From: Isoptericola sp. AK164
GTDB taxonomy: Bacteria > Actinomycetota > Actinomycetes > Actinomycetales > Cellulomonadaceae
NCBI RefSeq assembly: GCF_029643425.1
Contig: NZ_CP119106.1
Location: 620,001-684,000, forward strand
Length of the DNA: 64,000 nucleotides
Direction of reading: 5' to 3'
In this document: positions 1 through 64,000 of the stretch, piece after piece
How the letters are laid out: each line of letters opens with the position of its first letter
How positions within the stretch are numbered: the first letter of the stretch is position 1
Notes under the pieces: generated by a model
Told to the model about the DNA's origin: nothing
The model's input: the letters and a program-made list of their open reading frames with translations, nothing else
The model's database searches: none
Position numbers and translations under genes: made by a program

Positions 1-1017
1 GTCGGGGACGTCCTCGTCCTCGACGACGCCGGGGTGGCGGCCGGGCCGTCCGCGATGCCGCTGCGGCTGGACGCCGGCGTCGCCGCGGGGGACGCCGTCT
101 CCGGCCACTTCGACCCGATGATCGCCAAGGCGGTCGCGCACGGGGCCGACCGCGACGAGGCCCTGGCCCGCCTGGACGGTCTGCTGTCACGCCTCACCGT
201 GCTCGGCGTCGAGACCAACACCGGGTTCCTGCGGGACCTGCTCGCCGACCCCGACGTGCGGGCCGGCCGCCTGGACACGGGGCTGGTGGACCGCCTCACC
301 GCGCGTCCGGCCGGGACCGACGACGCGGGCGGGACCGTCGGAGCAGGTGGGGCGGGCCAGGTGGCCGCGGCGCTGCTCGCCGGACTGCCGGCACCGTCCG
401 ACGGTGGCGTGCCCGACCCGTGGGCCGCCGACGGCTGGCGTCTCAACGCCGGGGCCGCACCGCGCCGGATCGGCCTGCGGGGCCCGGACGGCACGGTGGC
501 CGACCTCGAGCTCGCCGGTGCGCGGGACGGCGCCACCCTCGTGCCCGACGACGGTGACCCCGTCGACGCCGCGCTCCGGCCCGCCGGCGGTCCGGCGCAC
601 CGGTGGCTGCTCACCACGGCCGGGCGGACCCGGCCGGTCTCGGCGCTGCGGGTCATCGCCGGCGACACCGACACCGTGTGGGTGGCCGTCGACGGCCGCA
701 CCTCCGCGTGGACGGTGCTCGACCGTGCCGCCCGGGCGAGCCTGCGCCGCGCCGAGCGGGTCGCCGGCGCCGCACCGGACGGCGGTACCGCCGTCGGCCC
801 CCTCGAGCTCCGGGCGAAGATGCCCGGCACGGTCACCGCGACCCACCCCGCAGGACCCGTCGACGCCGGCGCCGCCGTCGTCGTCGTCGAAGCCATGAAG
901 ATGGAACACCCCCTCACCGCACCGGCCGCAGGGACCCTGCGCGTCCTGGTGCGCCCCGGCGACCAGGTCCGCCTCGACCAGGTGGTCGCCGTCGTCGAGC
1001 GCGAAGGAGCGTCATGA
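1..1017 (+). CDS. Acyl-CoA carboxylase alpha subunit (biotin carboxylase/BCCP), 3' part
   Basis: C-terminal 338 codons of a biotin-dependent acyl-CoA carboxylase alpha chain; the frame is open from base 1, so the N-terminal biotin carboxylase domain lies outside the window. The last ~65 residues form a biotinyl carrier domain with the canonical EAMKM motif, whose biotinylated lysine codon is at 898-900, followed by hydrophobic strands ending in VVAVVER. The middle is the variable BT-type linker. The stop overlaps the next start (ATGA at 1014-1017), so the genes are translationally coupled. Followed by an acyl-CoA dehydrogenase, a MaoC-like protein and a CitE-like lyase, it matches the mycobacterial accA1 leucine-degradation operon order. 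Methylcrotonyl-CoA carboxylation is therefore the likely role (inference); propionyl- or acetyl-CoA carboxylase activity cannot be excluded from this part. Confidence 0.9.
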   Translation, partial: VGDVLVLDDAGVAAGPSAMPLRLDAGVAAGDAVSGHFDPMIAKAVAHGADRDEALARLDGLLSRLTVLGVETNTGFLRDLLADPDVRAGRLDTGLVDRLTARPAGTDDAGGTVGAGGAGQVAAALLAGLPAPSDGGVPDPWAADGWRLNAGAAPRRIGLRGPDGTVADLELAGARDGATLVPDDGDPVDAALRPAGGPAHRWLLTTAGRTRPVSALRVIAGDTDTVWVAVDGRTSAWTVLDRAARASLRRAERVAGAAPDGGTAVGPLELRAKMPGTVTATHPAGPVDAGAAVVVVEAMKMEHPLTAPAAGTLRVLVRPGDQVRLDQVVAVVEREGAS

Positions 1018-2195
1018 TCGCCGATACCTCGTCCACCGCCCTGACCGACCGTCAGCGCAAGCTCAGCCAGACCGTCCGCGAGTTCGCCGACGAGGTCGTC
1101 GCGCCGGCGGCGTACCAGTACGACACCGAGCGGCGCCTGCCGATCGAGATCATCCACCAGATGGGCGAGCTCGGGTTGTTCGGGCTGCCGTTCCCCACCG
1201 AGGTCGGCGGGCAGGGCGAGGACTACGTCTCGCTGTGCCTCGCGGTCGAGGCGCTCGCCCGCGTCGACCAGTCCATCGCCGTCACGCTCGAGGCCGGCGT
1301 CGGGCTCGGCATCATGCCGATCTACCGGCACGGCACCGACGCCCAGCGCGAGCAGTGGCTGCCCGACCTCGTCTCGGGCCGCGCGCTGGGCGCGTTCGGG
1401 CTCACCGAGGCCGGTGCCGGGTCCGACGCCGGAGCCACCCGCACCACTGCCCGCCTCGAGTCCGGAGCGGCAGGCGACGAGTGGGTCATCGACGGGTCCA
1501 AGCAGTTCATCACCAACTCCGGGACCCCGATCACCAGCGTCGTGACCATCACCGCCGTCACCGACCGGCGCGACGACGGGACGCCCGAGCTGTCCACCAT
1601 CCTCGTCCCGGCCGGCACCCCGGGCCTGACGGTCGGGGAGAGCTACGACAAGGTCGGCTGGCACACCTCGGACACCCACCCCCTGACCCTCGAGGGCGTG
1701 CGGGTGCCGGCGTCGAACCTGCTCGGCGAGCGCGGGCGCGGGTACGCGAACTTCCTGCGGGCGCTCGACGAGGGGCGCATCGCCTTCGCGGCGCTGGCCA
1801 CCGGTGCCGCCCAGGGCTGCCTCGAGGAGGCCGTGCGGTACGCGACGGAGCGCGAGGTGTTCGGCCACGCCATCGGGCAGAACCAGCACATCGCGTTCAC
1901 CATCGCGCGCATGCAGGCCCGCGTGCACGCCGCCCGGCTGTGCTGGCTCGACGCCGCCCAGAAGCTCATCCACGGCAAGCCCTTCAAGGCCGAGGCGTCC
2001 GTCGCCAAGCTGACCTCCGGCGAGGCGGCGATGGCCAACGCCCGCGACGCCTCGCAGATCTTCGGCGGCTACGGGTTCCTCAACGAGAACCCCGTGGCCC
2101 GGCACTACCGCGACGCCAAGGTGCTCGAGGTCGGCGAGGGCACCACCGAGGTGCAGCTCATGATCATCGCCCGCGACCTCGGGCTCACCGCCTGA
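1014..2195 (+). CDS. Acyl-CoA dehydrogenase (isovaleryl-CoA dehydrogenase-like)
   Basis: A 393-residue FAD-dependent acyl-CoA dehydrogenase of normal family length. It has the N-terminal helical domain, the flavin-contact segment GAFGLTEAGAGSDAG near residue 125, an ITNSG strand, and the C-terminal IFGGYGF and EGTTE motifs; the catalytic glutamate in this subclass lies in the C-terminal part. It would oxidise a short branched acyl-CoA to the 2-enoyl-CoA and pass electrons to ETF. The start is the ATG overlapping the upstream stop; GAAGGAG six bases before it is a good ribosome site. Position between the carboxylase and the MaoC/CitE genes corresponds to mycobacterial fadE19, so isovaleryl-CoA is the favoured substrate (inference). 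Confidence 0.92.
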   Translation: MIADTSSTALTDRQRKLSQTVREFADEVVAPAAYQYDTERRLPIEIIHQMGELGLFGLPFPTEVGGQGEDYVSLCLAVEALARVDQSIAVTLEAGVGLGIMPIYRHGTDAQREQWLPDLVSGRALGAFGLTEAGAGSDAGATRTTARLESGAAGDEWVIDGSKQFITNSGTPITSVVTITAVTDRRDDGTPELSTILVPAGTPGLTVGESYDKVGWHTSDTHPLTLEGVRVPASNLLGERGRGYANFLRALDEGRIAFAALATGAAQGCLEEAVRYATEREVFGHAIGQNQHIAFTIARMQARVHAARLCWLDAAQKLIHGKPFKAEASVAKLTSGEAAMANARDASQIFGGYGFLNENPVARHYRDAKVLEVGEGTTEVQLMIIARDLGLTA

Positions 2196-2205
2196 AGGAG
2201 ACGCC

Positions 2206-2703
2206 ATGCGTGAGGAGACCCAGCGCGGGTACTACTACGACGAGCTGGAGCCGGACGTGCGCTACGTGCACCGGCCCGGGCGCACGATGACCGAGGCCGA
2301 CGACGTGCTGTTCACCTCGGTGACGATGAATCCGCAGGCCCTGCACCTCGACGCGGCGTGGGCGGCGACCCAGCCGTTCGGGCGGCCCCTGGTCAACTCG
2401 ATGCTCACCCTCGCCACGCTCGTCGGGCTGTCGGTGGCGCACCTGACCCGGGGCACCATCGTGGCCAACCTCGGGTTCACCGACGTCCGGTTCCCGGCCC
2501 CGATGTTCCACGGGGACACCCTGTACGGCGAGACCGTCGTGACGGGTCGGCGCCTCTCGGCGTCGCGCCCGGGCCAGGGCATCGTCACCCTGGAGCACAC
2601 CGGACGGAACCAGGACGGGGACGTGGTCGCGACCGCGACCCGGTCGGTGCTGATGTGGACCCGCGCCGCCCACGAGGCCGACACCGCCGGGGAGACCCCA
2701 TGA
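2206..2703 (+). CDS. MaoC-family acyl-CoA dehydratase-like protein
   Basis: 165 residues with a single hot-dog fold of the MaoC dehydratase family. Family signatures include the MTEADDVLFTSVTMNPQALH region, where D/N and H occupy the usual active-site places, and the GDTLYGETVV strand. The start ATG follows GAAGGAG at 2194-2200, which straddles the end of the previous gene. The stop overlaps the next start (ATGA, 2700-2703). Its position matches Rv2499c of the mycobacterial leucine operon, a MaoC-like protein next to citE. Likely enoyl-CoA hydration of a branched substrate, possibly together with the CitE-like lyase; the exact reaction is not shown by sequence. Confidence 0.88.
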   Translation: MREETQRGYYYDELEPDVRYVHRPGRTMTEADDVLFTSVTMNPQALHLDAAWAATQPFGRPLVNSMLTLATLVGLSVAHLTRGTIVANLGFTDVRFPAPMFHGDTLYGETVVTGRRLSASRPGQGIVTLEHTGRNQDGDVVATATRSVLMWTRAAHEADTAGETP

Positions 2704-3566
2704 GCCCGCGACCGTTCACCCTCGGCCCGGCGCTGCTGTTCTGCCCCGCCGACCGTGCCGACCGGTACGCCAAGGCCGCCGAGCGGGCCGACGCCGTCAT
2801 CCTCGACCTGGAGGACGGCGTCGACCCGGCGGCCCGCGCCGACGCGCGCCGGGCCGTGCGCGAGCATCCCCTCGACCCGGCACGCACGATCGTGCGGGTC
2901 AACCCCGTCGGGACCGCGGACCACCAGCGCGACCTCGACGCGCTGGCCGACACCCCCTACCGGGTGCTCATGCTGCCCAAGGCGGACGGCCGGTACGTCG
3001 GACCCCTGCTGCGGCCCGACGGCGGCCCGTACGCCATCGTCGCGCTGTGCGAGACGGCGGCCGGCGTGGTGGCGGCCCCGGCGCTCGCCGCGCGGCCGGA
3101 CGTGGTGGCACTGGCCTGGGGTGCCGAGGACCTCGTGGCCTCGCTCGGCGGGACCTCGAGCCGACGGGCCGACGGCGGCTACCGGGACGTGGCCCGGCAC
3201 GCCCGGTCGGCGGTGCTGCTGGCCGCCGCGGCGGCGGGCAAGGCCGCGATCGACGCCGTGCACCTCGACCTGGAGGACCTCGACGGGGTGCGGGCGGAGG
3301 CCGAGGACGCGGTCGCCGTGGGCTTCGCGGCGACGCTGTGCGTGCACCCCTCGCACGCCGCCGCGGTGCGCGAGGCCTACGTGCCGTCGCCGGACCAGGT
3401 GGCCCACGCGCGGGCCGTGCTCGCGGCGGCGGCCGGCTCGCCGGGGGCGTCGTCGTCGGGCAGCGGTGCGAGCCGTGTGGACGGCCAGATGGTCGACGCG
3501 CCGCTGCTGCGGCACGCCGAGTCGGTGCTCGCCCGGGCCGAGGGGGTCACGAGCGGCGGGCGTTAG
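2700..3566 (+). CDS. HpcH/HpaI aldolase / CitE-like CoA-ester lyase
   Basis: 288-residue TIM-barrel lyase of the CitE beta-subunit-like family. Recognisable blocks are the LLFCPADRADRYAKA start, AVILDLEDGVDP (acidic metal ligand region), TIVRVNP, LMLPKAD, ALCETAAGV (conserved metal-binding Glu) and LAWGAEDL. There is no accompanying citrate lyase alpha or gamma subunit, so it acts alone. The synteny is that of Rv2498c, reported as a bifunctional citramalyl-CoA and (3R)-HMG-CoA lyase in itaconate and leucine metabolism; that function is inferred here from context. The C-terminal tail (SPGASSSGSG region) is low-complexity. The TAG stop forms part of a possible -10 box for the next gene. Confidence 0.87.
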   Translation: MSPRPFTLGPALLFCPADRADRYAKAAERADAVILDLEDGVDPAARADARRAVREHPLDPARTIVRVNPVGTADHQRDLDALADTPYRVLMLPKADGRYVGPLLRPDGGPYAIVALCETAAGVVAAPALAARPDVVALAWGAEDLVASLGGTSSRRADGGYRDVARHARSAVLLAAAAAGKAAIDAVHLDLEDLDGVRAEAEDAVAVGFAATLCVHPSHAAAVREAYVPSPDQVAHARAVLAAAAGSPGASSSGSGASRVDGQMVDAPLLRHAESVLARAEGVTSGGR

Positions 3567-3569
3567 GGT
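3564..3569 (+). promoter_or_regulatory. Candidate -10 box TAGGGT for the thymidine kinase gene
   Basis: TAGGGT overlaps the stop codon of the CitE-like gene. A start site about 7 nt downstream would leave a ~45-nt leader carrying the GGGGGAGG ribosome site. No good -35 is visible. Confidence 0.35.
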
Positions 3570-3619
3570 GCTGTCCGGCGGGACCCGGCCCGCCACCGAC
3601 GAGCGGGGGAGGTGCACCG

Positions 3620-4219
3620 GTGGAGCTGTCGCTGGTGCTCGGCCCGATGAAGTCCGGCAAGTCGCTCGACCTCATCGCGCAGATGGCGCCGCTGGCCTAC
3701 TCGCGGCTCAGCTGCGCGGTGGTGCAGTCGTCCCGCCACGTGCGCGACGACAAGATCGTCTCGCGCACGGGCGCGTCGGTGCCGACGATCAAGCTGGAGA
3801 CCCTCGAACCGCTGCTGCACACGACCGAGGACGTCGTGGCCATCGACGAGGTCCACATGTTCACCCCGGCCGACGTGCGGGTCGTCGAGGAGCTCGTGCT
3901 GCGCGGCACCCGGGTGCTGGCCTGCGGCATCGACCTGGACCACCGCGGCGAGCTGTTCGCCACCATCCGCGCCCTGCTGGAGCTCGGGCCGACCGACGTG
4001 CGCTACCGGCGGGCGGTGTGCGACCGCTGCCAGGACCTGCACGCCGCGTTCACCCAGGTGCTGCGCGACGGCGTGCCGTTCCTGGAGCCGCTCGGCGCGT
4101 CCGAGCCGCTGCCCGACGACGGCACCTTCACCTACGAGGCGCTGTGCCGACGCTGCTTCGTGCTGCCGGAGACGGCGATCGTCACCGGTTCCACCGTGCC
4201 GCGTCCGGCCCGTCCGTGA
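3620..4219 (+). CDS. tdk: Thymidine kinase (type II, TK1-like)
   Basis: 199-residue thymidine kinase of the TK1/type II family, phosphorylating thymidine with ATP in nucleotide salvage. Seen: P-loop GPMKSGKS at residues 8-15, AIDEVHMF (Walker B and catalytic Glu, family consensus DE.QF), CGIDLDHRGE (lasso/nucleotide region), and two zinc-binding pairs CDRC and CRRC. The GTG start is chosen because GGGGGAGG lies 8 nt upstream and the P-loop then sits at the usual distance from the N-terminus; an upstream in-frame extension is just open reading frame. H in place of the usual glutamine after the catalytic Glu is a modest deviation. Not functionally related to the operon upstream. Confidence 0.9.
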   Translation: MELSLVLGPMKSGKSLDLIAQMAPLAYSRLSCAVVQSSRHVRDDKIVSRTGASVPTIKLETLEPLLHTTEDVVAIDEVHMFTPADVRVVEELVLRGTRVLACGIDLDHRGELFATIRALLELGPTDVRYRRAVCDRCQDLHAAFTQVLRDGVPFLEPLGASEPLPDDGTFTYEALCRRCFVLPETAIVTGSTVPRPARP

Positions 4220-4232
4220 CACGATCGGAGAC

Positions 4233-4952
4233 GTGACGACGACGCGCGACGACCGCTCCCACCGGATCCTCGTCCTGGCCGGCCGCGGCCGCTACGAGGA
4301 CCCGTGGCACGACCACGCCGCCACGAGCCACCGCCTGGCCGAGGTGCTGGGGGACCTCACCGTGCATGGCCGCTCGACCTCCGTGGTCGTGCGGTCCACC
4401 TTCCCGGACGCGCTCGACGACCTGGACGCGGTCGACCTGCTGGTCGTCAACTCCGGGACGTCCTGGCCGGGGTTCCTCGAGGCCGGTATCGGGCCCGACG
4501 ACGAGGCGTGGCGGCCCTTCCACTCCGCGCTGTCCCGCTGGGCCCGGGACGGCGGCCGCGTGCTGGCCGTGCACCAAGCGGCGAACACGTTCGCGGACTC
4601 GGAGGACTGGCGGGACCTGCTGGGCGGCCGCTGGGTCCCGGGGGAGTCGTACCACCCGCCGTTCGGCCCGGCCACGGTGCGGCTCGCCACCGGCGGGCAC
4701 CCCATCGTCGCCGGGGCGCCCGACACGGTCGAGCTGGAGGACGAGCGCTACTGCGACCTGCGGGTCGCGGAGTCCTCGGAGGTGCTGGGCTGGGTGCCGG
4801 ACGACGAGGGCGCCTCGCAGCCGGTGCTCTGGGCGACCGAGGAGCACGGCGGCCGGACCGTGTACTGCGGGCTGGGCCACGACGTCCGGGCCTACGACTC
4901 GCCGTCGTACCTGCGGCTGCTGGCGCGGGCGGCCACCTGGCTGCTGTCCTGA
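4233..4952 (+). CDS. ThuA-like domain protein
   Basis: 239-residue ThuA-family protein with a class I glutamine-amidotransferase-like flavodoxin fold. Segments supporting this are ILVLAGRGRYEDPWHD, VDLLVVNSG near residue 70, GGRVLAVHQAANTF, the HPI.AG block after residue 155, ERYCDLRV, and the C-terminal GLGHDVRAYDSP. Members are linked to sugar and trehalose utilisation but the biochemical activity is not settled. The GTG start is preceded by CACGAT and 7 nt, matching the leaderless pattern seen elsewhere in this window. It converges on trmL with a short GC-palindrome between. Function in this organism is unknown. Confidence 0.75.
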   Translation: MTTTRDDRSHRILVLAGRGRYEDPWHDHAATSHRLAEVLGDLTVHGRSTSVVVRSTFPDALDDLDAVDLLVVNSGTSWPGFLEAGIGPDDEAWRPFHSALSRWARDGGRVLAVHQAANTFADSEDWRDLLGGRWVPGESYHPPFGPATVRLATGGHPIVAGAPDTVELEDERYCDLRVAESSEVLGWVPDDEGASQPVLWATEEHGGRTVYCGLGHDVRAYDSPSYLRLLARAATWLLS

Positions 4953-4959
4953 TCGCCGC

Positions 4960-4973
4960 GTCCCCCGGGGGAC
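4960..4973. terminator. Short GC palindrome between convergent genes
   Basis: GTCCCCCGGGGGAC is a perfect 14-base palindrome between the stops of the ThuA-like gene and trmL. It has no T-tract, and with no natural loop its terminator role is only plausible. Confidence 0.35.
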
Positions 4974-4981
4974 GGCCCGGT

Positions 4982-5473
4982 TCAGGACCCGGCGAAGCCG
5001 GTCTGCCGCCATGCCTCGTAGATGGCGATCGAGGCCGAGTTCGTGAGGTTCAGCGAGCGGCGTCCGGGCAGCATCGGGATCTTCAGCTGGTCGGTGACCC
5101 GCGGGTGCGCCAGCACCTCCTCCGGGAGACCGGTGGGCTCGGGGCCGAAGAGGAGCACGTCGCCGGGCGCGTAGGTCACGTCCGTGTACGACGTCGTGGC
5201 GCGGGTGGAGAAGGCGAAGACGCGGGCGTCGGGGAGGGCGTCGAGGGCGGCGTCCAGGCTGGGGTGCACGTCCATGACGGCCAGGTCGTGGTAGTCGAGG
5301 CCGGCCCGCTTGAGCTTCGCCTCGGACAGGTCGAAACCGAGGGGCTCGACCAGGTGCAGCCGCGCGCCGGTCACCGCGGCGAGCCGGATCGCCGAGCCGG
5401 TGTTGCCGGGGATGCGCGGCTCGAAGTAGACGATGTGGGCGAACGGCGCGGTGGGCTGGTCTGGGGCGGGCAC
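4982..5473 (-). CDS. trmL: tRNA (cytidine(34)-2'-O)-methyltransferase, SPOUT family
   Basis: 163-residue SpoU/TrmL methyltransferase that 2'-O-methylates the wobble base of tRNA-Leu isoacceptors using SAM. The three trefoil-knot motifs are present: FEPRIPGNTGSAIRLAA, LLFGPEPTGLP and SLNLTNSASIAIYEAWRQ. The length fits the minimal TrmL class without an extra RNA-binding domain. The GTG start at 5473 is preceded on its strand by GAGAAT plus 7 nt, consistent with leaderless transcription. It diverges from the oxidoreductase at 5611, and a long palindrome lies between the two promoters. Confidence 0.9.
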   Translation of the reverse strand: MPAPDQPTAPFAHIVYFEPRIPGNTGSAIRLAAVTGARLHLVEPLGFDLSEAKLKRAGLDYHDLAVMDVHPSLDAALDALPDARVFAFSTRATTSYTDVTYAPGDVLLFGPEPTGLPEEVLAHPRVTDQLKIPMLPGRRSLNLTNSASIAIYEAWRQTGFAGS

Positions 5474-5507
5474 GACGACGATTCTCCCACCGCGCGTCAG
5501 GGTGTCG

Positions 5508-5569
5508 GGTCGGCAGCTCGTCGCCGGATCGGCAGTCCGGAGTGCCGATCCCGCGACGAACTGCCGACC
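5508..5569. repeat. Long inverted repeat, 27-nt arms, 8-nt loop
   Basis: Arms 5508-5534 and 5543-5569 match at 25 of 27 positions, with loop GTCCGGAG. Each arm contains the hexamer TCGGCA twice with starts 19 bp apart (5510 and 5529). It lies between two divergent promoters, unlike the other long palindromes of the window, so a pure terminator role does not fit here. Confidence 0.85.
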
Positions 5570-5598
5570 AGATCGGGCGAGGATCCGGCCTCCGCCCC

Positions 5599-5604
5599 TA
5601 GGCT
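5599..5604 (+). promoter_or_regulatory. -10 box TAGGCT, leaderless promoter of the MDR oxidoreductase
   Basis: TAGGCT is followed by six bases and the ATG at 5611. This supports that start over the in-frame ATG at 5632. Confidence 0.55.
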
Positions 5605-5610
5605 CAATGG

Positions 5611-6720
5611 ATGGAGCCGATCCCAGCCCAGATGAAGGCGGTCCAGCTCGTGGGTCACGGAGGCCTGGACCAGCTCGTGTTCCGTGACGACGTCCCCACC
5701 CCGACGCCCGGGCCCGGCGAGGTCCTCATCGACGTCCACGCGTGCGGGATGAACAACACCGACGTGTGGGTGCGCGAAGGCGCCTACGGCACCGAGACCG
5801 ACGCCGCTGAGGTCTCCACCTGGCGGCGCGGCCGGTCGACGCTCGAGTTCCCCCGCATCCAGGGCACCGACACCGTCGGGGAGATCGTCGCCGTCGGCGA
5901 GGGCGTCCCTGCCGGGCGGGTCGGCGAGCGCGTCATGGTCGACTTCTCGATCTACAACAGGCCGGAGGGCGACGACTCCCTGGCCGACATCGACTACATC
6001 GGCCACGGCCGCGACGGCGGGTACGCGGAGTACCAGACGGTGCCGGCCGAGAACGCCTACGAGATCACCAGCGACATCACCGACGCCCAGCTCGCCACCT
6101 TCTGCTGCGCCTACCTGACGGCCGAGCAGATGCTCGACCGGGCCCGGCTGGCCGACGGCGAGCGCGTCCTGGTCACCGGGGCCTCCGGCGGCGTGGGGTC
6201 GGCGATCGTCCAGCTCGCCCGGGTCCGCGGCGCGATCCCCTACGCGGTCACCAGCGCCGGCAAGGAGGACGCCCTGCGCGAGATCGGCGCCGAGGACGTG
6301 ATCCTGCGCGACGCCGACGACCTCGTGTCCGAGGTGGCGCGCGTCGTCGACGGCCCTGTGGACGTCGTGGCGGACCTCGTGGCCGGACCGATGTTCAACG
6401 ACCTGCTGCGCATCCTGCGTCCGGAGGGCCGGTACACCACGGCCGGGGCGATCGGCGGGCCGGTCGTGAACCTGGACCTGCGCACGATGTACCTCAAGCA
6501 GCTCGAGCTGCACGGGTCCTCGCAGGGCACCCGCACGGCGTTCCGGCGGCTGGTCCGGTACATCGAGAACGGTGACATCGAGCCGCTGCTGGATCGGACG
6601 TTCCCGCTGTCCGACTTCCACGACGCGCAGCGCACGTTCATGAGCAAGACCTACATCGGCAAGCTGGTCGTGGTTCCCGACCGGCACTGGGAGACCGTGG
6701 GGGCGTCCTATGCACCGTGA
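5611..6720 (+). CDS. Zinc-independent MDR-family oxidoreductase
   Basis: 369-residue medium-chain dehydrogenase/reductase of the quinone-oxidoreductase type. The Rossmann motif GASGGVGSAIVQLA is near residue 190, and the N-terminal GroES-like part reads CGMNNTD where zinc alcohol dehydrogenases have a cysteine/histidine ligand pattern. The structural-zinc four-cysteine lobe is also absent, replaced by an acidic loop. So NAD(P)H-dependent reduction of an enone or quinone is likelier than alcohol oxidation. An unusual insert of ~25 residues (around TETDAAEVSTWRRGRST) precedes the IQGTDTVGEIVAVG core. The gene overlaps the downstream proline-racemase-family gene by 11 bp, so the two probably act together; substrate unknown. 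Confidence 0.82.
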   Translation: MEPIPAQMKAVQLVGHGGLDQLVFRDDVPTPTPGPGEVLIDVHACGMNNTDVWVREGAYGTETDAAEVSTWRRGRSTLEFPRIQGTDTVGEIVAVGEGVPAGRVGERVMVDFSIYNRPEGDDSLADIDYIGHGRDGGYAEYQTVPAENAYEITSDITDAQLATFCCAYLTAEQMLDRARLADGERVLVTGASGGVGSAIVQLARVRGAIPYAVTSAGKEDALREIGAEDVILRDADDLVSEVARVVDGPVDVVADLVAGPMFNDLLRILRPEGRYTTAGAIGGPVVNLDLRTMYLKQLELHGSSQGTRTAFRRLVRYIENGDIEPLLDRTFPLSDFHDAQRTFMSKTYIGKLVVVPDRHWETVGASYAP

Positions 6721-7768
6721 GCGCACGCTGCACCTGATCGACACGCAGTCCGGCGGCGACGTCTCGCGCATCGTGACCGCCGGCGTCGAACCCCTGCCCG
6801 GGGCCACCGTGCTCGAGAAGGCCCGCTACCTGCAGCACGAGGGCGACGGCCTGCGGCGGCTGCTGCTGTCCGAGCCGTACGGCGACCCGGCGATGTCGGT
6901 GGACCTCATCGTCGAGCCGAGCCACCCCGAGGCCCAGGCCGGGTACATCATCATGGAGGCGATGGGCTACCCGTTGTACTCCGGGTCGAACACGATCTGT
7001 ACGGCGACGGCGCTGCTGTCCAGCGGCATGATCCCGATGGTCGAGGGGGAGCAGAGCGTCGTGCTCGAGTCCCCGGCCGGCCTGGCCCGCGTCACGGCGC
7101 ACAACGCGGGCGGCCGGGTCCGGTCCATCACCACCCAGGGCGAGCCCGCCTACGTGGCCGACGAAGGGCTGTCCGTCGAGGTGCCGCACTACGGCCACGT
7201 CGAGTTCGACCTCGTGTGGTCCGGGGCCTACTACGCGCTCATCGACGCCGGGCGGTACGGGTTCACCATCGACGCCGAGAGCCAGATCGCGCTCACCGCG
7301 TTCGGCGACGCCTTCGTGCGGGCCGCGCGGCCCGGGCTGCGCGAGGAGCACCCCGAGCTGGGCCACGTCGGCCCGCTGCCGTTCGCCCACTTCATGGGCC
7401 CGGTCCGGCAGCTCGGCGAGGGGCGCTACGAGTCGCCGTCGGCCACCTACGTGCACCCGGGCGTGCTGTGCCGCAGCCCCACCGGGACAGGGACCTCGGC
7501 GCGCCTGGCCCTGATGGCCCGTCGCGGCCAGATCGCCCGCGGGGAGTCCCTCGAGACGATCTCGCCCCGGGGCAACCGGTTCGTCGGCACCGTGCTGGAC
7601 GAGGCGCGGGTGGGCGAGTACGGGGCGCTGCACTCGACGATCACCGGCGGTGCCCGGCTGCTGGCGCACTCGCAGATCACCGTCGACCTGGACGACCCGC
7701 TCGTGGACGCCTCCGACCTGGAGCACGTGCTGGTCGCCCAGGCGCCCGTGCCGCCCGGCGCGTACTGA
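6710..7768 (+). CDS. Proline-racemase-family protein lacking both catalytic cysteines
   Basis: 352-residue member of the proline racemase / hydroxyproline epimerase / trans-3-hydroxyproline dehydratase superfamily, recognisable by IDTQSGGDVSRIV, EPSHPEAQAGYIIMEAMGY, and the C-terminal CRSPTGTGTSARLA. The two acid/base positions, normally Cys/Cys in racemases and Cys/Thr in dehydratases, are Ser91 (YSGSNTI) and Thr258 (SPTGTG) here. It therefore cannot be a classic proline racemase. Dehydratase-like or novel chemistry is possible. The start overlaps the end of the MDR oxidoreductase, implying coupled translation and a shared pathway. I cannot name the substrate. Confidence 0.85.
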   Translation: MHRERTLHLIDTQSGGDVSRIVTAGVEPLPGATVLEKARYLQHEGDGLRRLLLSEPYGDPAMSVDLIVEPSHPEAQAGYIIMEAMGYPLYSGSNTICTATALLSSGMIPMVEGEQSVVLESPAGLARVTAHNAGGRVRSITTQGEPAYVADEGLSVEVPHYGHVEFDLVWSGAYYALIDAGRYGFTIDAESQIALTAFGDAFVRAARPGLREEHPELGHVGPLPFAHFMGPVRQLGEGRYESPSATYVHPGVLCRSPTGTGTSARLALMARRGQIARGESLETISPRGNRFVGTVLDEARVGEYGALHSTITGGARLLAHSQITVDLDDPLVDASDLEHVLVAQAPVPPGAY

Positions 7769-7778
7769 CGCCGTCGGG

Positions 7779-9041
7779 TCACCGGCGTCCGTGCGGCGGA
7801 CCGAGCCTGCTCGACCGTGCCCGCACGTGCACGTCGTCCCGCATCCCGTACCGGGCGGCGACCGGCCCCGCCGACCCGCCGTGCAGCAGGACCGACAGCA
7901 CCACGGTCGTGGCGATCGTCGCGACGGCCGACGTCACCGGCTCGGACTCGCCGAGGCTCTCGACCGCCAGGAGGGCGAACACCACCGAGGCGAGACCACG
8001 CGGCCCGAACCAGCCGAGGAACAGCACGTCCCGGCGCGGTAGCCCCGTGCCCACGAGCGCCAGCACGACGGGCAGCATGCGTACCACCGTCAGGCTCAGC
8101 AGGGCGTAGCCCACGGTCGCCGGGCTCAGGTGCTCCAGGGCGATCGGCACCAGGGCGGCGCCGAACAGGAACCACACGACCAGGGTCATGAGCTCGCCGC
8201 CGAGCTCGGCCAGCTCGGTGAGCTCGTGCTCGTCGCCCTGCTCGCGGTCGACGACCAGACCGAAGACCAGGCCGCCCACGAACGCGGCCACGAACCCGTT
8301 GCCGGAGAGGGAGAGCGACACGGAGAAGGCCGCGACCCCGGTGGCCAGCGTCCCGATCGGCAGCGCACCGGGTTCGGCCCACCCGCGCCGGGCCGAGGCC
8401 GTGACACCCCATGCTCCGAGCAGGCCGAACCCGCCGCCGACCAGCACGCCGAGGCCGAGCTCCAGCAGGGCGTCGCCGGGTCCGGTGCGCTCGAGCGACC
8501 CCACCCCGAGCGTCGTCGCCGCCAGGGCGACGGCGAGCGTCACCACGGGGGTGACGAGGCCGTCGTTGAGCCCGGACTCGACGTTGACGGCGATGCGCAG
8601 CCGTCCGGGCACCCGCCGGTCGCCGATCACCTGGGCGCTGAGCGCGGCGTCGGTCGGGGCCAGCGCCGCGGCGACGAGAAGCGCCAGCTCCCACGGCAGG
8701 TCGGAGAGGATCAGCACCGCGGCCCCGAGCCCGAGCAGCAGCGTGAGCGGGAAGCCGACGAGGAGCAGACGCAGCGGCAGGGTCGCGTTGCGGCGCAGGT
8801 TGCGCAGGTCGATGCGGGCGGCGTCGGTGAACAGCACGAGGGCCAGCGTGATCTCGGCGAGGGTGTGGACCGAGGCCGTCTCGATGTTCACCGGGAACGG
8901 GCCCCAGGCGTCGTTGGCGAGCAGGGCCCCCGCGGCGACGAAGACGAGCGGCCCGGTCACCTCCCGGCGCCGCAGAGCGCCGGACAGGAGCGCCCAGGCG
9001 AGCACCAGGACGGCGAACGGGGCGAGCACCTCGATTCCCAT
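7779..9041 (-). CDS. Na+/H+ (CPA1-type) antiporter
   Basis: 420-residue membrane antiporter with about 12 hydrophobic segments. The helix-4/5 core contains APTDAALSAQVI and the CPA1 signature VESGLNDG (Asn-Asp), which points to electroneutral Na+/H+ or K+/H+ exchange at the cytoplasmic membrane rather than CPA2. GWFGPRGLASVVFALL near residue 345 is another conserved family block. The C-terminal tail is short and basic, without a regulatory domain. The ATG start has CAGGAT six bases upstream on its strand, a weak leaderless promoter. It is the last gene before pckG on the same strand, but the 136-bp gap with a palindrome suggests separate transcription. Confidence 0.88.
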   Translation of the reverse strand: MGIEVLAPFAVLVLAWALLSGALRRREVTGPLVFVAAGALLANDAWGPFPVNIETASVHTLAEITLALVLFTDAARIDLRNLRRNATLPLRLLLVGFPLTLLLGLGAAVLILSDLPWELALLVAAALAPTDAALSAQVIGDRRVPGRLRIAVNVESGLNDGLVTPVVTLAVALAATTLGVGSLERTGPGDALLELGLGVLVGGGFGLLGAWGVTASARRGWAEPGALPIGTLATGVAAFSVSLSLSGNGFVAAFVGGLVFGLVVDREQGDEHELTELAELGGELMTLVVWFLFGAALVPIALEHLSPATVGYALLSLTVVRMLPVVLALVGTGLPRRDVLFLGWFGPRGLASVVFALLAVESLGESEPVTSAVATIATTVVLSVLLHGGSAGPVAARYGMRDDVHVRARSSRLGPPHGRR

Positions 9042-9105
9042 GGCTCGATCCTGGCAGGAGGGCCGCCGGCCCGCCGTGCGCTGCGCTGCCCCCTCCGATG
9101 CGCAA

Positions 9106-9162
9106 CGAGCGTGCTGGCTTCTCCCTCGACCTGGCTGGGTAGGGGAGAAGCCAGCACGCTCG
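9106..9162. repeat. Inverted repeat, 20-bp perfect arms, 17-nt loop, downstream of pckG
   Basis: Arms 9106-9125 and 9143-9162 are exact reverse complements. The element begins 15 nt past the pckG stop and is a plausible 3' terminator or mRNA-stabilising structure for that gene; no T-tract follows. Confidence 0.85.
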
Positions 9163-9177
9163 ATGGTGACAAAGGGG

Positions 9178-11094
9178 TCAGCGGAGTCGACTGCGCAGCC
9201 GCTCGAGCTGACGCGTCATCTCCTCGGGCAGGTGGTCGCCGAACCGGGCGAAGAACTCCTCGGTGAGGTCGGTCTCGGCCAGCCACGCCTCGGCCGGGAC
9301 GTCGAAGAGCGCGTCGAGCTCGGCGTCCGTGAGGTCGAGGCCGGTCGTGTCGAGCGCGCCGGGCGCCGGCAGCAGGCCGAGGGGGGAGGTCACCGCGCCG
9401 CGGTCGGTGCGGATGCCGCGCGAGCGGTCGATCTGCTCGGCGATCCACTTCACCACGCGGGAGTTCTCCCCGAAGCCCGGCCAGACGAACGCGCCGTCGG
9501 CGTCCTTGCGGAACCAGTTGACCTGGAAGATCTTGGGCCGCCGGGCGTCGTCGACGAGACCCGCGACCCGCAGCCAGTGGGCCCAGTGGTCGGCCATGTT
9601 GTAGCCGCAGAAGGGCAGCATGGCGAACGGGTCGCGGCGCAGCTCGCCGACGGCGCCCTCGGCGGCCGCGGTCCGTTCGGAGCTGATGGTGGCCCCCATG
9701 AAGACGCCGTGCTCCCAGCTGGTCGCCTGGGTCACCAGGGGCACGTTCGACGCCCGGCGGCCGCCGAAGACGATCGCGTCGACGGGGACGCCGGCCGGGT
9801 CCTCCCAGCCGTCGGCGATCGTCGGGCACTGCGCGGCCGCGACGGTGAACCGGGAGTTCGGGTGGGCCGCGGGCCGGTCGGAGTCCGGCGTCCAGTCGTC
9901 GCCCCGCCAGTCGATCAGGTGCTCCGGCGGCTCGGGCGTCAGCCCCTCCCACCACACGTCGCCGTCGTCGGTCAGGGCCACGTTGGTGAAGATGACGTCG
10001 TGCGTCAGCGTCTCGATCGCGGTCGGGTTGGTCTCGGGCCCCGTCCCCGGCGCGACGCCGAAGAAGCCGGCCTCGGGGTTGATGGCCCGCAGGGAGCCGT
10101 CGGGACCGGGCCGCATCCACACGATGTCGTCGCCCAGGGTCTCCACCGTCCAGCCGGGGACCGTCGGCTGCAGCATGGCGAGGTTCGTCTTGCCGCAGGC
10201 GCTGGGGAAGGCGGCGGCCAGGTGGTACTGCCGCTGCTCGGGGGAGGTGACCCGGATGAGCAGCATGTGCTCGGCCAGCCAGCCCTCGTCGCGCGCCATG
10301 GCCGAGGCGATGCGCAGCGCGAAGCACTTCTTGCCGAGCAGCGCGTTGCCGCCGTAGCCGGAGCCGTAGGACCAGATCTCGCGGCTCTCGGGGTAGTGGA
10401 CGATGTACTTGTCGTCGTTGCACGGCCAGGCGACGTCCTCCTCGCCCTCGGCGAGCGGGGCGCCGACGGAGTGCACGGCCGGGACCCACTGCTGCCCGCC
10501 GTCGATCAGGTCGACGACCCGGGGCGAGACGCGGGTCATCACGTGCATGGAGACGACGACGTAGGGCGAGTCGGTGATCTCCACGCCGACCTGGGAGATC
10601 GGGCCGCCCACGGGGCCCATGGAGAACGGCACGACGTACATCGTGCGGCCCCGCATCGATCCCTCGAAGACGCCGTCGAGCTCGTCGCGCATGGTCGCCG
10701 GGTCGCACCAGTTGTTGGTGGGGCCCGCGTCCTCCTCGTGCTCGGAGCAGATGAAGGTCCGGGACTCGACCCGGGCGACGTCGGACGGGTTCGACCGGGC
10801 GAGGTAGGAGTTCGGGCGCTTGTCCTCGGCGAGCTTGACCAGGGTCCCGGCCTCGACCATCTCGTCGATCAGGCGCTGCTTCTCCGCGGCCGACCCGTCG
10901 CACCACACGATCCGGTCGGGCTGGGTGAGCTCGGCGATCTCGGCGACCCACGCGCGCACGTCCCGCGGCGACGGGTGGCCTGCCGGTCCGGCGTCGGTCG
11001 CGGTGAGGCCGAAGCCGTCGGTGCGGTCGAGGATGTCCGGGGTGAGCTCGGCGAGGGCCAGCCGGGTCCGTCGGGGGTTCGCGGTGAAGGTCAT
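9178..11094 (-). CDS. pckG: Phosphoenolpyruvate carboxykinase (GTP)
   Basis: 638-residue GTP-dependent PEP carboxykinase, converting oxaloacetate plus GTP to PEP, GDP and CO2, the first committed gluconeogenic step. The length fits the GTP class. Visible motifs are the kinase-1a P-loop [13 protein letters not shown], the [10 protein letters not shown] segment (metal site), PFSMGP (substrate region), FGGRR (PEP-binding) and [12 protein letters not shown] (guanine pocket). The ATG is preceded by GGAGCAG. It is divergent from a RamB-like regulator across a 128-bp region containing palindromic words, which suggests direct control by that regulator. Confidence 0.97.
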
Positions 11095-11140
11095 GGCTGC
11101 TCCGTCCGTCGGGTGCGCCCGCCGACGCGACGGGCTTCTG

Positions 11141-11193
11141 CTTCACACTCTGGGCCCCCATCGCCACGCTTTGGGCCCGAATCCGCTGTGAAG
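11141..11193. promoter_or_regulatory. Candidate operator region between pckG and the RamB-like gene
   Basis: CTTCACA (11141-11147) and TGTGAAG (11187-11193) are a perfect 7-bp inverted pair. Between them two GGGCCC words (11152 and 11173) are spaced 21 bp apart, about two helical turns. This is suggestive of multimer binding to the divergent promoter region; it does not match the published corynebacterial RamB site. Confidence 0.4.
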
Positions 11194-11210
11194 ATCGGCG
11201 TTTCTTGACG

Positions 11211-11216
11211 TAGCGT
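11211..11216 (+). promoter_or_regulatory. -10 box TAGCGT, leaderless promoter of the RamB-like gene
   Basis: TAGCGT, six bases, then ATG at 11223. No ribosome site is visible, consistent with a leaderless mRNA. Confidence 0.5.
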
Positions 11217-11222
11217 GAATCC

Positions 11223-12704
11223 ATGACCGTCGAACCGTCGTCGGAGGCCCCGGACCTCATCACCCTCGGCCGTCGCATCCGGCACGCGCGCACCGCCCGC
11301 GGCCTGACCCTCGAGGCCCTGGGCAAGCAGGTGGAGTCCGCCCCGAGCCTGCTGTCGCTGGTGGAGAACGGGCGCCGCGAGCCCCGGCTCTCGCTGCTGC
11401 GGTCCCTGGCCGAGGCGCTCGAGGTGCCGCTGGCCGACCTGCTCGCCGACGAGCCGCCGTCGCGCCGGGCCGCCCTGGAGATCGCGCTGGAGCGGGCGCA
11501 GCGCGGGCCGCTGTTCGGCGCGCTCGGCCTGCCCGTCGTCAAACCCAGCCAGCGGCTGCCGGTGCCCGTCCTGGAACATCTCGTCGGGCTGCACGAGGAG
11601 CTGGCACGCCGCGAGGAGGAGGCGATCGCCACCCCGGAGGAGGCGCGCCGCGCCAACACGGTGCTGCGTCACGAGCGCCAGGAGCGCGACAACCACTTGC
11701 CGGAGATCGAGTCCCTGGCCGAGGACATGACCCGGCGTGCCGGGTACACCGGGGGCGCGCTCACGCACCGCACCGTGGCGCAGATGGCAGGCGCTCTCGG
11801 GCTGACGATCCTGCACGTGGACGACCTGCCCCGGTCGGCCCGGTCGGTGACCGACTGGAAGAACGGGCGCATCTACCTGCCGCCCGCGTCCATCCCGGGC
11901 GGGCACGGGCTGCGGTCGCTGGCGCTGCAGGCGATCGCGCACCGGGTGCTCGGGCACGAGCGACCCCGGTCGTACGGCGACTTCCTGCGCCAGCGCGTCG
12001 AGATCACCTACTTCGCCGCGGCGTGCCTCATGCCGCAGACGGCGGCGGTGGCCTTCCTCGAGCAGCGCAAGCGGGCCAAGGACCTCGCCGTCGAGGACTT
12101 CCGGGACTCCTTCGGGGTCACCCACGAGGCGGCGGCGATGCGGTTGACCAACCTCGCCACCGTCCATCTCGGCATCCCGCTGCACTTCCTGCGGGTGGGG
12201 GACGACGGCGCACTCTTCCGCGGCTACGCGAACGACGGGCTGCCCCTGCCGCAGGACGTCACGGGTGCCATCGAGGGTCAGCTCGTGTGCCGGTGGTGGC
12301 CCGGGCGGGAGGCCTTCACCCGGCGCGACCGGGCCACGGAGTCCTACCAGTACACCGACACCCCGGCCGGGACGTTCTGGGACTCGGTGCAGACCGGCAC
12401 CGCCGCGGACGGGCGGCAGTTCTCCATCACGGTGGGGGTGCCGTACGCGCACGCCAAGTGGTTCCGCGGGAGGGACACCCGGGTGCGGCGGACCTCGACG
12501 TGCCCCGACCCGGCGTGCTGCCGCCGCCCGCCGGAGGACCTGAGCGACCGGTGGGAACGGGCCTCCTGGCCGAGCGCCCGCATGCACCAGCAGATCCTCG
12601 CCGCGCTGCCCCGCGGGGTGTTCCCCGGCGTCGACGACACCGACGTCTACCGGTTCCTCGAACGGCACGCCCCGGACCCGGAGGACGGCGGCGCGGGAGC
12701 CTAG
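11223..12704 (+). CDS. RamB/ScfR-family transcriptional regulator (XRE + ImmA/IrrE-like)
   Basis: 493-residue regulator. Residues ~15-75 are an XRE helix-turn-helix (LGRRIRHARTARGLTLEALG, SLLSLVENGRREPRL). The middle resembles the ImmA/IrrE peptidase-like fold but its helix reads AHRVLGHE rather than HEXXH, so it is probably a non-proteolytic sensor. The C-terminal part has the DUF2083-type block with a cysteine cluster CPDPACCRR. This architecture is that of RamB and the short-chain fatty-acid regulators ScfR/PrpR, which control acetate, propionate and PEPCK-linked metabolism. Divergence from pckG supports that role. The stop is shared in a CTAG with the convergent CNNM gene. Confidence 0.88.
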   Translation: MTVEPSSEAPDLITLGRRIRHARTARGLTLEALGKQVESAPSLLSLVENGRREPRLSLLRSLAEALEVPLADLLADEPPSRRAALEIALERAQRGPLFGALGLPVVKPSQRLPVPVLEHLVGLHEELARREEEAIATPEEARRANTVLRHERQERDNHLPEIESLAEDMTRRAGYTGGALTHRTVAQMAGALGLTILHVDDLPRSARSVTDWKNGRIYLPPASIPGGHGLRSLALQAIAHRVLGHERPRSYGDFLRQRVEITYFAAACLMPQTAAVAFLEQRKRAKDLAVEDFRDSFGVTHEAAAMRLTNLATVHLGIPLHFLRVGDDGALFRGYANDGLPLPQDVTGAIEGQLVCRWWPGREAFTRRDRATESYQYTDTPAGTFWDSVQTGTAADGRQFSITVGVPYAHAKWFRGRDTRVRRTSTCPDPACCRRPPEDLSDRWERASWPSARMHQQILAALPRGVFPGVDDTDVYRFLERHAPDPEDGGAGA

Positions 12705-14026
12705 ACGTCACCTGCGGCGTCGGGGTCGTCCGTGGTGCCGGGGTCGTCCGCAGGACCAGGACGCTCGACCCGCACCGCCCGGATCCGCTGGCGGTCGACG
12801 GCGGTCACCGTCAGCGTGGCCCCGTCGGTCTCGACGACGTCGCCCGGGACCGCGAGACGTCCGAGCGTCGCGAGCACGAACCCGGCGGCGGTCTCGTACG
12901 GTCCCTCGGCCAGCACGACACCGGTCTCCCGGGCGAAGTCCTCGAGGGACAGGCCGGCGTCGACCTCGTCGGCACCGAGCTCGGGGCGGCCCGGGTCCGG
13001 TTCGGAGCGGATGTCCCGCACGAGCTCCTCGACGAGGTCCTCCAGCGTGACGATCCCGTCCGTCCCGCCGTACTCGTCCCGCACGACGGCGAGGTGCACG
13101 CCGTCCTCGCGCATCGTCGTCAGCGAGGGCAGGAGCCGGTTCGTGCCCGGCATCTCCAGGGCGGGCCGGGCGAGGTCGCGCACGGTCCGCCGTCGTCGGC
13201 CCGTGGGCGCGCGCAGCTCGCGCACGAGGTCGCGCAGATGGACGAACCCGACCACGTCGTCGACACCCTCGCCGACGACGGGGAACCGCCAGTACGGCTG
13301 GTCGTGCACCGCGTCGACCGCCTCGGCGACGTCGAGGGTCGAGACCAGGAACGTCACGTCGGTGCGGGGGCGCATGACCTCGGTGAGCCGGCGCTCGGAG
13401 GCGGTGAAGACGTCCGTGACGATGTCGCGCTCCTCGCGCGAGAGTCCCGGGTGCTCGAGCACGATGCGACGCAGCTCCTCGTCCGACATCTGCGGCGCAC
13501 GCACGCCCGGGTCGCCGCCGAGCAGCCGGACCACGGCGTCGGTGGACCGGGACAGCAGCCAGATGACCGGTCGGATCAGGCGGGAGAAGCGGTCCAGCGG
13601 TGGTCCGACGACGAGCGACACCTGGACCGAGCGCTGCAGCGCCAGGCGTTTCGGCACCAGCTCGCCCAGCACGAGCGAGGCGTACGCGACCAGCAGCGTC
13701 AGCAGGACCAGGGCGACGGTCGAGGCCGCGCCCGGCGTCAGTCCCAGCGCCTCCAGCGACGGAGCGACGTCGGGCGCCAGGGTCGAGGCCCCGTAGGCCG
13801 CGGAGAAGAAGCCGGCCACGGTGACGCCGATCTGCACGGCGGCCAGGAACCGGTTCGGGTCCCGTGCGACCGCGGCCACCCGGCGTCCGCGCGACCCGTG
13901 GCGCTCCAGCTCGTCGATCTGCCCCTCGCGCAGCGAGACGAGCGCGAACTCGGTCCCGGCGAACACCCCGCCGAGCAGCACGAAGCCCAGCACCAGGGCG
14001 ATGTTCCACCAGGTCTCCGCGTCCAC
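12701..14026 (-). CDS. CNNM/CorC-family membrane protein (DUF21-CBS-CorC_HlyC)
   Basis: 441-residue hemolysin/CNNM-type protein. An N-terminal DUF21 membrane domain (~residues 1-190, segments such as IALVLGFVLLGGVFAG and AYASLVLGELVPKRLAL) is followed by a CBS pair (VMRPRTDVTFLV; VHLAVVRDEYGGTDGIVTLEDLVEELV) and a C-terminal CorC_HlyC domain. Homologues take part in Mg2+/Co2+ efflux. The GTG at 14026 is chosen because GGAGGG lies five bases upstream and the first transmembrane helix then follows directly; upstream open frame is non-coding in character. The tail is acidic and repetitive (GPADDPGTTDDPDAAG). It converges on the RamB-like gene with a shared CTAG. Confidence 0.88.
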   Translation of the reverse strand: MDAETWWNIALVLGFVLLGGVFAGTEFALVSLREGQIDELERHGSRGRRVAAVARDPNRFLAAVQIGVTVAGFFSAAYGASTLAPDVAPSLEALGLTPGAASTVALVLLTLLVAYASLVLGELVPKRLALQRSVQVSLVVGPPLDRFSRLIRPVIWLLSRSTDAVVRLLGGDPGVRAPQMSDEELRRIVLEHPGLSREERDIVTDVFTASERRLTEVMRPRTDVTFLVSTLDVAEAVDAVHDQPYWRFPVVGEGVDDVVGFVHLRDLVRELRAPTGRRRRTVRDLARPALEMPGTNRLLPSLTTMREDGVHLAVVRDEYGGTDGIVTLEDLVEELVRDIRSEPDPGRPELGADEVDAGLSLEDFARETGVVLAEGPYETAAGFVLATLGRLAVPGDVVETDGATLTVTAVDRQRIRAVRVERPGPADDPGTTDDPDAAGDV

Positions 14027-14141
14027 GGGCTCCCTCCGGGTCCAGGCCGCCGTCGCGGCGTCGCTGGTCACGAGGTTTCCGCAGGTCGGCGCCGTTCGCG
14101 AGCCGCACGGTCCTGGCCGGGTGGGCTCCGCCGGGTGCGCG

Positions 14142-14147
14142 TACGGT
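14142..14147 (+). promoter_or_regulatory. -10 box TACGGT, leaderless promoter of the DUF4260 gene
   Basis: TACGGT, six bases, then ATG at 14154. Confidence 0.5.
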
Positions 14148-14153
14148 GCCGGC

Positions 14154-14579
14154 ATGAGCGTCCTGACCCGACCGCGCGTCGTGCTGCGTCTCGAGGGCCT
14201 GGTCCTCGCCGTCGCGCTGCTCGGGGCGGCCGTGTGGCTGGTCCCGGACTGGTGGTGGGTGCTGCCGGCCGGCTTCCTGCTGGTCGACCTGTCGGCGCTC
14301 GGGTACCTGCGCGGTCCCCGAGCGGGGGCCGCCTGGTACAACGCCGGGCACTCGACCGTCGGACCGGTCCTCCTCGGCCTCGTGGCGGGCGGCCTGGCCG
14401 TGAGCGGCGCGGACGGCACGGCGCAGGTGGTGTGCACGACGACGGCGCTCACCTGGGGGTTCCACGTCGCGGTCGACCGGGCGTTCGGCTACGGGCTCAA
14501 GGAGCCCGACTCCTTCCACCACACGCACCTGGGGTGGTTGGCGGGCCGGTCGTCGCGGAGTCCCGAGGAGCGGGCGTGA
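14154..14579 (+). CDS. DUF4260-family small membrane protein
   Basis: 141 residues with four hydrophobic segments. The pattern RLEGLVLAVALLG, LLVDLSALGYLRGPRAGA, YNAGHSTVGP and the C-terminal GYGLKEPDSFHHTHLGWL is that of DUF4260 integral membrane proteins, whose function is unknown. The short conserved histidines (YNAGH, FHHTH) could bind a metal. The ATG at 14154 is supported by a -10 box exactly six bases upstream and by the match of the N-terminus to the family. It converges on the iminopeptidase gene, with the first palindromic repeat array starting 35 bp past its stop. Confidence 0.8.
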   Translation: MSVLTRPRVVLRLEGLVLAVALLGAAVWLVPDWWWVLPAGFLLVDLSALGYLRGPRAGAAWYNAGHSTVGPVLLGLVAGGLAVSGADGTAQVVCTTTALTWGFHVAVDRAFGYGLKEPDSFHHTHLGWLAGRSSRSPEERA

Positions 14580-14613
14580 CCAGCAGCCCTGCCCGCCGAG
14601 CGCGGCCTCCGGT

Positions 14614-14756
14614 GGCGCGAGGTAGGCAACCTTGGCGCGAGGTAGGCAACCCTGGCGCGAGGTAGGCAACTCCCCGGCGAAGTTGGCCTACCTCGCCGGG
14701 GAATTGCCTACGTCGCGAGAGACTTGCCTACCTCGCCGAAGGTTTGCCTACCTCGC
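14614..14756. repeat. Palindromic 20-bp repeat array 1 (3 forward + 4 inverted units)
   Basis: Cores GAGGTAGGCAA (GGTAGG at 14621, 14641, 14661) are followed by inverted cores TTGCCTACCTC (CCTAC at 14687, 14707, 14727, 14747); each series has an exact 20-bp period. Spacer bases differ between units. The last inverted unit overlaps the 3' end of the iminopeptidase gene and supplies its stop. It lies between convergent genes; possible bidirectional terminator or protein-binding array. Confidence 0.95.
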
Positions 14757-16064
14757 GGGGAGGGGGCCGCCGCGGGCGTCGAGCCGGTCCAGGAGCGTGG
14801 TGAACACGTTCCCGGCGCGCAGCCCGTCGTGCTCGAACTCGTTGGTCACCCAGGCCCGGGCGTTGCGCACGTGATCCGCGGTGTCGAGGGACAGGTCGGC
14901 GTCGACGAACATGTCGTCGAAGTACACCGCGGCCTCCAGGGGCACGTCGTTGGCGGCGAGCACCTCCATGTCGTACAGCGCGGGCCAGTCGCGTCGGGCT
15001 GCGAGCGCGTGTGCCGCGTCCCGGAAGGGGCGGAGGGCGCTGATCTGGTCGAACATCCAGGGGTAGATCATCTCGCCGGTGAACAGCAGCGGGCGCTCGT
15101 CGGGTCCGAACGCGCCGTCGGTGGCGCGGACCTCCGCGGCGGCCCAGGGGACGAACGCCCCGCCCTCGGCGTAGATGGACTCGTGCAGGACGGCGTACAG
15201 CGGGTTCGTCGCGAACGACGTCGCGGCCTCCACCTCGGCCAGGAAGGTGTCGGTCAGCTCGTCCGGGGCGACGTCGTCGAACGCCTCGTCGACGATCCAG
15301 TGCACCCGCTCGAACCCGGGGCCCATCCCGAAGGCCATGCCCAGGGACTGGAAGCGTTCCACGCTCAGCAGGTCACCGCCGGGCAGGTGCACGTCACCGA
15401 CGGCGATCCGGTCGGCGATCCGCGCGATCCGCTCGACGTCGGCGGGGTAGCGCTCGCGGTACTGCGCGTTCTTCGCGACGACGCGCGCCTGCGTGCGCTC
15501 GTAGACCTGCTCGGCGCTGTCGTGCAGGCCGGCCAGGCCGCCCGTGACGTAGCAGGCCGCCAGGCCCTCGGGGGCGAAGGAGAGGTAGGTCAGGGTGATG
15601 AACCCGCCGTAGGACTGCCCGAGGCTGCACCACCGCCGACCGCCGTAGACGGTGTTCCGCACGTGTTCGGCGTCGCGCACGATCGAGTCGGCGCGGAAGT
15701 GGGTGAGGTACTCCGCCTGCGCCTCCGGCGAGCCGAGCCGCTGCAGCGCGCCGGCGCGCACCGCCGTCGAGCGTCCCGTGCCGCGCTGGTCGAGCAGCAC
15801 CACCCGGAACCGCTTCAACGCCTCGCCGACCCAGCCCTCGGCGCCGGTGGGGCGCGGCCCCTTGCCGCCCGGGCCGCCCTGGAGGAACACCAGCAGAGGC
15901 AGGTCCTCGGACCGCTTGGTCGGGGCGACCAGCTCGCGGACGAACACGCTCAGCGTGCGGTCGTCGGCGGGAGCGGTCCAGTCGAGGGGGACCGTGAGGG
16001 TGCGGTCGGTGACGTGGACGCCGGGGATCGTGTACGAGGACTCGCTCGTGACGGTGCTCTTCAC
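14748..16064 (-). CDS. Proline iminopeptidase (alpha/beta hydrolase, family S33)
   Basis: 438-residue S33 peptidase releasing N-terminal proline from peptides. Seen: oxyanion-hole motif LLVFLQGGPGGKG, nucleophile elbow GQSYGG, and NEFEHDGLR near the C-terminus supplying the catalytic histidine. The long lid between (~residues 200-330) is typical of tricorn-interacting or prolyl aminopeptidases of this size. No signal peptide, so cytoplasmic. The GTG start at 16064 is supported by TAGGCT six bases upstream. The final codons GCG AGG TAG are formed by a repeat unit, so the present C-terminus (Ala-Arg) may derive from repeat insertion or spread. Confidence 0.88.
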   Translation of the reverse strand: MKSTVTSESSYTIPGVHVTDRTLTVPLDWTAPADDRTLSVFVRELVAPTKRSEDLPLLVFLQGGPGGKGPRPTGAEGWVGEALKRFRVVLLDQRGTGRSTAVRAGALQRLGSPEAQAEYLTHFRADSIVRDAEHVRNTVYGGRRWCSLGQSYGGFITLTYLSFAPEGLAACYVTGGLAGLHDSAEQVYERTQARVVAKNAQYRERYPADVERIARIADRIAVGDVHLPGGDLLSVERFQSLGMAFGMGPGFERVHWIVDEAFDDVAPDELTDTFLAEVEAATSFATNPLYAVLHESIYAEGGAFVPWAAAEVRATDGAFGPDERPLLFTGEMIYPWMFDQISALRPFRDAAHALAARRDWPALYDMEVLAANDVPLEAAVYFDDMFVDADLSLDTADHVRNARAWVTNEFEHDGLRAGNVFTTLLDRLDARGGPLPAR

Positions 16065-16070
16065 GACGCC

Positions 16071-16076
16071 AGCCTA
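16071..16076 (-). promoter_or_regulatory. -10 box TAGGCT, leaderless promoter of the iminopeptidase
   Basis: On the minus strand TAGGCT is followed by six bases and GTG at 16064. Confidence 0.5.
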
Positions 16077-16153
16077 CGAGCCTCGCCCCGCACCGCACGG
16101 GCGCGGACGAGCCGAGGGGCCGGCACGACCCGTGCGACCGGTGGTGCACGACT

Positions 16154-16255
16154 GGGCCGGGGGCCGGCACCGTGCGAGCTGTCGTCGACGTCCCGAAGTG
16201 GAGGCCGCCCCGCGGCCGTGAACGCGACTGCTCGCACGGTGCCGGCCCCCGGCCC
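16154..16255. repeat. Inverted repeat, 26-bp perfect arms, 50-nt loop, downstream of glpK
   Basis: Arms 16154-16179 and 16230-16255 are exact reverse complements and extremely GC-rich. The 50-nt loop contains its own small hairpin (GGCCGC/GCGGCC around 16203). The element lies 11 nt past the glpK stop and likely ends the glp operon; no T-tract. Confidence 0.85.
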
Positions 16256-16266
16256 GTGCTCAGGAA

Positions 16267-17781
16267 CTACTTGGTGTCGGCGTCGACCCAGTCGAAGGTC
16301 TTCGTGACGGCCTTCTTCCACTCGCGGTACAGCCGCTCACGCTCGTCCTGCGGCATGGACGGCGTCCACCGCTGGCCCTCGACCCAGTTGTCGCGGACGT
16401 CCTGCTCGCCCTGCCAGAACCCGACGGCGATACCGGCGGCGTAGGCCGCACCGAGGGCCGTGGTCTCGGCGACCTCGGGCCGCACGACGTCGACCCCGAC
16501 CTGGTCGGCCTGGAACTGCATGAGCAGGTTGTTGGCGACCATGCCGCCGTCGACCTTGAGCTCGGTCAGGTCGACCCCGGAGTCGGCCCGCATGGCGTCC
16601 ATGACCTCGCGGGTCTGGAACGCGACGGCCTCGAGGGCGGCGCGGGCGACGTGGTTGCGGTTGACGTACCGCGTCAGACCGACGAGGGCACCGCGGGCGT
16701 CGGGGCGCCAGTACGGGGCGAACAGACCGGAGAACGCCGGGACGAAGTACGCCCCGCCGTTGTCGTCGACCTTGCCCGCGAGGTACTCGACGTCCGGGGC
16801 GTCGTCGAACAGGCCGAGGTTGTCCCGCAGCCACTGCACCAGCGACCCGGTGACGGCGATGGCTCCCTCGAGGGCGTAGACGGCGGGAGCGTCGCCGACC
16901 TTGTAGCAGACCGTGGTGAGCAGGCCGTTCTCGCTGGCCACCTTCTCCGTGCCGGTGTTGAGCAGCATGAAGTTGCCGGTGCCGTAGGTGTTCTTCGCGG
17001 TACCGACCTCGAAGCACGCCTGGCCGAAGGTGGCGGCCTGCTGGTCGCCGAGGATGCCGGCGATGGGCACTCCCGGGACCATGCCCTTGGCCCGGCCGTG
17101 GCCGTAGATCTCGGACGACGAGCGGATCTCCGGCAGCATCGACAGCGGGACGCCCATGTCCGCGGCGATGTCCTCGCGCCACGAGAGCGTGTCGAGGTCC
17201 ATGAGCATCGTGCGCGAGGCGTTGGTGACGTCGGTGACGTGGACGCCGCCCTCGGTCCCGCCGGTCATGTTCCACAGCACCCAGGTGTCGGTGTTGCCGA
17301 ACAGCAGGTCGCCGCGGTCGGCGGCCTCGCGGGCGCCCTCGACGTTCTCGAGGATCCAGGCGATCTTCGGTCCGGAGAAGTAGGTCGCCAGGGGCAGGCC
17401 GACGATCGACTTGTACTTCTCGGGCCCTTCGTCGCCGGCCAGGCGGTCGGCGATCGCCTGCGTCCGCGTGTCCTGCCAGACGATGGCGTTGTAGACCGGC
17501 TTGCCGGTGTTCTTGTCCCACACGACGGTGGTCTCGCGCTGGTTGGTGATGCCGACGGCGGCGATGTCGTCGTGCGAGAGGTTCGCGCGGGTGAGAGCGA
17601 GGCCGACGACCTCGCGGACGTTGTTCCAGATCTGCTCGGGGTTGTGCTCGACCCAGCCCGCCTGCGGGAAGATCTGGTCGTGCTCGAGCTGGCCGGTCGA
17701 GACGATCCGGCCGGAGTGGTCGAAGATGATCGCCCGGGAGCTCGTGGTGCCCTGGTCGATCGCGAGGACGTAGTCAGCCAT
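16267..17781 (-). CDS. glpK: Glycerol kinase
   Basis: 504-residue FGGY-family glycerol kinase, forming sn-glycerol 3-phosphate from glycerol and ATP in the cytoplasm. The N-terminus [12 protein letters not shown] (phosphate 1), TNQRET, WQDTRT (glycerol contacts), [23 protein letters not shown] and VDGGMVANN (ATP domain) are all present. The length equals that of typical GlpK. The ATG follows GGACCCACC and is the third gene of glpD-glpF-glpK, 61 nt after glpF. Transcription probably comes from upstream of glpD, controlled by the divergent SorC-type regulator. Confidence 0.97.
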
Positions 17782-17842
17782 GGTGGGTCCTTCGTGTCGT
17801 TCGTGCGTCGTTGCGGTAGGTGGTGGTGGTCGTGCGGGCGTC

Positions 17843-18577
17843 TCAGCCGAAGGCGACCACGGGGGCGAGCAAGCCGGCGAGCACGCCGCCGACGATCGGG
17901 CCGAGGACCGGCACCCAGGAGTAGCCCCAGTCGCTGGATCCCTTGCCCTTGATCGGCAGCAGCGCGTGCGCGATGCGGGGACCGAGGTCACGGGCCGGGT
18001 TGATGGCGTAGCCGGTGGGGCCACCGAGGCTTGCACCGATCCCGACCACCAGCAGGGCGACGGCGAGCGGTCCGATGTCACCGGGCCAGTTGCCGAAGTT
18101 CAGCACCACGAACACCAGCACGAAGGTGCCGATGACCTCGGTGACGAAGTTCCACGGGTAGGAGCGGATCTCCGGTCCGGTGGAGAAGACCGCGAGCTTC
18201 GTCGCCGCCGGGGCCTCCTCGTCGAAGTGCTTCTTGTAGGCGAGGAACGCGATCGCCGAACCGAGCGCCGCGCCGACGATCTGTGCACCGATGTAGGTGA
18301 CGCCGTTCGCCAGCGTGACGGGGATACCGGGGCCGAACTCCGCGGCGCCGCTGGCCCAGATGCCGAAGGTGACGGCCGGGTTGATGTGCGCGCCGCTCGC
18401 GAAGGCGACGTACACACCGGAGAACACACCCAGGCCCCATCCGAAGTTGATGAGCAGCCATCCCCCGTTGAAGCCCTTGTTCTTGGGCAGGATGACGTTC
18501 GCCACCACGCCGGCACCGAGGAGCAGCAGCATCCCGGTCCCGAGCATCTCGGTGACGAAGAGTTCGCCTGTTGACAT
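17843..18577 (-). CDS. glpF: Glycerol facilitator (aquaglyceroporin)
   Basis: 244-residue MIP channel with six membrane segments and both half-helix motifs: GAHINPAVT (first NPA) and [13 protein letters not shown] (second NPA, with the Asp that marks aquaglyceroporins). A glycerol-type selectivity filter is therefore expected, giving passive glycerol entry. It lies between glpD and glpK on the same strand. The 123-bp gap to glpD contains hairpins that may tune relative expression. Confidence 0.95.
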
Positions 18578-18655
18578 CGTCGTCTCGCTTTCTTGGTCTC
18601 CCGGGACCTCGCCCGGGTCGTCGTGCCGCGGCAGCGGTGCCGCGACGTACCGGTC

Positions 18656-18693
18656 CCGGCCCGGTCACCACCAGCAGGTGGCGGCCGGGCCGG
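18656..18693 (-). terminator. Hairpin between glpD and glpF
   Basis: Arms CCGGCCCGG (18656-18664) and CCGGGCCGG (18685-18693) with an inner CACC/GGTG pair, just past the glpD stop. No T-tract; could attenuate or stabilise the 3' end of glpD mRNA. Confidence 0.45.
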
Positions 18694-18700
18694 AGTCTTC

Positions 18701-20443
18701 TCAGGTGCGCAGCGGCCGCATCGACGCCACGTCACCGGCCCTGCCGCGCGCGGCGGCAGCGCCCTCGTCGTCGGGCGCGGCGGCTGCCGCGTCCTCGGCC
18801 TCGGCCCGGGCGGTGTAGCTGTCGATCTCGCTCTGCTTCGTGGCGTCGTCCCAGCCCAGCAGGGGTGCGACGACGTCGGCGATCTCGGGCAGCGCGGCCC
18901 GGCCCTTGTCCGCCACCTCGTAGACGAGCCGCGTCCGGCGGACCAGCAGGTCCTCCAGGTGCAGCGCGCCCTCGTGGCTGACGGCGTAGTGGATCTCCGC
19001 GCGCAGGTAGGCCGGCGCGTGCTCGAGCGGCTCGGCGAGCGTGGGGTCCTCCTCGCACAGCGTGACGAGCTCGCGCAGCGCGGAGCCGTACCGGTGCAGG
19101 AGGTGGTCGACCATCGCCGGGCTCCAGCCGTACCGCTGCGCCCACGACCGGGCCTGGCGCCGGACGGCGGACAGCCCGACCGCGCCGACGAGCGGGATCT
19201 GGTGGGTCACCGACGGCAGGGCGTGCGCCCGCTGGCCGATGGCGAAGTCCACGGCGTCCTTGGCCATGACGCGGTAGGTGGTCAGCTTGCCGCCGGCGAT
19301 GACGGTCAGGCCGGGCGCGGGGGAGGCGACGGTGTGCTCGCGCGAGACCTTCGCCGAGCTCGTGCCCTCCTTGGTGCCCGGCTGCAGCAGCGGGCGCAGG
19401 CCGGCGTAGGTGCCGATGACGTCCTCGCGCGTGAGCGGGTGGGCCAGCACGGCGTTGGCGTGGTCGAGCACGTAGTCGATGTCGGCGGCCGTGGCCACCG
19501 GGTGCACCGGGTCCAGCTCCCACGGGGTGTCCGTGGTGCCGATGATCCAGTACCGGGACCAGGGGATGATGAACAGCACCGACTTCTCGGTCTGCAGGAT
19601 CAGGCCGACCTGCCCCTTGATGCGCTCCCGGGGGACGACGATGTGGATGCCCTTGGAGGCCAGCACGTGCAGGCCCCCCTCGTCGCCGGCGAGGGCCTCG
19701 GTGTCCTCGGTCCACACGCCGGTGGCGTTGATGACGTGCCGCGCGCGGACGGTGATCTCGCGACCGGTCTCCAGGTCGACGACGACGGCCCCGTTGACCG
19801 TGCCCGTGGCGCTCTTGGTGAGCTCGACGACCTGGGTGCGGGTCGCGGCGTGGGCGCCGTAGTCGACGGCGGTGCGCACGAGGGTCGCGACCAGGCGCGA
19901 GTCGTCCACCGACGCGTCCCAGTACTGGACGGCGCCGATGGCGGCCTCGTGCGCCAGGTCGGGGAACTTGCGGCTGATCTGCCGGCGCGTCAGGTGCCGG
20001 TGCAGCGGCATCGCGCGCTTGCCGGGGGCGACCGAGGCGAGGGTGTCGTACAGGGCGATGCCGGCGCCGACGTAGGCGCGTTCCCACATGCGGTGCTCGA
20101 GCGGGTACAGGAACGGGACCGGCTTGACGAGGTGCGGGGCGAGCTCCTTGAGGAGCAGGTCGCGCTCGGTCAGGGCCTCGTGGACGAGGGAGAAGTCGAG
20201 CATCTGCAGGTAGCGCAGACCGCCGTGGACGAGCTTGCTGGACCAGCTCGAGGTGCCGGCGGACCAGTCCTGGGCCTCGACGATCGCGGTGGACAGGCCG
20301 CGGGTGACGGCGTCGAGCGCGATGCCGGCGCCGGTGACGCCGCCGCCGATGACGAGGACGTCGAGCTCGGTGGCGGAGTCCTGCGAGCTCTCGAGCGCCG
20401 CCAGGGCGCGGGTGCGTGACTCGGCAGTGAGTCGGGAGGCCAT
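18701..20443 (-). CDS. glpD: Aerobic glycerol-3-phosphate dehydrogenase (FAD)
   Basis: 580-residue FAD-dependent dehydrogenase of the GlpD/GlpA family, oxidising glycerol 3-phosphate to DHAP and reducing membrane quinone (here menaquinone). The FAD dinucleotide motif VLVIGGGVTGAGIALDA starts near residue 28; SAGTSSWSSKLVHGGLRYL (substrate/FAD loop), YWDASVDDSRLV, GVWTED and the GGKLTTYR block are typical. The C-terminal cap domain is complete and followed by an Ala/acidic tail. The ATG at 20443 is preceded by CGAGAGGAGC. First gene of the operon, divergent from the SorC regulator. Confidence 0.96.
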   Translation of the reverse strand: MASRLTAESRTRALAALESSQDSATELDVLVIGGGVTGAGIALDAVTRGLSTAIVEAQDWSAGTSSWSSKLVHGGLRYLQMLDFSLVHEALTERDLLLKELAPHLVKPVPFLYPLEHRMWERAYVGAGIALYDTLASVAPGKRAMPLHRHLTRRQISRKFPDLAHEAAIGAVQYWDASVDDSRLVATLVRTAVDYGAHAATRTQVVELTKSATGTVNGAVVVDLETGREITVRARHVINATGVWTEDTEALAGDEGGLHVLASKGIHIVVPRERIKGQVGLILQTEKSVLFIIPWSRYWIIGTTDTPWELDPVHPVATAADIDYVLDHANAVLAHPLTREDVIGTYAGLRPLLQPGTKEGTSSAKVSREHTVASPAPGLTVIAGGKLTTYRVMAKDAVDFAIGQRAHALPSVTHQIPLVGAVGLSAVRRQARSWAQRYGWSPAMVDHLLHRYGSALRELVTLCEEDPTLAEPLEHAPAYLRAEIHYAVSHEGALHLEDLLVRRTRLVYEVADKGRAALPEIADVVAPLLGWDDATKQSEIDSYTARAEAEDAAAAAPDDEGAAAARGRAGDVASMRPLRT

Positions 20444-20489
20444 CGGTCGTGCTCCTCTCGGTCGGGCAGGTACCCAGAGCAACACCGGT

Positions 20490-20523
20490 CGAACGTTCTC
20501 GCAAGCGGGATGCACGAACGTGC
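20490..20523. promoter_or_regulatory. Candidate operator pair between glpD and the SorC regulator
   Basis: CGAACGTTC (20490-20498, containing the perfect palindrome GAACGTTC) and CGAACGTGC (20515-20523, within GCACGAACGTGC) share CGAACGT with a 25-bp period. Their position between divergent genes suits dual control of glp and autoregulation. Confidence 0.5.
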
Positions 20524-20542
20524 AAACGCGCGGCGATCGCGC

Positions 20543-20548
20543 CATGCT
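20543..20548 (+). promoter_or_regulatory. Weak -10 box CATGCT of the SorC regulator
   Basis: CATGCT, six bases, then GTG at 20555; it supports that start over the ATG at 20510. Confidence 0.35.
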
Positions 20549-20554
20549 GGTCCG

Positions 20555-21508
20555 GTGACGACCGATCGGGAGCGGGACGTGGTCATGGCGGCGACCATGT
20601 ACTACCTGCAGGACATGAAGATGGAGTCGATCGCGAGGCACCTGCGCACCTCGCGGTCGACGGTCTCGCGGCTGCTCAAGAGGGCGCGGGAGACCGGCGT
20701 CGTCGAGATCACGCTGCGCCCGACGCACACGCGTGCACCCGGGCTGGGGCAGCGGCTCGCGGCGGAGCACGACATCGACACCTACGTCGTGCCTGTCCCG
20801 GACGCCGCCGACGACGCGGAGCGGCTCCGGCAGGTGGCCCGCACGACGGCGCGACTCGTGACCCGGTGGTTCGACTCCGACATGGTCCTGGGCATCGCCT
20901 GGGGCACGACGCTGGCCGCCGTCGCGGAGCACCTCATGGACAAGCCCACGCGAGGGTCCGCCGTCGTCCAGCTCAACGGCGCGGCCAACAACCGCACCTC
21001 GGGGGTCGCCTACGCCGGCGACCTGCTCGACCGGATCGCGGCGACCTTCGAGGCCCAGGCGCACCCGTTCCCGGTGCCCGCCTTCTTCGACTTCGCCGAG
21101 ACCCGCGACGCGATGTGGCGGGAGCGGTCGGTGCGCCGCGTGCTGGACGTGCAGGCCCGGACCGACCTCGCCGTGTTCTCCGTCGGGGCGCTGACCGGCG
21201 GCGTCCCGTCGCACGTGTACACCGCGGGCTACCTCGAGCCCGAGGACGTGGCGGCGCTGGAGGCCGCCGACGTCGTCGGGGACGTCTGCACGGTGTTCCT
21301 GCGCCCCGACGGGTCGTTCCGCGACATCGCCATCAACGCCCGGGCGACGGGCCCCACGCCCGACCAGCTGCGGCGGTTCCGTCGTCGCCTGTGCGCCGCC
21401 GCGGGCGACAACAAGGTCGCACCGCTGCGGGCGGCGCTCGCCGCCGGCGTCGTCACCGACCTGGTGATCGACGAGATCACCGCAGCGCGGCTCGTCGGCC
21501 AGGACTGA
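20555..21508 (+). CDS. SorC/DeoR-family sugar-binding transcriptional regulator
   Basis: 317-residue SorC-family regulator. N-terminal helix-turn-helix (AATMYYLQDMKMESIARHL, TSRSTVSRLLKRARETGVVEI) is followed by the SorC effector domain, which resembles sugar-phosphate isomerases (VLGIAWGTTLAAVAEHL; GSAVVQLNG; FSVGALTGG; GDVCTVFLRPDG). Such proteins bind phosphorylated sugars or trioses as tetramers. Being divergent from glpD-glpF-glpK it is probably the glycerol regulator, perhaps sensing glycerol 3-phosphate or DHAP (inference). Actinomycete glycerol operons are better known with IclR-type GylR, so this is a different regulator class. Confidence 0.87.
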   Translation: MTTDRERDVVMAATMYYLQDMKMESIARHLRTSRSTVSRLLKRARETGVVEITLRPTHTRAPGLGQRLAAEHDIDTYVVPVPDAADDAERLRQVARTTARLVTRWFDSDMVLGIAWGTTLAAVAEHLMDKPTRGSAVVQLNGAANNRTSGVAYAGDLLDRIAATFEAQAHPFPVPAFFDFAETRDAMWRERSVRRVLDVQARTDLAVFSVGALTGGVPSHVYTAGYLEPEDVAALEAADVVGDVCTVFLRPDGSFRDIAINARATGPTPDQLRRFRRRLCAAAGDNKVAPLRAALAAGVVTDLVIDEITAARLVGQD

Positions 21509-21532
21509 CGACTCCCGCGGGCCCCGGTGCGC

Positions 21533-21556
21533 CCGGCGGTTCTGCGGGACCGCCGG
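21533..21556 (+). terminator. Hairpin after the SorC regulator gene
   Basis: CCGGCGGT / ACCGCCGG arms with an 8-nt loop, 25 nt past the stop and just upstream of the next promoter. No T-tract. Confidence 0.45.
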
Positions 21557-21569
21557 CGGGCGGCGCGCG

Positions 21570-21575
21570 TAGGGT
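21570..21575 (+). promoter_or_regulatory. -10 box TAGGGT, leaderless promoter of the ArgA-like gene
   Basis: TAGGGT, six bases, then GTG at 21582. Confidence 0.5.
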
Positions 21576-21581
21576 TCTGAC

Positions 21582-22100
21582 GTGCCCCACCACCAGAACG
21601 CGCCCTTCCGCATCCGGCCCGCGCTCCCTGCGGACATCCGCGGCGTGCGCGACCTGGTGGCGCCCTACGCCGCCGAGCGGATCCTGCTGGCCAAGGAGCT
21701 GGTCGGCTACTACGAGTCGGTGCAGGAGTTCCTGGTGGCCGACGCCGGGCCGGACGGGCTGGTCGGCTGCGGTGCCCTGCACGTGATGTGGTCCGATCTC
21801 GCCGAGATCCGCACGCTCGCCGTCGACCCGACGTGGAAGGGGCGCGGGCTCGGGCACGCGCTGGTGGAGGAGCTGATCCTGCGGGCGCGCCAGATGGGTC
21901 TGCAGCGCCTGTTCTGCCTGACCTTCGAGGTGGAATTCTTCGCCGCGCACGGGTTCCACGAGATCGACGGCACGCCCGTGACCGGCGAGGTGTACACCGA
22001 GCTGCTGCGGTCGCACGACGACGGTGTCGCCGAGTTCCTCGACCTCGCGCGGGTGAAGCCGAACACCCTCGGCAACACCCGCATGCTCCTGGACCTCTGA
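21582..22100 (+). CDS. Amino-acid N-acetyltransferase (short GNAT ArgA type)
   Basis: 172-residue GNAT acetyltransferase resembling the actinobacterial stand-alone N-acetylglutamate synthase (Rv2747-like), which starts arginine biosynthesis by acetylating glutamate or glutamine. Motif A for acetyl-CoA is GRGLGHALVEEL; LAEIRTLAVDPTWKGRG precedes it and LFCLTFEVEFFAAHGFHEIDG follows. There is no amino-acid kinase domain as in classical ArgA. The GTG start fits a leaderless promoter. There are no other arg genes nearby, which is usual for this gene in actinobacteria. Confidence 0.83.
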   Translation: MPHHQNAPFRIRPALPADIRGVRDLVAPYAAERILLAKELVGYYESVQEFLVADAGPDGLVGCGALHVMWSDLAEIRTLAVDPTWKGRGLGHALVEELILRARQMGLQRLFCLTFEVEFFAAHGFHEIDGTPVTGEVYTELLRSHDDGVAEFLDLARVKPNTLGNTRMLLDL

Positions 22101-22110
22101 CCCGGCCGGG

Positions 22111-23181
22111 TCAGGAGGGCGGCGGGGCCGTGCTCGCCCGCTCGACGATCCGCACCGGGACCAGGGTGGTCCCGTGGTCGGCCGCACCGGCGTCGAGCCG
22201 CTGCAGGACCAGCTCGACGCACCGCCGTCCGACCTCGGCGAAGTCCTGGTGGATGGTGGTCAGCGGCGGTCGGTAGGCCACGGCGTCGGGGACGTCGTCG
22301 AACCCGACGACGCTGACGTCGTCGGGGACCGCGCGTCCCGACTCGGCGAGGGCACGCATCAGCCCGAGCGCCATCTGGTCGTTGGCGGCGAAGACGGCGG
22401 TGGCGTCGGTGCGCGCGATCTCGCGGCCCACCTCGTACCCGGACCAGGCGCTCCAGTCCCCCCGGTAGACCTCGGGGACCTCGCACCCGGCGTCGGTGAG
22501 GGTGCGCCGCCACGCGTCCTCGCGACGCTGGCCGGCGAAGGACTGCTCCGGGCCCGCCAGGTGCACGACCGTGCGGTGACCGAGGTCGAGCAGGTGCTGC
22601 ACGGCCGTGCGACTGCCGTCCGCCTGGTCGGTGTCGATGACGGGATACCGGTCGTCGGCGTCGGAGTCGGCCACGACGACGGGGACGCCGTCCGGCAGGG
22701 TGAGGTCGGCCGCGTCGAGCAGGTGCACCTCCATCAGCAGGATGACGGCGTCCACGGCGAGCTCGCCGAGCCGGGTGAAGGCGCCGCGCACGCCGCCCTG
22801 GGTCGGGGCCTCGACCGGGATCACCGTGATGGCGTAGCCCTGGGCGGCGGCGGACGTCGCGATGGCCTCGAGGGTGCGCACGTTGCCGGTGGTGGACAGC
22901 GAGAAGAGGATGACGCCGATCGTGCGGAACCGGCCGCTGCGCAGCGCCCGCGCCGCGCTGTTCGGTCGGTAGCCCAGCTCGGCCATCGCGTCGAGGACCT
23001 GGCGCCGCGTCGCCTCGACGACGCCGGGGTACCCGTTCGACACGCGGGAGACCGTCTGCGAGGACACCCCGGCGCGGCGTGCGACGTCGGCCATCGAGAC
23101 CCGTCGGACGGGCGCTGGGGGGAGCGGGCGGACGGCCGCGGGCGCAGCGGCGCCCGGGTCCTCGGTGATCCGCTCGGTCAC
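22111..23181 (-). CDS. LacI-family transcriptional repressor
   Basis: 356-residue LacI/GalR repressor. After a ~28-residue Pro/Ala-rich extension the HTH reads SMADVARRAGVSSQTVSRV with hinge helix RPNSAARALRSGR, followed by a periplasmic-binding-protein-like domain (TIGVILFSL, VIDTDQADGSRTAVQHLLDLGHR, VFAANDQMALGLMRAL, VSVVGFDDVP). The GTG start follows CGAGGAGC. It is divergent from a sugar ABC transporter / beta-galactosidase operon, with two identical 16-bp operator candidates in between, so it should repress that operon until a galactoside or breakdown product binds, and also itself. Confidence 0.92.
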   Translation of the reverse strand: MTERITEDPGAAAPAAVRPLPPAPVRRVSMADVARRAGVSSQTVSRVSNGYPGVVEATRRQVLDAMAELGYRPNSAARALRSGRFRTIGVILFSLSTTGNVRTLEAIATSAAAQGYAITVIPVEAPTQGGVRGAFTRLGELAVDAVILLMEVHLLDAADLTLPDGVPVVVADSDADDRYPVIDTDQADGSRTAVQHLLDLGHRTVVHLAGPEQSFAGQRREDAWRRTLTDAGCEVPEVYRGDWSAWSGYEVGREIARTDATAVFAANDQMALGLMRALAESGRAVPDDVSVVGFDDVPDAVAYRPPLTTIHQDFAEVGRRCVELVLQRLDAGAADHGTTLVPVRIVERASTAPPPS

Positions 23182-23266
23182 GGTGCTGCTCCTCGGGTCT
23201 CGGCGACGGTGCCGCTCCGCTGGGGTTGACGACCGCCGGGGGGCGGGTGCACGATCACCCTAGTCC

Positions 23267-23282
23267 ATGTTTACGTCAACAT
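23267..23282. promoter_or_regulatory. LacI-type operator O1
   Basis: ATGTTTACGTCAACAT, an imperfect palindrome with a central CG as in LacI-family sites. An identical copy lies 34 bp downstream. Confidence 0.75.
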
Positions 23283-23300
23283 CCGTCACCGCGGATCGCG

Positions 23301-23316
23301 ATGTTTACGTCAACAT
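23301..23316. promoter_or_regulatory. LacI-type operator O2
   Basis: Second exact copy of ATGTTTACGTCAACAT, ending 36 bp before the first permease gene. Two sites with 34-bp centre spacing could be bound together. Confidence 0.75.
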
Positions 23317-23352
23317 CGGAAGCCGACCATCCCTTCGAGGAAGACGAGGACC

Positions 23353-24270
23353 ATGACGACGACGTCTCCCGTGGCGACACCCGTCGCCGCTCCGGCCTGG
23401 CGCCGTTCACGGCGCCGTTGGGTCGGATGGCAGTTCATCGGGCCGTTCATGGCCGTGTTCGCCCTGGTGTTCCTGGCCCCGATCGCCTACTCGATCTACC
23501 TCTCGGTCTTCCGCACGCAGCTCGTCGGCGGGACGTCGTTCGTCGGGTTCGACAACTACCGGCAGGCGCTGACCGACCCGCTGTTCTGGGACGGCCTCGG
23601 GCGGGTCTCGCTGTTCCTCGTCGTGCAGGTGCCGATCATGCTCGGCATCGCCCTGCTCGTCGCGCTCGCCATCGACGGCGGGCGGCTCTACGGCAAGAGC
23701 TTCTTCCGCATCTCGATCTTCATGCCGTACGCGGTCCCTGCCGTCGTCGCCTCCCTGATGTGGGGCTTCATGTACGGCACCCGCTTCGGGCTGGTCGGCA
23801 ACCTCAACGATCTGCTCGGGACCGCCATCCCCGACCCGCTGTCGCCCGACCTCATCCTGGCCGCGATCGGCAACATCGTGACCTGGGAGTTCGTCGGCTA
23901 CAACATGCTGATCTTCTACTCCGCGCTGCGCGTCGTGCCGCACTCGCTGTACGAGGCCGCGGAGATCGACGGGGCGTCGCAGTGGCAGGTGGTCCGGGCC
24001 ATCAAGATCCCCGCGATCCGCGGCGCCCTGGTGATCGCGACGATCTTCTCGATCATCGGCAGCTTCCAGCTCTTCAATGAGCCGAGCATCCTGCAGAGCC
24101 TCGCACCCAACGCGATCACGACGTCGTACACCCCGAACCTCTACGCCTACTCGCTGTCGTTCTCCGGCCAGCAGTACAACTACTCCGCGACGGTCGCCAT
24201 CATCATGGGCCTGATCACGATGGTGATCGCCTACGTGGTGCAGCTGCGCGGCATGCGCAAGGAGTCCTGA
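23353..24270 (+). CDS. Sugar ABC transporter permease (MalF/LacF-like)
   Basis: 305-residue inner-membrane permease of the CUT1 family with six membrane segments. The EAA loop is visible as YEAAEIDGASQWQVVRAIKIPAIRG, which contacts the ATPase. The Thr/Pro-rich N-terminus is cytoplasmic. First gene of the operon; GAGGACC precedes the ATG. Likely imports a galactoside or beta-galacto-oligosaccharide, judged by the linked GH42 enzyme (inference). Confidence 0.92.
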   Translation: MTTTSPVATPVAAPAWRRSRRRWVGWQFIGPFMAVFALVFLAPIAYSIYLSVFRTQLVGGTSFVGFDNYRQALTDPLFWDGLGRVSLFLVVQVPIMLGIALLVALAIDGGRLYGKSFFRISIFMPYAVPAVVASLMWGFMYGTRFGLVGNLNDLLGTAIPDPLSPDLILAAIGNIVTWEFVGYNMLIFYSALRVVPHSLYEAAEIDGASQWQVVRAIKIPAIRGALVIATIFSIIGSFQLFNEPSILQSLAPNAITTSYTPNLYAYSLSFSGQQYNYSATVAIIMGLITMVIAYVVQLRGMRKES

Positions 24271-24272
24271 CG

Positions 24273-25190
24273 ATGACCGCCCTCACCGCGTCCGCCACCG
24301 GCCGTCCCAGCCCCCGGCTGCGCTCCACGCTGCGCCCCGACCGTCCCCGCCGGCCGCGCAGCACGCTGACGACCGTCCTGACCGGGATCGTCCTGGTCTA
24401 CTCCCTGGTGCCGCTCGTCTGGCTCGTCATCAACGCCACCAAGACCCAGGCCGACCTGTTCACGTCCTTCGGGCTCTGGTTCGGCGCGGACTTCGCCCTG
24501 TGGCAGAACGTCGTCGACACGCTGACCTACGACGACGGCATCTTCCTGCGCTGGTTCGGCAACACGTTGCTGTACGTGGTGCTCGGGGCCGGCGGCGCCA
24601 CCTTCCTGGCGATCCTCGGGGGGTACGGGCTGGCGAAGTTCGACTTCCCCGGCAAGCGCTGGGTGTTCGCGATCGTCATCGGCGCCGTCGCCGTGCCCGG
24701 CACCGCGCTCGCGGTGCCGACCTTCCTGATGTTCAGCCAGATGGGACTGACCAACACCCCGTGGTCGGTCATCATCCCGTCGCTCATCGCACCGTTCGGG
24801 CTCTACCTGATGTGGACGTTCTCGGCCGAGGCGATCCCCACCGAGCTCCTCGAGGCCGCCCGCATGGACGGCTCCGGCGAGTTCCGGACGTTCTTCCGCA
24901 TCAGCCTGCCCCTGCTCGCGCCCGGCATCGTCACCGTCCTGCTGTTCACGATGGTCGCGACCTGGAACAACTACTTCCTGCCGCTGATCATGCTGCGCGA
25001 CAGCTCCTGGTACCCGCTGACCCTGGGCCTCAACGCCTGGAACGCCCAGGCCGCCACCGCCGGCGGCGAGGCCATCTTCAACCTCGTGATCACCGGTTCC
25101 CTGCTGACGATCCTTCCGCTCATCGTCGCCTTCCTCCTGCTCCAGCGCTACTGGCAGTCGGGTCTGGCCGCCGGAGGCGTCAAGGAGTGA
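24273..25190 (+). CDS. Sugar ABC transporter permease (MalG/LacG-like)
   Basis: 305-residue partner permease of the CUT1 family with six membrane segments and EAA loop LEAARMDGSGEFRTFFRISLP. Starts two bases after the first permease stop. The periplasmic/transmembrane pattern (IVLVYSLVPLVWLVINATK at the N-terminus, VAFLLLQRYWQSGLAAGGVKE at the C-terminus) is typical. Forms the heterodimeric channel with the preceding gene. Confidence 0.92.
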   Translation: MTALTASATGRPSPRLRSTLRPDRPRRPRSTLTTVLTGIVLVYSLVPLVWLVINATKTQADLFTSFGLWFGADFALWQNVVDTLTYDDGIFLRWFGNTLLYVVLGAGGATFLAILGGYGLAKFDFPGKRWVFAIVIGAVAVPGTALAVPTFLMFSQMGLTNTPWSVIIPSLIAPFGLYLMWTFSAEAIPTELLEAARMDGSGEFRTFFRISLPLLAPGIVTVLLFTMVATWNNYFLPLIMLRDSSWYPLTLGLNAWNAQAATAGGEAIFNLVITGSLLTILPLIVAFLLLQRYWQSGLAAGGVKE

Positions 25191-25249
25191 GCCCGGCACC
25201 CGCGCACCACCCCACCGACCGCACCGAACAACGAAGTGAGGACTCCACC

Positions 25250-26584
25250 ATGACCGCACGACCCCGTCGCGCCCTGCGCGCCGCCGCCCTGCTCGGCGTC
25301 GCTTCCCTGGCCCTGACCGCCTGTGCCGGCGGTGGCGACACCGCAGGTTCCTCGCAGGATCCCGTCGACTCGGAGACGGCGCTCGAGGAGGGGGGCGAGA
25401 TCACCGTGTGGGCCTGGGACCCGACGCTGGAGTCGGTGGCCGCCGACTTCGAGGCCGAGCACCCGAACGTCACCGTGAACCTGGAGAACGTCGGGACCGG
25501 CAACGACCAGTACACGGCGCTCCAGAACGCGGTCGCCGCCGGCAACGGGGTGCCCGACGTCGCGCAGATCGAGTTCTACGCGCTGCCCCAGTTCGCTCTC
25601 GCCCAGTCCCTGACCGACCTGACGACCTTCGGCGCCGACGAGCTCGAGGGCACGTTCACCCCCGGTCCGTGGCAGTCCGTGACCGCCTCGGGCGGGGTGT
25701 CGGCCCTGCCGACCGACTCGGGGCCGATGGCCCTGTTCTACAACCAGCGGGTCTTCGACGAGCACGGTCTCGAGGTGCCCACCACGTGGGCGGAGTACGA
25801 GGAGGTCGCGCGGGCCCTGCACGACGCCGACCCGGACGCCTATCTCACGAACGACGTCGGTGACGCGGGCTTCACGACCAGCCTGATCTGGCAGGCCGGC
25901 GGCCGCCCGTACCAGGTCGACGGCACCGACGTCACGATCGACTTCTCCGACCCCGGCACCCGTACGTTCGTGGACACCTGGCAGACGATGATCGACGACG
26001 ACCTCGTCGCCCCGATCGGCTCCTGGAGCGACGAGTGGTACCAGGGGCTCTCCGACGGATCGATCGCGTCGCTGGTGATCGGCGCCTGGATGCGCGGCAA
26101 CCTCGAGTCGTCGGTGCCCGACGCGGCAGGGGACTGGGCCGTGGCGCCGATGCCGCAGTGGGAGGACGGGCAGTCGGTCACCGCCGAGAACGGAGGGTCG
26201 TCCCTGGCGGTCCCGGCGGCGAGCGAGAACGCGGCGCTCGCCTACGAGTTCGTCGAGTACGCCACGGTCGGCGAGGGCATCGCGACCCGGGTCGAGGAGG
26301 GCGCCTTCCCCGCGACGGTGGCCGAGCTCGAGGACCCGGAGTTCCGGGGCGAGGAGTTCGAGTACTTCGGCGGTCAGGCGGTCAACGAGGTGCTGGCCGA
26401 CTCGGCGGCTCAGGTCGCCGAGGGTTGGCAGTACCTGCCGTTCCAGGTCTACGCCAACTCGATCTTCAACGACACCGTCGGCCAGGCCTACGTCTCCGAT
26501 ACCACGCTCGACGAGGGTCTCGCCGCCTGGCAGGAGAGCTCGGTCGCGTACGGCGACGAGCAGGGCTTCACCGTCACCGAGTGA
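25250..26584 (+). CDS. Sugar-binding lipoprotein of the ABC transporter
   Basis: 444-residue extracellular solute-binding protein (family 1). The signal peptide has twin basic residues, a hydrophobic core and lipobox LTAC with the lipidated cysteine at residue 25. The mature part begins with an acidic linker, then EITVWAWDPTLESVAADFEAEHPNV, a typical start of the N-lobe. The ATG at 25250 is chosen over upstream in-frame ATG/GTG codons because the signal peptide begins there and AAGTGAGGA precedes it. It follows the permeases instead of preceding them, and no ATPase gene is in the operon, so a shared MsmK/MsiK-type ATPase elsewhere is expected. Confidence 0.93.
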   Translation: MTARPRRALRAAALLGVASLALTACAGGGDTAGSSQDPVDSETALEEGGEITVWAWDPTLESVAADFEAEHPNVTVNLENVGTGNDQYTALQNAVAAGNGVPDVAQIEFYALPQFALAQSLTDLTTFGADELEGTFTPGPWQSVTASGGVSALPTDSGPMALFYNQRVFDEHGLEVPTTWAEYEEVARALHDADPDAYLTNDVGDAGFTTSLIWQAGGRPYQVDGTDVTIDFSDPGTRTFVDTWQTMIDDDLVAPIGSWSDEWYQGLSDGSIASLVIGAWMRGNLESSVPDAAGDWAVAPMPQWEDGQSVTAENGGSSLAVPAASENAALAYEFVEYATVGEGIATRVEEGAFPATVAELEDPEFRGEEFEYFGGQAVNEVLADSAAQVAEGWQYLPFQVYANSIFNDTVGQAYVSDTTLDEGLAAWQESSVAYGDEQGFTVTE

Positions 26585-26604
26585 CGCCGACCCGTCCGTC
26601 GACC

Positions 26605-26637
26605 CAGGGCCCGGGGCGGCTCACGCCCCGGGCCCTG
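26605..26637 (+). terminator. Intergenic hairpin between binding protein and beta-galactosidase
   Basis: Perfect 14-bp stem (26605-26618 with 26624-26637) and loop GCTCA, 20 nt past the stop and followed by a normal ribosome site for the next gene. No T-tract; likely partial terminator or 3' protector that allows high binding-protein levels. Confidence 0.6.
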
Positions 26638-26669
26638 CCCACGTCAGAACCCAGCACGCAGGAGCACCC

Positions 26670-28712
26670 ATGACCGACGCACGCCGTCTGCTCGGCGGTC
26701 CCGAGCTCGACATCCCGCCACGGATCGGCTTCGGCGCCGACTACAACCCCGACCAGTGGCCGCGCGAGGTGTGGGCCGAGGACGCCCGGCTCATGCAGGC
26801 TGCGGGTGTCAACGTCGTCTCGCTCGCCATCTTCTCCTGGGCGCGGCTGCAGCCCGGCCCGGAGGAGTGGGACTTCGCCTGGCTCGACGAGGTCATGGAC
26901 CTGCTGCACGCCCACGGCATCAGCGTCGACCTCGCCACCGCGACGGCCTCGCCCCCGCCGTGGCTGACCGCGCTGCACCCCGAGATCCTGCCCGTGACCC
27001 GGACCGGGGAGACGCTGTGGCCGGGCGGCCGCCAGCAGTGGCGACCCACCTCGCCGGTGTTCCGCCGGTACGCCCTGGCCCTGGTCGAGAGGCTGGCCGA
27101 GCGCTACGGCGACCACCCGGCGCTCGCCGGGTGGCACGTCAGCAACGAGCTCGGCTGCCACAACGCGCACGACTACTCCGACGACGCCGCGCGCGCCTTC
27201 CGGCACTGGCTCCAGGAGCGGTACACGACGCTGGACCGGCTCAACGAGGCCTGGGGCACGGCCTTCTGGTCGCAGCGGTACACGGACTGGGAGCAGATCC
27301 TGCCCCCGCGGCTCGCGGCGTCGTACCCGAACCCCACCCAGCAGATCGACTTCAAGCGGTTCTCCTCGGACGCCCTGGTCGAGCACCTGCGCGTCGAGCG
27401 CGACGTGCTGCGCCGCATCACGCCCGGGATCCCCGTGACCACCAACTTCATGGTGATGGGCGAGACCCAGGCCATGAACTACCCGACCTGGGCGCCCGAG
27501 ATCGACTTCGTGTCCAACGACCACTACCTCCACCCCGGCCCGCAGGGCATGGACGAGCTGTCGTTCTCCGCGAACCTCACCAGCGGCGTGGCCGGCGGAG
27601 ACCCCTGGTTCCTCATGGAGCACTCCACGTCAGCCGTGAACTGGCAGGAGATCAACACCCCCAAGCTGCCCGGCGAGCTCGCGCGGGACTCGCTCACGCA
27701 CGTGGCGCACGGTGCCGACGCCGTCTGCTTCTTCCAGTGGCGGCAGTCCGCGGCCGGGGCCGAGAAGTACCACTCGGCGATGGTCCCGCACGCCGGCGAG
27801 GACAGCCGGCTGTTCCGGGACGTCGTCGCGCTCGGCGAGACGCTGGCCGGCCTGGCCCCCGTCGTGGGTGCGGGTCGTGCCCGAGCACGGGTGGCGATCC
27901 TGTTCGACTGGGAGTCCTGGTGGGCGAGCGAGCTCGACTCGCACCCCACCGAGCGGCTCCGCTATCGCCAGGAGGCCCTGGACTGGTACTCCGCGTTCCT
28001 CGCCGCGGGCCACCGGGCGGACGTGGTCCCCGCGGCCACCGACGTCGAGGGGTACGACGTCGTCGTGGCCCCGGTGCTGCACATGGTCTCGGCCGAGCGC
28101 GCCGCGAGCCTGCGGGAGTTCGTCGAGCACGGCGGCCACCTGGTCACCACCTACTTCTCGGGCGTCGTGGACACCGACGACCACATCTGGCTCGGCGGGT
28201 ATCCCGGCGCCTTCCGCGACGTGCTCGGCATCCGTGTCGAGCAGTTCTCCCCGCTGCGCGACGGCGACGAGGTCCGCCTCGACGACGGCTCGGTCGGCAC
28301 GCTGTGGGCCGACCCGGTCGACGTGGTCGCCGAGGACGTCGCCGTGCTCGCCTCCTACGCCGACGGCCGGTACGCGGGCCGCCCGGCGATCACCCGCCGT
28401 CCGGTCGGCCGGGGCTCGGCCGCCTACGTCGCCACGCGGCTCGGGCGCCACGGGCTCGTGCCCGTCGTCGAGCGGCTGCTCGCCGACGCCGGCGTGACCA
28501 GCGAGCTGCCGACGACGCTGCGCGGGAAGGTCGAGCTCGCGGTGCGACACCGGGACGACGTCACGTTCTGGTTCCTCGTCAACCGCACCGCGGAGCCGCT
28601 CCCGCTGGCGGGGATCGAGGGAGAGGTCCTGGCGAGCACCGGGGCCGGGGACGACGCCGGACCCGACCACCTGCAGCCCCGCGGCGTCGTCGTGCTGCGC
28701 CGACCCGCCTGA
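26670..28712 (+). CDS. Beta-galactosidase, glycoside hydrolase family 42
   Basis: 680-residue GH42 enzyme, cytoplasmic (no signal peptide), hydrolysing terminal beta-galactosides. The catalytic TIM barrel starts at IGFGADYNPDQWP. The acid/base Glu160 is in GWHVSNELGCH and the nucleophile Glu317 in WFLMEHSTSAVNW. The trimerisation domain (VAILFDWESWWASELD) and small C-terminal beta domain complete the usual ~680 residues. The ATG follows CAGGAGCACCC. Last gene of the LacI-controlled operon, so imported disaccharide is cleaved inside the cell. Confidence 0.96.
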   Translation: MTDARRLLGGPELDIPPRIGFGADYNPDQWPREVWAEDARLMQAAGVNVVSLAIFSWARLQPGPEEWDFAWLDEVMDLLHAHGISVDLATATASPPPWLTALHPEILPVTRTGETLWPGGRQQWRPTSPVFRRYALALVERLAERYGDHPALAGWHVSNELGCHNAHDYSDDAARAFRHWLQERYTTLDRLNEAWGTAFWSQRYTDWEQILPPRLAASYPNPTQQIDFKRFSSDALVEHLRVERDVLRRITPGIPVTTNFMVMGETQAMNYPTWAPEIDFVSNDHYLHPGPQGMDELSFSANLTSGVAGGDPWFLMEHSTSAVNWQEINTPKLPGELARDSLTHVAHGADAVCFFQWRQSAAGAEKYHSAMVPHAGEDSRLFRDVVALGETLAGLAPVVGAGRARARVAILFDWESWWASELDSHPTERLRYRQEALDWYSAFLAAGHRADVVPAATDVEGYDVVVAPVLHMVSAERAASLREFVEHGGHLVTTYFSGVVDTDDHIWLGGYPGAFRDVLGIRVEQFSPLRDGDEVRLDDGSVGTLWADPVDVVAEDVAVLASYADGRYAGRPAITRRPVGRGSAAYVATRLGRHGLVPVVERLLADAGVTSELPTTLRGKVELAVRHRDDVTFWFLVNRTAEPLPLAGIEGEVLASTGAGDDAGPDHLQPRGVVVLRRPA

Positions 28713-28714
28713 TC

Positions 28715-28748
28715 TCGGGTGGCGCCCCGTCCGCGGGGCGCCACCCGA
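28715..28748 (+). terminator. Hairpin terminator after the GH42 gene
   Basis: Perfect 15-bp stem (28715-28729 with 28734-28748), loop TCCG, starting two bases after the stop. It lacks a clear U-tract, as is common for actinobacterial terminators. Confidence 0.7.
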
Positions 28749-28783
28749 TCCTTGGCGGCGCACCGTGCTCGACTGACGAGCCC

Positions 28784-28849
28784 CCGCTGTGGGCATGAAA
28801 TCTGCAGCTCTGGAGTGATCCAGAGCTGCAGATTTCATGCCCACAGCGG
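28784..28849. repeat. Perfect 31-bp inverted repeat with GTGA loop
   Basis: Arms 28784-28814 and 28819-28849 are exact reverse complements around GTGA. The core includes ATGAAATCTGCAG, the most AT-rich stretch of the surrounding kilobases. It sits between the convergent GH42 and mutY genes, beyond an ordinary hairpin terminator, so it is not needed simply to end the GH42 transcript. Confidence 0.95.
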
Positions 28850-28885
28850 AGGAGTGCGGTACTCCCGAGCGGTGCCGAAGCCGTG

Positions 28886-29794
28886 TCAGACCGGGAGCAT
28901 GAAGCGACCCGCCTCGTCGGTCTCGGCGAGCCCGTCCTCGACGAGCCCGGCCAGGCACCGGTCGAGCTGGGCCTCGGGGCCGGCGTCGGTGAGCAGCTCG
29001 CGGGGGACCGGACCGTCGGCGCCGCGCAGCGCCGCCATCACCCGACCACGCACCTGTCGGTCGGTGCCGTCCCACGACTGGGTGCGCCGGCGGTGGGCGT
29101 GCTCGTCCGGGGGGAAGCCCGCCACACGCCAGGCGCACAGGTCGCGGACCGGGCAGACGTCGCACCGCGGGACACGGGCCGTGCACACCACGGCACCGAG
29201 CTCCATCGAGGCCGCGGCCCACGCGGCGGCGTCCGTGTCGCCGTCGGGCACCAGGGACGCGGCGAGCCGACGCTCGGCCGCCGTGTACGACGGCGCCGGG
29301 AGGGCGTCGCCGGTGACCGCGCGTGCCTGCACGCGGCGCACGTTCGTGTCCACCACGACGGCCCGGCGCCCGAAGGCGAAGGCCCGGACCGCCGCGGCGG
29401 TGTACTCGCCGACACCCGGCAGCGCTCGCAGCGCCTTCTCGTCGGACGGCACGGCGCCGCCGTGGCGCTCGACGATCGCCCGGGCGCAGTCGGCCAGCCG
29501 CAGCGCCCGGCGGGGGTAGCCGAGCCGGCCCCAGGCGCGCAGCACCTCGGACGTCGGCGCCGCGGCGAGGTCGGCCGGGCTCGGCCAGCGTCCCATCCAC
29601 TCGTGCCAGACCGGCTCGACGCGGACCACGGGGGTCTGCTGGAGCATGACCTCGCTGACGAGCACGCCCCAGGGCGTCCGGTCCGGGGCGCGCCAGGGCA
29701 GGTCGCGTGCGACGTCGGCGAACCATGCCGTGACTCGTTCGACCAGAGCATCCACGATCGCCCATTGTGCCTGTTCGCCCGGCGTGTCCGGCAC
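28886..29794 (-). CDS. mutY: A/G-specific adenine glycosylase
   Basis: 302-residue MutY removing adenine mispaired with 8-oxoguanine. Seen: SEVMLQQTPVVRV with the catalytic Glu, HhH motif LPGVGEYTAAAV, catalytic Asp in VVVDTNVRRV, and a 4Fe-4S cluster pattern C-X6-C-X2-C-X5-C (VVCTARVPRCDVCPVRDLC). The NUDIX-like C-terminal recognition domain of longer MutY proteins is absent or much reduced, as in other short actinobacterial forms. The start is uncertain: GTG at 29794, or GTG at 29755, which has CACAAT eight bases upstream and gives the more typical N-terminus. Confidence 0.9.
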   Translation of the reverse strand: MPDTPGEQAQWAIVDALVERVTAWFADVARDLPWRAPDRTPWGVLVSEVMLQQTPVVRVEPVWHEWMGRWPSPADLAAAPTSEVLRAWGRLGYPRRALRLADCARAIVERHGGAVPSDEKALRALPGVGEYTAAAVRAFAFGRRAVVVDTNVRRVQARAVTGDALPAPSYTAAERRLAASLVPDGDTDAAAWAAASMELGAVVCTARVPRCDVCPVRDLCAWRVAGFPPDEHAHRRRTQSWDGTDRQVRGRVMAALRGADGPVPRELLTDAGPEAQLDRCLAGLVEDGLAETDEAGRFMLPV

Positions 29795-29875
29795 GGCGGC
29801 GCGGCATCACCACCGGTGCCCTGCCACGACGTAGCGTGACGCTCAGCAGGAAGTTCGTCGAGATGCGGGGACAGG

Positions 29876-31207
29876 GTGGCGACAGCGAAGGACCGAGGTC
29901 GAGGAGGCTCTGCGCGGGGGCGCCAGACGCCCTCGGCGCGGGGCGCGTCGACGCGCTCGTCGACGTCGCGCTCCACGGCGCGACAGGGCTCGACTGCGCG
30001 GAAGCCGACGACCGGGCGCTCGTCCGCGTCGTCCGGCGGCAGCGCGACCAAGCCGGCTGCCAAGAAGCCGGCTGCCCAGAAGCCGGCCCCGAAGAAGCCG
30101 GCCACCGGACGCTCGTCGACGGCCACCGGCTCCTCCCGCTCACGCACCCAGAGCTCCACGTCGCGGGGTCGGAGCGGCGCCGGTGCGAGCGGCTCCGCAC
30201 GCTCGGGGTCCTCGACCCGGCGCGCGCCGTCGAACGCCGCGCGGTCGGGCCGGTCGACCGGTGCGGGGCAGCGACCGGCCGCGCGCTCAGGGTCCCGGGG
30301 CGGCGGTCGTCGGACGGTGACGACCAACGGGCTGGTGGCCCCCGGGAGCACGCCGCGACCCCGGTCGCGCACGGCCCCGGCGAAGCGTCGACGGCGCACC
30401 CACCGCGGGTTCGCCGTCGTCCTGCTGGTGATCGGGCTGCTCGTCGGCACCGGGACGGCGGCGGGCTACGGCATCGGCCGGGCCGTGGACTGGGTCCGTG
30501 ACGCCTGGCCCGAGCCGCCGCTGGAGCTGGTGGCCGACAAGGCCGCGCCGCCCGAGGCGCTCGACCCCGCGGGTGTCGCCGAGACCTGCGACCCCTCGGC
30601 GGTCCGCGCCGAGCTCACCGGGAACCGGACCTCTCTCGTGCTGGACGAGGCGATGTCGATGACGATGAGCGTGACCAACGGGGGACGGGTGCCGTGCCTG
30701 CTGGACGGGCACCGCTCGAGCATGCAGGTCGTCGTCACGGAGGCGGACGGCGGCGACCGTGTCTGGTCCTCGGCGGACTGCGTCGGAGGGGGCGAGGAGC
30801 TCGTCCTGCTCGGTACCGACCAGCGCTGGGAGCTGACGGTCCGGTGGACCGGCAGCGGCTCCACGCCCGACTGCGCGTCGGTGGGTGACGTCCCGGCCGG
30901 CGCCTACACGGCCTCGGTCCGGCTCGACGACGTCCCCGGGGTGCGGGGCGAGCCGCTCACGATCGCGGTGGAGGAGGCGCCGGAGCCCGAGCCGCAGGAC
31001 GAGGAGGGCGCCCAGGCGGCCGACGGCGAGGCGTCCGGGGACACGGCGGACGGTACCCAGGAGCAGGCCGACGGCGAGACCTCCGAGCAGGACGGCCCCG
31101 GGGACAAGGCGTCCGAGAAGTCGGGCGGCCGGTCCGAGTCCGGGCAGAAGAAGGGGGACAAGCAGGACGGCGAGGCGTCCGACCGCGGCGGCCGGGGCGG
31201 GGACTGA
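29876..31207 (+). CDS. Charge-polarised single-pass membrane protein, function unknown
   Basis: 443 residues that I do not recognise as a family. Residues 1-175 are disordered, rich in Ser/Arg/Thr/Ala and strongly basic, with an AKKPAAQKPAPKKP stretch like histone-H1 or HU-tail repeats. One transmembrane helix follows (~178-200, VVLLVIGLLVGTGTAAGYGI), then a ~150-residue exported domain with four cysteines (C at ~224, 263, 294, 318) and predicted beta character, then a long acidic Glu/Asp/Gly/Ser tail. The GTG start follows GGGGACAG and is not certain. The cytoplasmic arm could bind nucleic acid or acidic membrane surfaces (inference). It is convergent with disA, with only three bases between the two stop codons. 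Confidence 0.65.
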   Translation: MATAKDRGRGGSARGRQTPSARGASTRSSTSRSTARQGSTARKPTTGRSSASSGGSATKPAAKKPAAQKPAPKKPATGRSSTATGSSRSRTQSSTSRGRSGAGASGSARSGSSTRRAPSNAARSGRSTGAGQRPAARSGSRGGGRRTVTTNGLVAPGSTPRPRSRTAPAKRRRRTHRGFAVVLLVIGLLVGTGTAAGYGIGRAVDWVRDAWPEPPLELVADKAAPPEALDPAGVAETCDPSAVRAELTGNRTSLVLDEAMSMTMSVTNGGRVPCLLDGHRSSMQVVVTEADGGDRVWSSADCVGGGEELVLLGTDQRWELTVRWTGSGSTPDCASVGDVPAGAYTASVRLDDVPGVRGEPLTIAVEEAPEPEPQDEEGAQAADGEASGDTADGTQEQADGETSEQDGPGDKASEKSGGRSESGQKKGDKQDGEASDRGGRGGD

Positions 31208-31210
31208 GGC

Positions 31211-32296
31211 TCAGACGTACCGTTCGAGGATGCTGGACTCCGCCAGACGCGACAGGCCCTCGCGGACGGCGCGTGCCCGGTGGTCCCCGACGCCCTCGAC
31301 GCTCATGAGGTCGTCGACGCTCGCGGCGAGCAGCTTCTGCAGGCCCCCGAAGTGGGCGACCAGACGCTCGACGATGGTGCCGGGCAGGCGCGGGACCTTG
31401 GACAGCAGCCGGTAGCCGTGCGGCGCCACGGCGGCGTCGAGCGCGACGCCCGCACCGGGCATCCGCAGGACCCGGCCGATCTCCGACAGGTCGAGGAGCT
31501 GGGAGGAGTCGAGCCGCGCCAGGTCGGCGTGCACGGCCGTCAGGCTGCGGCCGGTGCGCTCGACGTCGACGTAGTCGCGCACGACGAGGTCGCGGTCCGA
31601 GCCGATGCCGCCGAGCAGCTCGTCGAGCTGGAGCGCGAGCAGGCGCCCGTCGGTGCCGAGCTCGACCACGTAGCCGTCGATCTCGTCCGAGATGCGCCGG
31701 ACCATCTCGAGGCGCTGGACCACCGCGCAGACGTCCCGCACGGTGACCAGGTCCTCGATCTCCAGCGCGGACAGCGTGCCGGAGACCTCGTCGAGGCGGG
31801 AGCGGTAGCGCTCGAGGGTGGCCAGGGCCTGGTTGGCGCGGCCCAGGATGGTGTCGGAGTCCTCCAGCACGTGACGCACCGACCCGGTGTAGATCGCCAC
31901 GATCCGCATCGACTGGCTGACCGAGACGATGGGGAACCCCGTCTGCTTCGCGACCCGCTCGGCGGTCCGGTGCCGGGTGCCCGACTCGCTGGTCTCGATG
32001 GTCGGGTCCGGCAGCAGCTGGACGGCGGCGCGGCGGATGCGGGTGGCGTCCCGGTCGAGCACGACCGCGCCGTCCATCTTGGACAGCTCGCGCAGGCGCG
32101 TCGCGGAGAACTCGACGTCCAGCTCGAACCCGCCGGAGCAGATCTCCTCGACCGTCTTGTCCAGGCCGAGCACGATCAGGGCGCCGGTGCGGCCCCGCAG
32201 GATGCGCTCCAGACCGTCGCGGAGCTCGGTGCCCGGCGCGACGGCGGCAAGCGTCTCCCGCAGCAGGGCGTCGGGTTGCGCGATGGAGGGGGCCAC
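31211..32296 (-). CDS. disA: DNA integrity scanning protein / diadenylate cyclase DisA
   Basis: 361-residue DisA, which scans DNA for branched structures and makes c-di-AMP from two ATP. The DAC domain has DGA at residues 75-77 and the RHR motif at 108-110, the canonical positions. A coiled linker and a C-terminal helix-hairpin-helix ([33 protein letters not shown]) for DNA follow. The GTG start is supported by TAGAAT six bases upstream. It lies downstream of radA on the same strand, as in many actinobacteria; RadA is known to modulate DisA in Bacillus. Confidence 0.97.
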
Positions 32297-32302
32297 CTGG
32301 GC

Positions 32303-32308
32303 ATTCTA
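32303..32308 (-). promoter_or_regulatory. -10 box TAGAAT, leaderless promoter of disA
   Basis: On the minus strand TAGAAT, six bases, then GTG at 32296. It gives disA its own promoter within the radA-disA pair. Confidence 0.55.
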
Positions 32309-32327
32309 CGGCCTGACGGCGTTCTGT

Positions 32328-33758
32328 TCAGCGGCTACGGCCGGGTTCGGCCGGCGCGGCGGAGGCCAGCTCGACGGCCTCGGCGATGTGCCGCGCTTCT
32401 GCCAGTCGCAGACCCGCCGGCGCGCGGACCGAGACGCCTGCCGGGACGACGGCGCGGCTGAACCCGAGCCGGGCCGCCTCGGTGAGCCGCCGCTCCAGAC
32501 CCGTCACCGGACGGATGTCGCCGGCGAGCCCGACCTCCCCGACGGCGACGGTGCCGGCGGGCAGCGCCTCGCCGTTGCGTGCGGAGACGATCGCCAGGGC
32601 GGTGGCCAGGTCGGCGGCGGGCTCCGTGACCCGGGCCCCGCCGATCGTGGAGGCGTACACGTCGGCGTCGGCGAGGCGCAGGCCGGCGTGCCGGTGCAGC
32701 ACCGCGAGGATCATCGCGAGCCGCTGCGACTCGACGCCGCTGGTCGCTCGGCGCGGGTTGGCCAGGGGCGACGGCGCCACGAGCGACTGGATCTCCAGCG
32801 CCAGCGGACGACGTCCTTCCAGCGTGACCGTCACGCAGGTGCCCGGCACGCCGGCCCCCAGGTGGGAGAGGAACAGCCCGCTCGGGTCGCTCAGCCCCTC
32901 GATGCCCGACTCGGACAGGTCGAAGCACCCGACCTCGTCGGTCGGGCCGAAACGGTTCTTGACCGCCCGGACCATCCGCAGCCGGGAGTGCCGGTCCCCC
33001 TCGAACTGGCAGACGACGTCGACCAGGTGCTCCAGGGTCCGCGGGCCGGCGACGGCGCCGTCCTTCGTCACGTGCCCGACCAGGAGCACCGGGACCTGCC
33101 GCTCCTTCGCGGCGGCGATGAGCGCGCCGGCGACCTCGCGCACCTGGCTGACGCCGCCGGGTACCCCCTCGACCTCGGCGGAGGCGATCGTCTGCACCGA
33201 GTCCACGACGAGCAGCGCGGGGTCGGCGGCGTCCAGGTGGCCGAGCAGGGTGGCCAGGTCGGTCTCCGCCGCCAGGAGCAGGGTGGGGGCCAGCGCGCCG
33301 ATCCGCTCGGCGCGCAGCCGCACCTGACCGGCCGACTCCTCGCCGGTCACGTACAGCACCGTGCGCGGGCCCTCGCCGTCGGCGCCGCGCGCCGCGTTCG
33401 AGGCGACGGACAGCAGCAGCGTGGACTTGCCGACGCCGGGCTCGCCGGCGAGCAGGACGACCGCTCCCGGCACCAGCCCGCCGCCCAGGACGCGGTCCAG
33501 CTCCGCCACGCCCGTCGGGGTGGCGCGTGCCGCGTCGACGTCGATCTCCGCGATCGGCCGGGCGGCCGAGCGCACCGGGTTCACCGCCGTCGTGCGCGGC
33601 CCGGCGGCCGCCGGACCCTCCTCGGCGACGGTGCCCCACGCCTGGCACTCTCCGCAGCGACCCACCCACTTCACCGTCGTCCAGCCGCACTCGGTGCAGC
33701 GGAAGGTCGGCCGGGAGCTCTTGGCGCGGCCCGCGCGCGAGGAGGTCGTGGTGCTCAC
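32328..33758 (-). CDS. radA: DNA repair protein RadA (Sms)
   Basis: 476-residue RadA, a RecA-like, hexameric branch-migration helicase in recombination repair. The N-terminal zinc finger is CTECGWTTVKWVGRCGEC, Walker A is GEPGVGKST, the RadA-specific KNRFG motif lies at VRAVKNRFGPTDEVG, and the C-terminal Lon-protease-like domain lacks the protease dyad (VTEPAADLATALAIVSA; GEVGLAGDIRPV). The GTG start is preceded by TAGCGT and seven bases, so probably leaderless. Upstream open frame continues but is not coding-like. Confidence 0.96.
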   Translation of the reverse strand: MSTTTSSRAGRAKSSRPTFRCTECGWTTVKWVGRCGECQAWGTVAEEGPAAAGPRTTAVNPVRSAARPIAEIDVDAARATPTGVAELDRVLGGGLVPGAVVLLAGEPGVGKSTLLLSVASNAARGADGEGPRTVLYVTGEESAGQVRLRAERIGALAPTLLLAAETDLATLLGHLDAADPALLVVDSVQTIASAEVEGVPGGVSQVREVAGALIAAAKERQVPVLLVGHVTKDGAVAGPRTLEHLVDVVCQFEGDRHSRLRMVRAVKNRFGPTDEVGCFDLSESGIEGLSDPSGLFLSHLGAGVPGTCVTVTLEGRRPLALEIQSLVAPSPLANPRRATSGVESQRLAMILAVLHRHAGLRLADADVYASTIGGARVTEPAADLATALAIVSARNGEALPAGTVAVGEVGLAGDIRPVTGLERRLTEAARLGFSRAVVPAGVSVRAPAGLRLAEARHIAEAVELASAAPAEPGRSR

Positions 33759-33765
33759 GAAGGTC

Positions 33766-33771
33766 ACGCTA
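33766..33771 (-). promoter_or_regulatory. -10 box TAGCGT, leaderless promoter of radA
   Basis: On the minus strand TAGCGT, seven bases, then GTG at 33758; the same hexamer as at the RamB-like gene. Confidence 0.5.
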
Positions 33772-33809
33772 GGCGGCGCCACCGACACCCCGCCGGTGCC
33801 CGGACGTCG

Positions 33810-33815
33810 TAGGCT
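33810..33815 (+). promoter_or_regulatory. Candidate -10 box TAGGCT upstream of the 33871 gene
   Basis: TAGGCT about 55 nt before the ATG, leaving a leader with the AGGAGGA ribosome site. Confidence 0.35.
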
Positions 33816-33870
33816 GCACGGCGACGCCGACGTCGGCGCACGCCACGGGCAGCAGAGCAGGAGGACGTCG

Positions 33871-34533
33871 ATGGCCGACCGCAAGCCGGGGTACATGACC
33901 CCGGGATTCCGGACACCGGGGGAGAAGGTGCACCAGAAGAGCTCACGTGCGGCGCAGGTGCGCCGCCGCCGCGTCGTCCTGGCCGTCGTGCTCCTCGTCG
34001 TGGCAGTCGTCGCCGTCGTCACCGCGTTCTTCTGGCCCGGGTTCGCCCGGCAGGAGGCCGAGCCCCTCCCGGAGGTCACCGTCACCGCGGCCCCGCCGAC
34101 GCCCACGGCCGAGGCGAGCCCGCTGCCCGAGGACGCCACCGACTTCCTGTCCGCGATGCCGGACTCCGCGCTGCAGCTCGTGCGTCTCGACACCGCCGAG
34201 GGCGGGTGGATCGAGGAGGTCGACGCCGTCGAGGCGTGGGAGATCGTGTACGCCGACGGGTCCGAGGGCGGTGAGCAGGTCGACCTCGTCACCGGTCAGT
34301 GGCCCGACGGGGACGCGGCCGCCGAGGTCTACACCTCCTTGCTGCAGGCCGCCGGCGAGCCGGTCGCCGAGGGGGACGTGACGGTCGGCGGCGAGGCGGT
34401 CGGCGACTACGCCGTCACCCCCGGGTCGGCGGCGGGCGAGTCCGTGGTCACCTGGCGCAACGACACGGCCGTCTTCCAGGCCACCGGCCCCGACCAGCTC
34501 GTCCAGGACTTCTACGAGACCTTCCCGATGTGA
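33871..34533 (+). CDS. Membrane-anchored protein of unknown function
   Basis: 220 residues. A short basic cytoplasmic N-terminus with the motif GYMTPGFRTPGEKVHQKSS is followed by one transmembrane helix (VVLAVVLLVVAVVAVVTAFFW, ~36-56), a Pro/Thr linker and an extracytoplasmic alpha/beta domain (~residues 85-220). I do not recognise the family. The start ATG follows AGGAGGACGTCG. It ends 11 bases before proC and is probably cotranscribed with it, though no functional link is evident. Confidence 0.7.
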   Translation: MADRKPGYMTPGFRTPGEKVHQKSSRAAQVRRRRVVLAVVLLVVAVVAVVTAFFWPGFARQEAEPLPEVTVTAAPPTPTAEASPLPEDATDFLSAMPDSALQLVRLDTAEGGWIEEVDAVEAWEIVYADGSEGGEQVDLVTGQWPDGDAAAEVYTSLLQAAGEPVAEGDVTVGGEAVGDYAVTPGSAAGESVVTWRNDTAVFQATGPDQLVQDFYETFPM

Positions 34534-34544
34534 GGAGACCGCAC

Positions 34545-35372
34545 GTGAGTACGCAGATCGCCGGGACGAGGGTCGCCGTCGTGGGGACCGGGACGATGGC
34601 GGAGGCCGTCCTGGCCGGTGCCCTGGCCTCGGGACTCGAGCCGGCCGACGTCGTGGCCACCGCGCGGCGCGAGGCCCGCGGGGCCGAGCTGGCCCGGACC
34701 TACGGCGTGGCCACCACGACGGACAACGCCGCCGCCGTGGCCGACGCACGGGTCGTCCTCGTCGGGGTCAAGCCCAAGGACGTCGCCGCGGTGCTCGACG
34801 AGATCGGTCCGGCCCTGCCCGCGGACGCCGTGGTCGTCAGCGTCGCCGTCGGCCTGCCGCTGTCCCTGTACGCCCGGCACCTGCCCGACGGCCAGCCCGT
34901 GGTGCGCACCATGCCCAACACGCCGGCGCAGGTCGGCGCCGGGGTCACCGCCGTCGTGCCCGGACCGACGACCGCCGAGCCCGACGTCGCCCTCGTCGAG
35001 GCCCTGCTGGCCGGGACCGGGCAGACCCTGCGCATCACCGAGAAGGAGATCGACGCGTTCGGCGCGCTCGCCGGGTCCGGCCCCGCCTACGTGTTCTACG
35101 TCGTGGACGCCATGGCCGAGGCCGGCGTGCTCATGGGCCTGACCCGCGAGGTGGCGCGCAGCCTGGCCGTGCAGACGGTGCTCGGCTCCGGGCGCCTCCT
35201 CGCCGAGACGGGGGAGCACCCGGCGATCCTGCGCGAGAAGGTCTCCTCGCCCGGCGGCACCACGATCCAGGCGCTCAAGCGGCTCGACGACGGCGGCGTC
35301 CGGGCGGCCTTCCTCACCGCCCTGGAGGCGGCACGGGACCGCTCGGCGGAGCTCGGTCGCGAGCTCGGCTGA
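34545..35372 (+). CDS. proC: Pyrroline-5-carboxylate reductase
   Basis: 275-residue ProC, reducing pyrroline-5-carboxylate to proline with NAD(P)H. N-terminal Rossmann motif VAVVGTGTMAEAVLAG, VGVKPKD, MPNTPAQVGAG and the C-terminal signature SGPAYVFYVVDAMAEAGVLMGL ... VSSPGGTTIQALKRLDDGG are all present. GTG start with TGAGGAGACC upstream, which overlaps the stop of the previous gene. Confidence 0.96.
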   Translation: MSTQIAGTRVAVVGTGTMAEAVLAGALASGLEPADVVATARREARGAELARTYGVATTTDNAAAVADARVVLVGVKPKDVAAVLDEIGPALPADAVVVSVAVGLPLSLYARHLPDGQPVVRTMPNTPAQVGAGVTAVVPGPTTAEPDVALVEALLAGTGQTLRITEKEIDAFGALAGSGPAYVFYVVDAMAEAGVLMGLTREVARSLAVQTVLGSGRLLAETGEHPAILREKVSSPGGTTIQALKRLDDGGVRAAFLTALEAARDRSAELGRELG

Positions 35373-35391
35373 GCCGGAGGGCCGCCGACCG

Positions 35392-36003
35392 ATGTCCGAC
35401 CAGCCGCGCCGCGGACGCCGTCCTGCCGGTCACAGCACCCGCAGGACGGTGCTGGAGGCCGCCCGGGCGGAGTTCGACGAGCGGGGCTACGAGGCCGTGT
35501 CCGTGCGCGGCGTGGCCCGGCGGGCCGGTGTCGACCCGGGCACCGTGCGGCACTGGTTCGCCGGCAAGACCGAGCTGCTCGCCGCCACGCTGGGCCTGAC
35601 CGACATCGACCCGTCGGCCATCACCCGGTCCGCCGCCGAGGGCCCGGTCGAGGACCTGGGCGAACGGCTCGTGCGGGCGGTCGTGCGGGCGTGGGACGCC
35701 GACGGCGGCGCGACGGTGCGCATGGTGGTCCCGGCGATCATGGCCGACCCGGGGCTGCGGACCCTGCTGCAGCGGTTCCTGGGCGCCGAGGTGCTCGGGC
35801 CGATCGTGCGGCGGCTGGACGTCTCGGACGCCGAGCTGCGCACCACGCTGGCCGGGTCGCAGGTGGCCGGGCTGATGATGCTGCGCTACGTGGTCGGCGT
35901 CGAACCGCTGGCGTCCCTGCCGGCCGACGAGCTCGCGCCGCTGGTGGGCCCGACGCTGCAGCGCTATCTCACCGGGGACCTGGACGCGACGACTGCTCGA
36001 TGA
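35392..36003 (+). CDS. TetR-family transcriptional regulator
   Basis: 203 residues. N-terminal TetR HTH (TVLEAARAEFDERGYEAVSVRGVARRAGVDPGTVRHWFAGKTEL) and a C-terminal ligand domain with the tetracyclin-repressor-like C-terminal form (VVPAIMADPGLRTLLQRFLG). Its 3' end overlaps the convergent ABC ATPase gene by 35 bp. A likely target is the palindrome just upstream of the ABC-2 permease (38742-38761), so it would control export of a drug or metabolite (inference). Confidence 0.88.
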   Translation: MSDQPRRGRRPAGHSTRRTVLEAARAEFDERGYEAVSVRGVARRAGVDPGTVRHWFAGKTELLAATLGLTDIDPSAITRSAAEGPVEDLGERLVRAVVRAWDADGGATVRMVVPAIMADPGLRTLLQRFLGAEVLGPIVRRLDVSDAELRTTLAGSQVAGLMMLRYVVGVEPLASLPADELAPLVGPTLQRYLTGDLDATTAR

Positions 36004-36844
36004 GCACCATCGCCTCCTCGAGGGTGGCCGGTTCCGCGGTGACCTCGGCGTCCACGCCCGCCGCGTCCAGCACGGCCCGCACGTCCCCGGGATCCGTGCC
36101 GGCCACGCGGCTGGTGCGGCCCGCGAGCACGACGGGCAGCTCGGCGTCGTCCAGCGCGGCGAAGGCCGCGGCCCAGTCCTCGGCGCGCACGACGGCGGTC
36201 CGCGAGGACGCCGTGATGTCGTCGACCGTGCCGCGGGCCACGCCGCGTCCCCGGGACATGATCACCAGGCGGTCGCACTGCTCGCCCTCCTGCATGTAGT
36301 GCGTCGTGACGAGCACACCGGTCCCTGCCTCGGCCTGGGCGTGGATCGTGTCCCACAGCCGCGCCCGGGCGAGCGGGTCGACGCCGGAGGTCGGCTCGTC
36401 GAGCACGAGCAGCCGCGGGGAGTGCAGCAGGGCGCAGTGGAAGGCGAGCTGGCGCTGGCGACCGAGGCCGATGCGCCCGACGGGTTCGTCGGCGACGGCC
36501 TGCAGGGCCGCGGGCAGCGCCGGGGCGTGGCGCACCGAGAAGGTGGCGGCCATGAACTCGACGTTCTGCCGCACGCTGAGCGACTGCGAGAGCCCGAGCC
36601 CCTGGGGCACGTAGCCGAGGGCGTGCCGGTCGGCGTCGGCCGGCGGGTCGCCGAGGACCTCGACGCGGCCCGCGTCGGCGGCCTCGAGCCCGAGCAGCAC
36701 GCGCAGGAGGGTGGTCTTGCCGGCGCCGTTGGACCCGAGCAGGCCGACGATCTCCCCGGGACGGACCTCCAGGGACATGTCCTCCACGGCGGCGAAGCGG
36801 CCGAAGCGCTTGGTGACGTCGTCGGCGCGGACGAGGACGGTCAT
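35969..36844 (-). CDS. ABC exporter ATPase with degenerate signature motif
   Basis: 291-residue ATP-binding subunit. Walker A GSNGAGKT (37-44), Q-loop Gln81 (GYVPQG), Walker B LLVLDE (145-150) with catalytic Glu, and H-loop His182 (VTTHYM) are intact. The signature sequence reads IGLGR (125-129) where LSGGQ is expected. The start overlaps the stop of the next ATPase gene upstream (ATGA). It forms an operon permease-ATPase-ATPase. Paired with the neighbouring ATPase, which keeps a good signature but has lost other residues, it would give one working and one dead ATP site. Confidence 0.9.
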   Translation of the reverse strand: MTVLVRADDVTKRFGRFAAVEDMSLEVRPGEIVGLLGSNGAGKTTLLRVLLGLEAADAGRVEVLGDPPADADRHALGYVPQGLGLSQSLSVRQNVEFMAATFSVRHAPALPAALQAVADEPVGRIGLGRQRQLAFHCALLHSPRLLVLDEPTSGVDPLARARLWDTIHAQAEAGTGVLVTTHYMQEGEQCDRLVIMSRGRGVARGTVDDITASSRTAVVRAEDWAAAFAALDDAELPVVLAGRTSRVAGTDPGDVRAVLDAAGVDAEVTAEPATLEEAMVLIEQSSRPGPR

Positions 36845-37653
36845 CGGGGCTCCTCGGATCGGGCGAGCGTCAGGGCGATGAGGGTGTCCTCGAGGTCCGG
36901 CACGACCGGTCGGCCCGGAGGCTCCTCGCCGTCGGGCGTCCAGCTGTGGAACGAGCGCCCGCGCCGCCAGGCACGGCGCCCACCGGGCGGGGCGTCGCCG
37001 ACCGAGACCGTCCCCGGCACGGTGCCGACGACGTCGTCGGGCCCGCCGGACGCGAGGACACGGCCCTCCTGCAGGGCCACGACCGTCGCGGCCCGCTCGG
37101 CCTCGTCGAGGTAGGTCGTGGTCATCAGGACGGAGGCCCCGTCCCGGGCCGCGGCCGTGACGAGCCGCCACAGCTCGACCCGGCTGACCGGGTCGACGCC
37201 GGTCGACGGCTCGTCCAGCAGCAACAGGTCGGGGGAGTGCAGCATCGCCAGGCAGAACCCGAGCTTCTGCCGCATCCCGCCGGACAGGTCCCGACCGAGA
37301 CGGTCGGGCACGTCGTCGATCCCGGCCGTCGCCAGCAGCGTGGCGGCGCGGGAGCGGAGCCGGTCGCCGGAGAGCCCGTAGGCGGAGCCGACGAACTCGA
37401 CGTTCTCGCTGACCGACAGGGTGGGCCAGACCCCGGACGTGGACGGTTCGTAGCCGATGCGCTCCGGGGGCGGGACGTCCACCGTGCCGCCGCTGGTGGC
37501 GACGCGGCCCAGCAGGGCACGCAGCAGCGTCGTCTTGCCGGCTCCGTCGCCGCCGACGACGGCGGTCACCTGGCCGGCGGGGAGGTCGACGCTCACGCCG
37601 GACAGCGCCGTCGTGCCGCCCAGCTCGACGGTGAGGTCGCGGGCGCCGGGCAT
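36841..37653 (-). CDS. ABC exporter ATPase with altered Q-loop and H-loop
   Basis: 270-residue ATP-binding subunit. Walker A GGDGAGKT (34-41), signature LSGGM (123-127) and Walker B LLLLDE (143-148) are canonical. The Q-loop position is Ser71 (GYEPST) instead of Gln, and the H-loop position is Thr180 (MTTTYL) instead of His. An Arg/Gly-rich C-terminal insert (around GGRRAWRRGRSFHSW) precedes the final helix. Both ends overlap neighbours by ATGA, so the three exporter genes are translationally coupled. Confidence 0.9.
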   Translation of the reverse strand: MPGARDLTVELGGTTALSGVSVDLPAGQVTAVVGGDGAGKTTLLRALLGRVATSGGTVDVPPPERIGYEPSTSGVWPTLSVSENVEFVGSAYGLSGDRLRSRAATLLATAGIDDVPDRLGRDLSGGMRQKLGFCLAMLHSPDLLLLDEPSTGVDPVSRVELWRLVTAAARDGASVLMTTTYLDEAERAATVVALQEGRVLASGGPDDVVGTVPGTVSVGDAPPGGRRAWRRGRSFHSWTPDGEEPPGRPVVPDLEDTLIALTLARSEEPR

Positions 37654-38714
37654 CAGCGGGCTCCCCGTGCCGGGGCGATGTCGCGGCGCAGGCGGATCAC
37701 CGCGACGCCGAAGACGAGGATCGCCATCCCGGTCAGGACGACGACGGGCAGCCACATCGACTCCCAGCCGGCGCCGCGCAGCATGACGCCCTGGGAGAGC
37801 TTGACGAACCACGTCAGCGGCAGCAGGTAGCCGATCCAGCGCACGCCCGCGGCCATGGCGTCCAGGGGGAAGATCATCCCGGACAGCAGGATCTGCGGCA
37901 GCATCGTCATCAGGGCGACCTGCACGGCCTGGCCGGTGGTCTGCGAGACCGTCGAGATGAGCACGCCGATGCCGAGGACGGCGAACAGGAAGATCGCCGC
38001 GCCGATGGCGAAGAGCAGCACCGAGCCGCGGAACGGGACCCCGAACAGCCAGACGCCGAGCAGGGTCACCAGGACCATGTCGAAGCAGGCGAGCAGGAAG
38101 TACGGCGAGATCTTGCCCGTCACGACCGACGTCGGGGACAGCGGCATCACCGCGAGCTGCTCGAGGGTGCCCGCCTCCCGTTCCCTGACGAGCCCGATGC
38201 TCGTGATGATCGTCCCGATGAAGGTCAGGATCAGGCCGATGATCGCCGGGACCATCACCCAGGAGGTCTCGAGGTCCGGGTTGTAGAGGATCTCGGACTC
38301 GACGCGGTCGCCGAGCTGGGCGACCAGGACCGACGCGCTCTGGGCGGCGAAGAGGTTGGAGCCGTCGACGAGGACGGTGGGGCGACCGCCGTCGGCGTCC
38401 GACGCGTCCCCGGTGAGGATCGCGAGGTCGACCTCGTCGTCGCGCAGCGCGTCGCGTGCCTGCTGCGCCCCGGCGTCCGGGTCGACGTCGACCAGGTCCA
38501 GCGTGGCGGGCGCGTCGGCGGGCACCTGCTGGGTGATCTGCTGCTCGGCCTGCTCGGCCAGGTCGCCCACGACGGCGACCCTCAGCTCGTCGACGGTGAA
38601 GTTCGCGGCGTACCCGAAGATCACCAGCATCAGCAGGGGCAGGGCGACGAGCATCGCGACGGTGCGCCGGTCGCGGCGCAGCTCGCGGAACTCCTTGACG
38701 ATCATCGCGCGCAC
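37653..38714 (-). CDS. ABC-2 type transporter permease
   Basis: 353-residue ABC-2 permease of the YhhJ/YbhR-like class: one N-terminal membrane helix (LVALPLLMLVIFGYAANFTV), a ~140-residue extracytoplasmic domain, then five C-terminal helices (MVPAIIGLILTFIGTIITSIG, LREREAGTLEQL-type loop, LPQILLSGMIFPLDAM). I prefer the GTG at 38714 because GGGAG lies six bases upstream; the ATG at 38741 lies directly against the operator palindrome. Only one permease gene is present, so a homodimer probably pairs with the ATPase heterodimer. Confidence 0.9.
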   Translation of the reverse strand: MRAMIVKEFRELRRDRRTVAMLVALPLLMLVIFGYAANFTVDELRVAVVGDLAEQAEQQITQQVPADAPATLDLVDVDPDAGAQQARDALRDDEVDLAILTGDASDADGGRPTVLVDGSNLFAAQSASVLVAQLGDRVESEILYNPDLETSWVMVPAIIGLILTFIGTIITSIGLVREREAGTLEQLAVMPLSPTSVVTGKISPYFLLACFDMVLVTLLGVWLFGVPFRGSVLLFAIGAAIFLFAVLGIGVLISTVSQTTGQAVQVALMTMLPQILLSGMIFPLDAMAAGVRWIGYLLPLTWFVKLSQGVMLRGAGWESMWLPVVVLTGMAILVFGVAVIRLRRDIAPARGAR

Positions 38715-38741
38715 GACGGGCTCCCTCGGTCCACGACCCAT

Positions 38742-38761
38742 AATTCCTCGGGTGAGGAATT
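38742..38761. promoter_or_regulatory. Palindromic operator upstream of the ABC exporter operon
   Basis: AATTCCTCGGGTGAGGAATT: perfect 8-bp arms with a 4-bp centre, AT-rich against the background, about 30-47 bp before the preferred start at 38714. A typical TetR-type site and probably the target of the convergent TetR regulator. Confidence 0.65.
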
Positions 38762-38773
38762 CTTGGCTCGACC

Positions 38774-38884
38774 CTACTCCACGATCGTGGCGCGGTCAGC
38801 CCCGTCGAGCACGACGAGCGGGCCCTCGTCCGGCGTCGGCGCCTCGAAGCCGTCGAGGTAGGCGACCGCACGGTCGGGCCGTGC
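38774..38884 (-). other. 36 coding-like codons in frame after the ktrA stop
   Basis: Past the TGA of the KtrA-like gene the same frame stays open for 36 codons to a TAG at 38774-38776, with nearly all third positions G or C and a protein-like sequence (AVAYLDGFEAPTPDEG, LVVLDGADRATIVE). It has no usable start codon of its own. It could be a C-terminal extension cut off by a nonsense change, a gene remnant, or chance. Confidence 0.4.
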
Positions 38885-39553
38885 TCACGGCCGCGCCGAG
38901 AACCGCTCCAGCAGGTCCGCGTGGCCGGAGCAGACCAGCAGGTCGTTGGCGCTGACCCGCGTCTCCGGGGTCGCGTAGGTGAACTCGATGCCCGGCGACT
39001 TCACGCCGATCACCGTGATGCCGTACTTCTTGCGGATGTCCGACTGGGCGAGGGTGAACCCCTGCATCTCGCGCGGCGGACGCATCTTGACGATCGTGAA
39101 CCCGTCCTCCACCTCGATGTAGTCGAGCATCTTGCCGCTGACCAGGTGCGCGACCCGCGAACCGGCGTCGGACTCGGGGTAGACCACGTGGTGGGCACCG
39201 ATCCGGGTCAGGATGCGACCGTGCTCGGCCGAGACCGCCTTCGCCCAGATCTGCGGCGTGCCCAGGTCGACGAGGTTGCCGGTGATGAGCACCGACGCCT
39301 CGAGCTCCGTGCCCACACCGACCACCGCGACGCCGAAGTCCTGCGCACCGAGCTGCTCGAGCGCCTCCGGGTTGGACGCGTCCGCCTGGACCAGCGGCAG
39401 GCGCCCCGACCACTGCGTGACGAGGCGGTCGTCGTTCTCGACGGCGAGGACGTCCTGGCCGAGCCGGTCCAGGGTCGTCGCCAACGACGAGCCGAAGCGG
39501 CCCAGCCCGATGACCAGCACGCCGGCGTCGCGGTCGTCCTTCTTCTCTGCCAC
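38885..39553 (-). CDS. Potassium uptake regulatory subunit (KtrA/TrkA, RCK domains)
   Basis: 222-residue KtrA-type gating protein. N-terminal RCK_N Rossmann motif VLVIGLGRFGSSLATTL with the acidic ribose-binding residue in VLAVEND, and a C-terminal RCK_C domain (GFTLAQSDIRKKYGITVIGVK). Forms an octameric ring on the KtrB channel and binds ATP/ADP. The c-di-AMP-binding RCK_C fold links it functionally to disA in this window (established for other Ktr systems, inferred here). GTG start with CCGGAGGAGAACC; it follows ktrB by 31 nt. Confidence 0.92.
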   Translation of the reverse strand: MAEKKDDRDAGVLVIGLGRFGSSLATTLDRLGQDVLAVENDDRLVTQWSGRLPLVQADASNPEALEQLGAQDFGVAVVGVGTELEASVLITGNLVDLGTPQIWAKAVSAEHGRILTRIGAHHVVYPESDAGSRVAHLVSGKMLDYIEVEDGFTIVKMRPPREMQGFTLAQSDIRKKYGITVIGVKSPGIEFTYATPETRVSANDLLVCSGHADLLERFSARP

Positions 39554-39584
39554 GGTTCTCCTCCGGTGTGGGGGGTCTCGGGCC

Positions 39585-41024
39585 TCACCCGATGATGGGG
39601 CGCTCCTCGGGGAAGCGTATGACGCGGCGCCGGTCGCGCAGCGCCAGCGCACCGAGCACCGAGATCGTGCCGACGCGGCCGAGGTACATCAGGGCGCTCA
39701 ACCAGTACTTCGCCCCGTCCGGCAGGTCACCGGTGATCCCCGTCGACAGTCCCACCGTCGCGAAGGCGGAGATGACCTCGAACAGGATCTGCGAGAGCGA
39801 GAAGTCGGTGAGCCGGACCAGCGCGATGCAGGACACCAGCACCATCGTGGCGCCGATGAACACCACCGCGATGGACAGGCGCAGGGTGTCCCGCGGGATG
39901 CGTCGGCCGAAGACGTCGACGTCCCGGTCGCCGCGCGCCTCGGCCACGATCGCCAGGAGCATGACGGCCAGGGTGGTGACCTTGATGCCGCCGGCCGTGG
40001 ACGCGGACCCGCCGCCGACGAACATCAGCGCGTCGGTGATGAGCCACGACTCCGCCCGCATCTCGCCCACGTCGAAGGTGCTGAAGCCGCCCGAGCGCGG
40101 CATCACCGCCGCCATGAGGGCCGAGAGGAACCTGGTGTGCAGGTCCTGACCGCCGAGCGTGGCCGGGTTCGCCCACTCCATCGCCCCGATCGTCACGAAC
40201 CCCGCGACCATGAGGGCGACGCTGGTCGTGATCGTCAGCTTGGTGTGCAGCGACAGGTGCCGCACGAACCGGCGTCCGTACCGGCGCGCCTGCAGGAGGT
40301 TCAGCATCACCGGGAACCCGAGGGCGCCGATGAACACCCCCAGGACGATCGGCACGATGACCAGCCAGTCCGACGCGTACGGCGCCAGGCCGTCCACGGT
40401 CGGGACGAAGCCGGCGTTGTTGAAGGCCGAGATGCCGTAGAACGTCGAGTGCCAGACGGCGAGCCCCAGGTGCTCGTCGAGGGCGATGAAGCGGGGGAGC
40501 AGGATCAGGGCGATCGCCAGCTCGATCGAGGTGGACACCACGATGATCAGCCGGATCAGGGAACCGACCTCACCGAGCCGCGTGGTACCGGTCTTGGTCT
40601 CCGAGGCGGTCAGCAGCTTCTGCGTCAGACCGATGCGCCGGGAGACCGCCAGCCCGAGCAGGGAGGCGAGCGTCATGACGCCCAGGCCCCCGACCTTGAT
40701 CCCGACGAGGATGACGGCGCGCCCGTACTCCGACCAGTACGTGGCGGTGTCCACCACCGTCAGGCCGGTGATGCAGACCGCGGACGTCGCGGTGAACAAC
40801 GCGTCCACGAACCGTGCCCCGGTGTCGGACGCGGTCGCCCACGGTGGCAGGAGCAGCAGCGTGAACAGCGTGATGACGGCGGCGAAGACGGTCATGGCCA
40901 GACGTGCCGGGTACTCCCGTGCCGTCCGGTCCACCCATTCGCGGACCGAGGTCGCGCGGTCCTGCACCGATCGTGCCACCGGCCGCGCCCTCCTCGTCCC
41001 GTCCACCAGTCTCGTCCACCGCAC
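39585..41024 (-). CDS. Potassium transporter KtrB/TrkH family
   Basis: 479-residue K+-translocating subunit with four pore loops: TATSAVCITGLTVVDT, GISAFNNAGF, MPRSGGFSTF and SAFATVGLSTG, each with the filter glycine. The basic N-terminal ~60 residues precede the first helix. The start is not certain: GTG at 41024, or a GTG about 45 bases further in, after AGGAGG. Transcribed with the KtrA gene; divergent from acuC. Confidence 0.92.
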   Translation of the reverse strand: MRWTRLVDGTRRARPVARSVQDRATSVREWVDRTAREYPARLAMTVFAAVITLFTLLLLPPWATASDTGARFVDALFTATSAVCITGLTVVDTATYWSEYGRAVILVGIKVGGLGVMTLASLLGLAVSRRIGLTQKLLTASETKTGTTRLGEVGSLIRLIIVVSTSIELAIALILLPRFIALDEHLGLAVWHSTFYGISAFNNAGFVPTVDGLAPYASDWLVIVPIVLGVFIGALGFPVMLNLLQARRYGRRFVRHLSLHTKLTITTSVALMVAGFVTIGAMEWANPATLGGQDLHTRFLSALMAAVMPRSGGFSTFDVGEMRAESWLITDALMFVGGGSASTAGGIKVTTLAVMLLAIVAEARGDRDVDVFGRRIPRDTLRLSIAVVFIGATMVLVSCIALVRLTDFSLSQILFEVISAFATVGLSTGITGDLPDGAKYWLSALMYLGRVGTISVLGALALRDRRRVIRFPEERPIIG

Positions 41025-41052
41025 TCGCCGCCCAGCCTGCCACGGCTTGGGC

Positions 41053-41058
41053 TACCGT
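41053..41058 (+). promoter_or_regulatory. -10 box TACCGT, leaderless promoter of acuC
   Basis: TACCGT, six bases, then ATG at 41065. Confidence 0.5.
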
Positions 41059-41064
41059 GGCGGG

Positions 41065-42240
41065 ATGTCGGTCGCCCAGTTGCTGTGGAGTCCCGAGCTG
41101 CTGCGCTACGACTTCGGCCCCGGTCATCCCATGGCACCGGCGCGGCTCGACCTGACGATGCGCCTCGTGGAGGCCCTCGGGCTGCTCGACGCGCCCGGTC
41201 TCGAGGTCGTCGACCCGGTCTGCGCGCCCGACGAGGTCGTCGAGACGGTGCACGACGCCGAGTACGTCGCCGCCGTGCGGCGGGCGGCCGAGACGGGGGA
41301 GCCGGACGTCGCCCGCGGGCTCGGGACCGAGGACGACCCCGTGTTCCCGGCCATGCACGAGGCCGCTGCCCGTCTCGTCGGCGCCTCCGTCGCCGCCGCG
41401 GACGCCGTGTGGGAGGGCCGCGCCCAGCACGCGCTGAACATCGCGGGCGGCATGCACCACGCCCAGCGAGGTGCGGCGTCGGGGTTCTGCGTCTACAACG
41501 ACGCCGCGGCCGCCGTGCAGCGCCTCCTCGACCGGGGCGCCGAGCGTGTCGCGTACGTCGACCTCGACGCCCACCACGGCGACGGCGTCGAGGCCATCTT
41601 CTGGGACGAACCGCGGGTGCTGACCTTCTCGATCCACCAGGACGGCCACACGCTCTTCCCGGGCACCGGGAACCCGGCCGACACGGGCGCCGGTCTGCAC
41701 CACTGCACCGCGGTCAACGTGGCGGTCCCGCCGCGGACCGACTCCGCGCGCTGGCTGCGCGCCGTCGACGCGGTGCTGCCGACGGTCCTGCGCGAGTTCG
41801 CCCCCGACGCCATCGTGTCCCAGCACGGCGCCGACGCCCACGGCAACGACCCGCTCACCGACCTGTCGGTGGGGGTCCACGCCCAGAAGACGGCGGCGCA
41901 CTGGGTGCACGACCTGGCGCACGAGCTCTGCGACGGCCGGTGGGTCGCCCTGGGCGGCGGGGGCTACGCCGTCGTCGACGTCGTCCCCCTCGTCTGGGCC
42001 GCCCTCGTGGCCGAGGCGGCGCACGCGCCGCTCACGACGGGGATGCCGGTGCCGACGGCGTGGCGCGAGGCGGCCGAGGAGATGTCGGGGCTGCGGGCGG
42101 CCTCGATGCTGGGCCGGGGCGAGGTCTCCTGGCAGCCCTGGTCGCAGGGGTACGACCCCTCGGACCCGATCGACCGGGCCGTCCTGGCCACCCGACGGCA
42201 CGTCTTCCCCGAGTTCGGGCTGGACCCGTACCTGGACTGA
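41065..42240 (+). CDS. acuC: AcuC-type deacetylase (class I histone deacetylase family)
   Basis: 391-residue arginase/deacetylase-fold enzyme. The active-site His pair is in AGGMHHAQ, zinc ligands in YVDLDAHHGDG and HGADAHGNDP, and the GGGGYAV loop with a Tyr is present. In Bacillus AcuC deacetylates acetyl-CoA synthetase; no acuA or acuB is seen here, so the target is inferred only. Leaderless start at 41065. Confidence 0.9.
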   Translation: MSVAQLLWSPELLRYDFGPGHPMAPARLDLTMRLVEALGLLDAPGLEVVDPVCAPDEVVETVHDAEYVAAVRRAAETGEPDVARGLGTEDDPVFPAMHEAAARLVGASVAAADAVWEGRAQHALNIAGGMHHAQRGAASGFCVYNDAAAAVQRLLDRGAERVAYVDLDAHHGDGVEAIFWDEPRVLTFSIHQDGHTLFPGTGNPADTGAGLHHCTAVNVAVPPRTDSARWLRAVDAVLPTVLREFAPDAIVSQHGADAHGNDPLTDLSVGVHAQKTAAHWVHDLAHELCDGRWVALGGGGYAVVDVVPLVWAALVAEAAHAPLTTGMPVPTAWREAAEEMSGLRAASMLGRGEVSWQPWSQGYDPSDPIDRAVLATRRHVFPEFGLDPYLD

Positions 42241-42333
42241 CGCGGCCGGCGCCCGCGGGGTGACCGGGAGCACGCCGTCGGCGGGCCGGGGCACCGGCGG
42301 CGATCGGGTATCCTGATCGACGGACTTTTCTCG

Positions 42334-42375
42334 CGTTGGTCGGCTCACCCGGGCTCACGGGCGCCGGGACCAACG
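42334..42375 (+). promoter_or_regulatory. Structured leader of the bS22 gene
   Basis: CGTTGGTC (42334-42341) and GACCAACG (42368-42375) form a perfect 8-bp stem in the leader, with GC-rich inner pairing. A TATCCT -10 box at 42309-42314 would start transcription ~17 nt upstream. Possible translational autocontrol by the ribosomal peptide (inference). Confidence 0.45.
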
Positions 42376-42409
42376 TCGTCCGACCACCGATCAGCATTGT
42401 GAGGACCTC

Positions 42410-42508
42410 ATGGGCTCCGTCATCAAGAAGCGCCGCAAGCGCATGGCGAAGAAGAAGCACCGCAAGCTGCTGCGCAGGACGCGTCACCAGCGTCGCAACA
42501 AGAAGTGA
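42410..42508 (+). CDS. Small ribosomal subunit peptide bS22 (AURKAIP1/COX24 domain)
   Basis: 32-residue, extremely basic peptide beginning [20 protein letters not shown], essentially the actinobacterial 30S protein bS22 found in mycobacterial ribosome structures. Too short for ordinary gene finders. The ATG follows TGTGAGGACC. It has its own promoter, a structured leader and a strong hairpin terminator, consistent with high, independent expression. Convergent with the HAD hydrolase gene. Confidence 0.93.
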
Positions 42509-42540
42509 GGCGCCGCCCGCCGTCCGGCGGGCCGTGCTGA

Positions 42541-42575
42541 GCGAGCCCGGCACCCCTCGGGGGTGCCGGGCTCGC
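42541..42575 (+). terminator. Strong hairpin terminator after bS22
   Basis: Perfect 16-bp stem (42541-42556 with 42560-42575) and 3-nt loop TCG, between convergent genes. It may serve both directions. Confidence 0.75.
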
Positions 42576-42613
42576 TGCGTCTGCGGGGGAGCCGGGACGG
42601 GGCGAGCGCCCGT

Positions 42614-43429
42614 TCAGCGGCCCCGGATGCGTCGGCGCACGGTGCGCTGCGCCGCCCGGAGCACGAGGCCGGCGACCCAGGCCGCGCCGGCCCAGGACGC
42701 CGTCCGCACCCCGCGGTGGGCGACGCGCTGTCCCCGCCCGCGGAACTCCCGGATCGGCCAGCCGACCTCCTTGGCGTACCGACGCAGGCGTGCGTCCGGG
42801 TTGATCGGGCACGGGTGCCCGACCGACCGCATCATCGGCAGGTCGTTCAGCGAGTCGCCGTAGGCGTAGGACCCCTCCAGGTCCAGGCCCTCGCGCTCGG
42901 CGAGCTCGCGCACCGCCGCGCCCTTGGCCTCGCCGTGCATGAGGTCTCCCACGAGGGCTCCCGTGTAGTACCCGCCCTCGTGGTCGGCGATCGTCCCGAG
43001 GCAGCCGGTCGCCCCGAGCCGGCGGGCGATGAGGCCGCCGATCTCCACGGGGGTGGCGGTGACGAGCCAGACCTGGTCGCCGGCGGCCAGGTGCTCGTCG
43101 AGGAGTCGCTTGGTGCCGGGGAAGATCCGCAGCTCCAGCACGGTGTCGTACACCTCGTCGCCGACGGCGGTGATCTCGGCGACCGAGCGGCCCGCGATGA
43201 GGGACAGCGCGCGGCTGCGGACGGTCTCGATCTGGGAGCGCGACTCGCCGAAGAGCAGGTACTTGGCCTGGATCACCCCGAACCTCAGCAGGTCCACGGT
43301 CCCGAAGAACCGACGCCGGTAGAGCGCGCGGGCCAGGTGGAACGAGCTGGCGCCGCGGATGATCGTGTTGTCGACGTCGAAGAAGGCTGCCGCCGGTGGG
43401 CTGGCCGGGGAGTCGGCATGAGACGGCAT
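42614..43429 (-). CDS. HAD-superfamily hydrolase, subfamily IB (SerB-like)
   Basis: 271-residue HAD-IB phosphatase. Motif I AFFDVDNTIIRGAS (nucleophile Asp), motif II VTATP, motif III Lys in GEAKGAAV, motif IV GDSLNDLPMM. The C-terminal ~40 residues contain a hydrophobic segment (WAGAAWVAGLVL) and an Arg-rich end, so it may be membrane-associated. Such proteins adjoin the glutaredoxin-rex genes in many actinobacteria; the substrate is unknown. The ATG at 43429 has TACAGT seven bases upstream; the longer open frame beyond is non-coding. Confidence 0.88.
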   Translation of the reverse strand: MPSHADSPASPPAAAFFDVDNTIIRGASSFHLARALYRRRFFGTVDLLRFGVIQAKYLLFGESRSQIETVRSRALSLIAGRSVAEITAVGDEVYDTVLELRIFPGTKRLLDEHLAAGDQVWLVTATPVEIGGLIARRLGATGCLGTIADHEGGYYTGALVGDLMHGEAKGAAVRELAEREGLDLEGSYAYGDSLNDLPMMRSVGHPCPINPDARLRRYAKEVGWPIREFRGRGQRVAHRGVRTASWAGAAWVAGLVLRAAQRTVRRRIRGR

Positions 43430-43436
43430 GCGGCCC

Positions 43437-43442
43437 ACTGTA
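43437..43442 (-). promoter_or_regulatory. -10 box TACAGT, leaderless promoter of the HAD hydrolase
   Basis: On the minus strand TACAGT, seven bases, then ATG at 43429. It faces the promoter at 43453, so two leaderless promoters are packed into 35 bp. Confidence 0.5.
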
Positions 43443-43452
43443 GTCGCGCCGA

Positions 43453-43458
43453 TACGCT
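43453..43458 (+). promoter_or_regulatory. -10 box TACGCT, leaderless promoter of the glutaredoxin-rex operon
   Basis: TACGCT, six bases, then GTG at 43465. Confidence 0.5.
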
Positions 43459-43464
43459 GTCCTC

Positions 43465-43752
43465 GTGAGCAGCGCCCCGACGACACCCGAGGAGACGGCA
43501 CGGGTGGTGATGTACACCCGCCCCGGCTGCCACCTGTGCGACGACGCACGGGAGGTCGTGGCCTCGGTGTGCGAGCGGGCGGGCGCGGCCTGGCGGGAGA
43601 TCGACATCGAGACCGATGCCGCGCTGACCGAGCGGTACGGCGACTACGTGCCCGTCGTCGAGGTGGACGGCGTGCAGCAGGGGTTCTGGCGGGTGGACGC
43701 GGCGAGGCTGGCGCGACGTCTGGCGGCACCTGCGGGAGGGAAGCGGACGTGA
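43465..43752 (+). CDS. Glutaredoxin-family thiol-disulfide protein
   Basis: 95-residue thioredoxin-fold protein of the DUF836/glutaredoxin-like group. Redox pair Cys22/Cys25 in RPGCHLCDDA, and cis-Pro segment DYVPVVEVDG. GTG start, leaderless. The stop overlaps the rex start (GTGA at 43749-43752), so redox protein and NADH sensor are made together. Confidence 0.9.
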   Translation: MSSAPTTPEETARVVMYTRPGCHLCDDAREVVASVCERAGAAWREIDIETDAALTERYGDYVPVVEVDGVQQGFWRVDAARLARRLAAPAGGKRT

Positions 43753-44441
43753 TCGAGATCGGCGAGGTGACGGTGCCCGCGGCGACGGTGTCGCGGCTGC
43801 CGTACTACTTGCGCGCCCTGCGCGACCTGCTGCGGGACGGGGTGACCACGACGTCGTCCTCGGCGCTGGCGGAACGCTCCGGCGTGGGCTCCGCGCAGCT
43901 GCGCAAGGACCTGTCCTACCTGGGGTCGTTCGGGACGCGCGGCGTGGGCTACGAGGTCGAGACGCTGGCGTCCTCGATCAGCACGGCGCTGGGTCTGGGC
44001 TCGGAGCACCGGCTCGCGATCGTCGGCGTCGGCAACCTCGGCAACGCGCTGGCGAACTACTCGGGCTACGCGGCGAGGGGGTTCCGGCTCGTGGCGCTGA
44101 TCGACGCCGACCCCGACGTCGTCGGTCGACGCGCGGCAGGTCTGGAGGTGGAGCACTCCGACGGGCTCGAGGAGATCCTGGCCGCGCGGGGAGTGTCCAT
44201 GGTGATCCTGGCGACCCCCGGCGCGGCGGCGCAGGTCGTCGCCGAGCGGATCGTGGCGTGCGGTGTCCGGGAGATCCTGTCGTTCTCCCCGGTGGCGCTG
44301 CAGCTGCCCGACGACGTCGTCGTGCGCAGCGTCGACGTCGCCGGCGAGCTGCAGATCCTCGCGTTCCACGCGGCGGCACGCCACGCGCAGGAAGGCGCGA
44401 CGGTCGACGGCCGGGCCGCCCCGGCCGCCCCCGCGAGGTAG
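43749..44441 (+). CDS. rex: Redox-sensing transcriptional repressor Rex
   Basis: 230-residue Rex, which binds DNA when NAD+ is high and releases with NADH, controlling respiratory genes. N-terminal winged helix (TVSRLPYYLRALRDLL ... GVGSAQLRKDLSYLGSFGTRGVGY) and Rossmann domain LAIVGVGNLGNALANY followed by LIDADP, with the C-terminal swapped helix. The GTG start overlaps the preceding stop. The final codons GCG AGG TAG fall in the first unit of repeat array 2, so the C-terminal Pro/Ala tail ends in repeat-encoded Ala-Arg. Confidence 0.96.
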   Translation: MIEIGEVTVPAATVSRLPYYLRALRDLLRDGVTTTSSSALAERSGVGSAQLRKDLSYLGSFGTRGVGYEVETLASSISTALGLGSEHRLAIVGVGNLGNALANYSGYAARGFRLVALIDADPDVVGRRAAGLEVEHSDGLEEILAARGVSMVILATPGAAAQVVAERIVACGVREILSFSPVALQLPDDVVVRSVDVAGELQILAFHAAARHAQEGATVDGRAAPAAPAR

Positions 44442-44649
44442 GCGAACCTCCGGCGAGGTAGGCAACTTCCCCGCGAGGTAGGCACCAAGACGGCGAGGTA
44501 GGCAACTCCGCCCCGGGGTGCGTCCGACGCGGTTCCCGCCGTCCTGACGCGCAGCTCTCCTACCTGGCCGAGAAGTTGCCTACCTCGGCGGTCGCTCGCC
44601 TACCTCGGCGGTAGTTCGCCTACCTCGGGGAGAAGTTGCCTACCTCGCC
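44433..44649. repeat. Palindromic 20-bp repeat array 2 (4 forward + 5 inverted units)
   Basis: Forward cores GCGAGGTAGG (GGTA at 44437, 44457, 44477, 44497) and inverted cores (TACC at 44561, 44581, 44601, 44621, 44641), each with an exact 20-bp period; ~55 bp of non-repeat centre. The first unit carries the rex stop codon; the last ends 7 bp before the stop of the convergent YceI gene, so the array fills the whole intergenic space. Confidence 0.95.
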
Positions 44650-44656
44650 GCAGGGG

Positions 44657-45208
44657 TCAGTTCTGCTCGATCGCCGAGACGTCCAGAGCGATCTTGACCT
44701 TCTCGCCCACCAGGACGCCGCCGGTCTCGAGCGCGGCGTTCCAGGTCAGGCCGAAGTCCTTGCGGTTGATGACCAGCTCGGACTCGAAGCCGGCACGCTT
44801 GTTGCCGAACGGGTCCACCGCGGCGCCCTCGAAGGCGACCGGCAGGTCGATGCTCTGGGTCACGCCGTTGATCGTCAGGTCGCCGGTCACGACGTAGCCG
44901 TCGTCGTCGGCGGTGACGGCCGTCGAGTTGAAGGTCCAGGTCGGGCGCTCCTCGGCGTGCCAGAAGTCTGCGCTCTTGAGGTGCTGGTCACGGTTCTCGT
45001 CACCGGTGTTGATCGCGGCGGCGTCGAGCTCGACGGCGACGGCGGAGGACTCGAGGTCCTCGCCGACGGTGATGGTGCCGGCGGTGATGCCGATGGTCCC
45101 GCGGACCTTCGAGATCCCGGCGTGGCGGACGGAGAACGACGCGGTGGAGTGGCCGGCGTCGACGGTGTAGGTACCGGTGGACAGGTCCGAAGGCAGGGGC
45201 GTGGCCAT
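44657..45208 (-). CDS. YceI-family lipid-binding-like protein
   Basis: 183-residue YceI-like lipocalin-type beta barrel (DAGHSTASFSVRHAGISKVRG; HLKSADFWHAEERPTWTFNSTAV; GDLTINGVTQSIDLPV; FGLTWNAALETGGVLVGEKVKIALDV). These proteins bind long isoprenoids such as polyprenyl chains or quinones. There is no signal peptide, so a cytoplasmic form, as often in actinobacteria. The ATG follows AAGGAGCCCC. Adjacent to menaquinone and cytochrome c genes; a quinone-related role is possible but not shown. Confidence 0.9.
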   Translation of the reverse strand: MATPLPSDLSTGTYTVDAGHSTASFSVRHAGISKVRGTIGITAGTITVGEDLESSAVAVELDAAAINTGDENRDQHLKSADFWHAEERPTWTFNSTAVTADDDGYVVTGDLTINGVTQSIDLPVAFEGAAVDPFGNKRAGFESELVINRKDFGLTWNAALETGGVLVGEKVKIALDVSAIEQN

Positions 45209-45254
45209 GGAGGGGCTCCTTGTCGAGTGGTGTTGCTGGACGTGTGGCAACCGT

Positions 45255-45274
45255 CCCGGGGCGGACCCGGGGCG
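45255..45274 (-). promoter_or_regulatory. Tandem CCCGGGGCG words upstream of yceI
   Basis: CCCGGGGCG occurs at 45255-45263 and 45266-45274, an 11-bp period (one helical turn), about 50 bp before the yceI start. Possible activator site. The rest of the 229-bp gap shows no other clear feature. Confidence 0.3.
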
Positions 45275-45437
45275 ATTCCATCGAAACGCATGAACATGGC
45301 GCCCCGCCGGAGTATTCCCGGTCGCCGCCGTCGATGTGAGCCGATGGCGCCCGACCCGTCGTCGGGACACCGTGACCCGCCTCACGACGGCGGCCCGGAC
45401 GGCGGGAGCACCCGCAGGATCTGGGACACTAAGGCTC

Positions 45438-46082
45438 ATGGCCACCACCACCGTCCATCTGTTGCGGCACGGCGAGGTCCACAACCCCGACGGCGTCCTG
45501 TACGGACGCATCCCCGGGTACCGGCTGTCCGACCGCGGCCAGCAGATGGCCCGGCGTGTCGCGGAGCACCTGTCCGGCGCGGGCCGGGACGTCGCCGCCG
45601 TCGTGGCGAGCCCCCTCCAGCGTGCCCAGGAGACGGCGCAGCCGATCGCCGACGCCTTCGCGCTCGACCTGGCCACCGACGACCGCCTGATCGAGGCGGG
45701 CAACCGCTTCGAGGGCACGACGATCGGCAAGAACCCGGGCCAGCTCGCGCACCCGCGGTTCTGGAAGCTGCTGTGGAACCCGCTGCGGCCGTCGTGGGGC
45801 GAGGCCTACGCCGACCAGGTCGTGCGCATGCGGGCCGCCGTCGACGACGCACGCCGCGCCTTCGCCGGGCACGAGGTCGTCCTGGTCAGCCACCAGCTCC
45901 CCGTCTGGCTGACGCGTCGGTCCTACGAGGGGCGCCGACTGGCGCACGACCCGCGACGCCGCCAGTGCTCCCTCGCCTCGCTGACGTCGTTGACCTTCAC
46001 CGACGACCGGTTCGCCGCCCTGCACTACGCGGAGCCCGCGGCCGACCTGCTCGTCGGCGCCAACCCCACCCCGGGCGCCTGA
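45438..46082 (+). CDS. Histidine phosphatase family protein
   Basis: 214-residue phosphoglycerate-mutase-like phosphatase. Catalytic His in HLLRHGEVHNP (RHG motif), second block VVASPLQRAQETAQ, and the distal His in VLVSHQLPVW. First gene of the cytochrome c maturation operon, where such phosphatases are regularly found in actinobacteria (ccsX-ccdA-resB-ccsB neighbourhood). Substrate unknown. GACACT seven bases before the ATG is a weak leaderless -10. Confidence 0.88.
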   Translation: MATTTVHLLRHGEVHNPDGVLYGRIPGYRLSDRGQQMARRVAEHLSGAGRDVAAVVASPLQRAQETAQPIADAFALDLATDDRLIEAGNRFEGTTIGKNPGQLAHPRFWKLLWNPLRPSWGEAYADQVVRMRAAVDDARRAFAGHEVVLVSHQLPVWLTRRSYEGRRLAHDPRRRQCSLASLTSLTFTDDRFAALHYAEPAADLLVGANPTPGA

Positions 46083-46663
46083 TGCGGCGCCGCCACGCGG
46101 CGGGCCTCGCGCTCGCCCTCGGCGCGGCCGTCGGCCTGGCCGGCTGCGGTGCCGCCGACTCCGGCGCGGGCGACGTCGTCGGCCAGGGCTTCGTCTCCGG
46201 CGACGGCACCGTCCAGCAGTGGGAACCGGACGACCGCACCGACACGGTGGTCGTCGAGGGAACCAGCTTCGAGGGCGACGAGGTCTCCACCGCCGACTGG
46301 CGCGGCGACGTCGTCGTGCTCAACACCTGGTACGCCGGCTGCGCGCCCTGCCGCGCCGAGGCGCCGGCCCTGGTCGAGATCGCCACCGAGCGCGCCGACG
46401 AGGGCGTGCACCTGCTGGGGATCAACACCGAGGACGAGGCCGGTGCCGCGTTGGCCTTCCAGCGCACCTTCGAGGTGCCCTACCCGTCCGTCGAGGACCG
46501 CAGCGGCCAGGTCGTGGCCGGCCTCTCCGGCGTCGTGCCCCTGCAGGCCGTCCCGTCCACGGTGGTGCTCGACGCCGAGGGCCGGGTGGCGGCACGCGTC
46601 GTCGGCGAGGTCTCCGGCACCACCCTGAACGGTCTGATCGACGACGCGCTGGCGGACGCCTGA
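46082..46663 (+). CDS. TlpA/ResA-like thiol:disulfide lipoprotein (CcsX)
   Basis: 193-residue redoxin. Lipoprotein signal with lipobox LAGC (Cys22), then a thioredoxin domain with WYAGCAPCRAEAP (Cys87/Cys90) and the PSTVVLD cis-Pro segment. It keeps the apocytochrome CXXCH thiols reduced outside the membrane, receiving electrons from CcdA. The start overlaps the preceding stop (TGATG, 46080-46084); the next gene begins one base after its stop. Confidence 0.92.
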   Translation: MRRRHAAGLALALGAAVGLAGCGAADSGAGDVVGQGFVSGDGTVQQWEPDDRTDTVVVEGTSFEGDEVSTADWRGDVVVLNTWYAGCAPCRAEAPALVEIATERADEGVHLLGINTEDEAGAALAFQRTFEVPYPSVEDRSGQVVAGLSGVVPLQAVPSTVVLDAEGRVAARVVGEVSGTTLNGLIDDALADA

Positions 46664-46664
46664 C

Positions 46665-47459
46665 ATGGGGGAGATCTTCGCGACGACGGCGGTGAGCGGC
46701 TCGATGCTGCTCGCCGTCCCGGTCGCGCTGGTCGCGGGGCTGGTCTCCTTCGCCTCGCCCTGCGTGCTGCCGCTGGTTCCCGGGTACGTCGGCTACGTGG
46801 GCGGCATGGCCGCGGCGAACGCCGGCCCGGCACCGGCCTCCCGGGGCGGCACGACGACGGCGGCACCGCCGGCCGCACCGGCCCGCGGTCGCGTCGTGGC
46901 CGGGGTCGGGCTCTTCGTGCTCGGCTTCACCGCCGTGTTCGTCGCGCTCATGGCCGCCGCGGGCGCCGTCGGGGCGTACCTGGTGCGCTACGAGGACCTC
47001 CTGACGCGGGTGCTCGGCGTCGTCGTCATCCTCATGGGGGTGGCGTTCCTCGGCGGGATCGGCTGGTTGCAGCGCGAACGCCGTCTGCACGTCAGCCCGA
47101 GGACCGGGCTGTGGGGGGCTCTGCTGCTCGGCGTGGTCTTCGGGCTGGGCTGGACGCCCTGCCTGGGGCCGACGCTGGCCGCCGTGCAGTCCCTCGCCCT
47201 CGACGAGGCCTCCGCCACGCGCGGCGTCGTCCTCGGCATCGCGTACTGCGTCGGCCTCGGCGTGCCCTTCCTGCTGGTGGCGCTCGGCCTGCAGTCGTCG
47301 CAGCGGATGCTCGGCTTCCTGCGCGACCACCGCCGCACGATCATGCGCGTCGGCGGCGGACTGCTCATCGTGATCGGCCTGGCGATGGTGACCGGCCTGT
47401 GGGGGGCGACCACCAGCCTGCTGCAGAGCTGGATCAGCGGATACACGACGGTGGTGTGA
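46665..47459 (+). CDS. ccdA: Cytochrome c biogenesis protein CcdA
   Basis: 264-residue membrane protein with six segments carrying electrons from cytoplasmic thioredoxin to CcsX. The two redox cysteines are in FASPCVLPLVPGYV and WTPCLGPTLAA. A Pro/Ala-rich insert (~residues 50-75) sits in the first loop. The stop overlaps the resB start (TGATG). Confidence 0.95.
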   Translation: MGEIFATTAVSGSMLLAVPVALVAGLVSFASPCVLPLVPGYVGYVGGMAAANAGPAPASRGGTTTAAPPAAPARGRVVAGVGLFVLGFTAVFVALMAAAGAVGAYLVRYEDLLTRVLGVVVILMGVAFLGGIGWLQRERRLHVSPRTGLWGALLLGVVFGLGWTPCLGPTLAAVQSLALDEASATRGVVLGIAYCVGLGVPFLLVALGLQSSQRMLGFLRDHRRTIMRVGGGLLIVIGLAMVTGLWGATTSLLQSWISGYTTVV

Positions 47460-49192
47460 TGAGCGAGCGGACCTACCGTCCCGAGGGAATCGCGGACGAC
47501 TTCACCACCGGTGCGCCGACCTCGACGGCGGACGCGGTGCCCGGAGCGGCCGGGCAGCCGCCGTCGGCCCCCCGCGCCCCGCAGCTCGGCTGGCGCGGGA
47601 TGCTCCGCTGGACCTGGCGCCAGCTGACGAGCATGCGCGTGGCGCTGATGCTGCTCATGCTGCTGGCCGTCGCGGCTCTGCCGGGGTCGATCCTGCCGCA
47701 GCGCGACCAGGACCCCTCCGCCGTGGTGGAGTACCTCGGCGAGCACCCGACGGCGGGGGAGTGGCTCGACCGCTTCGGCTTCTTCGACGTCTACACCTCG
47801 GTCTGGTTCTCGGCCATCTACCTGCTGCTGCTCGTCTCCCTGGTGGGCTGCATCGTGCCGCGCACGATCGCGCACGCCCGGGCGCTGCGGGCCCGGCCCC
47901 CGCGGACCCCCGTCCGGTTCGAACGGTTCCCGGTCCACGTCACCGGGACGACGGCGGAGAGCCCGGACGAGGTCGCCGCGGCGGCCGCCGCGCACCTGCG
48001 CGGCCGGTGGCGCCGGATGCCCACGTTCCGCGTCGAGGCCGGGGCCGAGGACGCCCGGCCCGCCCGGGGCAAGGTCCCGGCGCGCCCGGCCACGCGGACC
48101 GTCGCCGCCGAGCGGGGGTACCTGCGCGAGACCGGGAACCTGCTCTTCCACCTGGCGCTGGTGGGCCTCGTGATCTCCGTCGCTGTGGGCCAGCTCCTGC
48201 ACTACCGCGGCCAGGCGATCATCACCGAGGACCGCGGCTTCGCCAACGCCGTCGTCGACTACGACACGTTCGAGTCCGGCGCGTGGTTCTCCCCGGAGTC
48301 CCTCGTGCCGTTCGCGATGACGCTGGACGCCTTCGAGTCCGAGTTCGCCACCGACACCGTGGCGTTCGCCCAGTCGCGCGACTTCACCGCCGAGGTCACC
48401 GTGCACGAGCCGGACGGGTCGTCGCGGGCCGAGACCATCAAGGTCAACCACCCGCTCGACGTCGACGGCGCGAAGATCTACCTGCAGGGCAACGGCTACG
48501 CCCCGGAGATCAGCGTCACCGACGCCGAAGGCGCCACGGCGTTCGACGGACGCGTGCCCTTCCTGCCCGAGGACCAGGTGTACACCTCGCGCGGCGTGGT
48601 CAAGGTCCCGGACGTCTCGCCGGGTCTCGACCAGATCGGGCTCATCGGGTACTTCCTGCCCACGGCGGTGCTCAACGACGACGGGACCGCCGAGTCGGTG
48701 TTCCCGCTGCCGGAGGACCCGCTGCTCGTGCTCGAGGTGTACCGCGGCGACCTGGGGCTCGACGAGGGCGTCCCGCAGAACGTCTACCGCCTGGACACGG
48801 CGAACCTCACCGCCTCGGTGGACGACGACGGCGAACGGGTCACGCTGCTGCTCGAACCCGGCGACACCGTCGAGCTGCCCGACGGGCTGGGTACGGTCAC
48901 CCTCGGTGAGGACGTGCCCCGGTTCGTCGCCCTGGACCTGCGCCACGACCCGTCGCTGGCGTGGGTGCTGTCCTTCGCGCTGCTGGCGCTGCTGGGCCTG
49001 ACGGGCTCGCTGTTCCTGCCGCGGAGGCGTGTCTGGGTGCGATCATGGACGTCCGACGGCGTCACGCAGGTAGAGGTCGCCGGCCTGGCCCGCGGGGACG
49101 ACGCCGGGCTGGAGCCCGAGGTCGACCGGCTGCTGACCGCGCTGCCCGGCCTGGAGCGGGCCCGACCGACGAGAACGAGCGAGGAAGACTGA
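47459..49192 (+). CDS. resB: Cytochrome c biogenesis protein ResB
   Basis: 577-residue ResB/CcsA-partner protein. Cytoplasmic Pro-rich N-terminus, membrane helices (SMRVALMLLMLLAVAALPGSILPQ; SAIYLLLLVSLVGCIVPR; GNLLFHLALVGLVISVAVGQ), a long extracytoplasmic domain and a final helix (AWVLSFALLALLGLTGSLFLPRR). With CcsB forms the system II haem ligation complex. Overlaps ccdA by 1 base; ccsB starts 2 bases after its stop. Confidence 0.95.
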   Translation: MSERTYRPEGIADDFTTGAPTSTADAVPGAAGQPPSAPRAPQLGWRGMLRWTWRQLTSMRVALMLLMLLAVAALPGSILPQRDQDPSAVVEYLGEHPTAGEWLDRFGFFDVYTSVWFSAIYLLLLVSLVGCIVPRTIAHARALRARPPRTPVRFERFPVHVTGTTAESPDEVAAAAAAHLRGRWRRMPTFRVEAGAEDARPARGKVPARPATRTVAAERGYLRETGNLLFHLALVGLVISVAVGQLLHYRGQAIITEDRGFANAVVDYDTFESGAWFSPESLVPFAMTLDAFESEFATDTVAFAQSRDFTAEVTVHEPDGSSRAETIKVNHPLDVDGAKIYLQGNGYAPEISVTDAEGATAFDGRVPFLPEDQVYTSRGVVKVPDVSPGLDQIGLIGYFLPTAVLNDDGTAESVFPLPEDPLLVLEVYRGDLGLDEGVPQNVYRLDTANLTASVDDDGERVTLLLEPGDTVELPDGLGTVTLGEDVPRFVALDLRHDPSLAWVLSFALLALLGLTGSLFLPRRRVWVRSWTSDGVTQVEVAGLARGDDAGLEPEVDRLLTALPGLERARPTRTSEED

Positions 49193-49193
49193 C

Positions 49194-50171
49194 ATGGAGA
49201 TCGGCGACCTGAGCGACCTGCTCGTGTGGGCGGCGGCGACGACCCTCGCCCTCGCGATGATCGCGTTCGCGATCGACCTGGGACGTCGCACCGACGAACG
49301 CCTCGAGGCGCGCACCGAGACCCGGGCCGCCATCGGTGCCGGGGTCGGCGCGCCGGAGGCGGGGTCGGCGTCGGGCGGCGGCTCCGTGCCCGCCGAGTCC
49401 TCCGCGCCTCCTCGCCGGGCCGCCGGGATCGGCATGTCGACGTCCTGGCTCGGCACGATCCTGCTCGGTGTCGCGATCCTGCTCCGCGGCGTCGCGGCCG
49501 GACGAACGCCGTGGGCCAACATGTACGAGTTCACGCTCGTGGGGTCGTTCGTGGCGATGACGGTGTTCCTGGTGTGGAACCTGCGCCGCGACGTGCGGTT
49601 CCTCGGTGCGTTCGTCACCGGCCTGGTCACCCTGTTCATCGTCGTGGGGCTGAACTCGTTCCACGTCGCGGCGACCGGCGTGCAGCCTGCGCTGCAGAAC
49701 TACTGGCTGGTCATCCACGTCGGCGTCGCGATCGCGGCGACCGGGATCTTCACGATCGCCTTCGTGCTCTCCGCCCTGCAGCTGCTGCGGGACGCGCGCG
49801 ACACCGGGTCGCCGTTCCTGACCCGGCCCGGGTTCCGTTGGCTCGACCGGATGCCGACCCCGACGTCGCTGGAGTCGATGTCGTTCCGGCTCAACGCGGT
49901 CGGCTTCGTGATGTGGACCTTCACGATCATCGGCGGCGCGATCTGGGCCGAGGACGCCTGGGGCCGCTACTGGGGCTGGGACCCCAAGGAGGTCTGGAGC
50001 TTCATCATCTGGGTCGTGTACGCGGCCTACCTGCACGCGCGCACGACGCGGGGCTGGTCCGGACGGCGGGCCGCCTGGTTCGTCGTCGTCGGCTACGCCT
50101 GCGTGCTGTTCAACTTCACCGGCGTGAACCTGATCTTCAACGGCAAGCACTCGTACTCGGGCATCAGCTGA
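49194..50171 (+). CDS. ccsB: Cytochrome c biogenesis protein CcsB (haem-handling)
   Basis: 325-residue CcsA/ResC family protein with eight or so membrane segments. The haem-binding tryptophan-rich motif reads GRYWGWDPKEVWSFIIWVVYA, and conserved histidines lie in VGLNSFHVA, YWLVIHVGV and YLHARTT. A Gly/Ala/Ser-rich linker sits between the first two helices. Last gene of the maturation operon, followed by repeat array 3. Confidence 0.95.
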   Translation: MEIGDLSDLLVWAAATTLALAMIAFAIDLGRRTDERLEARTETRAAIGAGVGAPEAGSASGGGSVPAESSAPPRRAAGIGMSTSWLGTILLGVAILLRGVAAGRTPWANMYEFTLVGSFVAMTVFLVWNLRRDVRFLGAFVTGLVTLFIVVGLNSFHVAATGVQPALQNYWLVIHVGVAIAATGIFTIAFVLSALQLLRDARDTGSPFLTRPGFRWLDRMPTPTSLESMSFRLNAVGFVMWTFTIIGGAIWAEDAWGRYWGWDPKEVWSFIIWVVYAAYLHARTTRGWSGRRAAWFVVVGYACVLFNFTGVNLIFNGKHSYSGIS

Positions 50172-50212
50172 CCCCCGGGCGGGCAGGTCTGTCCTCAGAG
50201 AGGCCAGGTCGG

Positions 50213-50436
50213 GCCGAGGTAGGCAACTTGTGCGCCAGGTAGGCCGGGTTGCGGCGAGGTAGGCAACTTGTGCGCCGGGTAGGCCGGGTTGCGGCGAGGT
50301 AGGCAACGACAACCGCCAGGTAGGCCATCTCCGGTGGGGAGTCCCCGGGTCGGGCGGCCCTGCTCTACCTCGCCGGGATCTTGCCTACCTCGGCCGACCG
50401 GTTGCCTACCTCGGCGGGATCCTGCCTACCTCGGCG
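50213..50436. repeat. Palindromic 20-bp repeat array 3 (6 forward + 4 inverted units)
   Basis: Forward cores at 50218, 50238, 50258, 50278, 50298, 50319 and inverted cores at 50366, 50386, 50407, 50427 (20-bp period, two 21-bp steps). The forward units alternate between two types, giving a 40-bp higher-order repeat (50216-50255 and 50256-50295) with a single mismatch, a sign of recent duplication. The 298-bp gap between convergent ccsB and the PLDc_N gene holds nothing else recognisable. Confidence 0.95.
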
Positions 50437-50469
50437 GGGTCCGCCGCCGACAGGCCGGCACGCACTCCG

Positions 50470-50832
50470 TCAGGCGTCGTCGGCGGGCGGGGAGTCGGGC
50501 CCCTCGCCGTCGCTCTTCTTCCTGCGACGTTCCTCACGGCGCTTCTCCTGCTCGATGCGCCACAGGAAGTCCGGGTCGTCGTCCGGCGCGACGGGTCCGG
50601 ACGGGCGCCGCGGTCCGCGTCCTGGACGGCCCGTGAGGCCGCCGGACCCGCGACGACGCGTGCGCTTGGTGACGATCCAGGTGATCGGACCGAAGACCGG
50701 CAGGAACACGATGATGATCAGCCACAGCCAGGTGGGCAGGCCGCCACGATCCTCTTCCTCCGACCCGGCCAGGTCGGCGAGGCTGTAGACCATCAGGCCG
50801 ATCACGAGGAGGACCACCACGACGCGGAACAT
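50470..50832 (-). CDS. PLDc_N-domain small membrane protein
   Basis: 120 residues with two membrane helices (VVVVLLVIGLMVYSLADLAG and LWLIIIVFLPVFGPITWIV), the second with the LPVFGPITWI pattern of the phospholipase D N-terminal (PLDc_N) domain, then a highly charged cytoplasmic tail. No catalytic PLD domain. Function unknown; commonly found beside menA in actinobacteria. Confidence 0.85.
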   Translation of the reverse strand: MFRVVVVLLVIGLMVYSLADLAGSEEEDRGGLPTWLWLIIIVFLPVFGPITWIVTKRTRRRGSGGLTGRPGRGPRRPSGPVAPDDDPDFLWRIEQEKRREERRRKKSDGEGPDSPPADDA

Positions 50833-50890
50833 GCCTCCACCCTAGAACGCCCGGGGCGGTGCCCCGAACCGACCGCCCCTGCCGCCGCCG

Positions 50891-50896
50891 TACCCT
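50891..50896 (+). promoter_or_regulatory. -10 box TACCCT, leaderless promoter of the DUF4229 gene
   Basis: TACCCT, six bases, then GTG at 50903. Confidence 0.5.
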
Positions 50897-50902
50897 GGTG
50901 AC

Positions 50903-51235
50903 GTGCCTCTGCTCATCTACTCCGCGCTGCGGCTGCTCATCCTCGTGGCCGTGCTCGTCCTCGGCTACGTCGTCGGTCTGGGCGGGTGGCTCCTGCCGCT
51001 GGTGGCCCTCGTCGTGGCGTTCGCCGTCTCCTACCTCGCCCTGCCCCGGCAGCGCGAGGCGGCCGCGCTCTGGCTCGCCGAGCGTGACCGCGAGCGCAAG
51101 GAACGCCGACAGCGGCTGGTCGACGAGGACGCCGCCGCCGAGGACGCCGCGCTCGACGGCGATCCGGCGGCGCGGACGGACGGCCCGGCCGAGCGGACGG
51201 ACGACCCGGCCGACAGCCCGCAGCAGCGCTCCTGA
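50903..51235 (+). CDS. DUF4229-family membrane protein
   Basis: 110 residues: two closely packed N-terminal helices (LIYSALRLLILVAVLVLGYVVG; LLPLVALVVAFAVSYLAL) and a charged Glu/Asp/Arg tail. It matches the DUF4229 pattern found next to menaquinone genes in actinobacteria; function unknown. Its stop is 13 bases from the convergent menA stop. Confidence 0.78.
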   Translation: MPLLIYSALRLLILVAVLVLGYVVGLGGWLLPLVALVVAFAVSYLALPRQREAAALWLAERDRERKERRQRLVDEDAAAEDAALDGDPAARTDGPAERTDDPADSPQQRS

Positions 51236-51248
51236 GACCGGCCCGCTC

Positions 51249-52118
51249 TCAGAGCGCCAGACCGAGCCCCAGCAGCACCCCGTAGGCGAGCTCGAACAGG
51301 CCGGTCCCGGCCAGCACCGGGACCAGTGCGCGCCCCTGCGCCCCGGCCAGCACCGGGACCACGAGCAGCACCGTCGGCAGCAGGAGCAGGGTCACCAGGA
51401 AGGCCCACGGGTTCCACACCGCGCAGGCGAGGCCGAGCAGCACCGCCACGACCAGCCACAGCGCGTACAGCCGGCGGGCCCGGTGGTCGCCGACGCGCAC
51501 CGCGAGCGTGCGCTTTCCCGCCAGGACGTCGGTGGGGATGTCGCGCAGGTTGTTGGCCATGAGGATCGCGCAGGCGATCAGGCCGACGCCGACGGCGCCC
51601 AGCACGGCGGGCCACGTGATCCGGTCGGCCTGGGTGTACGTGGTGCCGAGCGTGGCGACCAGGCCGAAGAACACGAAGACCCCGACCTCGCCGAGCCCCG
51701 CGTAACCGTACGGCCGCTTCCCACCGGTGTAGTACCAGCCGGCCGCCATGCTCAGCGCACCGACGGCGATCAGCCACCAGTGCCCGGAGACGGCACACAG
51801 GGCGATCCCCAGCACGCCGGCGAGGCCGAACGACCCGAACGCGGCCGCCTTGACGTGCTCCGGGCGGGCCAGGCCGGCGGCCGTGAGCCGCAGCGGGCCG
51901 ACCCGGTCGACGTCGGTGCCGCGCACGCCGTCGGAGTAGTCGTTGGCGTAGTTGACCCCGATCTGCAGCGCCAGCGCGACGCCGAGGGCGAGCACGGCGG
52001 GCAGCCAGCCGAAGGCGTCGACCTGCGCGGCCGCGCCGGTCCCGACGGCGACGGGGGCCGCGGCGGCCGGCAGCGTGCGGGGGCGGGCGCCGGCGACCCA
52101 TTCGGCGGCGGTGGCCAT
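51249..52118 (-). CDS. menA: 1,4-dihydroxy-2-naphthoate polyprenyltransferase
   Basis: 289-residue UbiA-family prenyltransferase attaching the polyprenyl tail to DHNA to form demethylmenaquinone. First Asp-rich motif NYANDYSDGVRGTD, second motif near RDIPTDVLAGKRTLAVRVGD, and about eight membrane helices. The ATG follows GAGAGGAGTACGC and is 11 bp after menE, forming a menE-menA operon. Confidence 0.95.
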   Translation of the reverse strand: MATAAEWVAGARPRTLPAAAAPVAVGTGAAAQVDAFGWLPAVLALGVALALQIGVNYANDYSDGVRGTDVDRVGPLRLTAAGLARPEHVKAAAFGSFGLAGVLGIALCAVSGHWWLIAVGALSMAAGWYYTGGKRPYGYAGLGEVGVFVFFGLVATLGTTYTQADRITWPAVLGAVGVGLIACAILMANNLRDIPTDVLAGKRTLAVRVGDHRARRLYALWLVVAVLLGLACAVWNPWAFLVTLLLLPTVLLVVPVLAGAQGRALVPVLAGTGLFELAYGVLLGLGLAL

Positions 52119-52129
52119 GCGTACTCCTC

Positions 52130-53287
52130 TCAGCGGCGCGCGTCGTGACGACGCACGAGATCGACGACGGCGGCGCGGTCGACCTTGCCGGGTCCGCGCC
52201 GCGGGAGCTCGGGGACCTGCAGGATCCGTCGCGGGGCCGCGGGCCGGCCCAGCCTAGCCGCGACCTCGGACCGTGCCGACGTCAGCCGCTCCGTCGGCAG
52301 CCACGTGCCCGCCGGGGTCCCCGGGCGGCCGACGACCGCCACGACGGCCTGGCCCCACTCCGGGTCCGGCACGCCGACGACGCAGACCTCGCCGTCGAGC
52401 AGCTCGGCCAGCACCGCCTCCACGGCGGCCGGCGCGACGTTCTCGCCCCCGGTGACCACGACGTCGTCCGCCCGGCCGAGCACCTGCAGCACGCCGGCCT
52501 GGAGGTGGCCCAGGTCGCTGGTGCGGAACCAGCGGCCGTCAGGCCCGTCACCGAACGCGGCGGCCGTCGCGGCGTCGTCCCCCAGGTACCCGGTGGCCAG
52601 CACCGGCCCGGCGAGCTCGACCACACCCTGCCCGCCGGTGACCGGGTCGACCCGGACGCGCACGCCGGGCAGCGGGACGCCGTCGTACACGCAGCCGCCC
52701 GACGTCTCGGACATGCCGTAGGTCCGCACCACGGGGACGCCGGCCTCGCGCGCCCGGCGGACCAGGGGGGCCGGCGCGGCGGCCCCGCCGAGCAGGACGG
52801 CCCCGCACCGGGCCAGCGCCCGCAGGGCGGCCGGGGCGCCGTCGTCGGCGGCCTGCACGACCCGGTGCAGCTGGGTCGGGACGAGCGAGACGTGCACGGG
52901 GTCGTGCCCGGACAGCGCCTCGGCGAGCAGGTCCGCGAGGCCGGCCGGGGTGAACGGCGCCTCCGGCGGCGCCGCGACCAGCGGCGTGCCCGCCAGCACC
53001 GAGCGCACCACGACCTGGACCCCGGCGACGTGCGTGGTCGGCAGGGTCAGCACCCATCGGCCCGGAGACCCGAGCCGTTCCGCCGTGGCGGCCGCGGAGG
53101 CCCGCAGCGCCGCGGCGCTGAGCGCCACCTCGCGCGGCGTGCCCGTCGACCCGGACGTGCGGACGACGGCCGCGGTGCCCGGCGGTGCCTCCGCGTCGCT
53201 CAGCCGGGGCAGCGGCACGACCGGAGGGCCGTCGTCCAGGGCGCGGCGCGCGCGGTCCACGAACGCGGACACCTCGGGGTGGAGCAC
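52130..53287 (-). CDS. menE: o-Succinylbenzoate-CoA ligase
   Basis: 385-residue short acyl-adenylating enzyme making OSB-CoA. The AMP-binding P-loop VVRTSGSTGTPREVALS, YGMSETSGG, and the A8-like GRADDVVVTGGENVAPAAVE with the C-terminal lysine in GPGKVDRAAV are present. It lacks ~100 residues of N-terminal sequence found in longer acyl-CoA synthetases, as in other actinobacterial MenE. The GTG at 53287 is favoured by TATCGT seven bases upstream. Confidence 0.93.
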   Translation of the reverse strand: MLHPEVSAFVDRARRALDDGPPVVPLPRLSDAEAPPGTAAVVRTSGSTGTPREVALSAAALRASAAATAERLGSPGRWVLTLPTTHVAGVQVVVRSVLAGTPLVAAPPEAPFTPAGLADLLAEALSGHDPVHVSLVPTQLHRVVQAADDGAPAALRALARCGAVLLGGAAAPAPLVRRAREAGVPVVRTYGMSETSGGCVYDGVPLPGVRVRVDPVTGGQGVVELAGPVLATGYLGDDAATAAAFGDGPDGRWFRTSDLGHLQAGVLQVLGRADDVVVTGGENVAPAAVEAVLAELLDGEVCVVGVPDPEWGQAVVAVVGRPGTPAGTWLPTERLTSARSEVAARLGRPAAPRRILQVPELPRRGPGKVDRAAVVDLVRRHDARR

Positions 53288-53294
53288 GCAGGTC

Positions 53295-53300
53295 ACGATA
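53295..53300 (-). promoter_or_regulatory. -10 box TATCGT, leaderless promoter of menE-menA
   Basis: On the minus strand TATCGT, seven bases, then GTG at 53287. Confidence 0.5.
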
Positions 53301-53326
53301 GTCCGCCGTGCGCGGCGGGGTGCGCG

Positions 53327-53332
53327 TAGCCT
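53327..53332 (+). promoter_or_regulatory. Candidate -10 box TAGCCT of the first DUF3048 gene
   Basis: TAGCCT about 30 nt before the start, with GAGGAGG between. Unlike its neighbours this gene has a leader. Confidence 0.4.
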
Positions 53333-53361
53333 GTTCCCACCCTGCCCCGAGGAGGATGGCT

Positions 53362-54444
53362 GTGGCCGCACGACGTCCCGTGGCGCTCGCCCTGGTGCTG
53401 GCGCTGCTCGCGCTGGGCGCGTGCTCCGACCAGCCGCCGCTCGAGGCGCCCACGGTCACGGTGGCGCCGGACGTGTCGCGGGCGAAGATCGCGCCGCCGT
53501 CGCCGCCGGCGCCGGAGCCCACGCCGTCGCCGACCCCGGAGGTGCCGCGCTGGCCGCTGACCGGCCAGCGCACGGACAAGGTGCCGAAGCGACCGGCGGT
53601 CGCGGTGAAGATCGAGAACTCCCCGGCCGCGCGTCCGCACACCGGGCTGTACCGCGCCGACGTCGTGTGGGAGCAGGTCGTCGAGGGCGGCATCACGCGG
53701 TTCGTGGCCGTCTACCACTCGGACTACCCGGACGAGGTGGGCCCGATCCGGTCGGTGCGGCCGATGGACCCGGCGACGGTCGCCCCGATGCGTGGCCTCC
53801 TGGCGGCGTCCGGGGGGATCGGCTCGTACCTGCGGAACGTCGAGCGCCGGGGCACCCAGCTGGTGATCAACGACGACGGCGACCCGGGGTTCTGGCGCTG
53901 GTCCGGCCGGTACGCCCCGCACAACGTGTACGGCAACGTGCGGACCTTCGCCCGGCAGGCGGACCGCCGCCGCGCCGAGCCGCCGCCCGCCCAGTTCCGG
54001 TACGCCCCCGGGGCGAAGAAGGCCACGGCCCGGACCGAGGGGAAGCGGGCCCGGACGGCCGACGTGCGGCTGTCCGCGGCCCAGCGGACCACCTGGACGT
54101 GGAACCGTGGCGACGGGGCGTACCGCCGCAGCGACAACGGGACCCCCTCGATCTCCTCCGGTCAGCGGGTCACCGCCCGCAACGTCGTGCTGCTGCGGAT
54201 GAAGGTCAGCCTGACCTCCCAGCGGGACGCCTCCGGAGCCCGGGTGCCGAAGACCGAGCTGGTGGGCACCGGCACCGGCCGCGTGCTCAGCGGCGGCCGG
54301 TCCGTCGCGGTCGAGTGGTCCAAGAAGGGCCCGCGCAAGCCGCTGCGCCTGACCCGGCCGAACGGCGACCCGGTGCGCCTGGCCCCCGGGACGACGTGGG
54401 TCGAGCTCGTCCCGCGCGGGGACGGGTCCTGGTCCGTGTCCTGA
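53362..54444 (+). CDS. DUF3048 lipoprotein (YerB-like), copy 1
   Basis: 360 residues. Lipoprotein signal with lipobox LGAC (Cys21), a Pro/Glu linker, then DUF3048 N- and C-terminal domains (WPLTGQRTDKVPKRPAVAVKIENS; ADVVWEQVVEGGITRFVAVYHSD; GPIRSVRPMD; TTWVELVPRGDGSW). The GTG at 53362 is chosen because GAGGAGG lies at ideal distance; the ATG at 53356 would touch it. YerB-type proteins are outer-surface lipoproteins of unclear function. About half of its residues match the next gene, so this is a tandem duplication inside the men region. Confidence 0.87.
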   Translation: MAARRPVALALVLALLALGACSDQPPLEAPTVTVAPDVSRAKIAPPSPPAPEPTPSPTPEVPRWPLTGQRTDKVPKRPAVAVKIENSPAARPHTGLYRADVVWEQVVEGGITRFVAVYHSDYPDEVGPIRSVRPMDPATVAPMRGLLAASGGIGSYLRNVERRGTQLVINDDGDPGFWRWSGRYAPHNVYGNVRTFARQADRRRAEPPPAQFRYAPGAKKATARTEGKRARTADVRLSAAQRTTWTWNRGDGAYRRSDNGTPSISSGQRVTARNVVLLRMKVSLTSQRDASGARVPKTELVGTGTGRVLSGGRSVAVEWSKKGPRKPLRLTRPNGDPVRLAPGTTWVELVPRGDGSWSVS

Positions 54445-54460
54445 CCTCCGGCGCGATCGG

Positions 54461-54466
54461 TACAGT
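54461..54466 (+). promoter_or_regulatory. Candidate -10 box TACAGT of the second DUF3048 gene
   Basis: TACAGT 27 nt before the ATG at 54493, with GGAGGA in the leader. Confidence 0.4.
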
Positions 54467-54492
54467 GTCGCCACCCACGGGACGGAGGACGG

Positions 54493-55575
54493 ATGCGGCA
54501 CGGTGCGCACGGACGGACGACGGCGGCGGTCGCCGGGCTGCTGGTGTTCTCTGCGGGACTGGTCGGCTGCACCGGCGGCGAGCCCGCCCCGGCCCCGACC
54601 ACGACGGTCGCGGCCTCGACGGGACCCGTGGCGAAGGGGCTGCCGCCCGACCCCGACGTCGCGACCGTGTGGCCCCTGACCGGGGTGGAGACGGACACGG
54701 TCGCCGACCGGCCCGCCCTCGGCGTCAAGATCGAGAACTCGCCGCAGGCGCGCCCCCAGGCCGGTCTCGAGGACGCCGACCTGGTCTGGGAGGAGGTCGT
54801 CGAGGGCGGCATCTCCCGGTTCCTGGCCGTGTACCACTCCCAGATCCCCGAGGCGGTCGAGCCCGTGCGGTCCGTGCGACCCATGGACCCGGCCATCGTC
54901 GCCCCGCTGGACGGCATCCTCGCCTACTCCGGCGCCCAGCCGCCCTTCATCGCCGACGTCCGCGACTCCGGGACGCAGTCGGTGATCATGGACGCCGGCG
55001 ACCCGGGCTTCCGGCGCGACCCGGCCCGGCCCGCGCCGCACGACGTCATCGGTGACCCCGAGACCTTCCTCGCCCAGGACGACGGGCAGCGCACGACGCC
55101 GCCCCCGCAGCTCTTCCGGTACGCCCCCGAGGCGTCGCGGGCCACCGCCGCGGGGGACGCCTCCTCGTCGGTCGAGATCGACGTGCGGCTGTCCCCGGCG
55201 CAGCGCACCCGCTGGGCCTGGGACGCCGGCTCCGGCACGTGGCTGCGCAGCGAGGGGTCGAGCCCGTCGATGTCCACGTCCGGCGTGCAGCACGCCGCGA
55301 CGAACGTCGTCGCGCTGCGGGTCGAGGTCGTCGACACCCCGTACCGGGACGCCTCCGGCGCGGCGGTGCCGGAGACGCAGCTCGTCGACTCCGAGGGCGT
55401 CGCCCTGGTCGCCAGCGCCGGCGGGTACGTCGCGGCGCAGTGGTCCAAGGGCTCGCTGTCCGACCCGATCGAGCTCACCCGCGACGGCGAGCCCGTGGAG
55501 CTCGCCCCGGGCAGCACCTGGATCGAGCTCGTGCCGCGCGACGGCGGCTCGTGGACCGCCGGGCCCCCTCAGTAG
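54493..55575 (+). CDS. DUF3048 lipoprotein (YerB-like), copy 2
   Basis: 360 residues, the same length and layout as the preceding paralogue: lipobox LVGC (Cys26), Pro/Thr linker, WPLTGVETDTVADRPALGVKIENS, ADLVWEEVVEGGISRFLAVYHSQ, EPVRSVRPMDPA and STWIELVPRDGGSW. GGACGGAGGACGG precedes the ATG. The 3' end overlaps the convergent menB gene by 7 bp. Function unknown. Confidence 0.87.
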   Translation: MRHGAHGRTTAAVAGLLVFSAGLVGCTGGEPAPAPTTTVAASTGPVAKGLPPDPDVATVWPLTGVETDTVADRPALGVKIENSPQARPQAGLEDADLVWEEVVEGGISRFLAVYHSQIPEAVEPVRSVRPMDPAIVAPLDGILAYSGAQPPFIADVRDSGTQSVIMDAGDPGFRRDPARPAPHDVIGDPETFLAQDDGQRTTPPPQLFRYAPEASRATAAGDASSSVEIDVRLSPAQRTRWAWDAGSGTWLRSEGSSPSMSTSGVQHAATNVVALRVEVVDTPYRDASGAAVPETQLVDSEGVALVASAGGYVAAQWSKGSLSDPIELTRDGEPVELAPGSTWIELVPRDGGSWTAGPPQ

Positions 55576-56567
55576 GCGTAGGGGAACCGGCTCCAGTCGG
55601 GCTCGCGCTTGCCCAGGAACGCGTCGCGGCCCTCCACGGCCTCGTCGGTGAGGTACGCCAGGCGTGTGGCCTCCCCGGCGAACACCTGCTGCCCCATCAG
55701 GCCGTCGTCGGCCAGGTTGAACGCGAACTTCAGCATGCGGATCGCCTGCGGCGACTTGCCGGCGACGGTGCGGGCGTACTCGATGCCCAGGGACTCCAGG
55801 TCGGCGTGCTCGGCGACCTCGTTGACGCCGCCCCAGCGTTCGGCGTCGTCGGCGGAGTACTCCCGGGCGAGGAAGAAGATCTCCCGGGCGCGCTTCTGAC
55901 CCACCTGCCTGGCCAGGTACGCCGAGCCGTAGCCGCCGTCGAACGAGCCGACGTCGGCGTCGGTCTGCTTGAACCGCCCGTGCTCGCGGCAGGCGATGGA
56001 CAGGTCGGCGACCACGTGCAGCGAGTGCCCGCCCCCGGCGGCCCAGCCGTCGACGACGGCGATCACCACCTTGGGCATGGTGCGGATCAGCCGCTGCACC
56101 TCGAGGATGTGCAGGCGTCCGGCCCGCGCCGGGTCGACGGCGTCCGCGTCCACACCGAGGCGTCCCGCCTCGTCGGCCGTCGTGTACTGGTAGCCCGACC
56201 GTCCGCGGATGCGCTGGTCGCCGCCGGAGCAGAACGCCCAGCCGCCGTCCTTGGGGCTCGGTCCGTTGCCCGTGAGCAGCACGGTGCCGACGTCGGAGGT
56301 CATGCGGGCGTGGTCGAGCACCCGGTACAGCTCGTCGACGGTGTGCGGCCGGAACGCGTTGCGCACCTCGGGGCGGTCGAAGGCGACCCGCACCACGGGC
56401 AGGTCGCGCACCTGCTCGGTCCCGTCGTCCGCCGTCGACCGCTCCACACCCCGGTGGTAGGTCAGGTCGGTCAGGTCCTCGAACCCGGCGACCGTGCGCC
56501 ATCGCCTCGGGTCGAAGGTGTGCGAGACCTGCGCGGGGACGTCGGGCGTGCTGTCGGATCGGCTCAC
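55569..56567 (-). CDS. menB: 1,4-Dihydroxy-2-naphthoyl-CoA synthase
   Basis: 332-residue crotonase-fold enzyme closing the naphthoate ring from OSB-CoA. RVAFDRPEVRNAFRP, the oxyanion GGDQR block (FCSGGDQRIRG), VVDGWAAGGGHSLHVVADL, and the C-terminal MenB hallmark SFDGGYGSAYLARQVGQKRAREIFFL identify it. The GTG at 56567 is supported by TACCCT six bases upstream; an N-terminal ~35-residue extension precedes the core. Alone on its strand between the DUF3048 genes and menC. Confidence 0.95.
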   Translation of the reverse strand: MSRSDSTPDVPAQVSHTFDPRRWRTVAGFEDLTDLTYHRGVERSTADDGTEQVRDLPVVRVAFDRPEVRNAFRPHTVDELYRVLDHARMTSDVGTVLLTGNGPSPKDGGWAFCSGGDQRIRGRSGYQYTTADEAGRLGVDADAVDPARAGRLHILEVQRLIRTMPKVVIAVVDGWAAGGGHSLHVVADLSIACREHGRFKQTDADVGSFDGGYGSAYLARQVGQKRAREIFFLAREYSADDAERWGGVNEVAEHADLESLGIEYARTVAGKSPQAIRMLKFAFNLADDGLMGQQVFAGEATRLAYLTDEAVEGRDAFLGKREPDWSRFPYAY

Positions 56568-56573
56568 GGCCTC

Positions 56574-56579
56574 AGGGTA
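56574..56579 (-). promoter_or_regulatory. -10 box TACCCT, leaderless promoter of menB
   Basis: On the minus strand TACCCT, six bases, then GTG at 56567. The same hexamer and spacing occur at menC. Confidence 0.55.
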
Positions 56580-56659
56580 GTCGCGGCTCGACACACCGAT
56601 CACCCGAGATGTGCGCGTCATCCGCTGAATCTGCACACCGGTCGATGCACCATAGAGGC

Positions 56660-56845
56660 ATGAACATGACGCGATCCCACAGCTCCGAGGTCGCTGACCC
56701 GGACGAGGTCGTGGACGAGCTGATCGCCTACGACGCGGCCGAGGTACGGCGTGCCACCGCCACGACGCAGGCCCTGCCCGTCACCACCGTGAGCGCGCCC
56801 GGGGCCTGGACGTTCCGCACCACGCCGGACGAGTTCACGGACTGA
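56660..56845 (+). CDS. Small acidic protein, unknown function
   Basis: 61 residues, no membrane segment or cysteine: an acidic first half (SSEVADPDEVVDELIAYDAA) and a Thr/Ala/Val-rich second half ending TFRTTPDEFTD. CACCAT six bases before the ATG is a weak leaderless -10. Not recognised. It lies between menB and menC; coding status rests on codon usage and position only. Confidence 0.55.
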   Translation: MNMTRSHSSEVADPDEVVDELIAYDAAEVRRATATTQALPVTTVSAPGAWTFRTTPDEFTD

Positions 56846-56896
56846 TCCCGGACCGGCCGGGACGCCGCGCGCACTGGCGCACGGCGGGCGACCTCC

Positions 56897-56902
56897 TACC
56901 CT
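56897..56902 (+). promoter_or_regulatory. -10 box TACCCT, leaderless promoter of menC-menD
   Basis: TACCCT, six bases (GAGGAC), then GTG at 56909. GAGGA could also act as a weak ribosome site. Confidence 0.5.
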
Positions 56903-56908
56903 GAGGAC

Positions 56909-57925
56909 GTGTCCGCCTCCCTGTCCGCGACGCTGCAGCGCCGGTTCGTCTGGTCCACGCCGCTGCGCACACGCTTCCGAGACCTGACCAGCCGCGACGG
57001 CCTGCTGCTGCGCGGCGACGCCGGCTGGGGCGAGCTGAGCCCCTTCTGGGAGTACGACGACGCCGAGTCGGCCACATGGCTGCGCGCGGCCCGGGAGGCG
57101 GCGGACCTCGACTTCCCCGCCCCGGTCCGCGACCGCGTGCCGGTCAACGTCACCGTGCCCGCGGTCGACGCGGAGCGCGCTCGCGAGATCGTGCTCGCCT
57201 CGGGCGGGTGCACGACGGCGAAGATCAAGGTGGGCCAACGGCTCGCCGACGGGTCGGTGGAACCCGTCGAGGCGGAGGTCGAGCGGGTGCAGGCCGTGCG
57301 CGAGGTGCTCGACACGCTGCACGGCCCCTCCGTCGGCCGGATCCGGGTCGACGTCAACGGCACCTGGGCCGTCGACGAGGCCCGGCGACGCATCCCCCGG
57401 CTCGACGCCGCGGCCGGCGGGCTGGAGTACGTCGAGCAGCCGTGCCGCACCGTCGACGAGCTCGCGGCCGTGCGTCGGAGCGTCGACGTCCCGGTCGCCG
57501 CCGACGAGTCCATCCGCCGCGCCGAGGACCCGCTGCGGGTCGTGCGTGCCGAGGCGGCCGACGTCGTCGTGCTCAAGGTCCAGCCGCTGGGCGGCGTGCG
57601 GGCCTGCCTCGACCTGGCCGAGCAGGTCGGGCTCCCGGTCGTGGTGTCCTCCGCGCTGGAGTCCTCGGTGGGGCTGGCGGCCGGGGTGGCGCTCGCCGCG
57701 GCGCTGCCGGAGCTCCCGCACGCCTGCGGCCTGGCGACCTCGCAGCTGCTCACCCGGGACGTCACCGACGACCCGTTGCGGCCGGTGGACGGGGCCCTGC
57801 CCGTGCGCCGGGTCGCCCCCGACGCCGGTGCGCTCGCGGCCGTCGCCGCGCCGCCGGACCTCGAGCAGCGCTGGCTCGAACGCCACGACCGGCTCGCCGC
57901 CGTCCTCGACCGGGCTCGCGCATGA
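56909..57925 (+). CDS. menC: o-Succinylbenzoate synthase
   Basis: 338-residue enolase-superfamily dehydratase. Catalytic KIKVG (TTAKIKVGQRL), metal ligands in RIRVDVNGTW, EYVEQPC and VAADESIRR, and the second lysine in VVLKVQPLGG. Overlaps menD by ATGA. Part of the menC-menD operon. Confidence 0.95.
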   Translation: MSASLSATLQRRFVWSTPLRTRFRDLTSRDGLLLRGDAGWGELSPFWEYDDAESATWLRAAREAADLDFPAPVRDRVPVNVTVPAVDAERAREIVLASGGCTTAKIKVGQRLADGSVEPVEAEVERVQAVREVLDTLHGPSVGRIRVDVNGTWAVDEARRRIPRLDAAAGGLEYVEQPCRTVDELAAVRRSVDVPVAADESIRRAEDPLRVVRAEAADVVVLKVQPLGGVRACLDLAEQVGLPVVVSSALESSVGLAAGVALAAALPELPHACGLATSQLLTRDVTDDPLRPVDGALPVRRVAPDAGALAAVAAPPDLEQRWLERHDRLAAVLDRARA

Positions 57926-59754
57926 GCGCCGCGGCCTCCGGGAGTCCCGCCGTGGACTCCGCCCTTGCCCTGGTGGCCGACCTCGCCGCCCAGGGCGTGC
58001 ACGACGTCGTCCTGGCACCCGGTTCCCGGTCGGCCCCGCTGGCGTACGCCCTGGCCGAGGCGGCCGCCGCCGGGCGGGTGCGGCTGCACGTGCGGATCGA
58101 CGAGCGGTCGGCGGCCTTCCTCGCCCTCGGGCTGTCGCGCGGGTCGGCCCTGCCGGGCGCCGTCGCGGACGGTGCCCCGGAGGTCGCGGACGCCCCGGCC
58201 GCTCCGGCACCCGTGGCGGTGGTGACGACGTCGGGCACGGCGGTGGCCAACCTGCACCCGGCGGTCCTCGAGGCCTCGCACGCCGGCCTGCCGCTGGTCG
58301 TGCTGACCGCGGACCGCCCCCACGAGCTGCGCGGGACCGGGGCCTCGCAGACGACCGACCAGGTCGGGATCTTCGGCACCGCGGTGCGGTACGCCGTCGA
58401 CGTCCCGGCACCCGACGGCCGCGACGGCGAGGTCCGCGACCTGCTGGCCACGGCCCGGCGGGCGCTGGCCGCCGCCCGGGGGCTGCGCGACCGGCGTCCC
58501 GGCCCCGTCCAGCTCGACCTGGCCTACCGCGACCCGTTGCACCCCACGGACGGTCCGGAGCCACCGGCCGCCCCGGAACCCTCGCCCGGGGTCGAGGTGG
58601 TGCCGCCCGCACCCGGCCCCGGCGCGGACCCGGCCCTGCCCGGGGACCCCGCCCGCACCCTGGTCGTCGCCGGCGACGGCGCGGGACCCGACGCGCGGCG
58701 GCTCGCCGAGGCCCGCGGCTGGCCCCTGCTCGCCGAACCGACGTCGGGCGCCTGCGGGGGACCGCGGGCCGTGGCCGCCTACCGCTCCGTGCTGGGCGCC
58801 GACGGCATCGCCGCGGACGTCGAGCACGTCGTCGTCCTCGGCCGCCCCACGCTGTCCCGGCCCGTCCAGCGGCTGCTCGCTCGCCCGGACGTCACCGTCA
58901 CCGTCGTCGCGCCCGGCGGCGGTCCCTGGCCCGACCCCGCGCGGCATGCCGCCCGCGTCGTCGAACGGCTCGCCGAGCGGTGGTTCGTCCCGGCCGACCC
59001 CTCCGACGGCGGGACCTTCGCCGCCCGCTGGGCGGCGGCGAGCCGGGCCGCCGCCGGGCAGGTCGACGCCGCCACGCGGGATCCGGCGGTCGGCGCCGAC
59101 CTGTCCATGGGGCCGCACGCGGCGCTCGCGGTCGCGCGGGCCGTCGTCGCGGCGACCGGTCCCGAGGACGTCCTGGTCGTCGGGGCCTCCAACCCGGTGC
59201 GGGACGTGGACCTCGTCGTCGGGCTGGACGTCGCCGAGGACGCCCCGCCGCCGCAGATCCTGGCCAACCGCGGGCTGGCCGGCATCGACGGGACGGTCGC
59301 CACGGCCACCGGCGTCGCGCTGGCCGCCGCGCGCCGTGGGCTGCGCACGCGGGCGCTCGTCGGCGACCTGACGTTCCTGCACGACGTCGGCGGCCTGCTG
59401 CGCGGTCCGGACGAGGACCCCGTCGACCTGCAGGTCGTCGTCGCCAACGACGACGGCGGCTCCATCTTCGCCACCCTCGAGCACGGGCAGCTCGCCCAGG
59501 ACGGGCCGACGGCGGCCGCGACCTTCGAGCGGGTGTTCGGCACCCCGCACGGCGCCGACCTGGGGGCGCTGTGCGCCGGCTACGGCGTGGCTCACCGACG
59601 GGTCGGGGACGTGGCCGCGCTGCGTGCGGCGCTCGCGGAGCCGCCCGCCGGGGTGAGCGTGGTCGAGGTCCGGCTGCCGCGGGCCGACCGGCTCGCCGAG
59701 TCCCGCGGTCTGGCTACGCGGGTCGCCGAGGCGGTGCGCGCGGCGACCCGCTAG
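57922..59754 (+). CDS. menD: SEPHCHC synthase (menaquinone pathway, ThDP-dependent)
   Basis: 610-residue MenD joining isochorismate and 2-oxoglutarate-derived succinyl semialdehyde. N-terminal HDVVLAPGSRSAPLAYAL, IDERSAAFLALGL (ThDP-activating Glu region), TTSGTAVANLHPAVLEA, and the C-terminal ThDP motif GDLTFLHDVGGLL ... VVVANDDGGSIFATL are canonical. The central third is Pro-rich and shortened. The stop is shared in a CTAG with a small convergent ORF. Confidence 0.95.
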   Translation: MSAAASGSPAVDSALALVADLAAQGVHDVVLAPGSRSAPLAYALAEAAAAGRVRLHVRIDERSAAFLALGLSRGSALPGAVADGAPEVADAPAAPAPVAVVTTSGTAVANLHPAVLEASHAGLPLVVLTADRPHELRGTGASQTTDQVGIFGTAVRYAVDVPAPDGRDGEVRDLLATARRALAAARGLRDRRPGPVQLDLAYRDPLHPTDGPEPPAAPEPSPGVEVVPPAPGPGADPALPGDPARTLVVAGDGAGPDARRLAEARGWPLLAEPTSGACGGPRAVAAYRSVLGADGIAADVEHVVVLGRPTLSRPVQRLLARPDVTVTVVAPGGGPWPDPARHAARVVERLAERWFVPADPSDGGTFAARWAAASRAAAGQVDAATRDPAVGADLSMGPHAALAVARAVVAATGPEDVLVVGASNPVRDVDLVVGLDVAEDAPPPQILANRGLAGIDGTVATATGVALAAARRGLRTRALVGDLTFLHDVGGLLRGPDEDPVDLQVVVANDDGGSIFATLEHGQLAQDGPTAAATFERVFGTPHGADLGALCAGYGVAHRRVGDVAALRAALAEPPAGVSVVEVRLPRADRLAESRGLATRVAEAVRAATR

Positions 59755-59906
59755 TCGACGCGGTGGCGGGCCAGGGCCGAGGCCAGCACCGAACCGGCTC
59801 CCACGAGCACGAGCAGTCCGCCCGCGCCGGCGACGGTGATCGCCGCGACGACCAGGGTCGTCAGCTCCGCGCCCCGGAAGGCCTGCGCAGTCGTGCGGCT
59901 GGTCAC
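59751..59906 (-). CDS. Small membrane protein, unknown
   Basis: 51 residues with two hydrophobic stretches (ELTTLVVAAITVAGAGG; LLVLVGAGSVLASALA) and a basic end (RHRVD). GTG start at 59906; TAGGCT lies three bases upstream, too close for the usual leaderless spacing. The TAG stop shares CTAG with menD. Codon use is coding-like; no family recognised. Confidence 0.5.
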   Translation of the reverse strand: MTSRTTAQAFRGAELTTLVVAAITVAGAGGLLVLVGAGSVLASALARHRVD

Positions 59907-60008
59907 GACAGCCTAGGCCGACGCCGATTGACAGGGAACTCTCAGGTTCGCCCAAGGGACGGCCAAGGATGAGGGTGTTGTGTGGGGTGCAGACATCGAG
60001 GAGGGCAC

Positions 60009-61670
60009 ATGAGCACCGACCACACCCCCGCACCGCAGCAGCCGTCGGGCCCGCAGCACCCCGTCGAGCAGCCGACCACCCCGCTGCCGACGACGGCGGC
60101 CCCGCAGCGCGACACCGAGGCCGCGGAGCAGACGACGGCGTCCGCGGAGCCGGCGACAGCGCCTGCGCAGCCGAGCGCGCAGCACGCGCAGCAGTCGGCC
60201 GCCCAGCAGGCTCCGCAGCAGCCGAGCACTCCGCACGCCCCGCAGCAGCCCGCTGGCACGTTCGGTGCACCGGCGTACCAGGCGGCTCCCGCGTACGGCG
60301 GGCACGGTGGCGGCCCGACGTCCTACCCGCCGGCGCACCAGCAGAACCTACAGCCGGTCCCGGAGCGGCGTCGCACCCCGTGGGTGCCGATCGTGGCCGT
60401 GGCCGCCGGGGCGGCCGTGATCGCCAGCGCGGCCACCGCCGGTGCCATCACGCTGCTCGACGACGACGCGGCCGGCTCCTCGCTCGCCGAGGTCGGCACC
60501 TCGCAGAGCTCCGACGCGGCCCCCGTGGCGAGCTCCACGAGCGAGAACCCGGACTGGCAGGCGGTCACCTCCGCAGTGGCGCCCTCCGTCGTCGCGATCC
60601 AGGTCACCAGCCAGGCCGGCGGGTCCGAGGGCTCCGGCGTCGTCCTCGACGAGTCGGGGCACGTCCTGACGAACAACCACGTGGTCTCCGGCGCCTCGAA
60701 CGACACCGTGCAGGTCACGCTGTCCGACGGCCGACTGTACGAGGCGACCATCGTGGGGACCGACGCCACGACGGACCTCGCCGTGGTCCAGCTGACCGAC
60801 CCGCCGGACGACCTGCAGCCCGCGGCGTTCGGTGACTCCGACAGCGTGCAGGTGGGCGACTCCGTGCTGGCCGTCGGCAACCCCCTGGGCCTCGCGAACA
60901 CGGCGACCACCGGCATCGTCTCGGCCCTGGACCGCCCGGTGGCGGCCTCGGGCGAGGACGGCAGCGACGTCGTGGTCACCAACGCGATCCAGATCGACGC
61001 CGCGGTGAACCCGGGCAACTCCGGTGGCCCCCTGTTCGACGCCCAGGGCCGGGTCATCGGCATCACCTCGTCCATCGCGACGATGTCGAGCGGCATGAGC
61101 AGCTCGTCCGGGTCGATCGGGCTGGGCTTCGCGATCCCGGTGAACCTGGCGACCACCGTCTCCGACCAGCTCATCGAGGACGGCACGGCCGAGCACGCGT
61201 TCCTGGGCGTCTCGCTGACCGACGCCACCGCGACGGCCGACGGCGTCACCCGTCGCGGCGCGGAGGTCGTCGAGGTCGTCTCCGGGTCCCCGGCCGCGGA
61301 GGCCGGCCTGCAGGCCGGTGACGTCATCGTCGCCATCGACGACGACGCCGTGAACGGTGCCGAGTCCCTGACCGCCTACGTGCGTGAGCGCACCGCCGGC
61401 GAGCAGGCGTCCGTCACCGTCGTGCGCGACGGGCAGGCGACCTCGGTGGACGTGTCCTTCGCCGTGCGCGAGGAGGCGACGTCCGGGTCCCAGGGTCAGG
61501 GCGGGTCCGGGCAGATGCCGGGCTCCGGCCAGGGCCGGCAGGACCAGGAACAGGAGCGGGACCAGGACCAGGACCGTCAGCAGGACCAGGACCAGCAGCA
61601 GGACGGGTCCTCCGACCCGACGCAGCCGGACAACATCCCGGACTGGCTGCGCGAGCTGTTCGGCAACTGA
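60009..61670 (+). CDS. HtrA/DegP-like membrane-anchored serine protease with PDZ domain
   Basis: 553 residues. Residues 1-120 are a disordered Gln/Pro/Ala cytoplasmic region. One membrane helix (PIVAVAAGAAVIASAATAGAI, ~127-147) follows, then a trypsin-like domain with triad His224 (TNNHVVSG), Asp256 (TTDLAVV) and Ser338 (NPGNSGGPL), one PDZ domain (~395-480), and a Gln/Asp-rich tail of DQDQ-type repeats ending IPDWLRELFGN. It handles misfolded exported proteins. The ATG follows CGAGGAGGGCAC. A TTGACA at 59928 has no matching -10. Similar to mycobacterial PepD/HtrA. Confidence 0.93.
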   Translation: MSTDHTPAPQQPSGPQHPVEQPTTPLPTTAAPQRDTEAAEQTTASAEPATAPAQPSAQHAQQSAAQQAPQQPSTPHAPQQPAGTFGAPAYQAAPAYGGHGGGPTSYPPAHQQNLQPVPERRRTPWVPIVAVAAGAAVIASAATAGAITLLDDDAAGSSLAEVGTSQSSDAAPVASSTSENPDWQAVTSAVAPSVVAIQVTSQAGGSEGSGVVLDESGHVLTNNHVVSGASNDTVQVTLSDGRLYEATIVGTDATTDLAVVQLTDPPDDLQPAAFGDSDSVQVGDSVLAVGNPLGLANTATTGIVSALDRPVAASGEDGSDVVVTNAIQIDAAVNPGNSGGPLFDAQGRVIGITSSIATMSSGMSSSSGSIGLGFAIPVNLATTVSDQLIEDGTAEHAFLGVSLTDATATADGVTRRGAEVVEVVSGSPAAEAGLQAGDVIVAIDDDAVNGAESLTAYVRERTAGEQASVTVVRDGQATSVDVSFAVREEATSGSQGQGGSGQMPGSGQGRQDQEQERDQDQDRQQDQDQQQDGSSDPTQPDNIPDWLRELFGN

Positions 61671-61711
61671 TCCTCCGCCCACGAGGACAGCCCGGTCCTC
61701 CTCGCTGTCGA

Positions 61712-61771
61712 TTCGGTCGTGCGGAACGGGTTCGGTCAGGATGTCGACCGAATCCGTTCCGCACGACCGAA
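61712..61771. repeat. Long inverted repeat, 26-nt arms, 8-nt loop
   Basis: Arms 61712-61737 and 61746-61771 pair at 25 of 26 positions, the exception being a G:U-compatible pair. Each arm contains TTCGGTC twice, 19 bp apart. It lies between the convergent htrA and menF genes. Confidence 0.9.
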
Positions 61772-61800
61772 CTCATGAGGGAAGCCTCGGCAGGTCTGGC

Positions 61801-63171
61801 TCAGACGCCGAGCGCCCACCGCATCGGGACGAGCTTGGCCTCCGACTCGGCGAGCTCCGCCTCCGGGTCGGAGGCCGCGACGATCCCGCACCCGGCGAAC
61901 AGCCGCAGGTGGCGCGGGTCGTCGGCGATCTCCGCGGACCGCAGTGCGATGCCCCACTCGCCGTCGCCGTCGGCGCCGACCCAGCCGACCGGGCCCGCGT
62001 ACCGGGAGCGGTCCATCCCCTCGATCTCGCGGATGAGGTCGCGCGCCGCCACGGTCGGTGTGCCGCACACGGCCGCCGAGGGGTGCAGCGCCGCGGCGAG
62101 CGACAGCGAGCTCGCCCGCGTGGCGGGGTCCAGCACCGCCGTGACGTCGGAGGCCAGGTGCATGACGTTCGGCAGGTGCAGCACGAACGGCGCGTCCGGG
62201 ACGTTCATCGACGAGCAGAACGGGGCCAGGGACCGCGCGACCGAGGCCACAGCGAACTCGTGCTCCTCCAGGTCCTTCGACGAGCGGGCCAGGTGCGCCG
62301 CGTGCAGCAGCGCGTCGTCGTCGCTCATCCCGGGCTCGCGCCGGATGGTGCCGGCCAGCACGCGCGAGGTCACCAGACCCTTCTCGCTGCGCACCAGGAG
62401 CTCCGGCGTGGCCCCGATCATCCCGGCCACCGAGAAGGTCCAGCACGACTCGTAGCGCGCGGCCAGACGGCGCAGCAGCCAGCGCGGGTCGACGGGGCGC
62501 TCGGCGGTGGCGACGACGTCGCGGGCCAGCACCACCTTCTCCAGCTCGCCCGCCTGGATGCGGGCCACGCCCTCGGCGACGACGGCCGGCCAGTCCCGGG
62601 CACCGACCGCGCCGTCGGTCAGCGTGACCCGGCCGGGGTCGTGCACCGGCGTGCGCTCGGTGGCCGCCAGGCCGGCGTCGCCCGGTGGCTCGAGCGCGCC
62701 GTCGACGGCGATCGTGGTCATCCAGGCGACGTCCCCGCGCCGGCCGACGACAACGCGCGGCACGACGAGGGAGCCCTGCGGGCTGGAACCGTCGAAGGCC
62801 TCGCCGGTACCGCCGTCGTCGAACGCGAACGTGCCGAAGGCGACGGGGCCGCTGCCGGGCAGCCCCACCTCGTCGCGGACGACGGCGCGGGCCAGCGTGG
62901 CGCGCCAGGCCGCCTCCGCGTCGGCGAACCGCCCCGGACCGTACGTGTCCAGGCGCAGGGCCTCCCCCCAGCCGACGATCCCGTCGCCGCGGCGCACCCA
63001 GGTCAGGGGGCGTGCGTCGGGCAGGAGGTCGACCAGGGCGGTCAGGTCGCCGGGCAACGGGTCCAGGCGGGTGGTGCGGACCACGAGCGGCGGGGGCTCG
63101 GGTGCTGCAGCGGGGGTGCCGGCGGACGCGCCCGACGGCGGGACCGGCGCCGGGTAGGGCGTGGCGGACAT
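61801..63171 (-). CDS. menF: Isochorismate synthase
   Basis: 456-residue chorismate-binding enzyme (MenF/EntC type) converting chorismate to isochorismate. [15 protein letters not shown] (catalytic Lys of the family KVVLARD is present), SWTFSVAG-like substrate segment, [23 protein letters not shown] and [23 protein letters not shown] with [14 protein letters not shown] are the conserved C-terminal blocks. The first ~170 residues are variable. First enzyme of the menaquinone pathway. TAGTCT lies eight bases before the ATG. Confidence 0.93.
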
Positions 63172-63230
63172 CGAGGCCCAGACTACGCCGCGCGGGACGT
63201 GTCGTCCGCCGGGCGTGGGACGATGTGGCC

Positions 63231-63929
63231 ATGTCGCGCGCCAGCCTGGAGAAGAAGCCCGTCGAGGTCGCCTCGATGTTCGACGGGATCGCCGAGCGCT
63301 ACGACCTGACCAACGACATCGTCTCCCTCGGCCAGGACCGTGCCTGGCGCCGGGCGACGGTGGCCGCGGTCGGGGCGGGGCCGGGGGAGCGGGTGCTCGA
63401 CCTCGCGGCCGGGACCGGCACGTCGAGCGAGCCGTTCGCCGCGGCCGGGGCCGTCGTCGTGCCCTCGGACTTCTCGATGGGGATGCTGCAGGTCGGCAAG
63501 GCCCGTCGGGCCGACCTGCCGTTCGTGGCCGGTGACGCCACGCGGCTGCCGTTCGCCGACGCCGCGTTCGACGCCGTGACCATCAGCTTCGGGCTGCGCA
63601 ACGTGGTGGACACCTCGGCCGCGCTGCGCGAGATGCTGCGGGTGACCCGGCCCGGCGGCCGGGTGGTGATCTGCGAGTTCTCCCACCCCACGTGGGCGCC
63701 GTTCCGGCAGGTCTACCTCGAGTACCTGATGCGTGCGCTGCCGCCCGTGGCCGGGCTGGTCACGCGCGACCAGGGCTCCTACGAGTACCTGGCCGAGTCG
63801 ATCCGGGCCTGGCCCGACCAGGAGGGTCTGGGGCGGCTCATGCTGGGTGCGGGATGGGAGCGGGTCGCCTACCGCAACCTGACCGGCGGCATCGTGGCGC
63901 TGCACCGCGGGACCCGCCCGGCCGCCTGA
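63231..63929 (+). CDS. menG: Demethylmenaquinone methyltransferase
   Basis: 232-residue UbiE/MenG SAM methyltransferase, the last step of menaquinone synthesis. [22 protein letters not shown] (family signature 1), SAM motif [14 protein letters not shown], and [34 protein letters not shown] (signature 2) are present. GACGAT six bases before the ATG is a weak leaderless -10. Divergent from menF. Beyond it, 63930-64000 shows nothing recognisable. Confidence 0.95.
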
Positions 63930-64000
63930 CCCGCGAGCCGGCCCGCGGACCCCGCCCGGCGCGCCGTGGGAACGGCGAGGCGGTGGCGCGGAGCAGGGGC

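What the first reader, a model, noticed from the sequence alone, without database searches (positions are those of the whole stretch)
14614..50436. A single repeat family restricted to convergent gene pairs, always oriented forward-then-inverted
All three arrays lie between 3' ends of convergent genes (DUF4260/iminopeptidase, rex/yceI, ccsB/PLDc_N), and each can fold as one large multi-register hairpin from either strand. This suggests a dedicated bidirectional terminator, an anti-sense or collision insulator, or a nucleoid-protein binding array not matching any named family I know.
Basis: partly seen in the sequence, partly recalled or inferred. Interest (0 to 1): 0.75.

Follow-up and report, generated by a model that had tools for sequence, protein, structure and literature searches.

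The report
Helix-phased repeat arrays at gene ends
Short DNA repeats spaced 20 bases apart sit just after gene ends in a group of actinobacteria, mostly pointing the same way relative to the gene, and may be a so far undescribed device that stops or insulates transcription.

Summary
The window's three arrays are real and belong to a genome-wide family: 332 exact CGAGGTAGGC copies versus 13 for the reversed control. "Convergent-only" is wrong: of 49 arrays found, 27 lie in convergent, 22 in tandem and 0 in divergent gaps. The unit of the rule is the arm: 59 of 76 arms lie nearest a gene 3' end that they follow in sense; 21 of 76 supply its TAG stop codon. Where opposed arms exist the order is forward-then-inverted (58 of 58, four samples). 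The heart CGAGGTAG at period 20 occurs in 35 of 221 family genomes, often with species-specific remainders. Two genus members instead carry an unrelated core (YGCTGACT) at period 20, with mixed orientation. A hairpin alone does not explain this: 22 of 49 arrays have one arm and mostly do not fold, and in G000 opposite arms are no more alike than different arrays. The distance between opposed arms is periodic at about 10 bp. Best reading: polar, helix-phased sites for an unknown DNA-binding protein acting as 3'-end terminator or roadblock, with a hairpin added in two-armed arrays. No binder and no transcription data were seen; plain hairpins and selfish repeats remain serious rivals.

The parts
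14618..14667 (+). Array 1, F arm: three exact CGAGGTAGGC cores at 20-nt period, after the DUF4260 gene
14686..14755 (-). Array 1, R arm: four cores (three exact), after the alpha/beta hydrolase gene; the outermost core holds that gene's TAG stop
14001..14579 (+). DUF4260 gene, left partner of array 1
   Evidence: PF14079
14748..16064 (-). alpha/beta hydrolase (aminopeptidase-like) gene, right partner of array 1; its stop codon lies in a repeat core
38854..38863 (+). Lone exact core in a tandem gap; the orthologous gap of G001 holds an 8-core F-R array
44434..44503 (+). Array 2, F arm: four exact cores; the first holds the TAG stop of rex (44439-44441)
44578..44647 (-). Array 2, R arm: four exact cores after yceI, plus a worn core at 44558-44567
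43749..44441 (+). rex-like gene (Put_DNA-bind_N + CoA_binding)
44657..45208 (-). yceI gene
   Evidence: PF04264
50215..50325 (+). Array 3, F arm: five cores (three exact, two with one mismatch) after ccsB, plus a worn core at 50275-50284
50383..50433 (-). Array 3, R arm: three exact cores after the PLDc_N gene
49194..50171 (+). cytochrome c assembly (ccsB-like) gene
   Evidence: PF01578
50470..50832 (-). PLDc_N-domain gene
   Evidence: PF13396

Best explanation
Each arm is a polar 3'-end module: 2-15 copies of a site whose family-wide heart is CGAGGTAG, one every 20 bp (two helical turns), placed mostly on or just after a stop codon in the sense of the gene. I infer that an unknown sequence-specific DNA-binding protein fills the array on one face of the helix and blocks or releases RNA polymerase arriving from the gene, so it acts as a terminator and insulator. 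In convergent pairs two modules stand back to back, which gives the forward-then-inverted order and also lets the RNA fold into a strong hairpin, a second route to termination. Shown: period, prevailing sense polarity, 3'-end placement, F-R order, core conservation, and a 10-bp periodicity across the centre. Inferred: the protein, the roadblock, the effect on transcription.
For: Sense placement in G000: 59 of 76 arms lie nearest a gene 3' end they follow in sense, 7 nearest one in antisense, 10 nearest a 5' end; of 12 one-armed arrays in tandem gaps 10 are sense; 0 of 49 arrays are divergent. F-R order of opposed arms: 26 of 26 in G000, 7 of 7 in G001, 16 of 16 in G017, 9 of 9 in genus g8; one RR array in each of G000 and g8 is not counted there. 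Sequence-specific constraint: in units flanked by exact cores 20 nt away on both sides, and not themselves selected on, the core departs from CGAGGTAGGC at 0.22 of 10 positions in G000 (107 units; 87 exact), while the spacer departs from its modal letters at 3.87 of 10; G001 0.15 against 3.70 (33 units), G017 0.43 against 3.46 (37 units). Opposite arms of one G000 array are no more alike (4.63 of 10 spacer positions) than different arrays (5.10), while units within an arm are (6.3-6.8), so pairing of spacers is not what is kept there. Spacing: 171 of 211 same-strand neighbour distances up to 110 nt are exactly 20. F-to-R centre distances are periodic at 10.0, 10.1 and 10.1 bp in G000, G001 and G017 (n=24, 9, 15), combined P=0.0004 over all periods 6-16. 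Terminator role: array-free convergent gaps of 80-300 nt nearly all fold strongly (43 of 49 z<=-3) and so do two-armed arrays (23 of 23 tested); at the yceI/rex locus G010 and G013 show an ordinary hairpin, by eye, where G000, G017, G001 and G015 have arrays.
Against: No binding protein was found and no transcript ends were seen. One-armed arrays (exact cores) in tandem gaps are less one-sided elsewhere: sense in 5 of 7 in G017, 1 of 2 in G001, 3 of 6 in genus g8; four of the antisense ones (one in G001, three in g8) have a worn opposite arm when read by eye. Arrays turn over: of 11 orthologous convergent gaps of G000 and G001, 1 has arrays in both, 3 only in G000, 2 only in G001, 5 in neither. 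G013 carries a 20-nt family with another core whose arms are mostly antisense to the nearest 3' end (14 of 26) or near 5' ends (7 of 26), with 3 of 16 arrays divergent, so polarity is not universal. In genus g8, arm-to-arm spacer likeness is clear (9.17 vs 7.61 of 12 over 29 elements, 0 of 20000 shuffles), as a hairpin model predicts. More near-identical spacers are shared between arms than column shuffling gives (G000 49.7 vs 29.0, sd 9.5; G017 19.3 vs 6.8; G001 2.3 vs 0.5; g8 21 vs 2.7), which hints at copying between loci. The centre-distance test was chosen after seeing the distances, and single genomes give only P=0.04, 0.12 and 0.14.
Confidence: 0.45

Rival explanations
1. Plain intrinsic bidirectional terminators: the two arms pair in RNA from either strand; the repeats are only the material from which the stem is built.
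For: Two-armed arrays fold far better than shuffles (23 of 23 tested z<=-3, median -10.1). In genus g8 the compact 69-bp F-F-R-R element keeps arm-to-arm complementarity and often inner pairs such as AAC..GTT / AGC..GCT (by eye). With the array masked, another strong stem is found in 6 of 27 array gaps against 39 of 77 array-free convergent gaps (masked gaps offer less sequence).
Against: 22 of 49 arrays have one arm, median z -0.4, 5 of 22 z<=-3. By a strict perfect-stem measure even unmasked array gaps reach the threshold in only 10 of 27. Spacers of opposite arms do not match in G000. A stem needs neither an invariant core across loci and species nor a 20-nt period nor 10-bp periodicity across the loop. 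First cores often overlap the stop codon (21 of 64), under the last ribosome.
Confidence: 0.22
2. Selfish or neutral short tandem repeat: units spread and expand by slippage and are tolerated only after stop codons; the TAG in the core makes sense-oriented copies harmless to the upstream gene.
For: Arms grow by local duplication: about 20% of neighbouring spacers identical. Turnover between species, patchy distribution (35 of 221 genomes), species-specific remainders, an excess of shared spacers between arms in all four samples. 21 of 64 arms with a sense gene just upstream provide the gene's TAG stop.
Against: Core positions are kept while neighbouring spacer positions of the same repeats drift (0.22 against 3.87 departures of 10), which neutral decay does not give. 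F-R order and 10-bp periodicity of opposed arms are unexplained. No RAYT (PF01797) in 18 genus genomes; array 2 has no match in the plasmid or phage records (the other arrays were not searched).
Confidence: 0.2
3. Nucleoid, gyrase or replication-related site arrays that manage supercoils between convergent transcription units.
For: Placement at 3' ends and convergent gaps, 10-bp periodicity, no array found in a 704-kb zone round the presumed terminus.
Against: Strict polarity relative to the gene is not expected of a wrapping site. The CGAGGTAG dimer is absent from 186 of 221 genomes of the bacterial family, whereas gyrase is universal (recalled).
Confidence: 0.08
4. DNA uptake sequence with terminator by-product, as in Neisseria and Pasteurellaceae.
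For: Short conserved core, inverted pairs in tail-to-tail gaps, dialects between species (compare).
Against: Hundreds, not a thousand or more, of copies; copies sit in tandem arrays; little or no special enrichment in coding DNA (CTACCTCG 1.64 times synonymous expectation, the similar CGACCTCG 1.57).
Confidence: 0.03

Closest known systems
DNA uptake sequences used as terminators (Neisseria, Pasteurellaceae; PMC1852404, passages seen)
   Same: Short conserved core, many copies, oppositely directed pairs enriched in tail-to-tail gaps, forming hairpins
   Different: Here 20-nt-period tandem arrays, 22 of 49 one-armed, prevailing sense polarity, fewer copies and little or no coding enrichment
REP / BIME / REPIN elements (recalled; PMC8049555 start of abstract only)
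   Same: Intergenic repeats, often near gene 3' ends, in inverted arrangement
   Different: Unit not palindromic, no RAYT transposase in the genus, fixed order and 20-nt period
Hairpin terminators and hairpin clusters of bacteria (PMC8355165, start of abstract only; PMC1590033, passages)
   Same: Structured RNA after stop codons and in convergent gaps
   Different: Core sequence shared across loci; many arrays without a hairpin
Sal-box arrays bound by TTF-I after eukaryotic rRNA genes (recalled, not searched)
   Same: Works-like analogy only: tandem polar sites after a gene that stop polymerase through a bound protein
   Different: No protein known here; dozens of genes; bacterial
Plasmid iterons (recalled, not searched)
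   Same: Direct repeats of about two helical turns bound by a protein
   Different: Dispersed at gene ends on the chromosome, in opposed arms

Membership tests
DNA uptake sequence | Dispersed single copies enriched also within coding DNA | tested here: not met
   1.64 times synonymous expectation, like the similar word CGACCTCG (1.57); 1 sense copy in genes outside arrays. A plain codon shuffle gives 2.2
DNA uptake sequence | Inverted pairs favoured in convergent gaps | tested here: met
DNA uptake sequence | Promotes uptake in transformation | not testable with these tools
   needs an experiment
REP/RAYT | Y1 transposase (PF01797) in the genome or genus | tested here: not met
   0 of 18 genomes; 5 of 14 control genomes ring
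REP/RAYT | Palindromic repeat unit | tested here: not met
   the unit is asymmetric; inversion is between arms
Intrinsic terminator | Stable stem-loop after the gene | tested here: inconclusive
   23 of 23 tested two-armed arrays z<=-3, but only 5 of 22 one-armed
Intrinsic terminator | U-tract after the stem | tested here: not met
   no T run beside the three window arrays (by eye)
Rfam RNA family | Match at gathering score | tested here: not met
   0 matches in the window
Protein-bound site array | Regular helical spacing of sites | tested here: met
   (centre test post hoc)
Protein-bound site array | A protein that binds the core | not testable with these tools
   no binding data; no candidate sought beyond PF01797

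The most novel reading that the evidence does not exclude
A bacterial counterpart of polar protein-bound terminator arrays: a species-tuned DNA-binding protein occupies helix-phased 20-bp sites after stop codons and stops RNA polymerase from one side. Its site specificity drifts (CGAGGTAG followed by GC, CGC, AACTC or TGCC), and in two genus members the whole core has been replaced (YGCTGACT) while the 20-bp pitch is kept.
Probability: 0.27. Interest if true: 0.87.

Novelty: new variant of a known kind. Interest (0 to 1): 0.67.

Why it matters
How GC-rich actinobacteria end transcription without clear U-tract terminators is, as far as I recall, unsettled. Here is a countable family of mostly polar, helix-phased repeats at gene ends, with natural presence/absence pairs between related species and natural one-armed and two-armed forms, so hairpin and protein-roadblock models can be told apart directly. 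The exchange of the whole core sequence between related species with the 20-bp pitch kept is unusual for any repeat family I know.

Tried and rejected
Rejected or weakened: REP/RAYT; uptake or Chi-like word; carriage by plasmids or phages (array 2 only); Rfam family; G-quadruplex, because the second GG of the G000 unit is missing in G001, G015 and G008 units. The idea that an in-sense stop codon is the universal point was weakened by G013, where arms are mostly antisense to the nearest 3' end. A 20-nt array of a third kind near yceI in G002 proved to be one locus only. The two viral-contig hits of the trimer are period-10 repeats of CGAGGTAGNN, not this family. The literal-sequence paper search gave 652 papers holding at least one term; none of the 20 listed is about bacterial repeats, by title. 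Searches on terminator, repeat, Cellulosimicrobium, Cellulomonas and Isoptericola terms found no description of this family in their listings, several of which were capped; that rests on open-access PMC texts only.

Limits: genes were called by my own codon-usage script (a gene near window 41-42 kb seems missed). The count of 49 arrays is a lower bound, because stretches below 2.92 Mb were fetched only where capped core listings showed repeats. G017 and g8 samples were chosen round listed repeats; the 400-kb stretches of G001 and G013 were contiguous. The unit logo is selected on the core; one search repeats the comparison on unselected units. Three two-armed arrays longer than 320 nt were dropped; gaps outside 80-300 nt were dropped from its control. 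Genus g8 and G013 centre distances were left out (g8 elements are related by descent; G013 has another core).
Full report
WHAT IS THERE. The window is G000:C1:620001-684000 of a 3,576,703-base single-contig genome. No call named it. Its genus mate G017 matches Isoptericola chiayiensis KCTC 19740 by three contig lengths. They are far beyond chance (59 matches against 14.3 expected). Genome-wide there are 332 exact cores against 13 of the reversed control, and 152 exact dimers at 20-nt spacing against 0.

CENSUS. I examined 1.04 Mb of G000 (window included), called 900 genes with my own codon-usage script and found 49 arrays of two or more cores: 27 convergent, 22 tandem, 0 divergent. In the contiguous block 2.92-3.58 Mb, 10 of 105 convergent, 5 of 339 tandem and 0 of 104 divergent gaps hold one. 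Divergent gaps hold the most intergenic DNA of the four gap classes in the fetched stretches (44.8 of 111.7 kb), so their emptiness is not for want of room. Of 76 arms, 59 are nearest a gene 3' end in sense, 7 in antisense, 10 nearest a 5' end. In 21 of the 64 arms with a sense gene 3' end within 400 nt upstream, the TAG of the first core is the gene's stop codon; TAG ends 105 of the 882 called genes that show a stop. Two arms sense to two convergent genes automatically give forward-then-inverted. 26 of 26 arrays with opposed arms obey it, including 10 in tandem gaps; one further array has two R arms. 22 arrays have one arm and no opposed 20-nt pair within 400 nt on the partner side; of the 12 one-armed arrays in tandem gaps 10 are sense and 2 antisense.

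RELATIVES. The exact G000 dimer occurs in 2 of 58 genomes searched, G000 included, and a slightly narrower pattern only in I. chiayiensis among the species collection (near-identical records may be left out there). The heart CGAGGTAG-N12-CGAGGTAG occurs in 35 of 221 family genomes, 7 of 25 genera, with no control match: 11 of 18 genus genomes (14 to 286 dimers), 16 of 17 genomes of genus g8 (3 to 25), one genome of g12 (28), four of g44 (1 to 3) and one each of three genera with a single dimer, which may be chance. The rest of the unit is species-specific: CGAGGTAGGCAAC in G000, CGAGGTAGCGC in G001, CGAGGTAGAACTC in G015, CGAGGTAGTGCC in G008. Two genus genomes without CGAGGTAG dimers, G013 and G010, have 400 and 281 dimers of an unrelated core, YGCTGACT, also at period 20; five other genomes have one or two, and the reversed control has one in each of eight genomes. 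In 400 kb of G013 that family has 16 arrays (8 convergent, 5 tandem, 3 divergent), with mixed order and mostly antisense arms (14 of 26 nearest a 3' end in antisense, 5 in sense, 7 near a 5' end). The pitch is shared (69 of 81 neighbour distances exactly 20), the polarity is not.

REPLICATION OF THE RULE. G001 (400 kb contiguous): 11 arrays, 8 convergent, 3 tandem, 0 divergent. G017 (stretches chosen round repeats): 29 arrays, 19 convergent, 10 tandem, 0 divergent, one overlapping a called gene by more than 30 nt. Genus g8 (two genomes, 20 stretches chosen round repeats): 21 arrays, 11 convergent, 9 tandem, 1 divergent. Arrays with opposed arms are F-R in 7 of 7, 16 of 16 and 9 of 9; g8 also has one RR array. 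One-armed arrays in tandem gaps are sense in 1 of 2, 5 of 7 and 3 of 6, so polarity of lone arms is weaker than in G000; of the antisense ones outside G000, one in G001 and three in g8 show a worn opposite arm by eye (that display held the G001 and g8 arrays, not those of G017), and then count as F-R. Genus g8 holds the compact form: two units, 13 nt, two inverted units, 69 bp.

EVOLUTION. Units in one G000 arm are alike (6.3-6.8 of 10 spacer positions; about 20% identical), units of opposite arms of one array (4.63) no more than units of different arrays (5.10), so arms grow by local duplication and independently. G001 and G017 give similar pictures with a very slight excess (opposite arm 6.75 and 6.94, different arrays 6.64 and 6.77, same arm 8.59 and 7.54 of 12). 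Genus g8 differs: its arms match each other (9.17 vs 7.61 of 12 over the 29 compact elements that I took from the capped listing, 0 of 20000 shuffles). Near-identical spacers are shared between arms more often than column shuffling gives in all four samples, a hint of copying between loci. Orthologous convergent gaps of G000 and G001 show turnover: both 1, G000 only 3, G001 only 2, neither 5. The shared locus is yceI/rex.

HAIRPIN OR DNA SITE. Two-armed arrays fold strongly (23 of 23 tested with z<=-3, median -10.1; three longer ones left out), array-free convergent gaps of 80-300 nt also do (43 of 49, median -6.2), one-armed arrays mostly do not (5 of 22, median -0.4). So a convergent gap of this genome usually offers a strong structure, and two-armed arrays can supply it; but the constant part of the family is a sequence at a fixed pitch. 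The logo is biased because units were chosen by their core. In units not chosen by their own core but flanked by exact cores on both sides, the core departs at 0.22 of 10 positions and the spacer at 3.87 of 10 in G000 (107 units), with the same contrast in G001 and G017. 171 of 211 neighbour distances up to 110 nt are exactly 20. The distance from the last F core to the first R core is periodic at 10.0, 10.1 and 10.1 bp in three genomes taken apart (n=24, 9, 15), combined P=0.0004 against jittered distances over all periods 6-16, with little strength at 20 (R 0.51 at 10, 0.14 at 20). The single-genome P values are 0.04, 0.12 and 0.14. This test was chosen after seeing the distances, and it uses exact cores only; a fresh genome should repeat it. 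Phasing across a variable loop is expected of sites on one face of DNA and not of an RNA stem.

READING. I commit to a polar, helix-phased binding-site array that ends or insulates transcription at gene 3' ends, with the RNA hairpin as an added effect of back-to-back arms (confidence 0.45). Shown: architecture, prevailing polarity, pitch, core constraint, turnover. Inferred: a protein, a block to polymerase. The G013 family, the antisense lone arms, the g8 arm matching, the turnover and the sharing of spacers speak against a simple version and keep the selfish-repeat and plain-hairpin rivals alive.

KNOWN RELATIVES. The nearest published parallel is the use of uptake sequences as terminators: oppositely directed pairs occur most often in tail-to-tail regions of N. 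meningitidis (PMC1852404, passages). Stem-loops prefer convergent over divergent gaps in the bacteria surveyed in PMC1590033 (passages). The passages seen do not describe tandem polar arrays. No RAYT gene was found in 18 genus genomes. Searches for a description of this family found none in their listings.

Noticed in passing
G000:C1:1344368-2048370 (outside the window): No array and no exact dimer of the family found in 704 kb round the presumed terminus; ParB-, ParA-, RsmG-, YidC-, RnpA- and RpmH-like proteins, recognised by eye, lie at the contig end, so ori is probably near position 1.
   Followed up: partly
G013:C1 about 1712250, 1772797, 1958600, 2077680: A palindromic element of about 100 bp (GGAGGGTGCCGCGCGTCGTC...GACGACGCGCGGCACCCTCC) sits between R and F arms of several YGCTGACT arrays; its central part also matches three places in the fetched G000 stretches (near 2187215, 2794720, 3189120).
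   Followed up: partly
window 38715-38884: Lone core in a tandem gap whose G001 ortholog gap carries an 8-core array: a worn or nascent fourth site in the window.
   Followed up: yes
L286 2513-2560 and L287 10752-10799: Two viral contigs hold five copies of CGAGGTAGNN at period 10, half the pitch of the bacterial arrays.
   Followed up: partly
L124 (G002, after yceI): A local 20-nt tandem array (GGGTCGTCCTGACCCGTCGC) at the orthologous 3' end, found at this one locus only in 18 genus genomes.
   Followed up: yes
genus g8 loci L193, L203, L206, L212: A second g8 class: sense tandem units spaced 20-21 nt, two of them (L193, L212) ending in a near-perfect hairpin (AGGCGTGGTC..GACCACGCCT) inside the last unit.
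   Followed up: no
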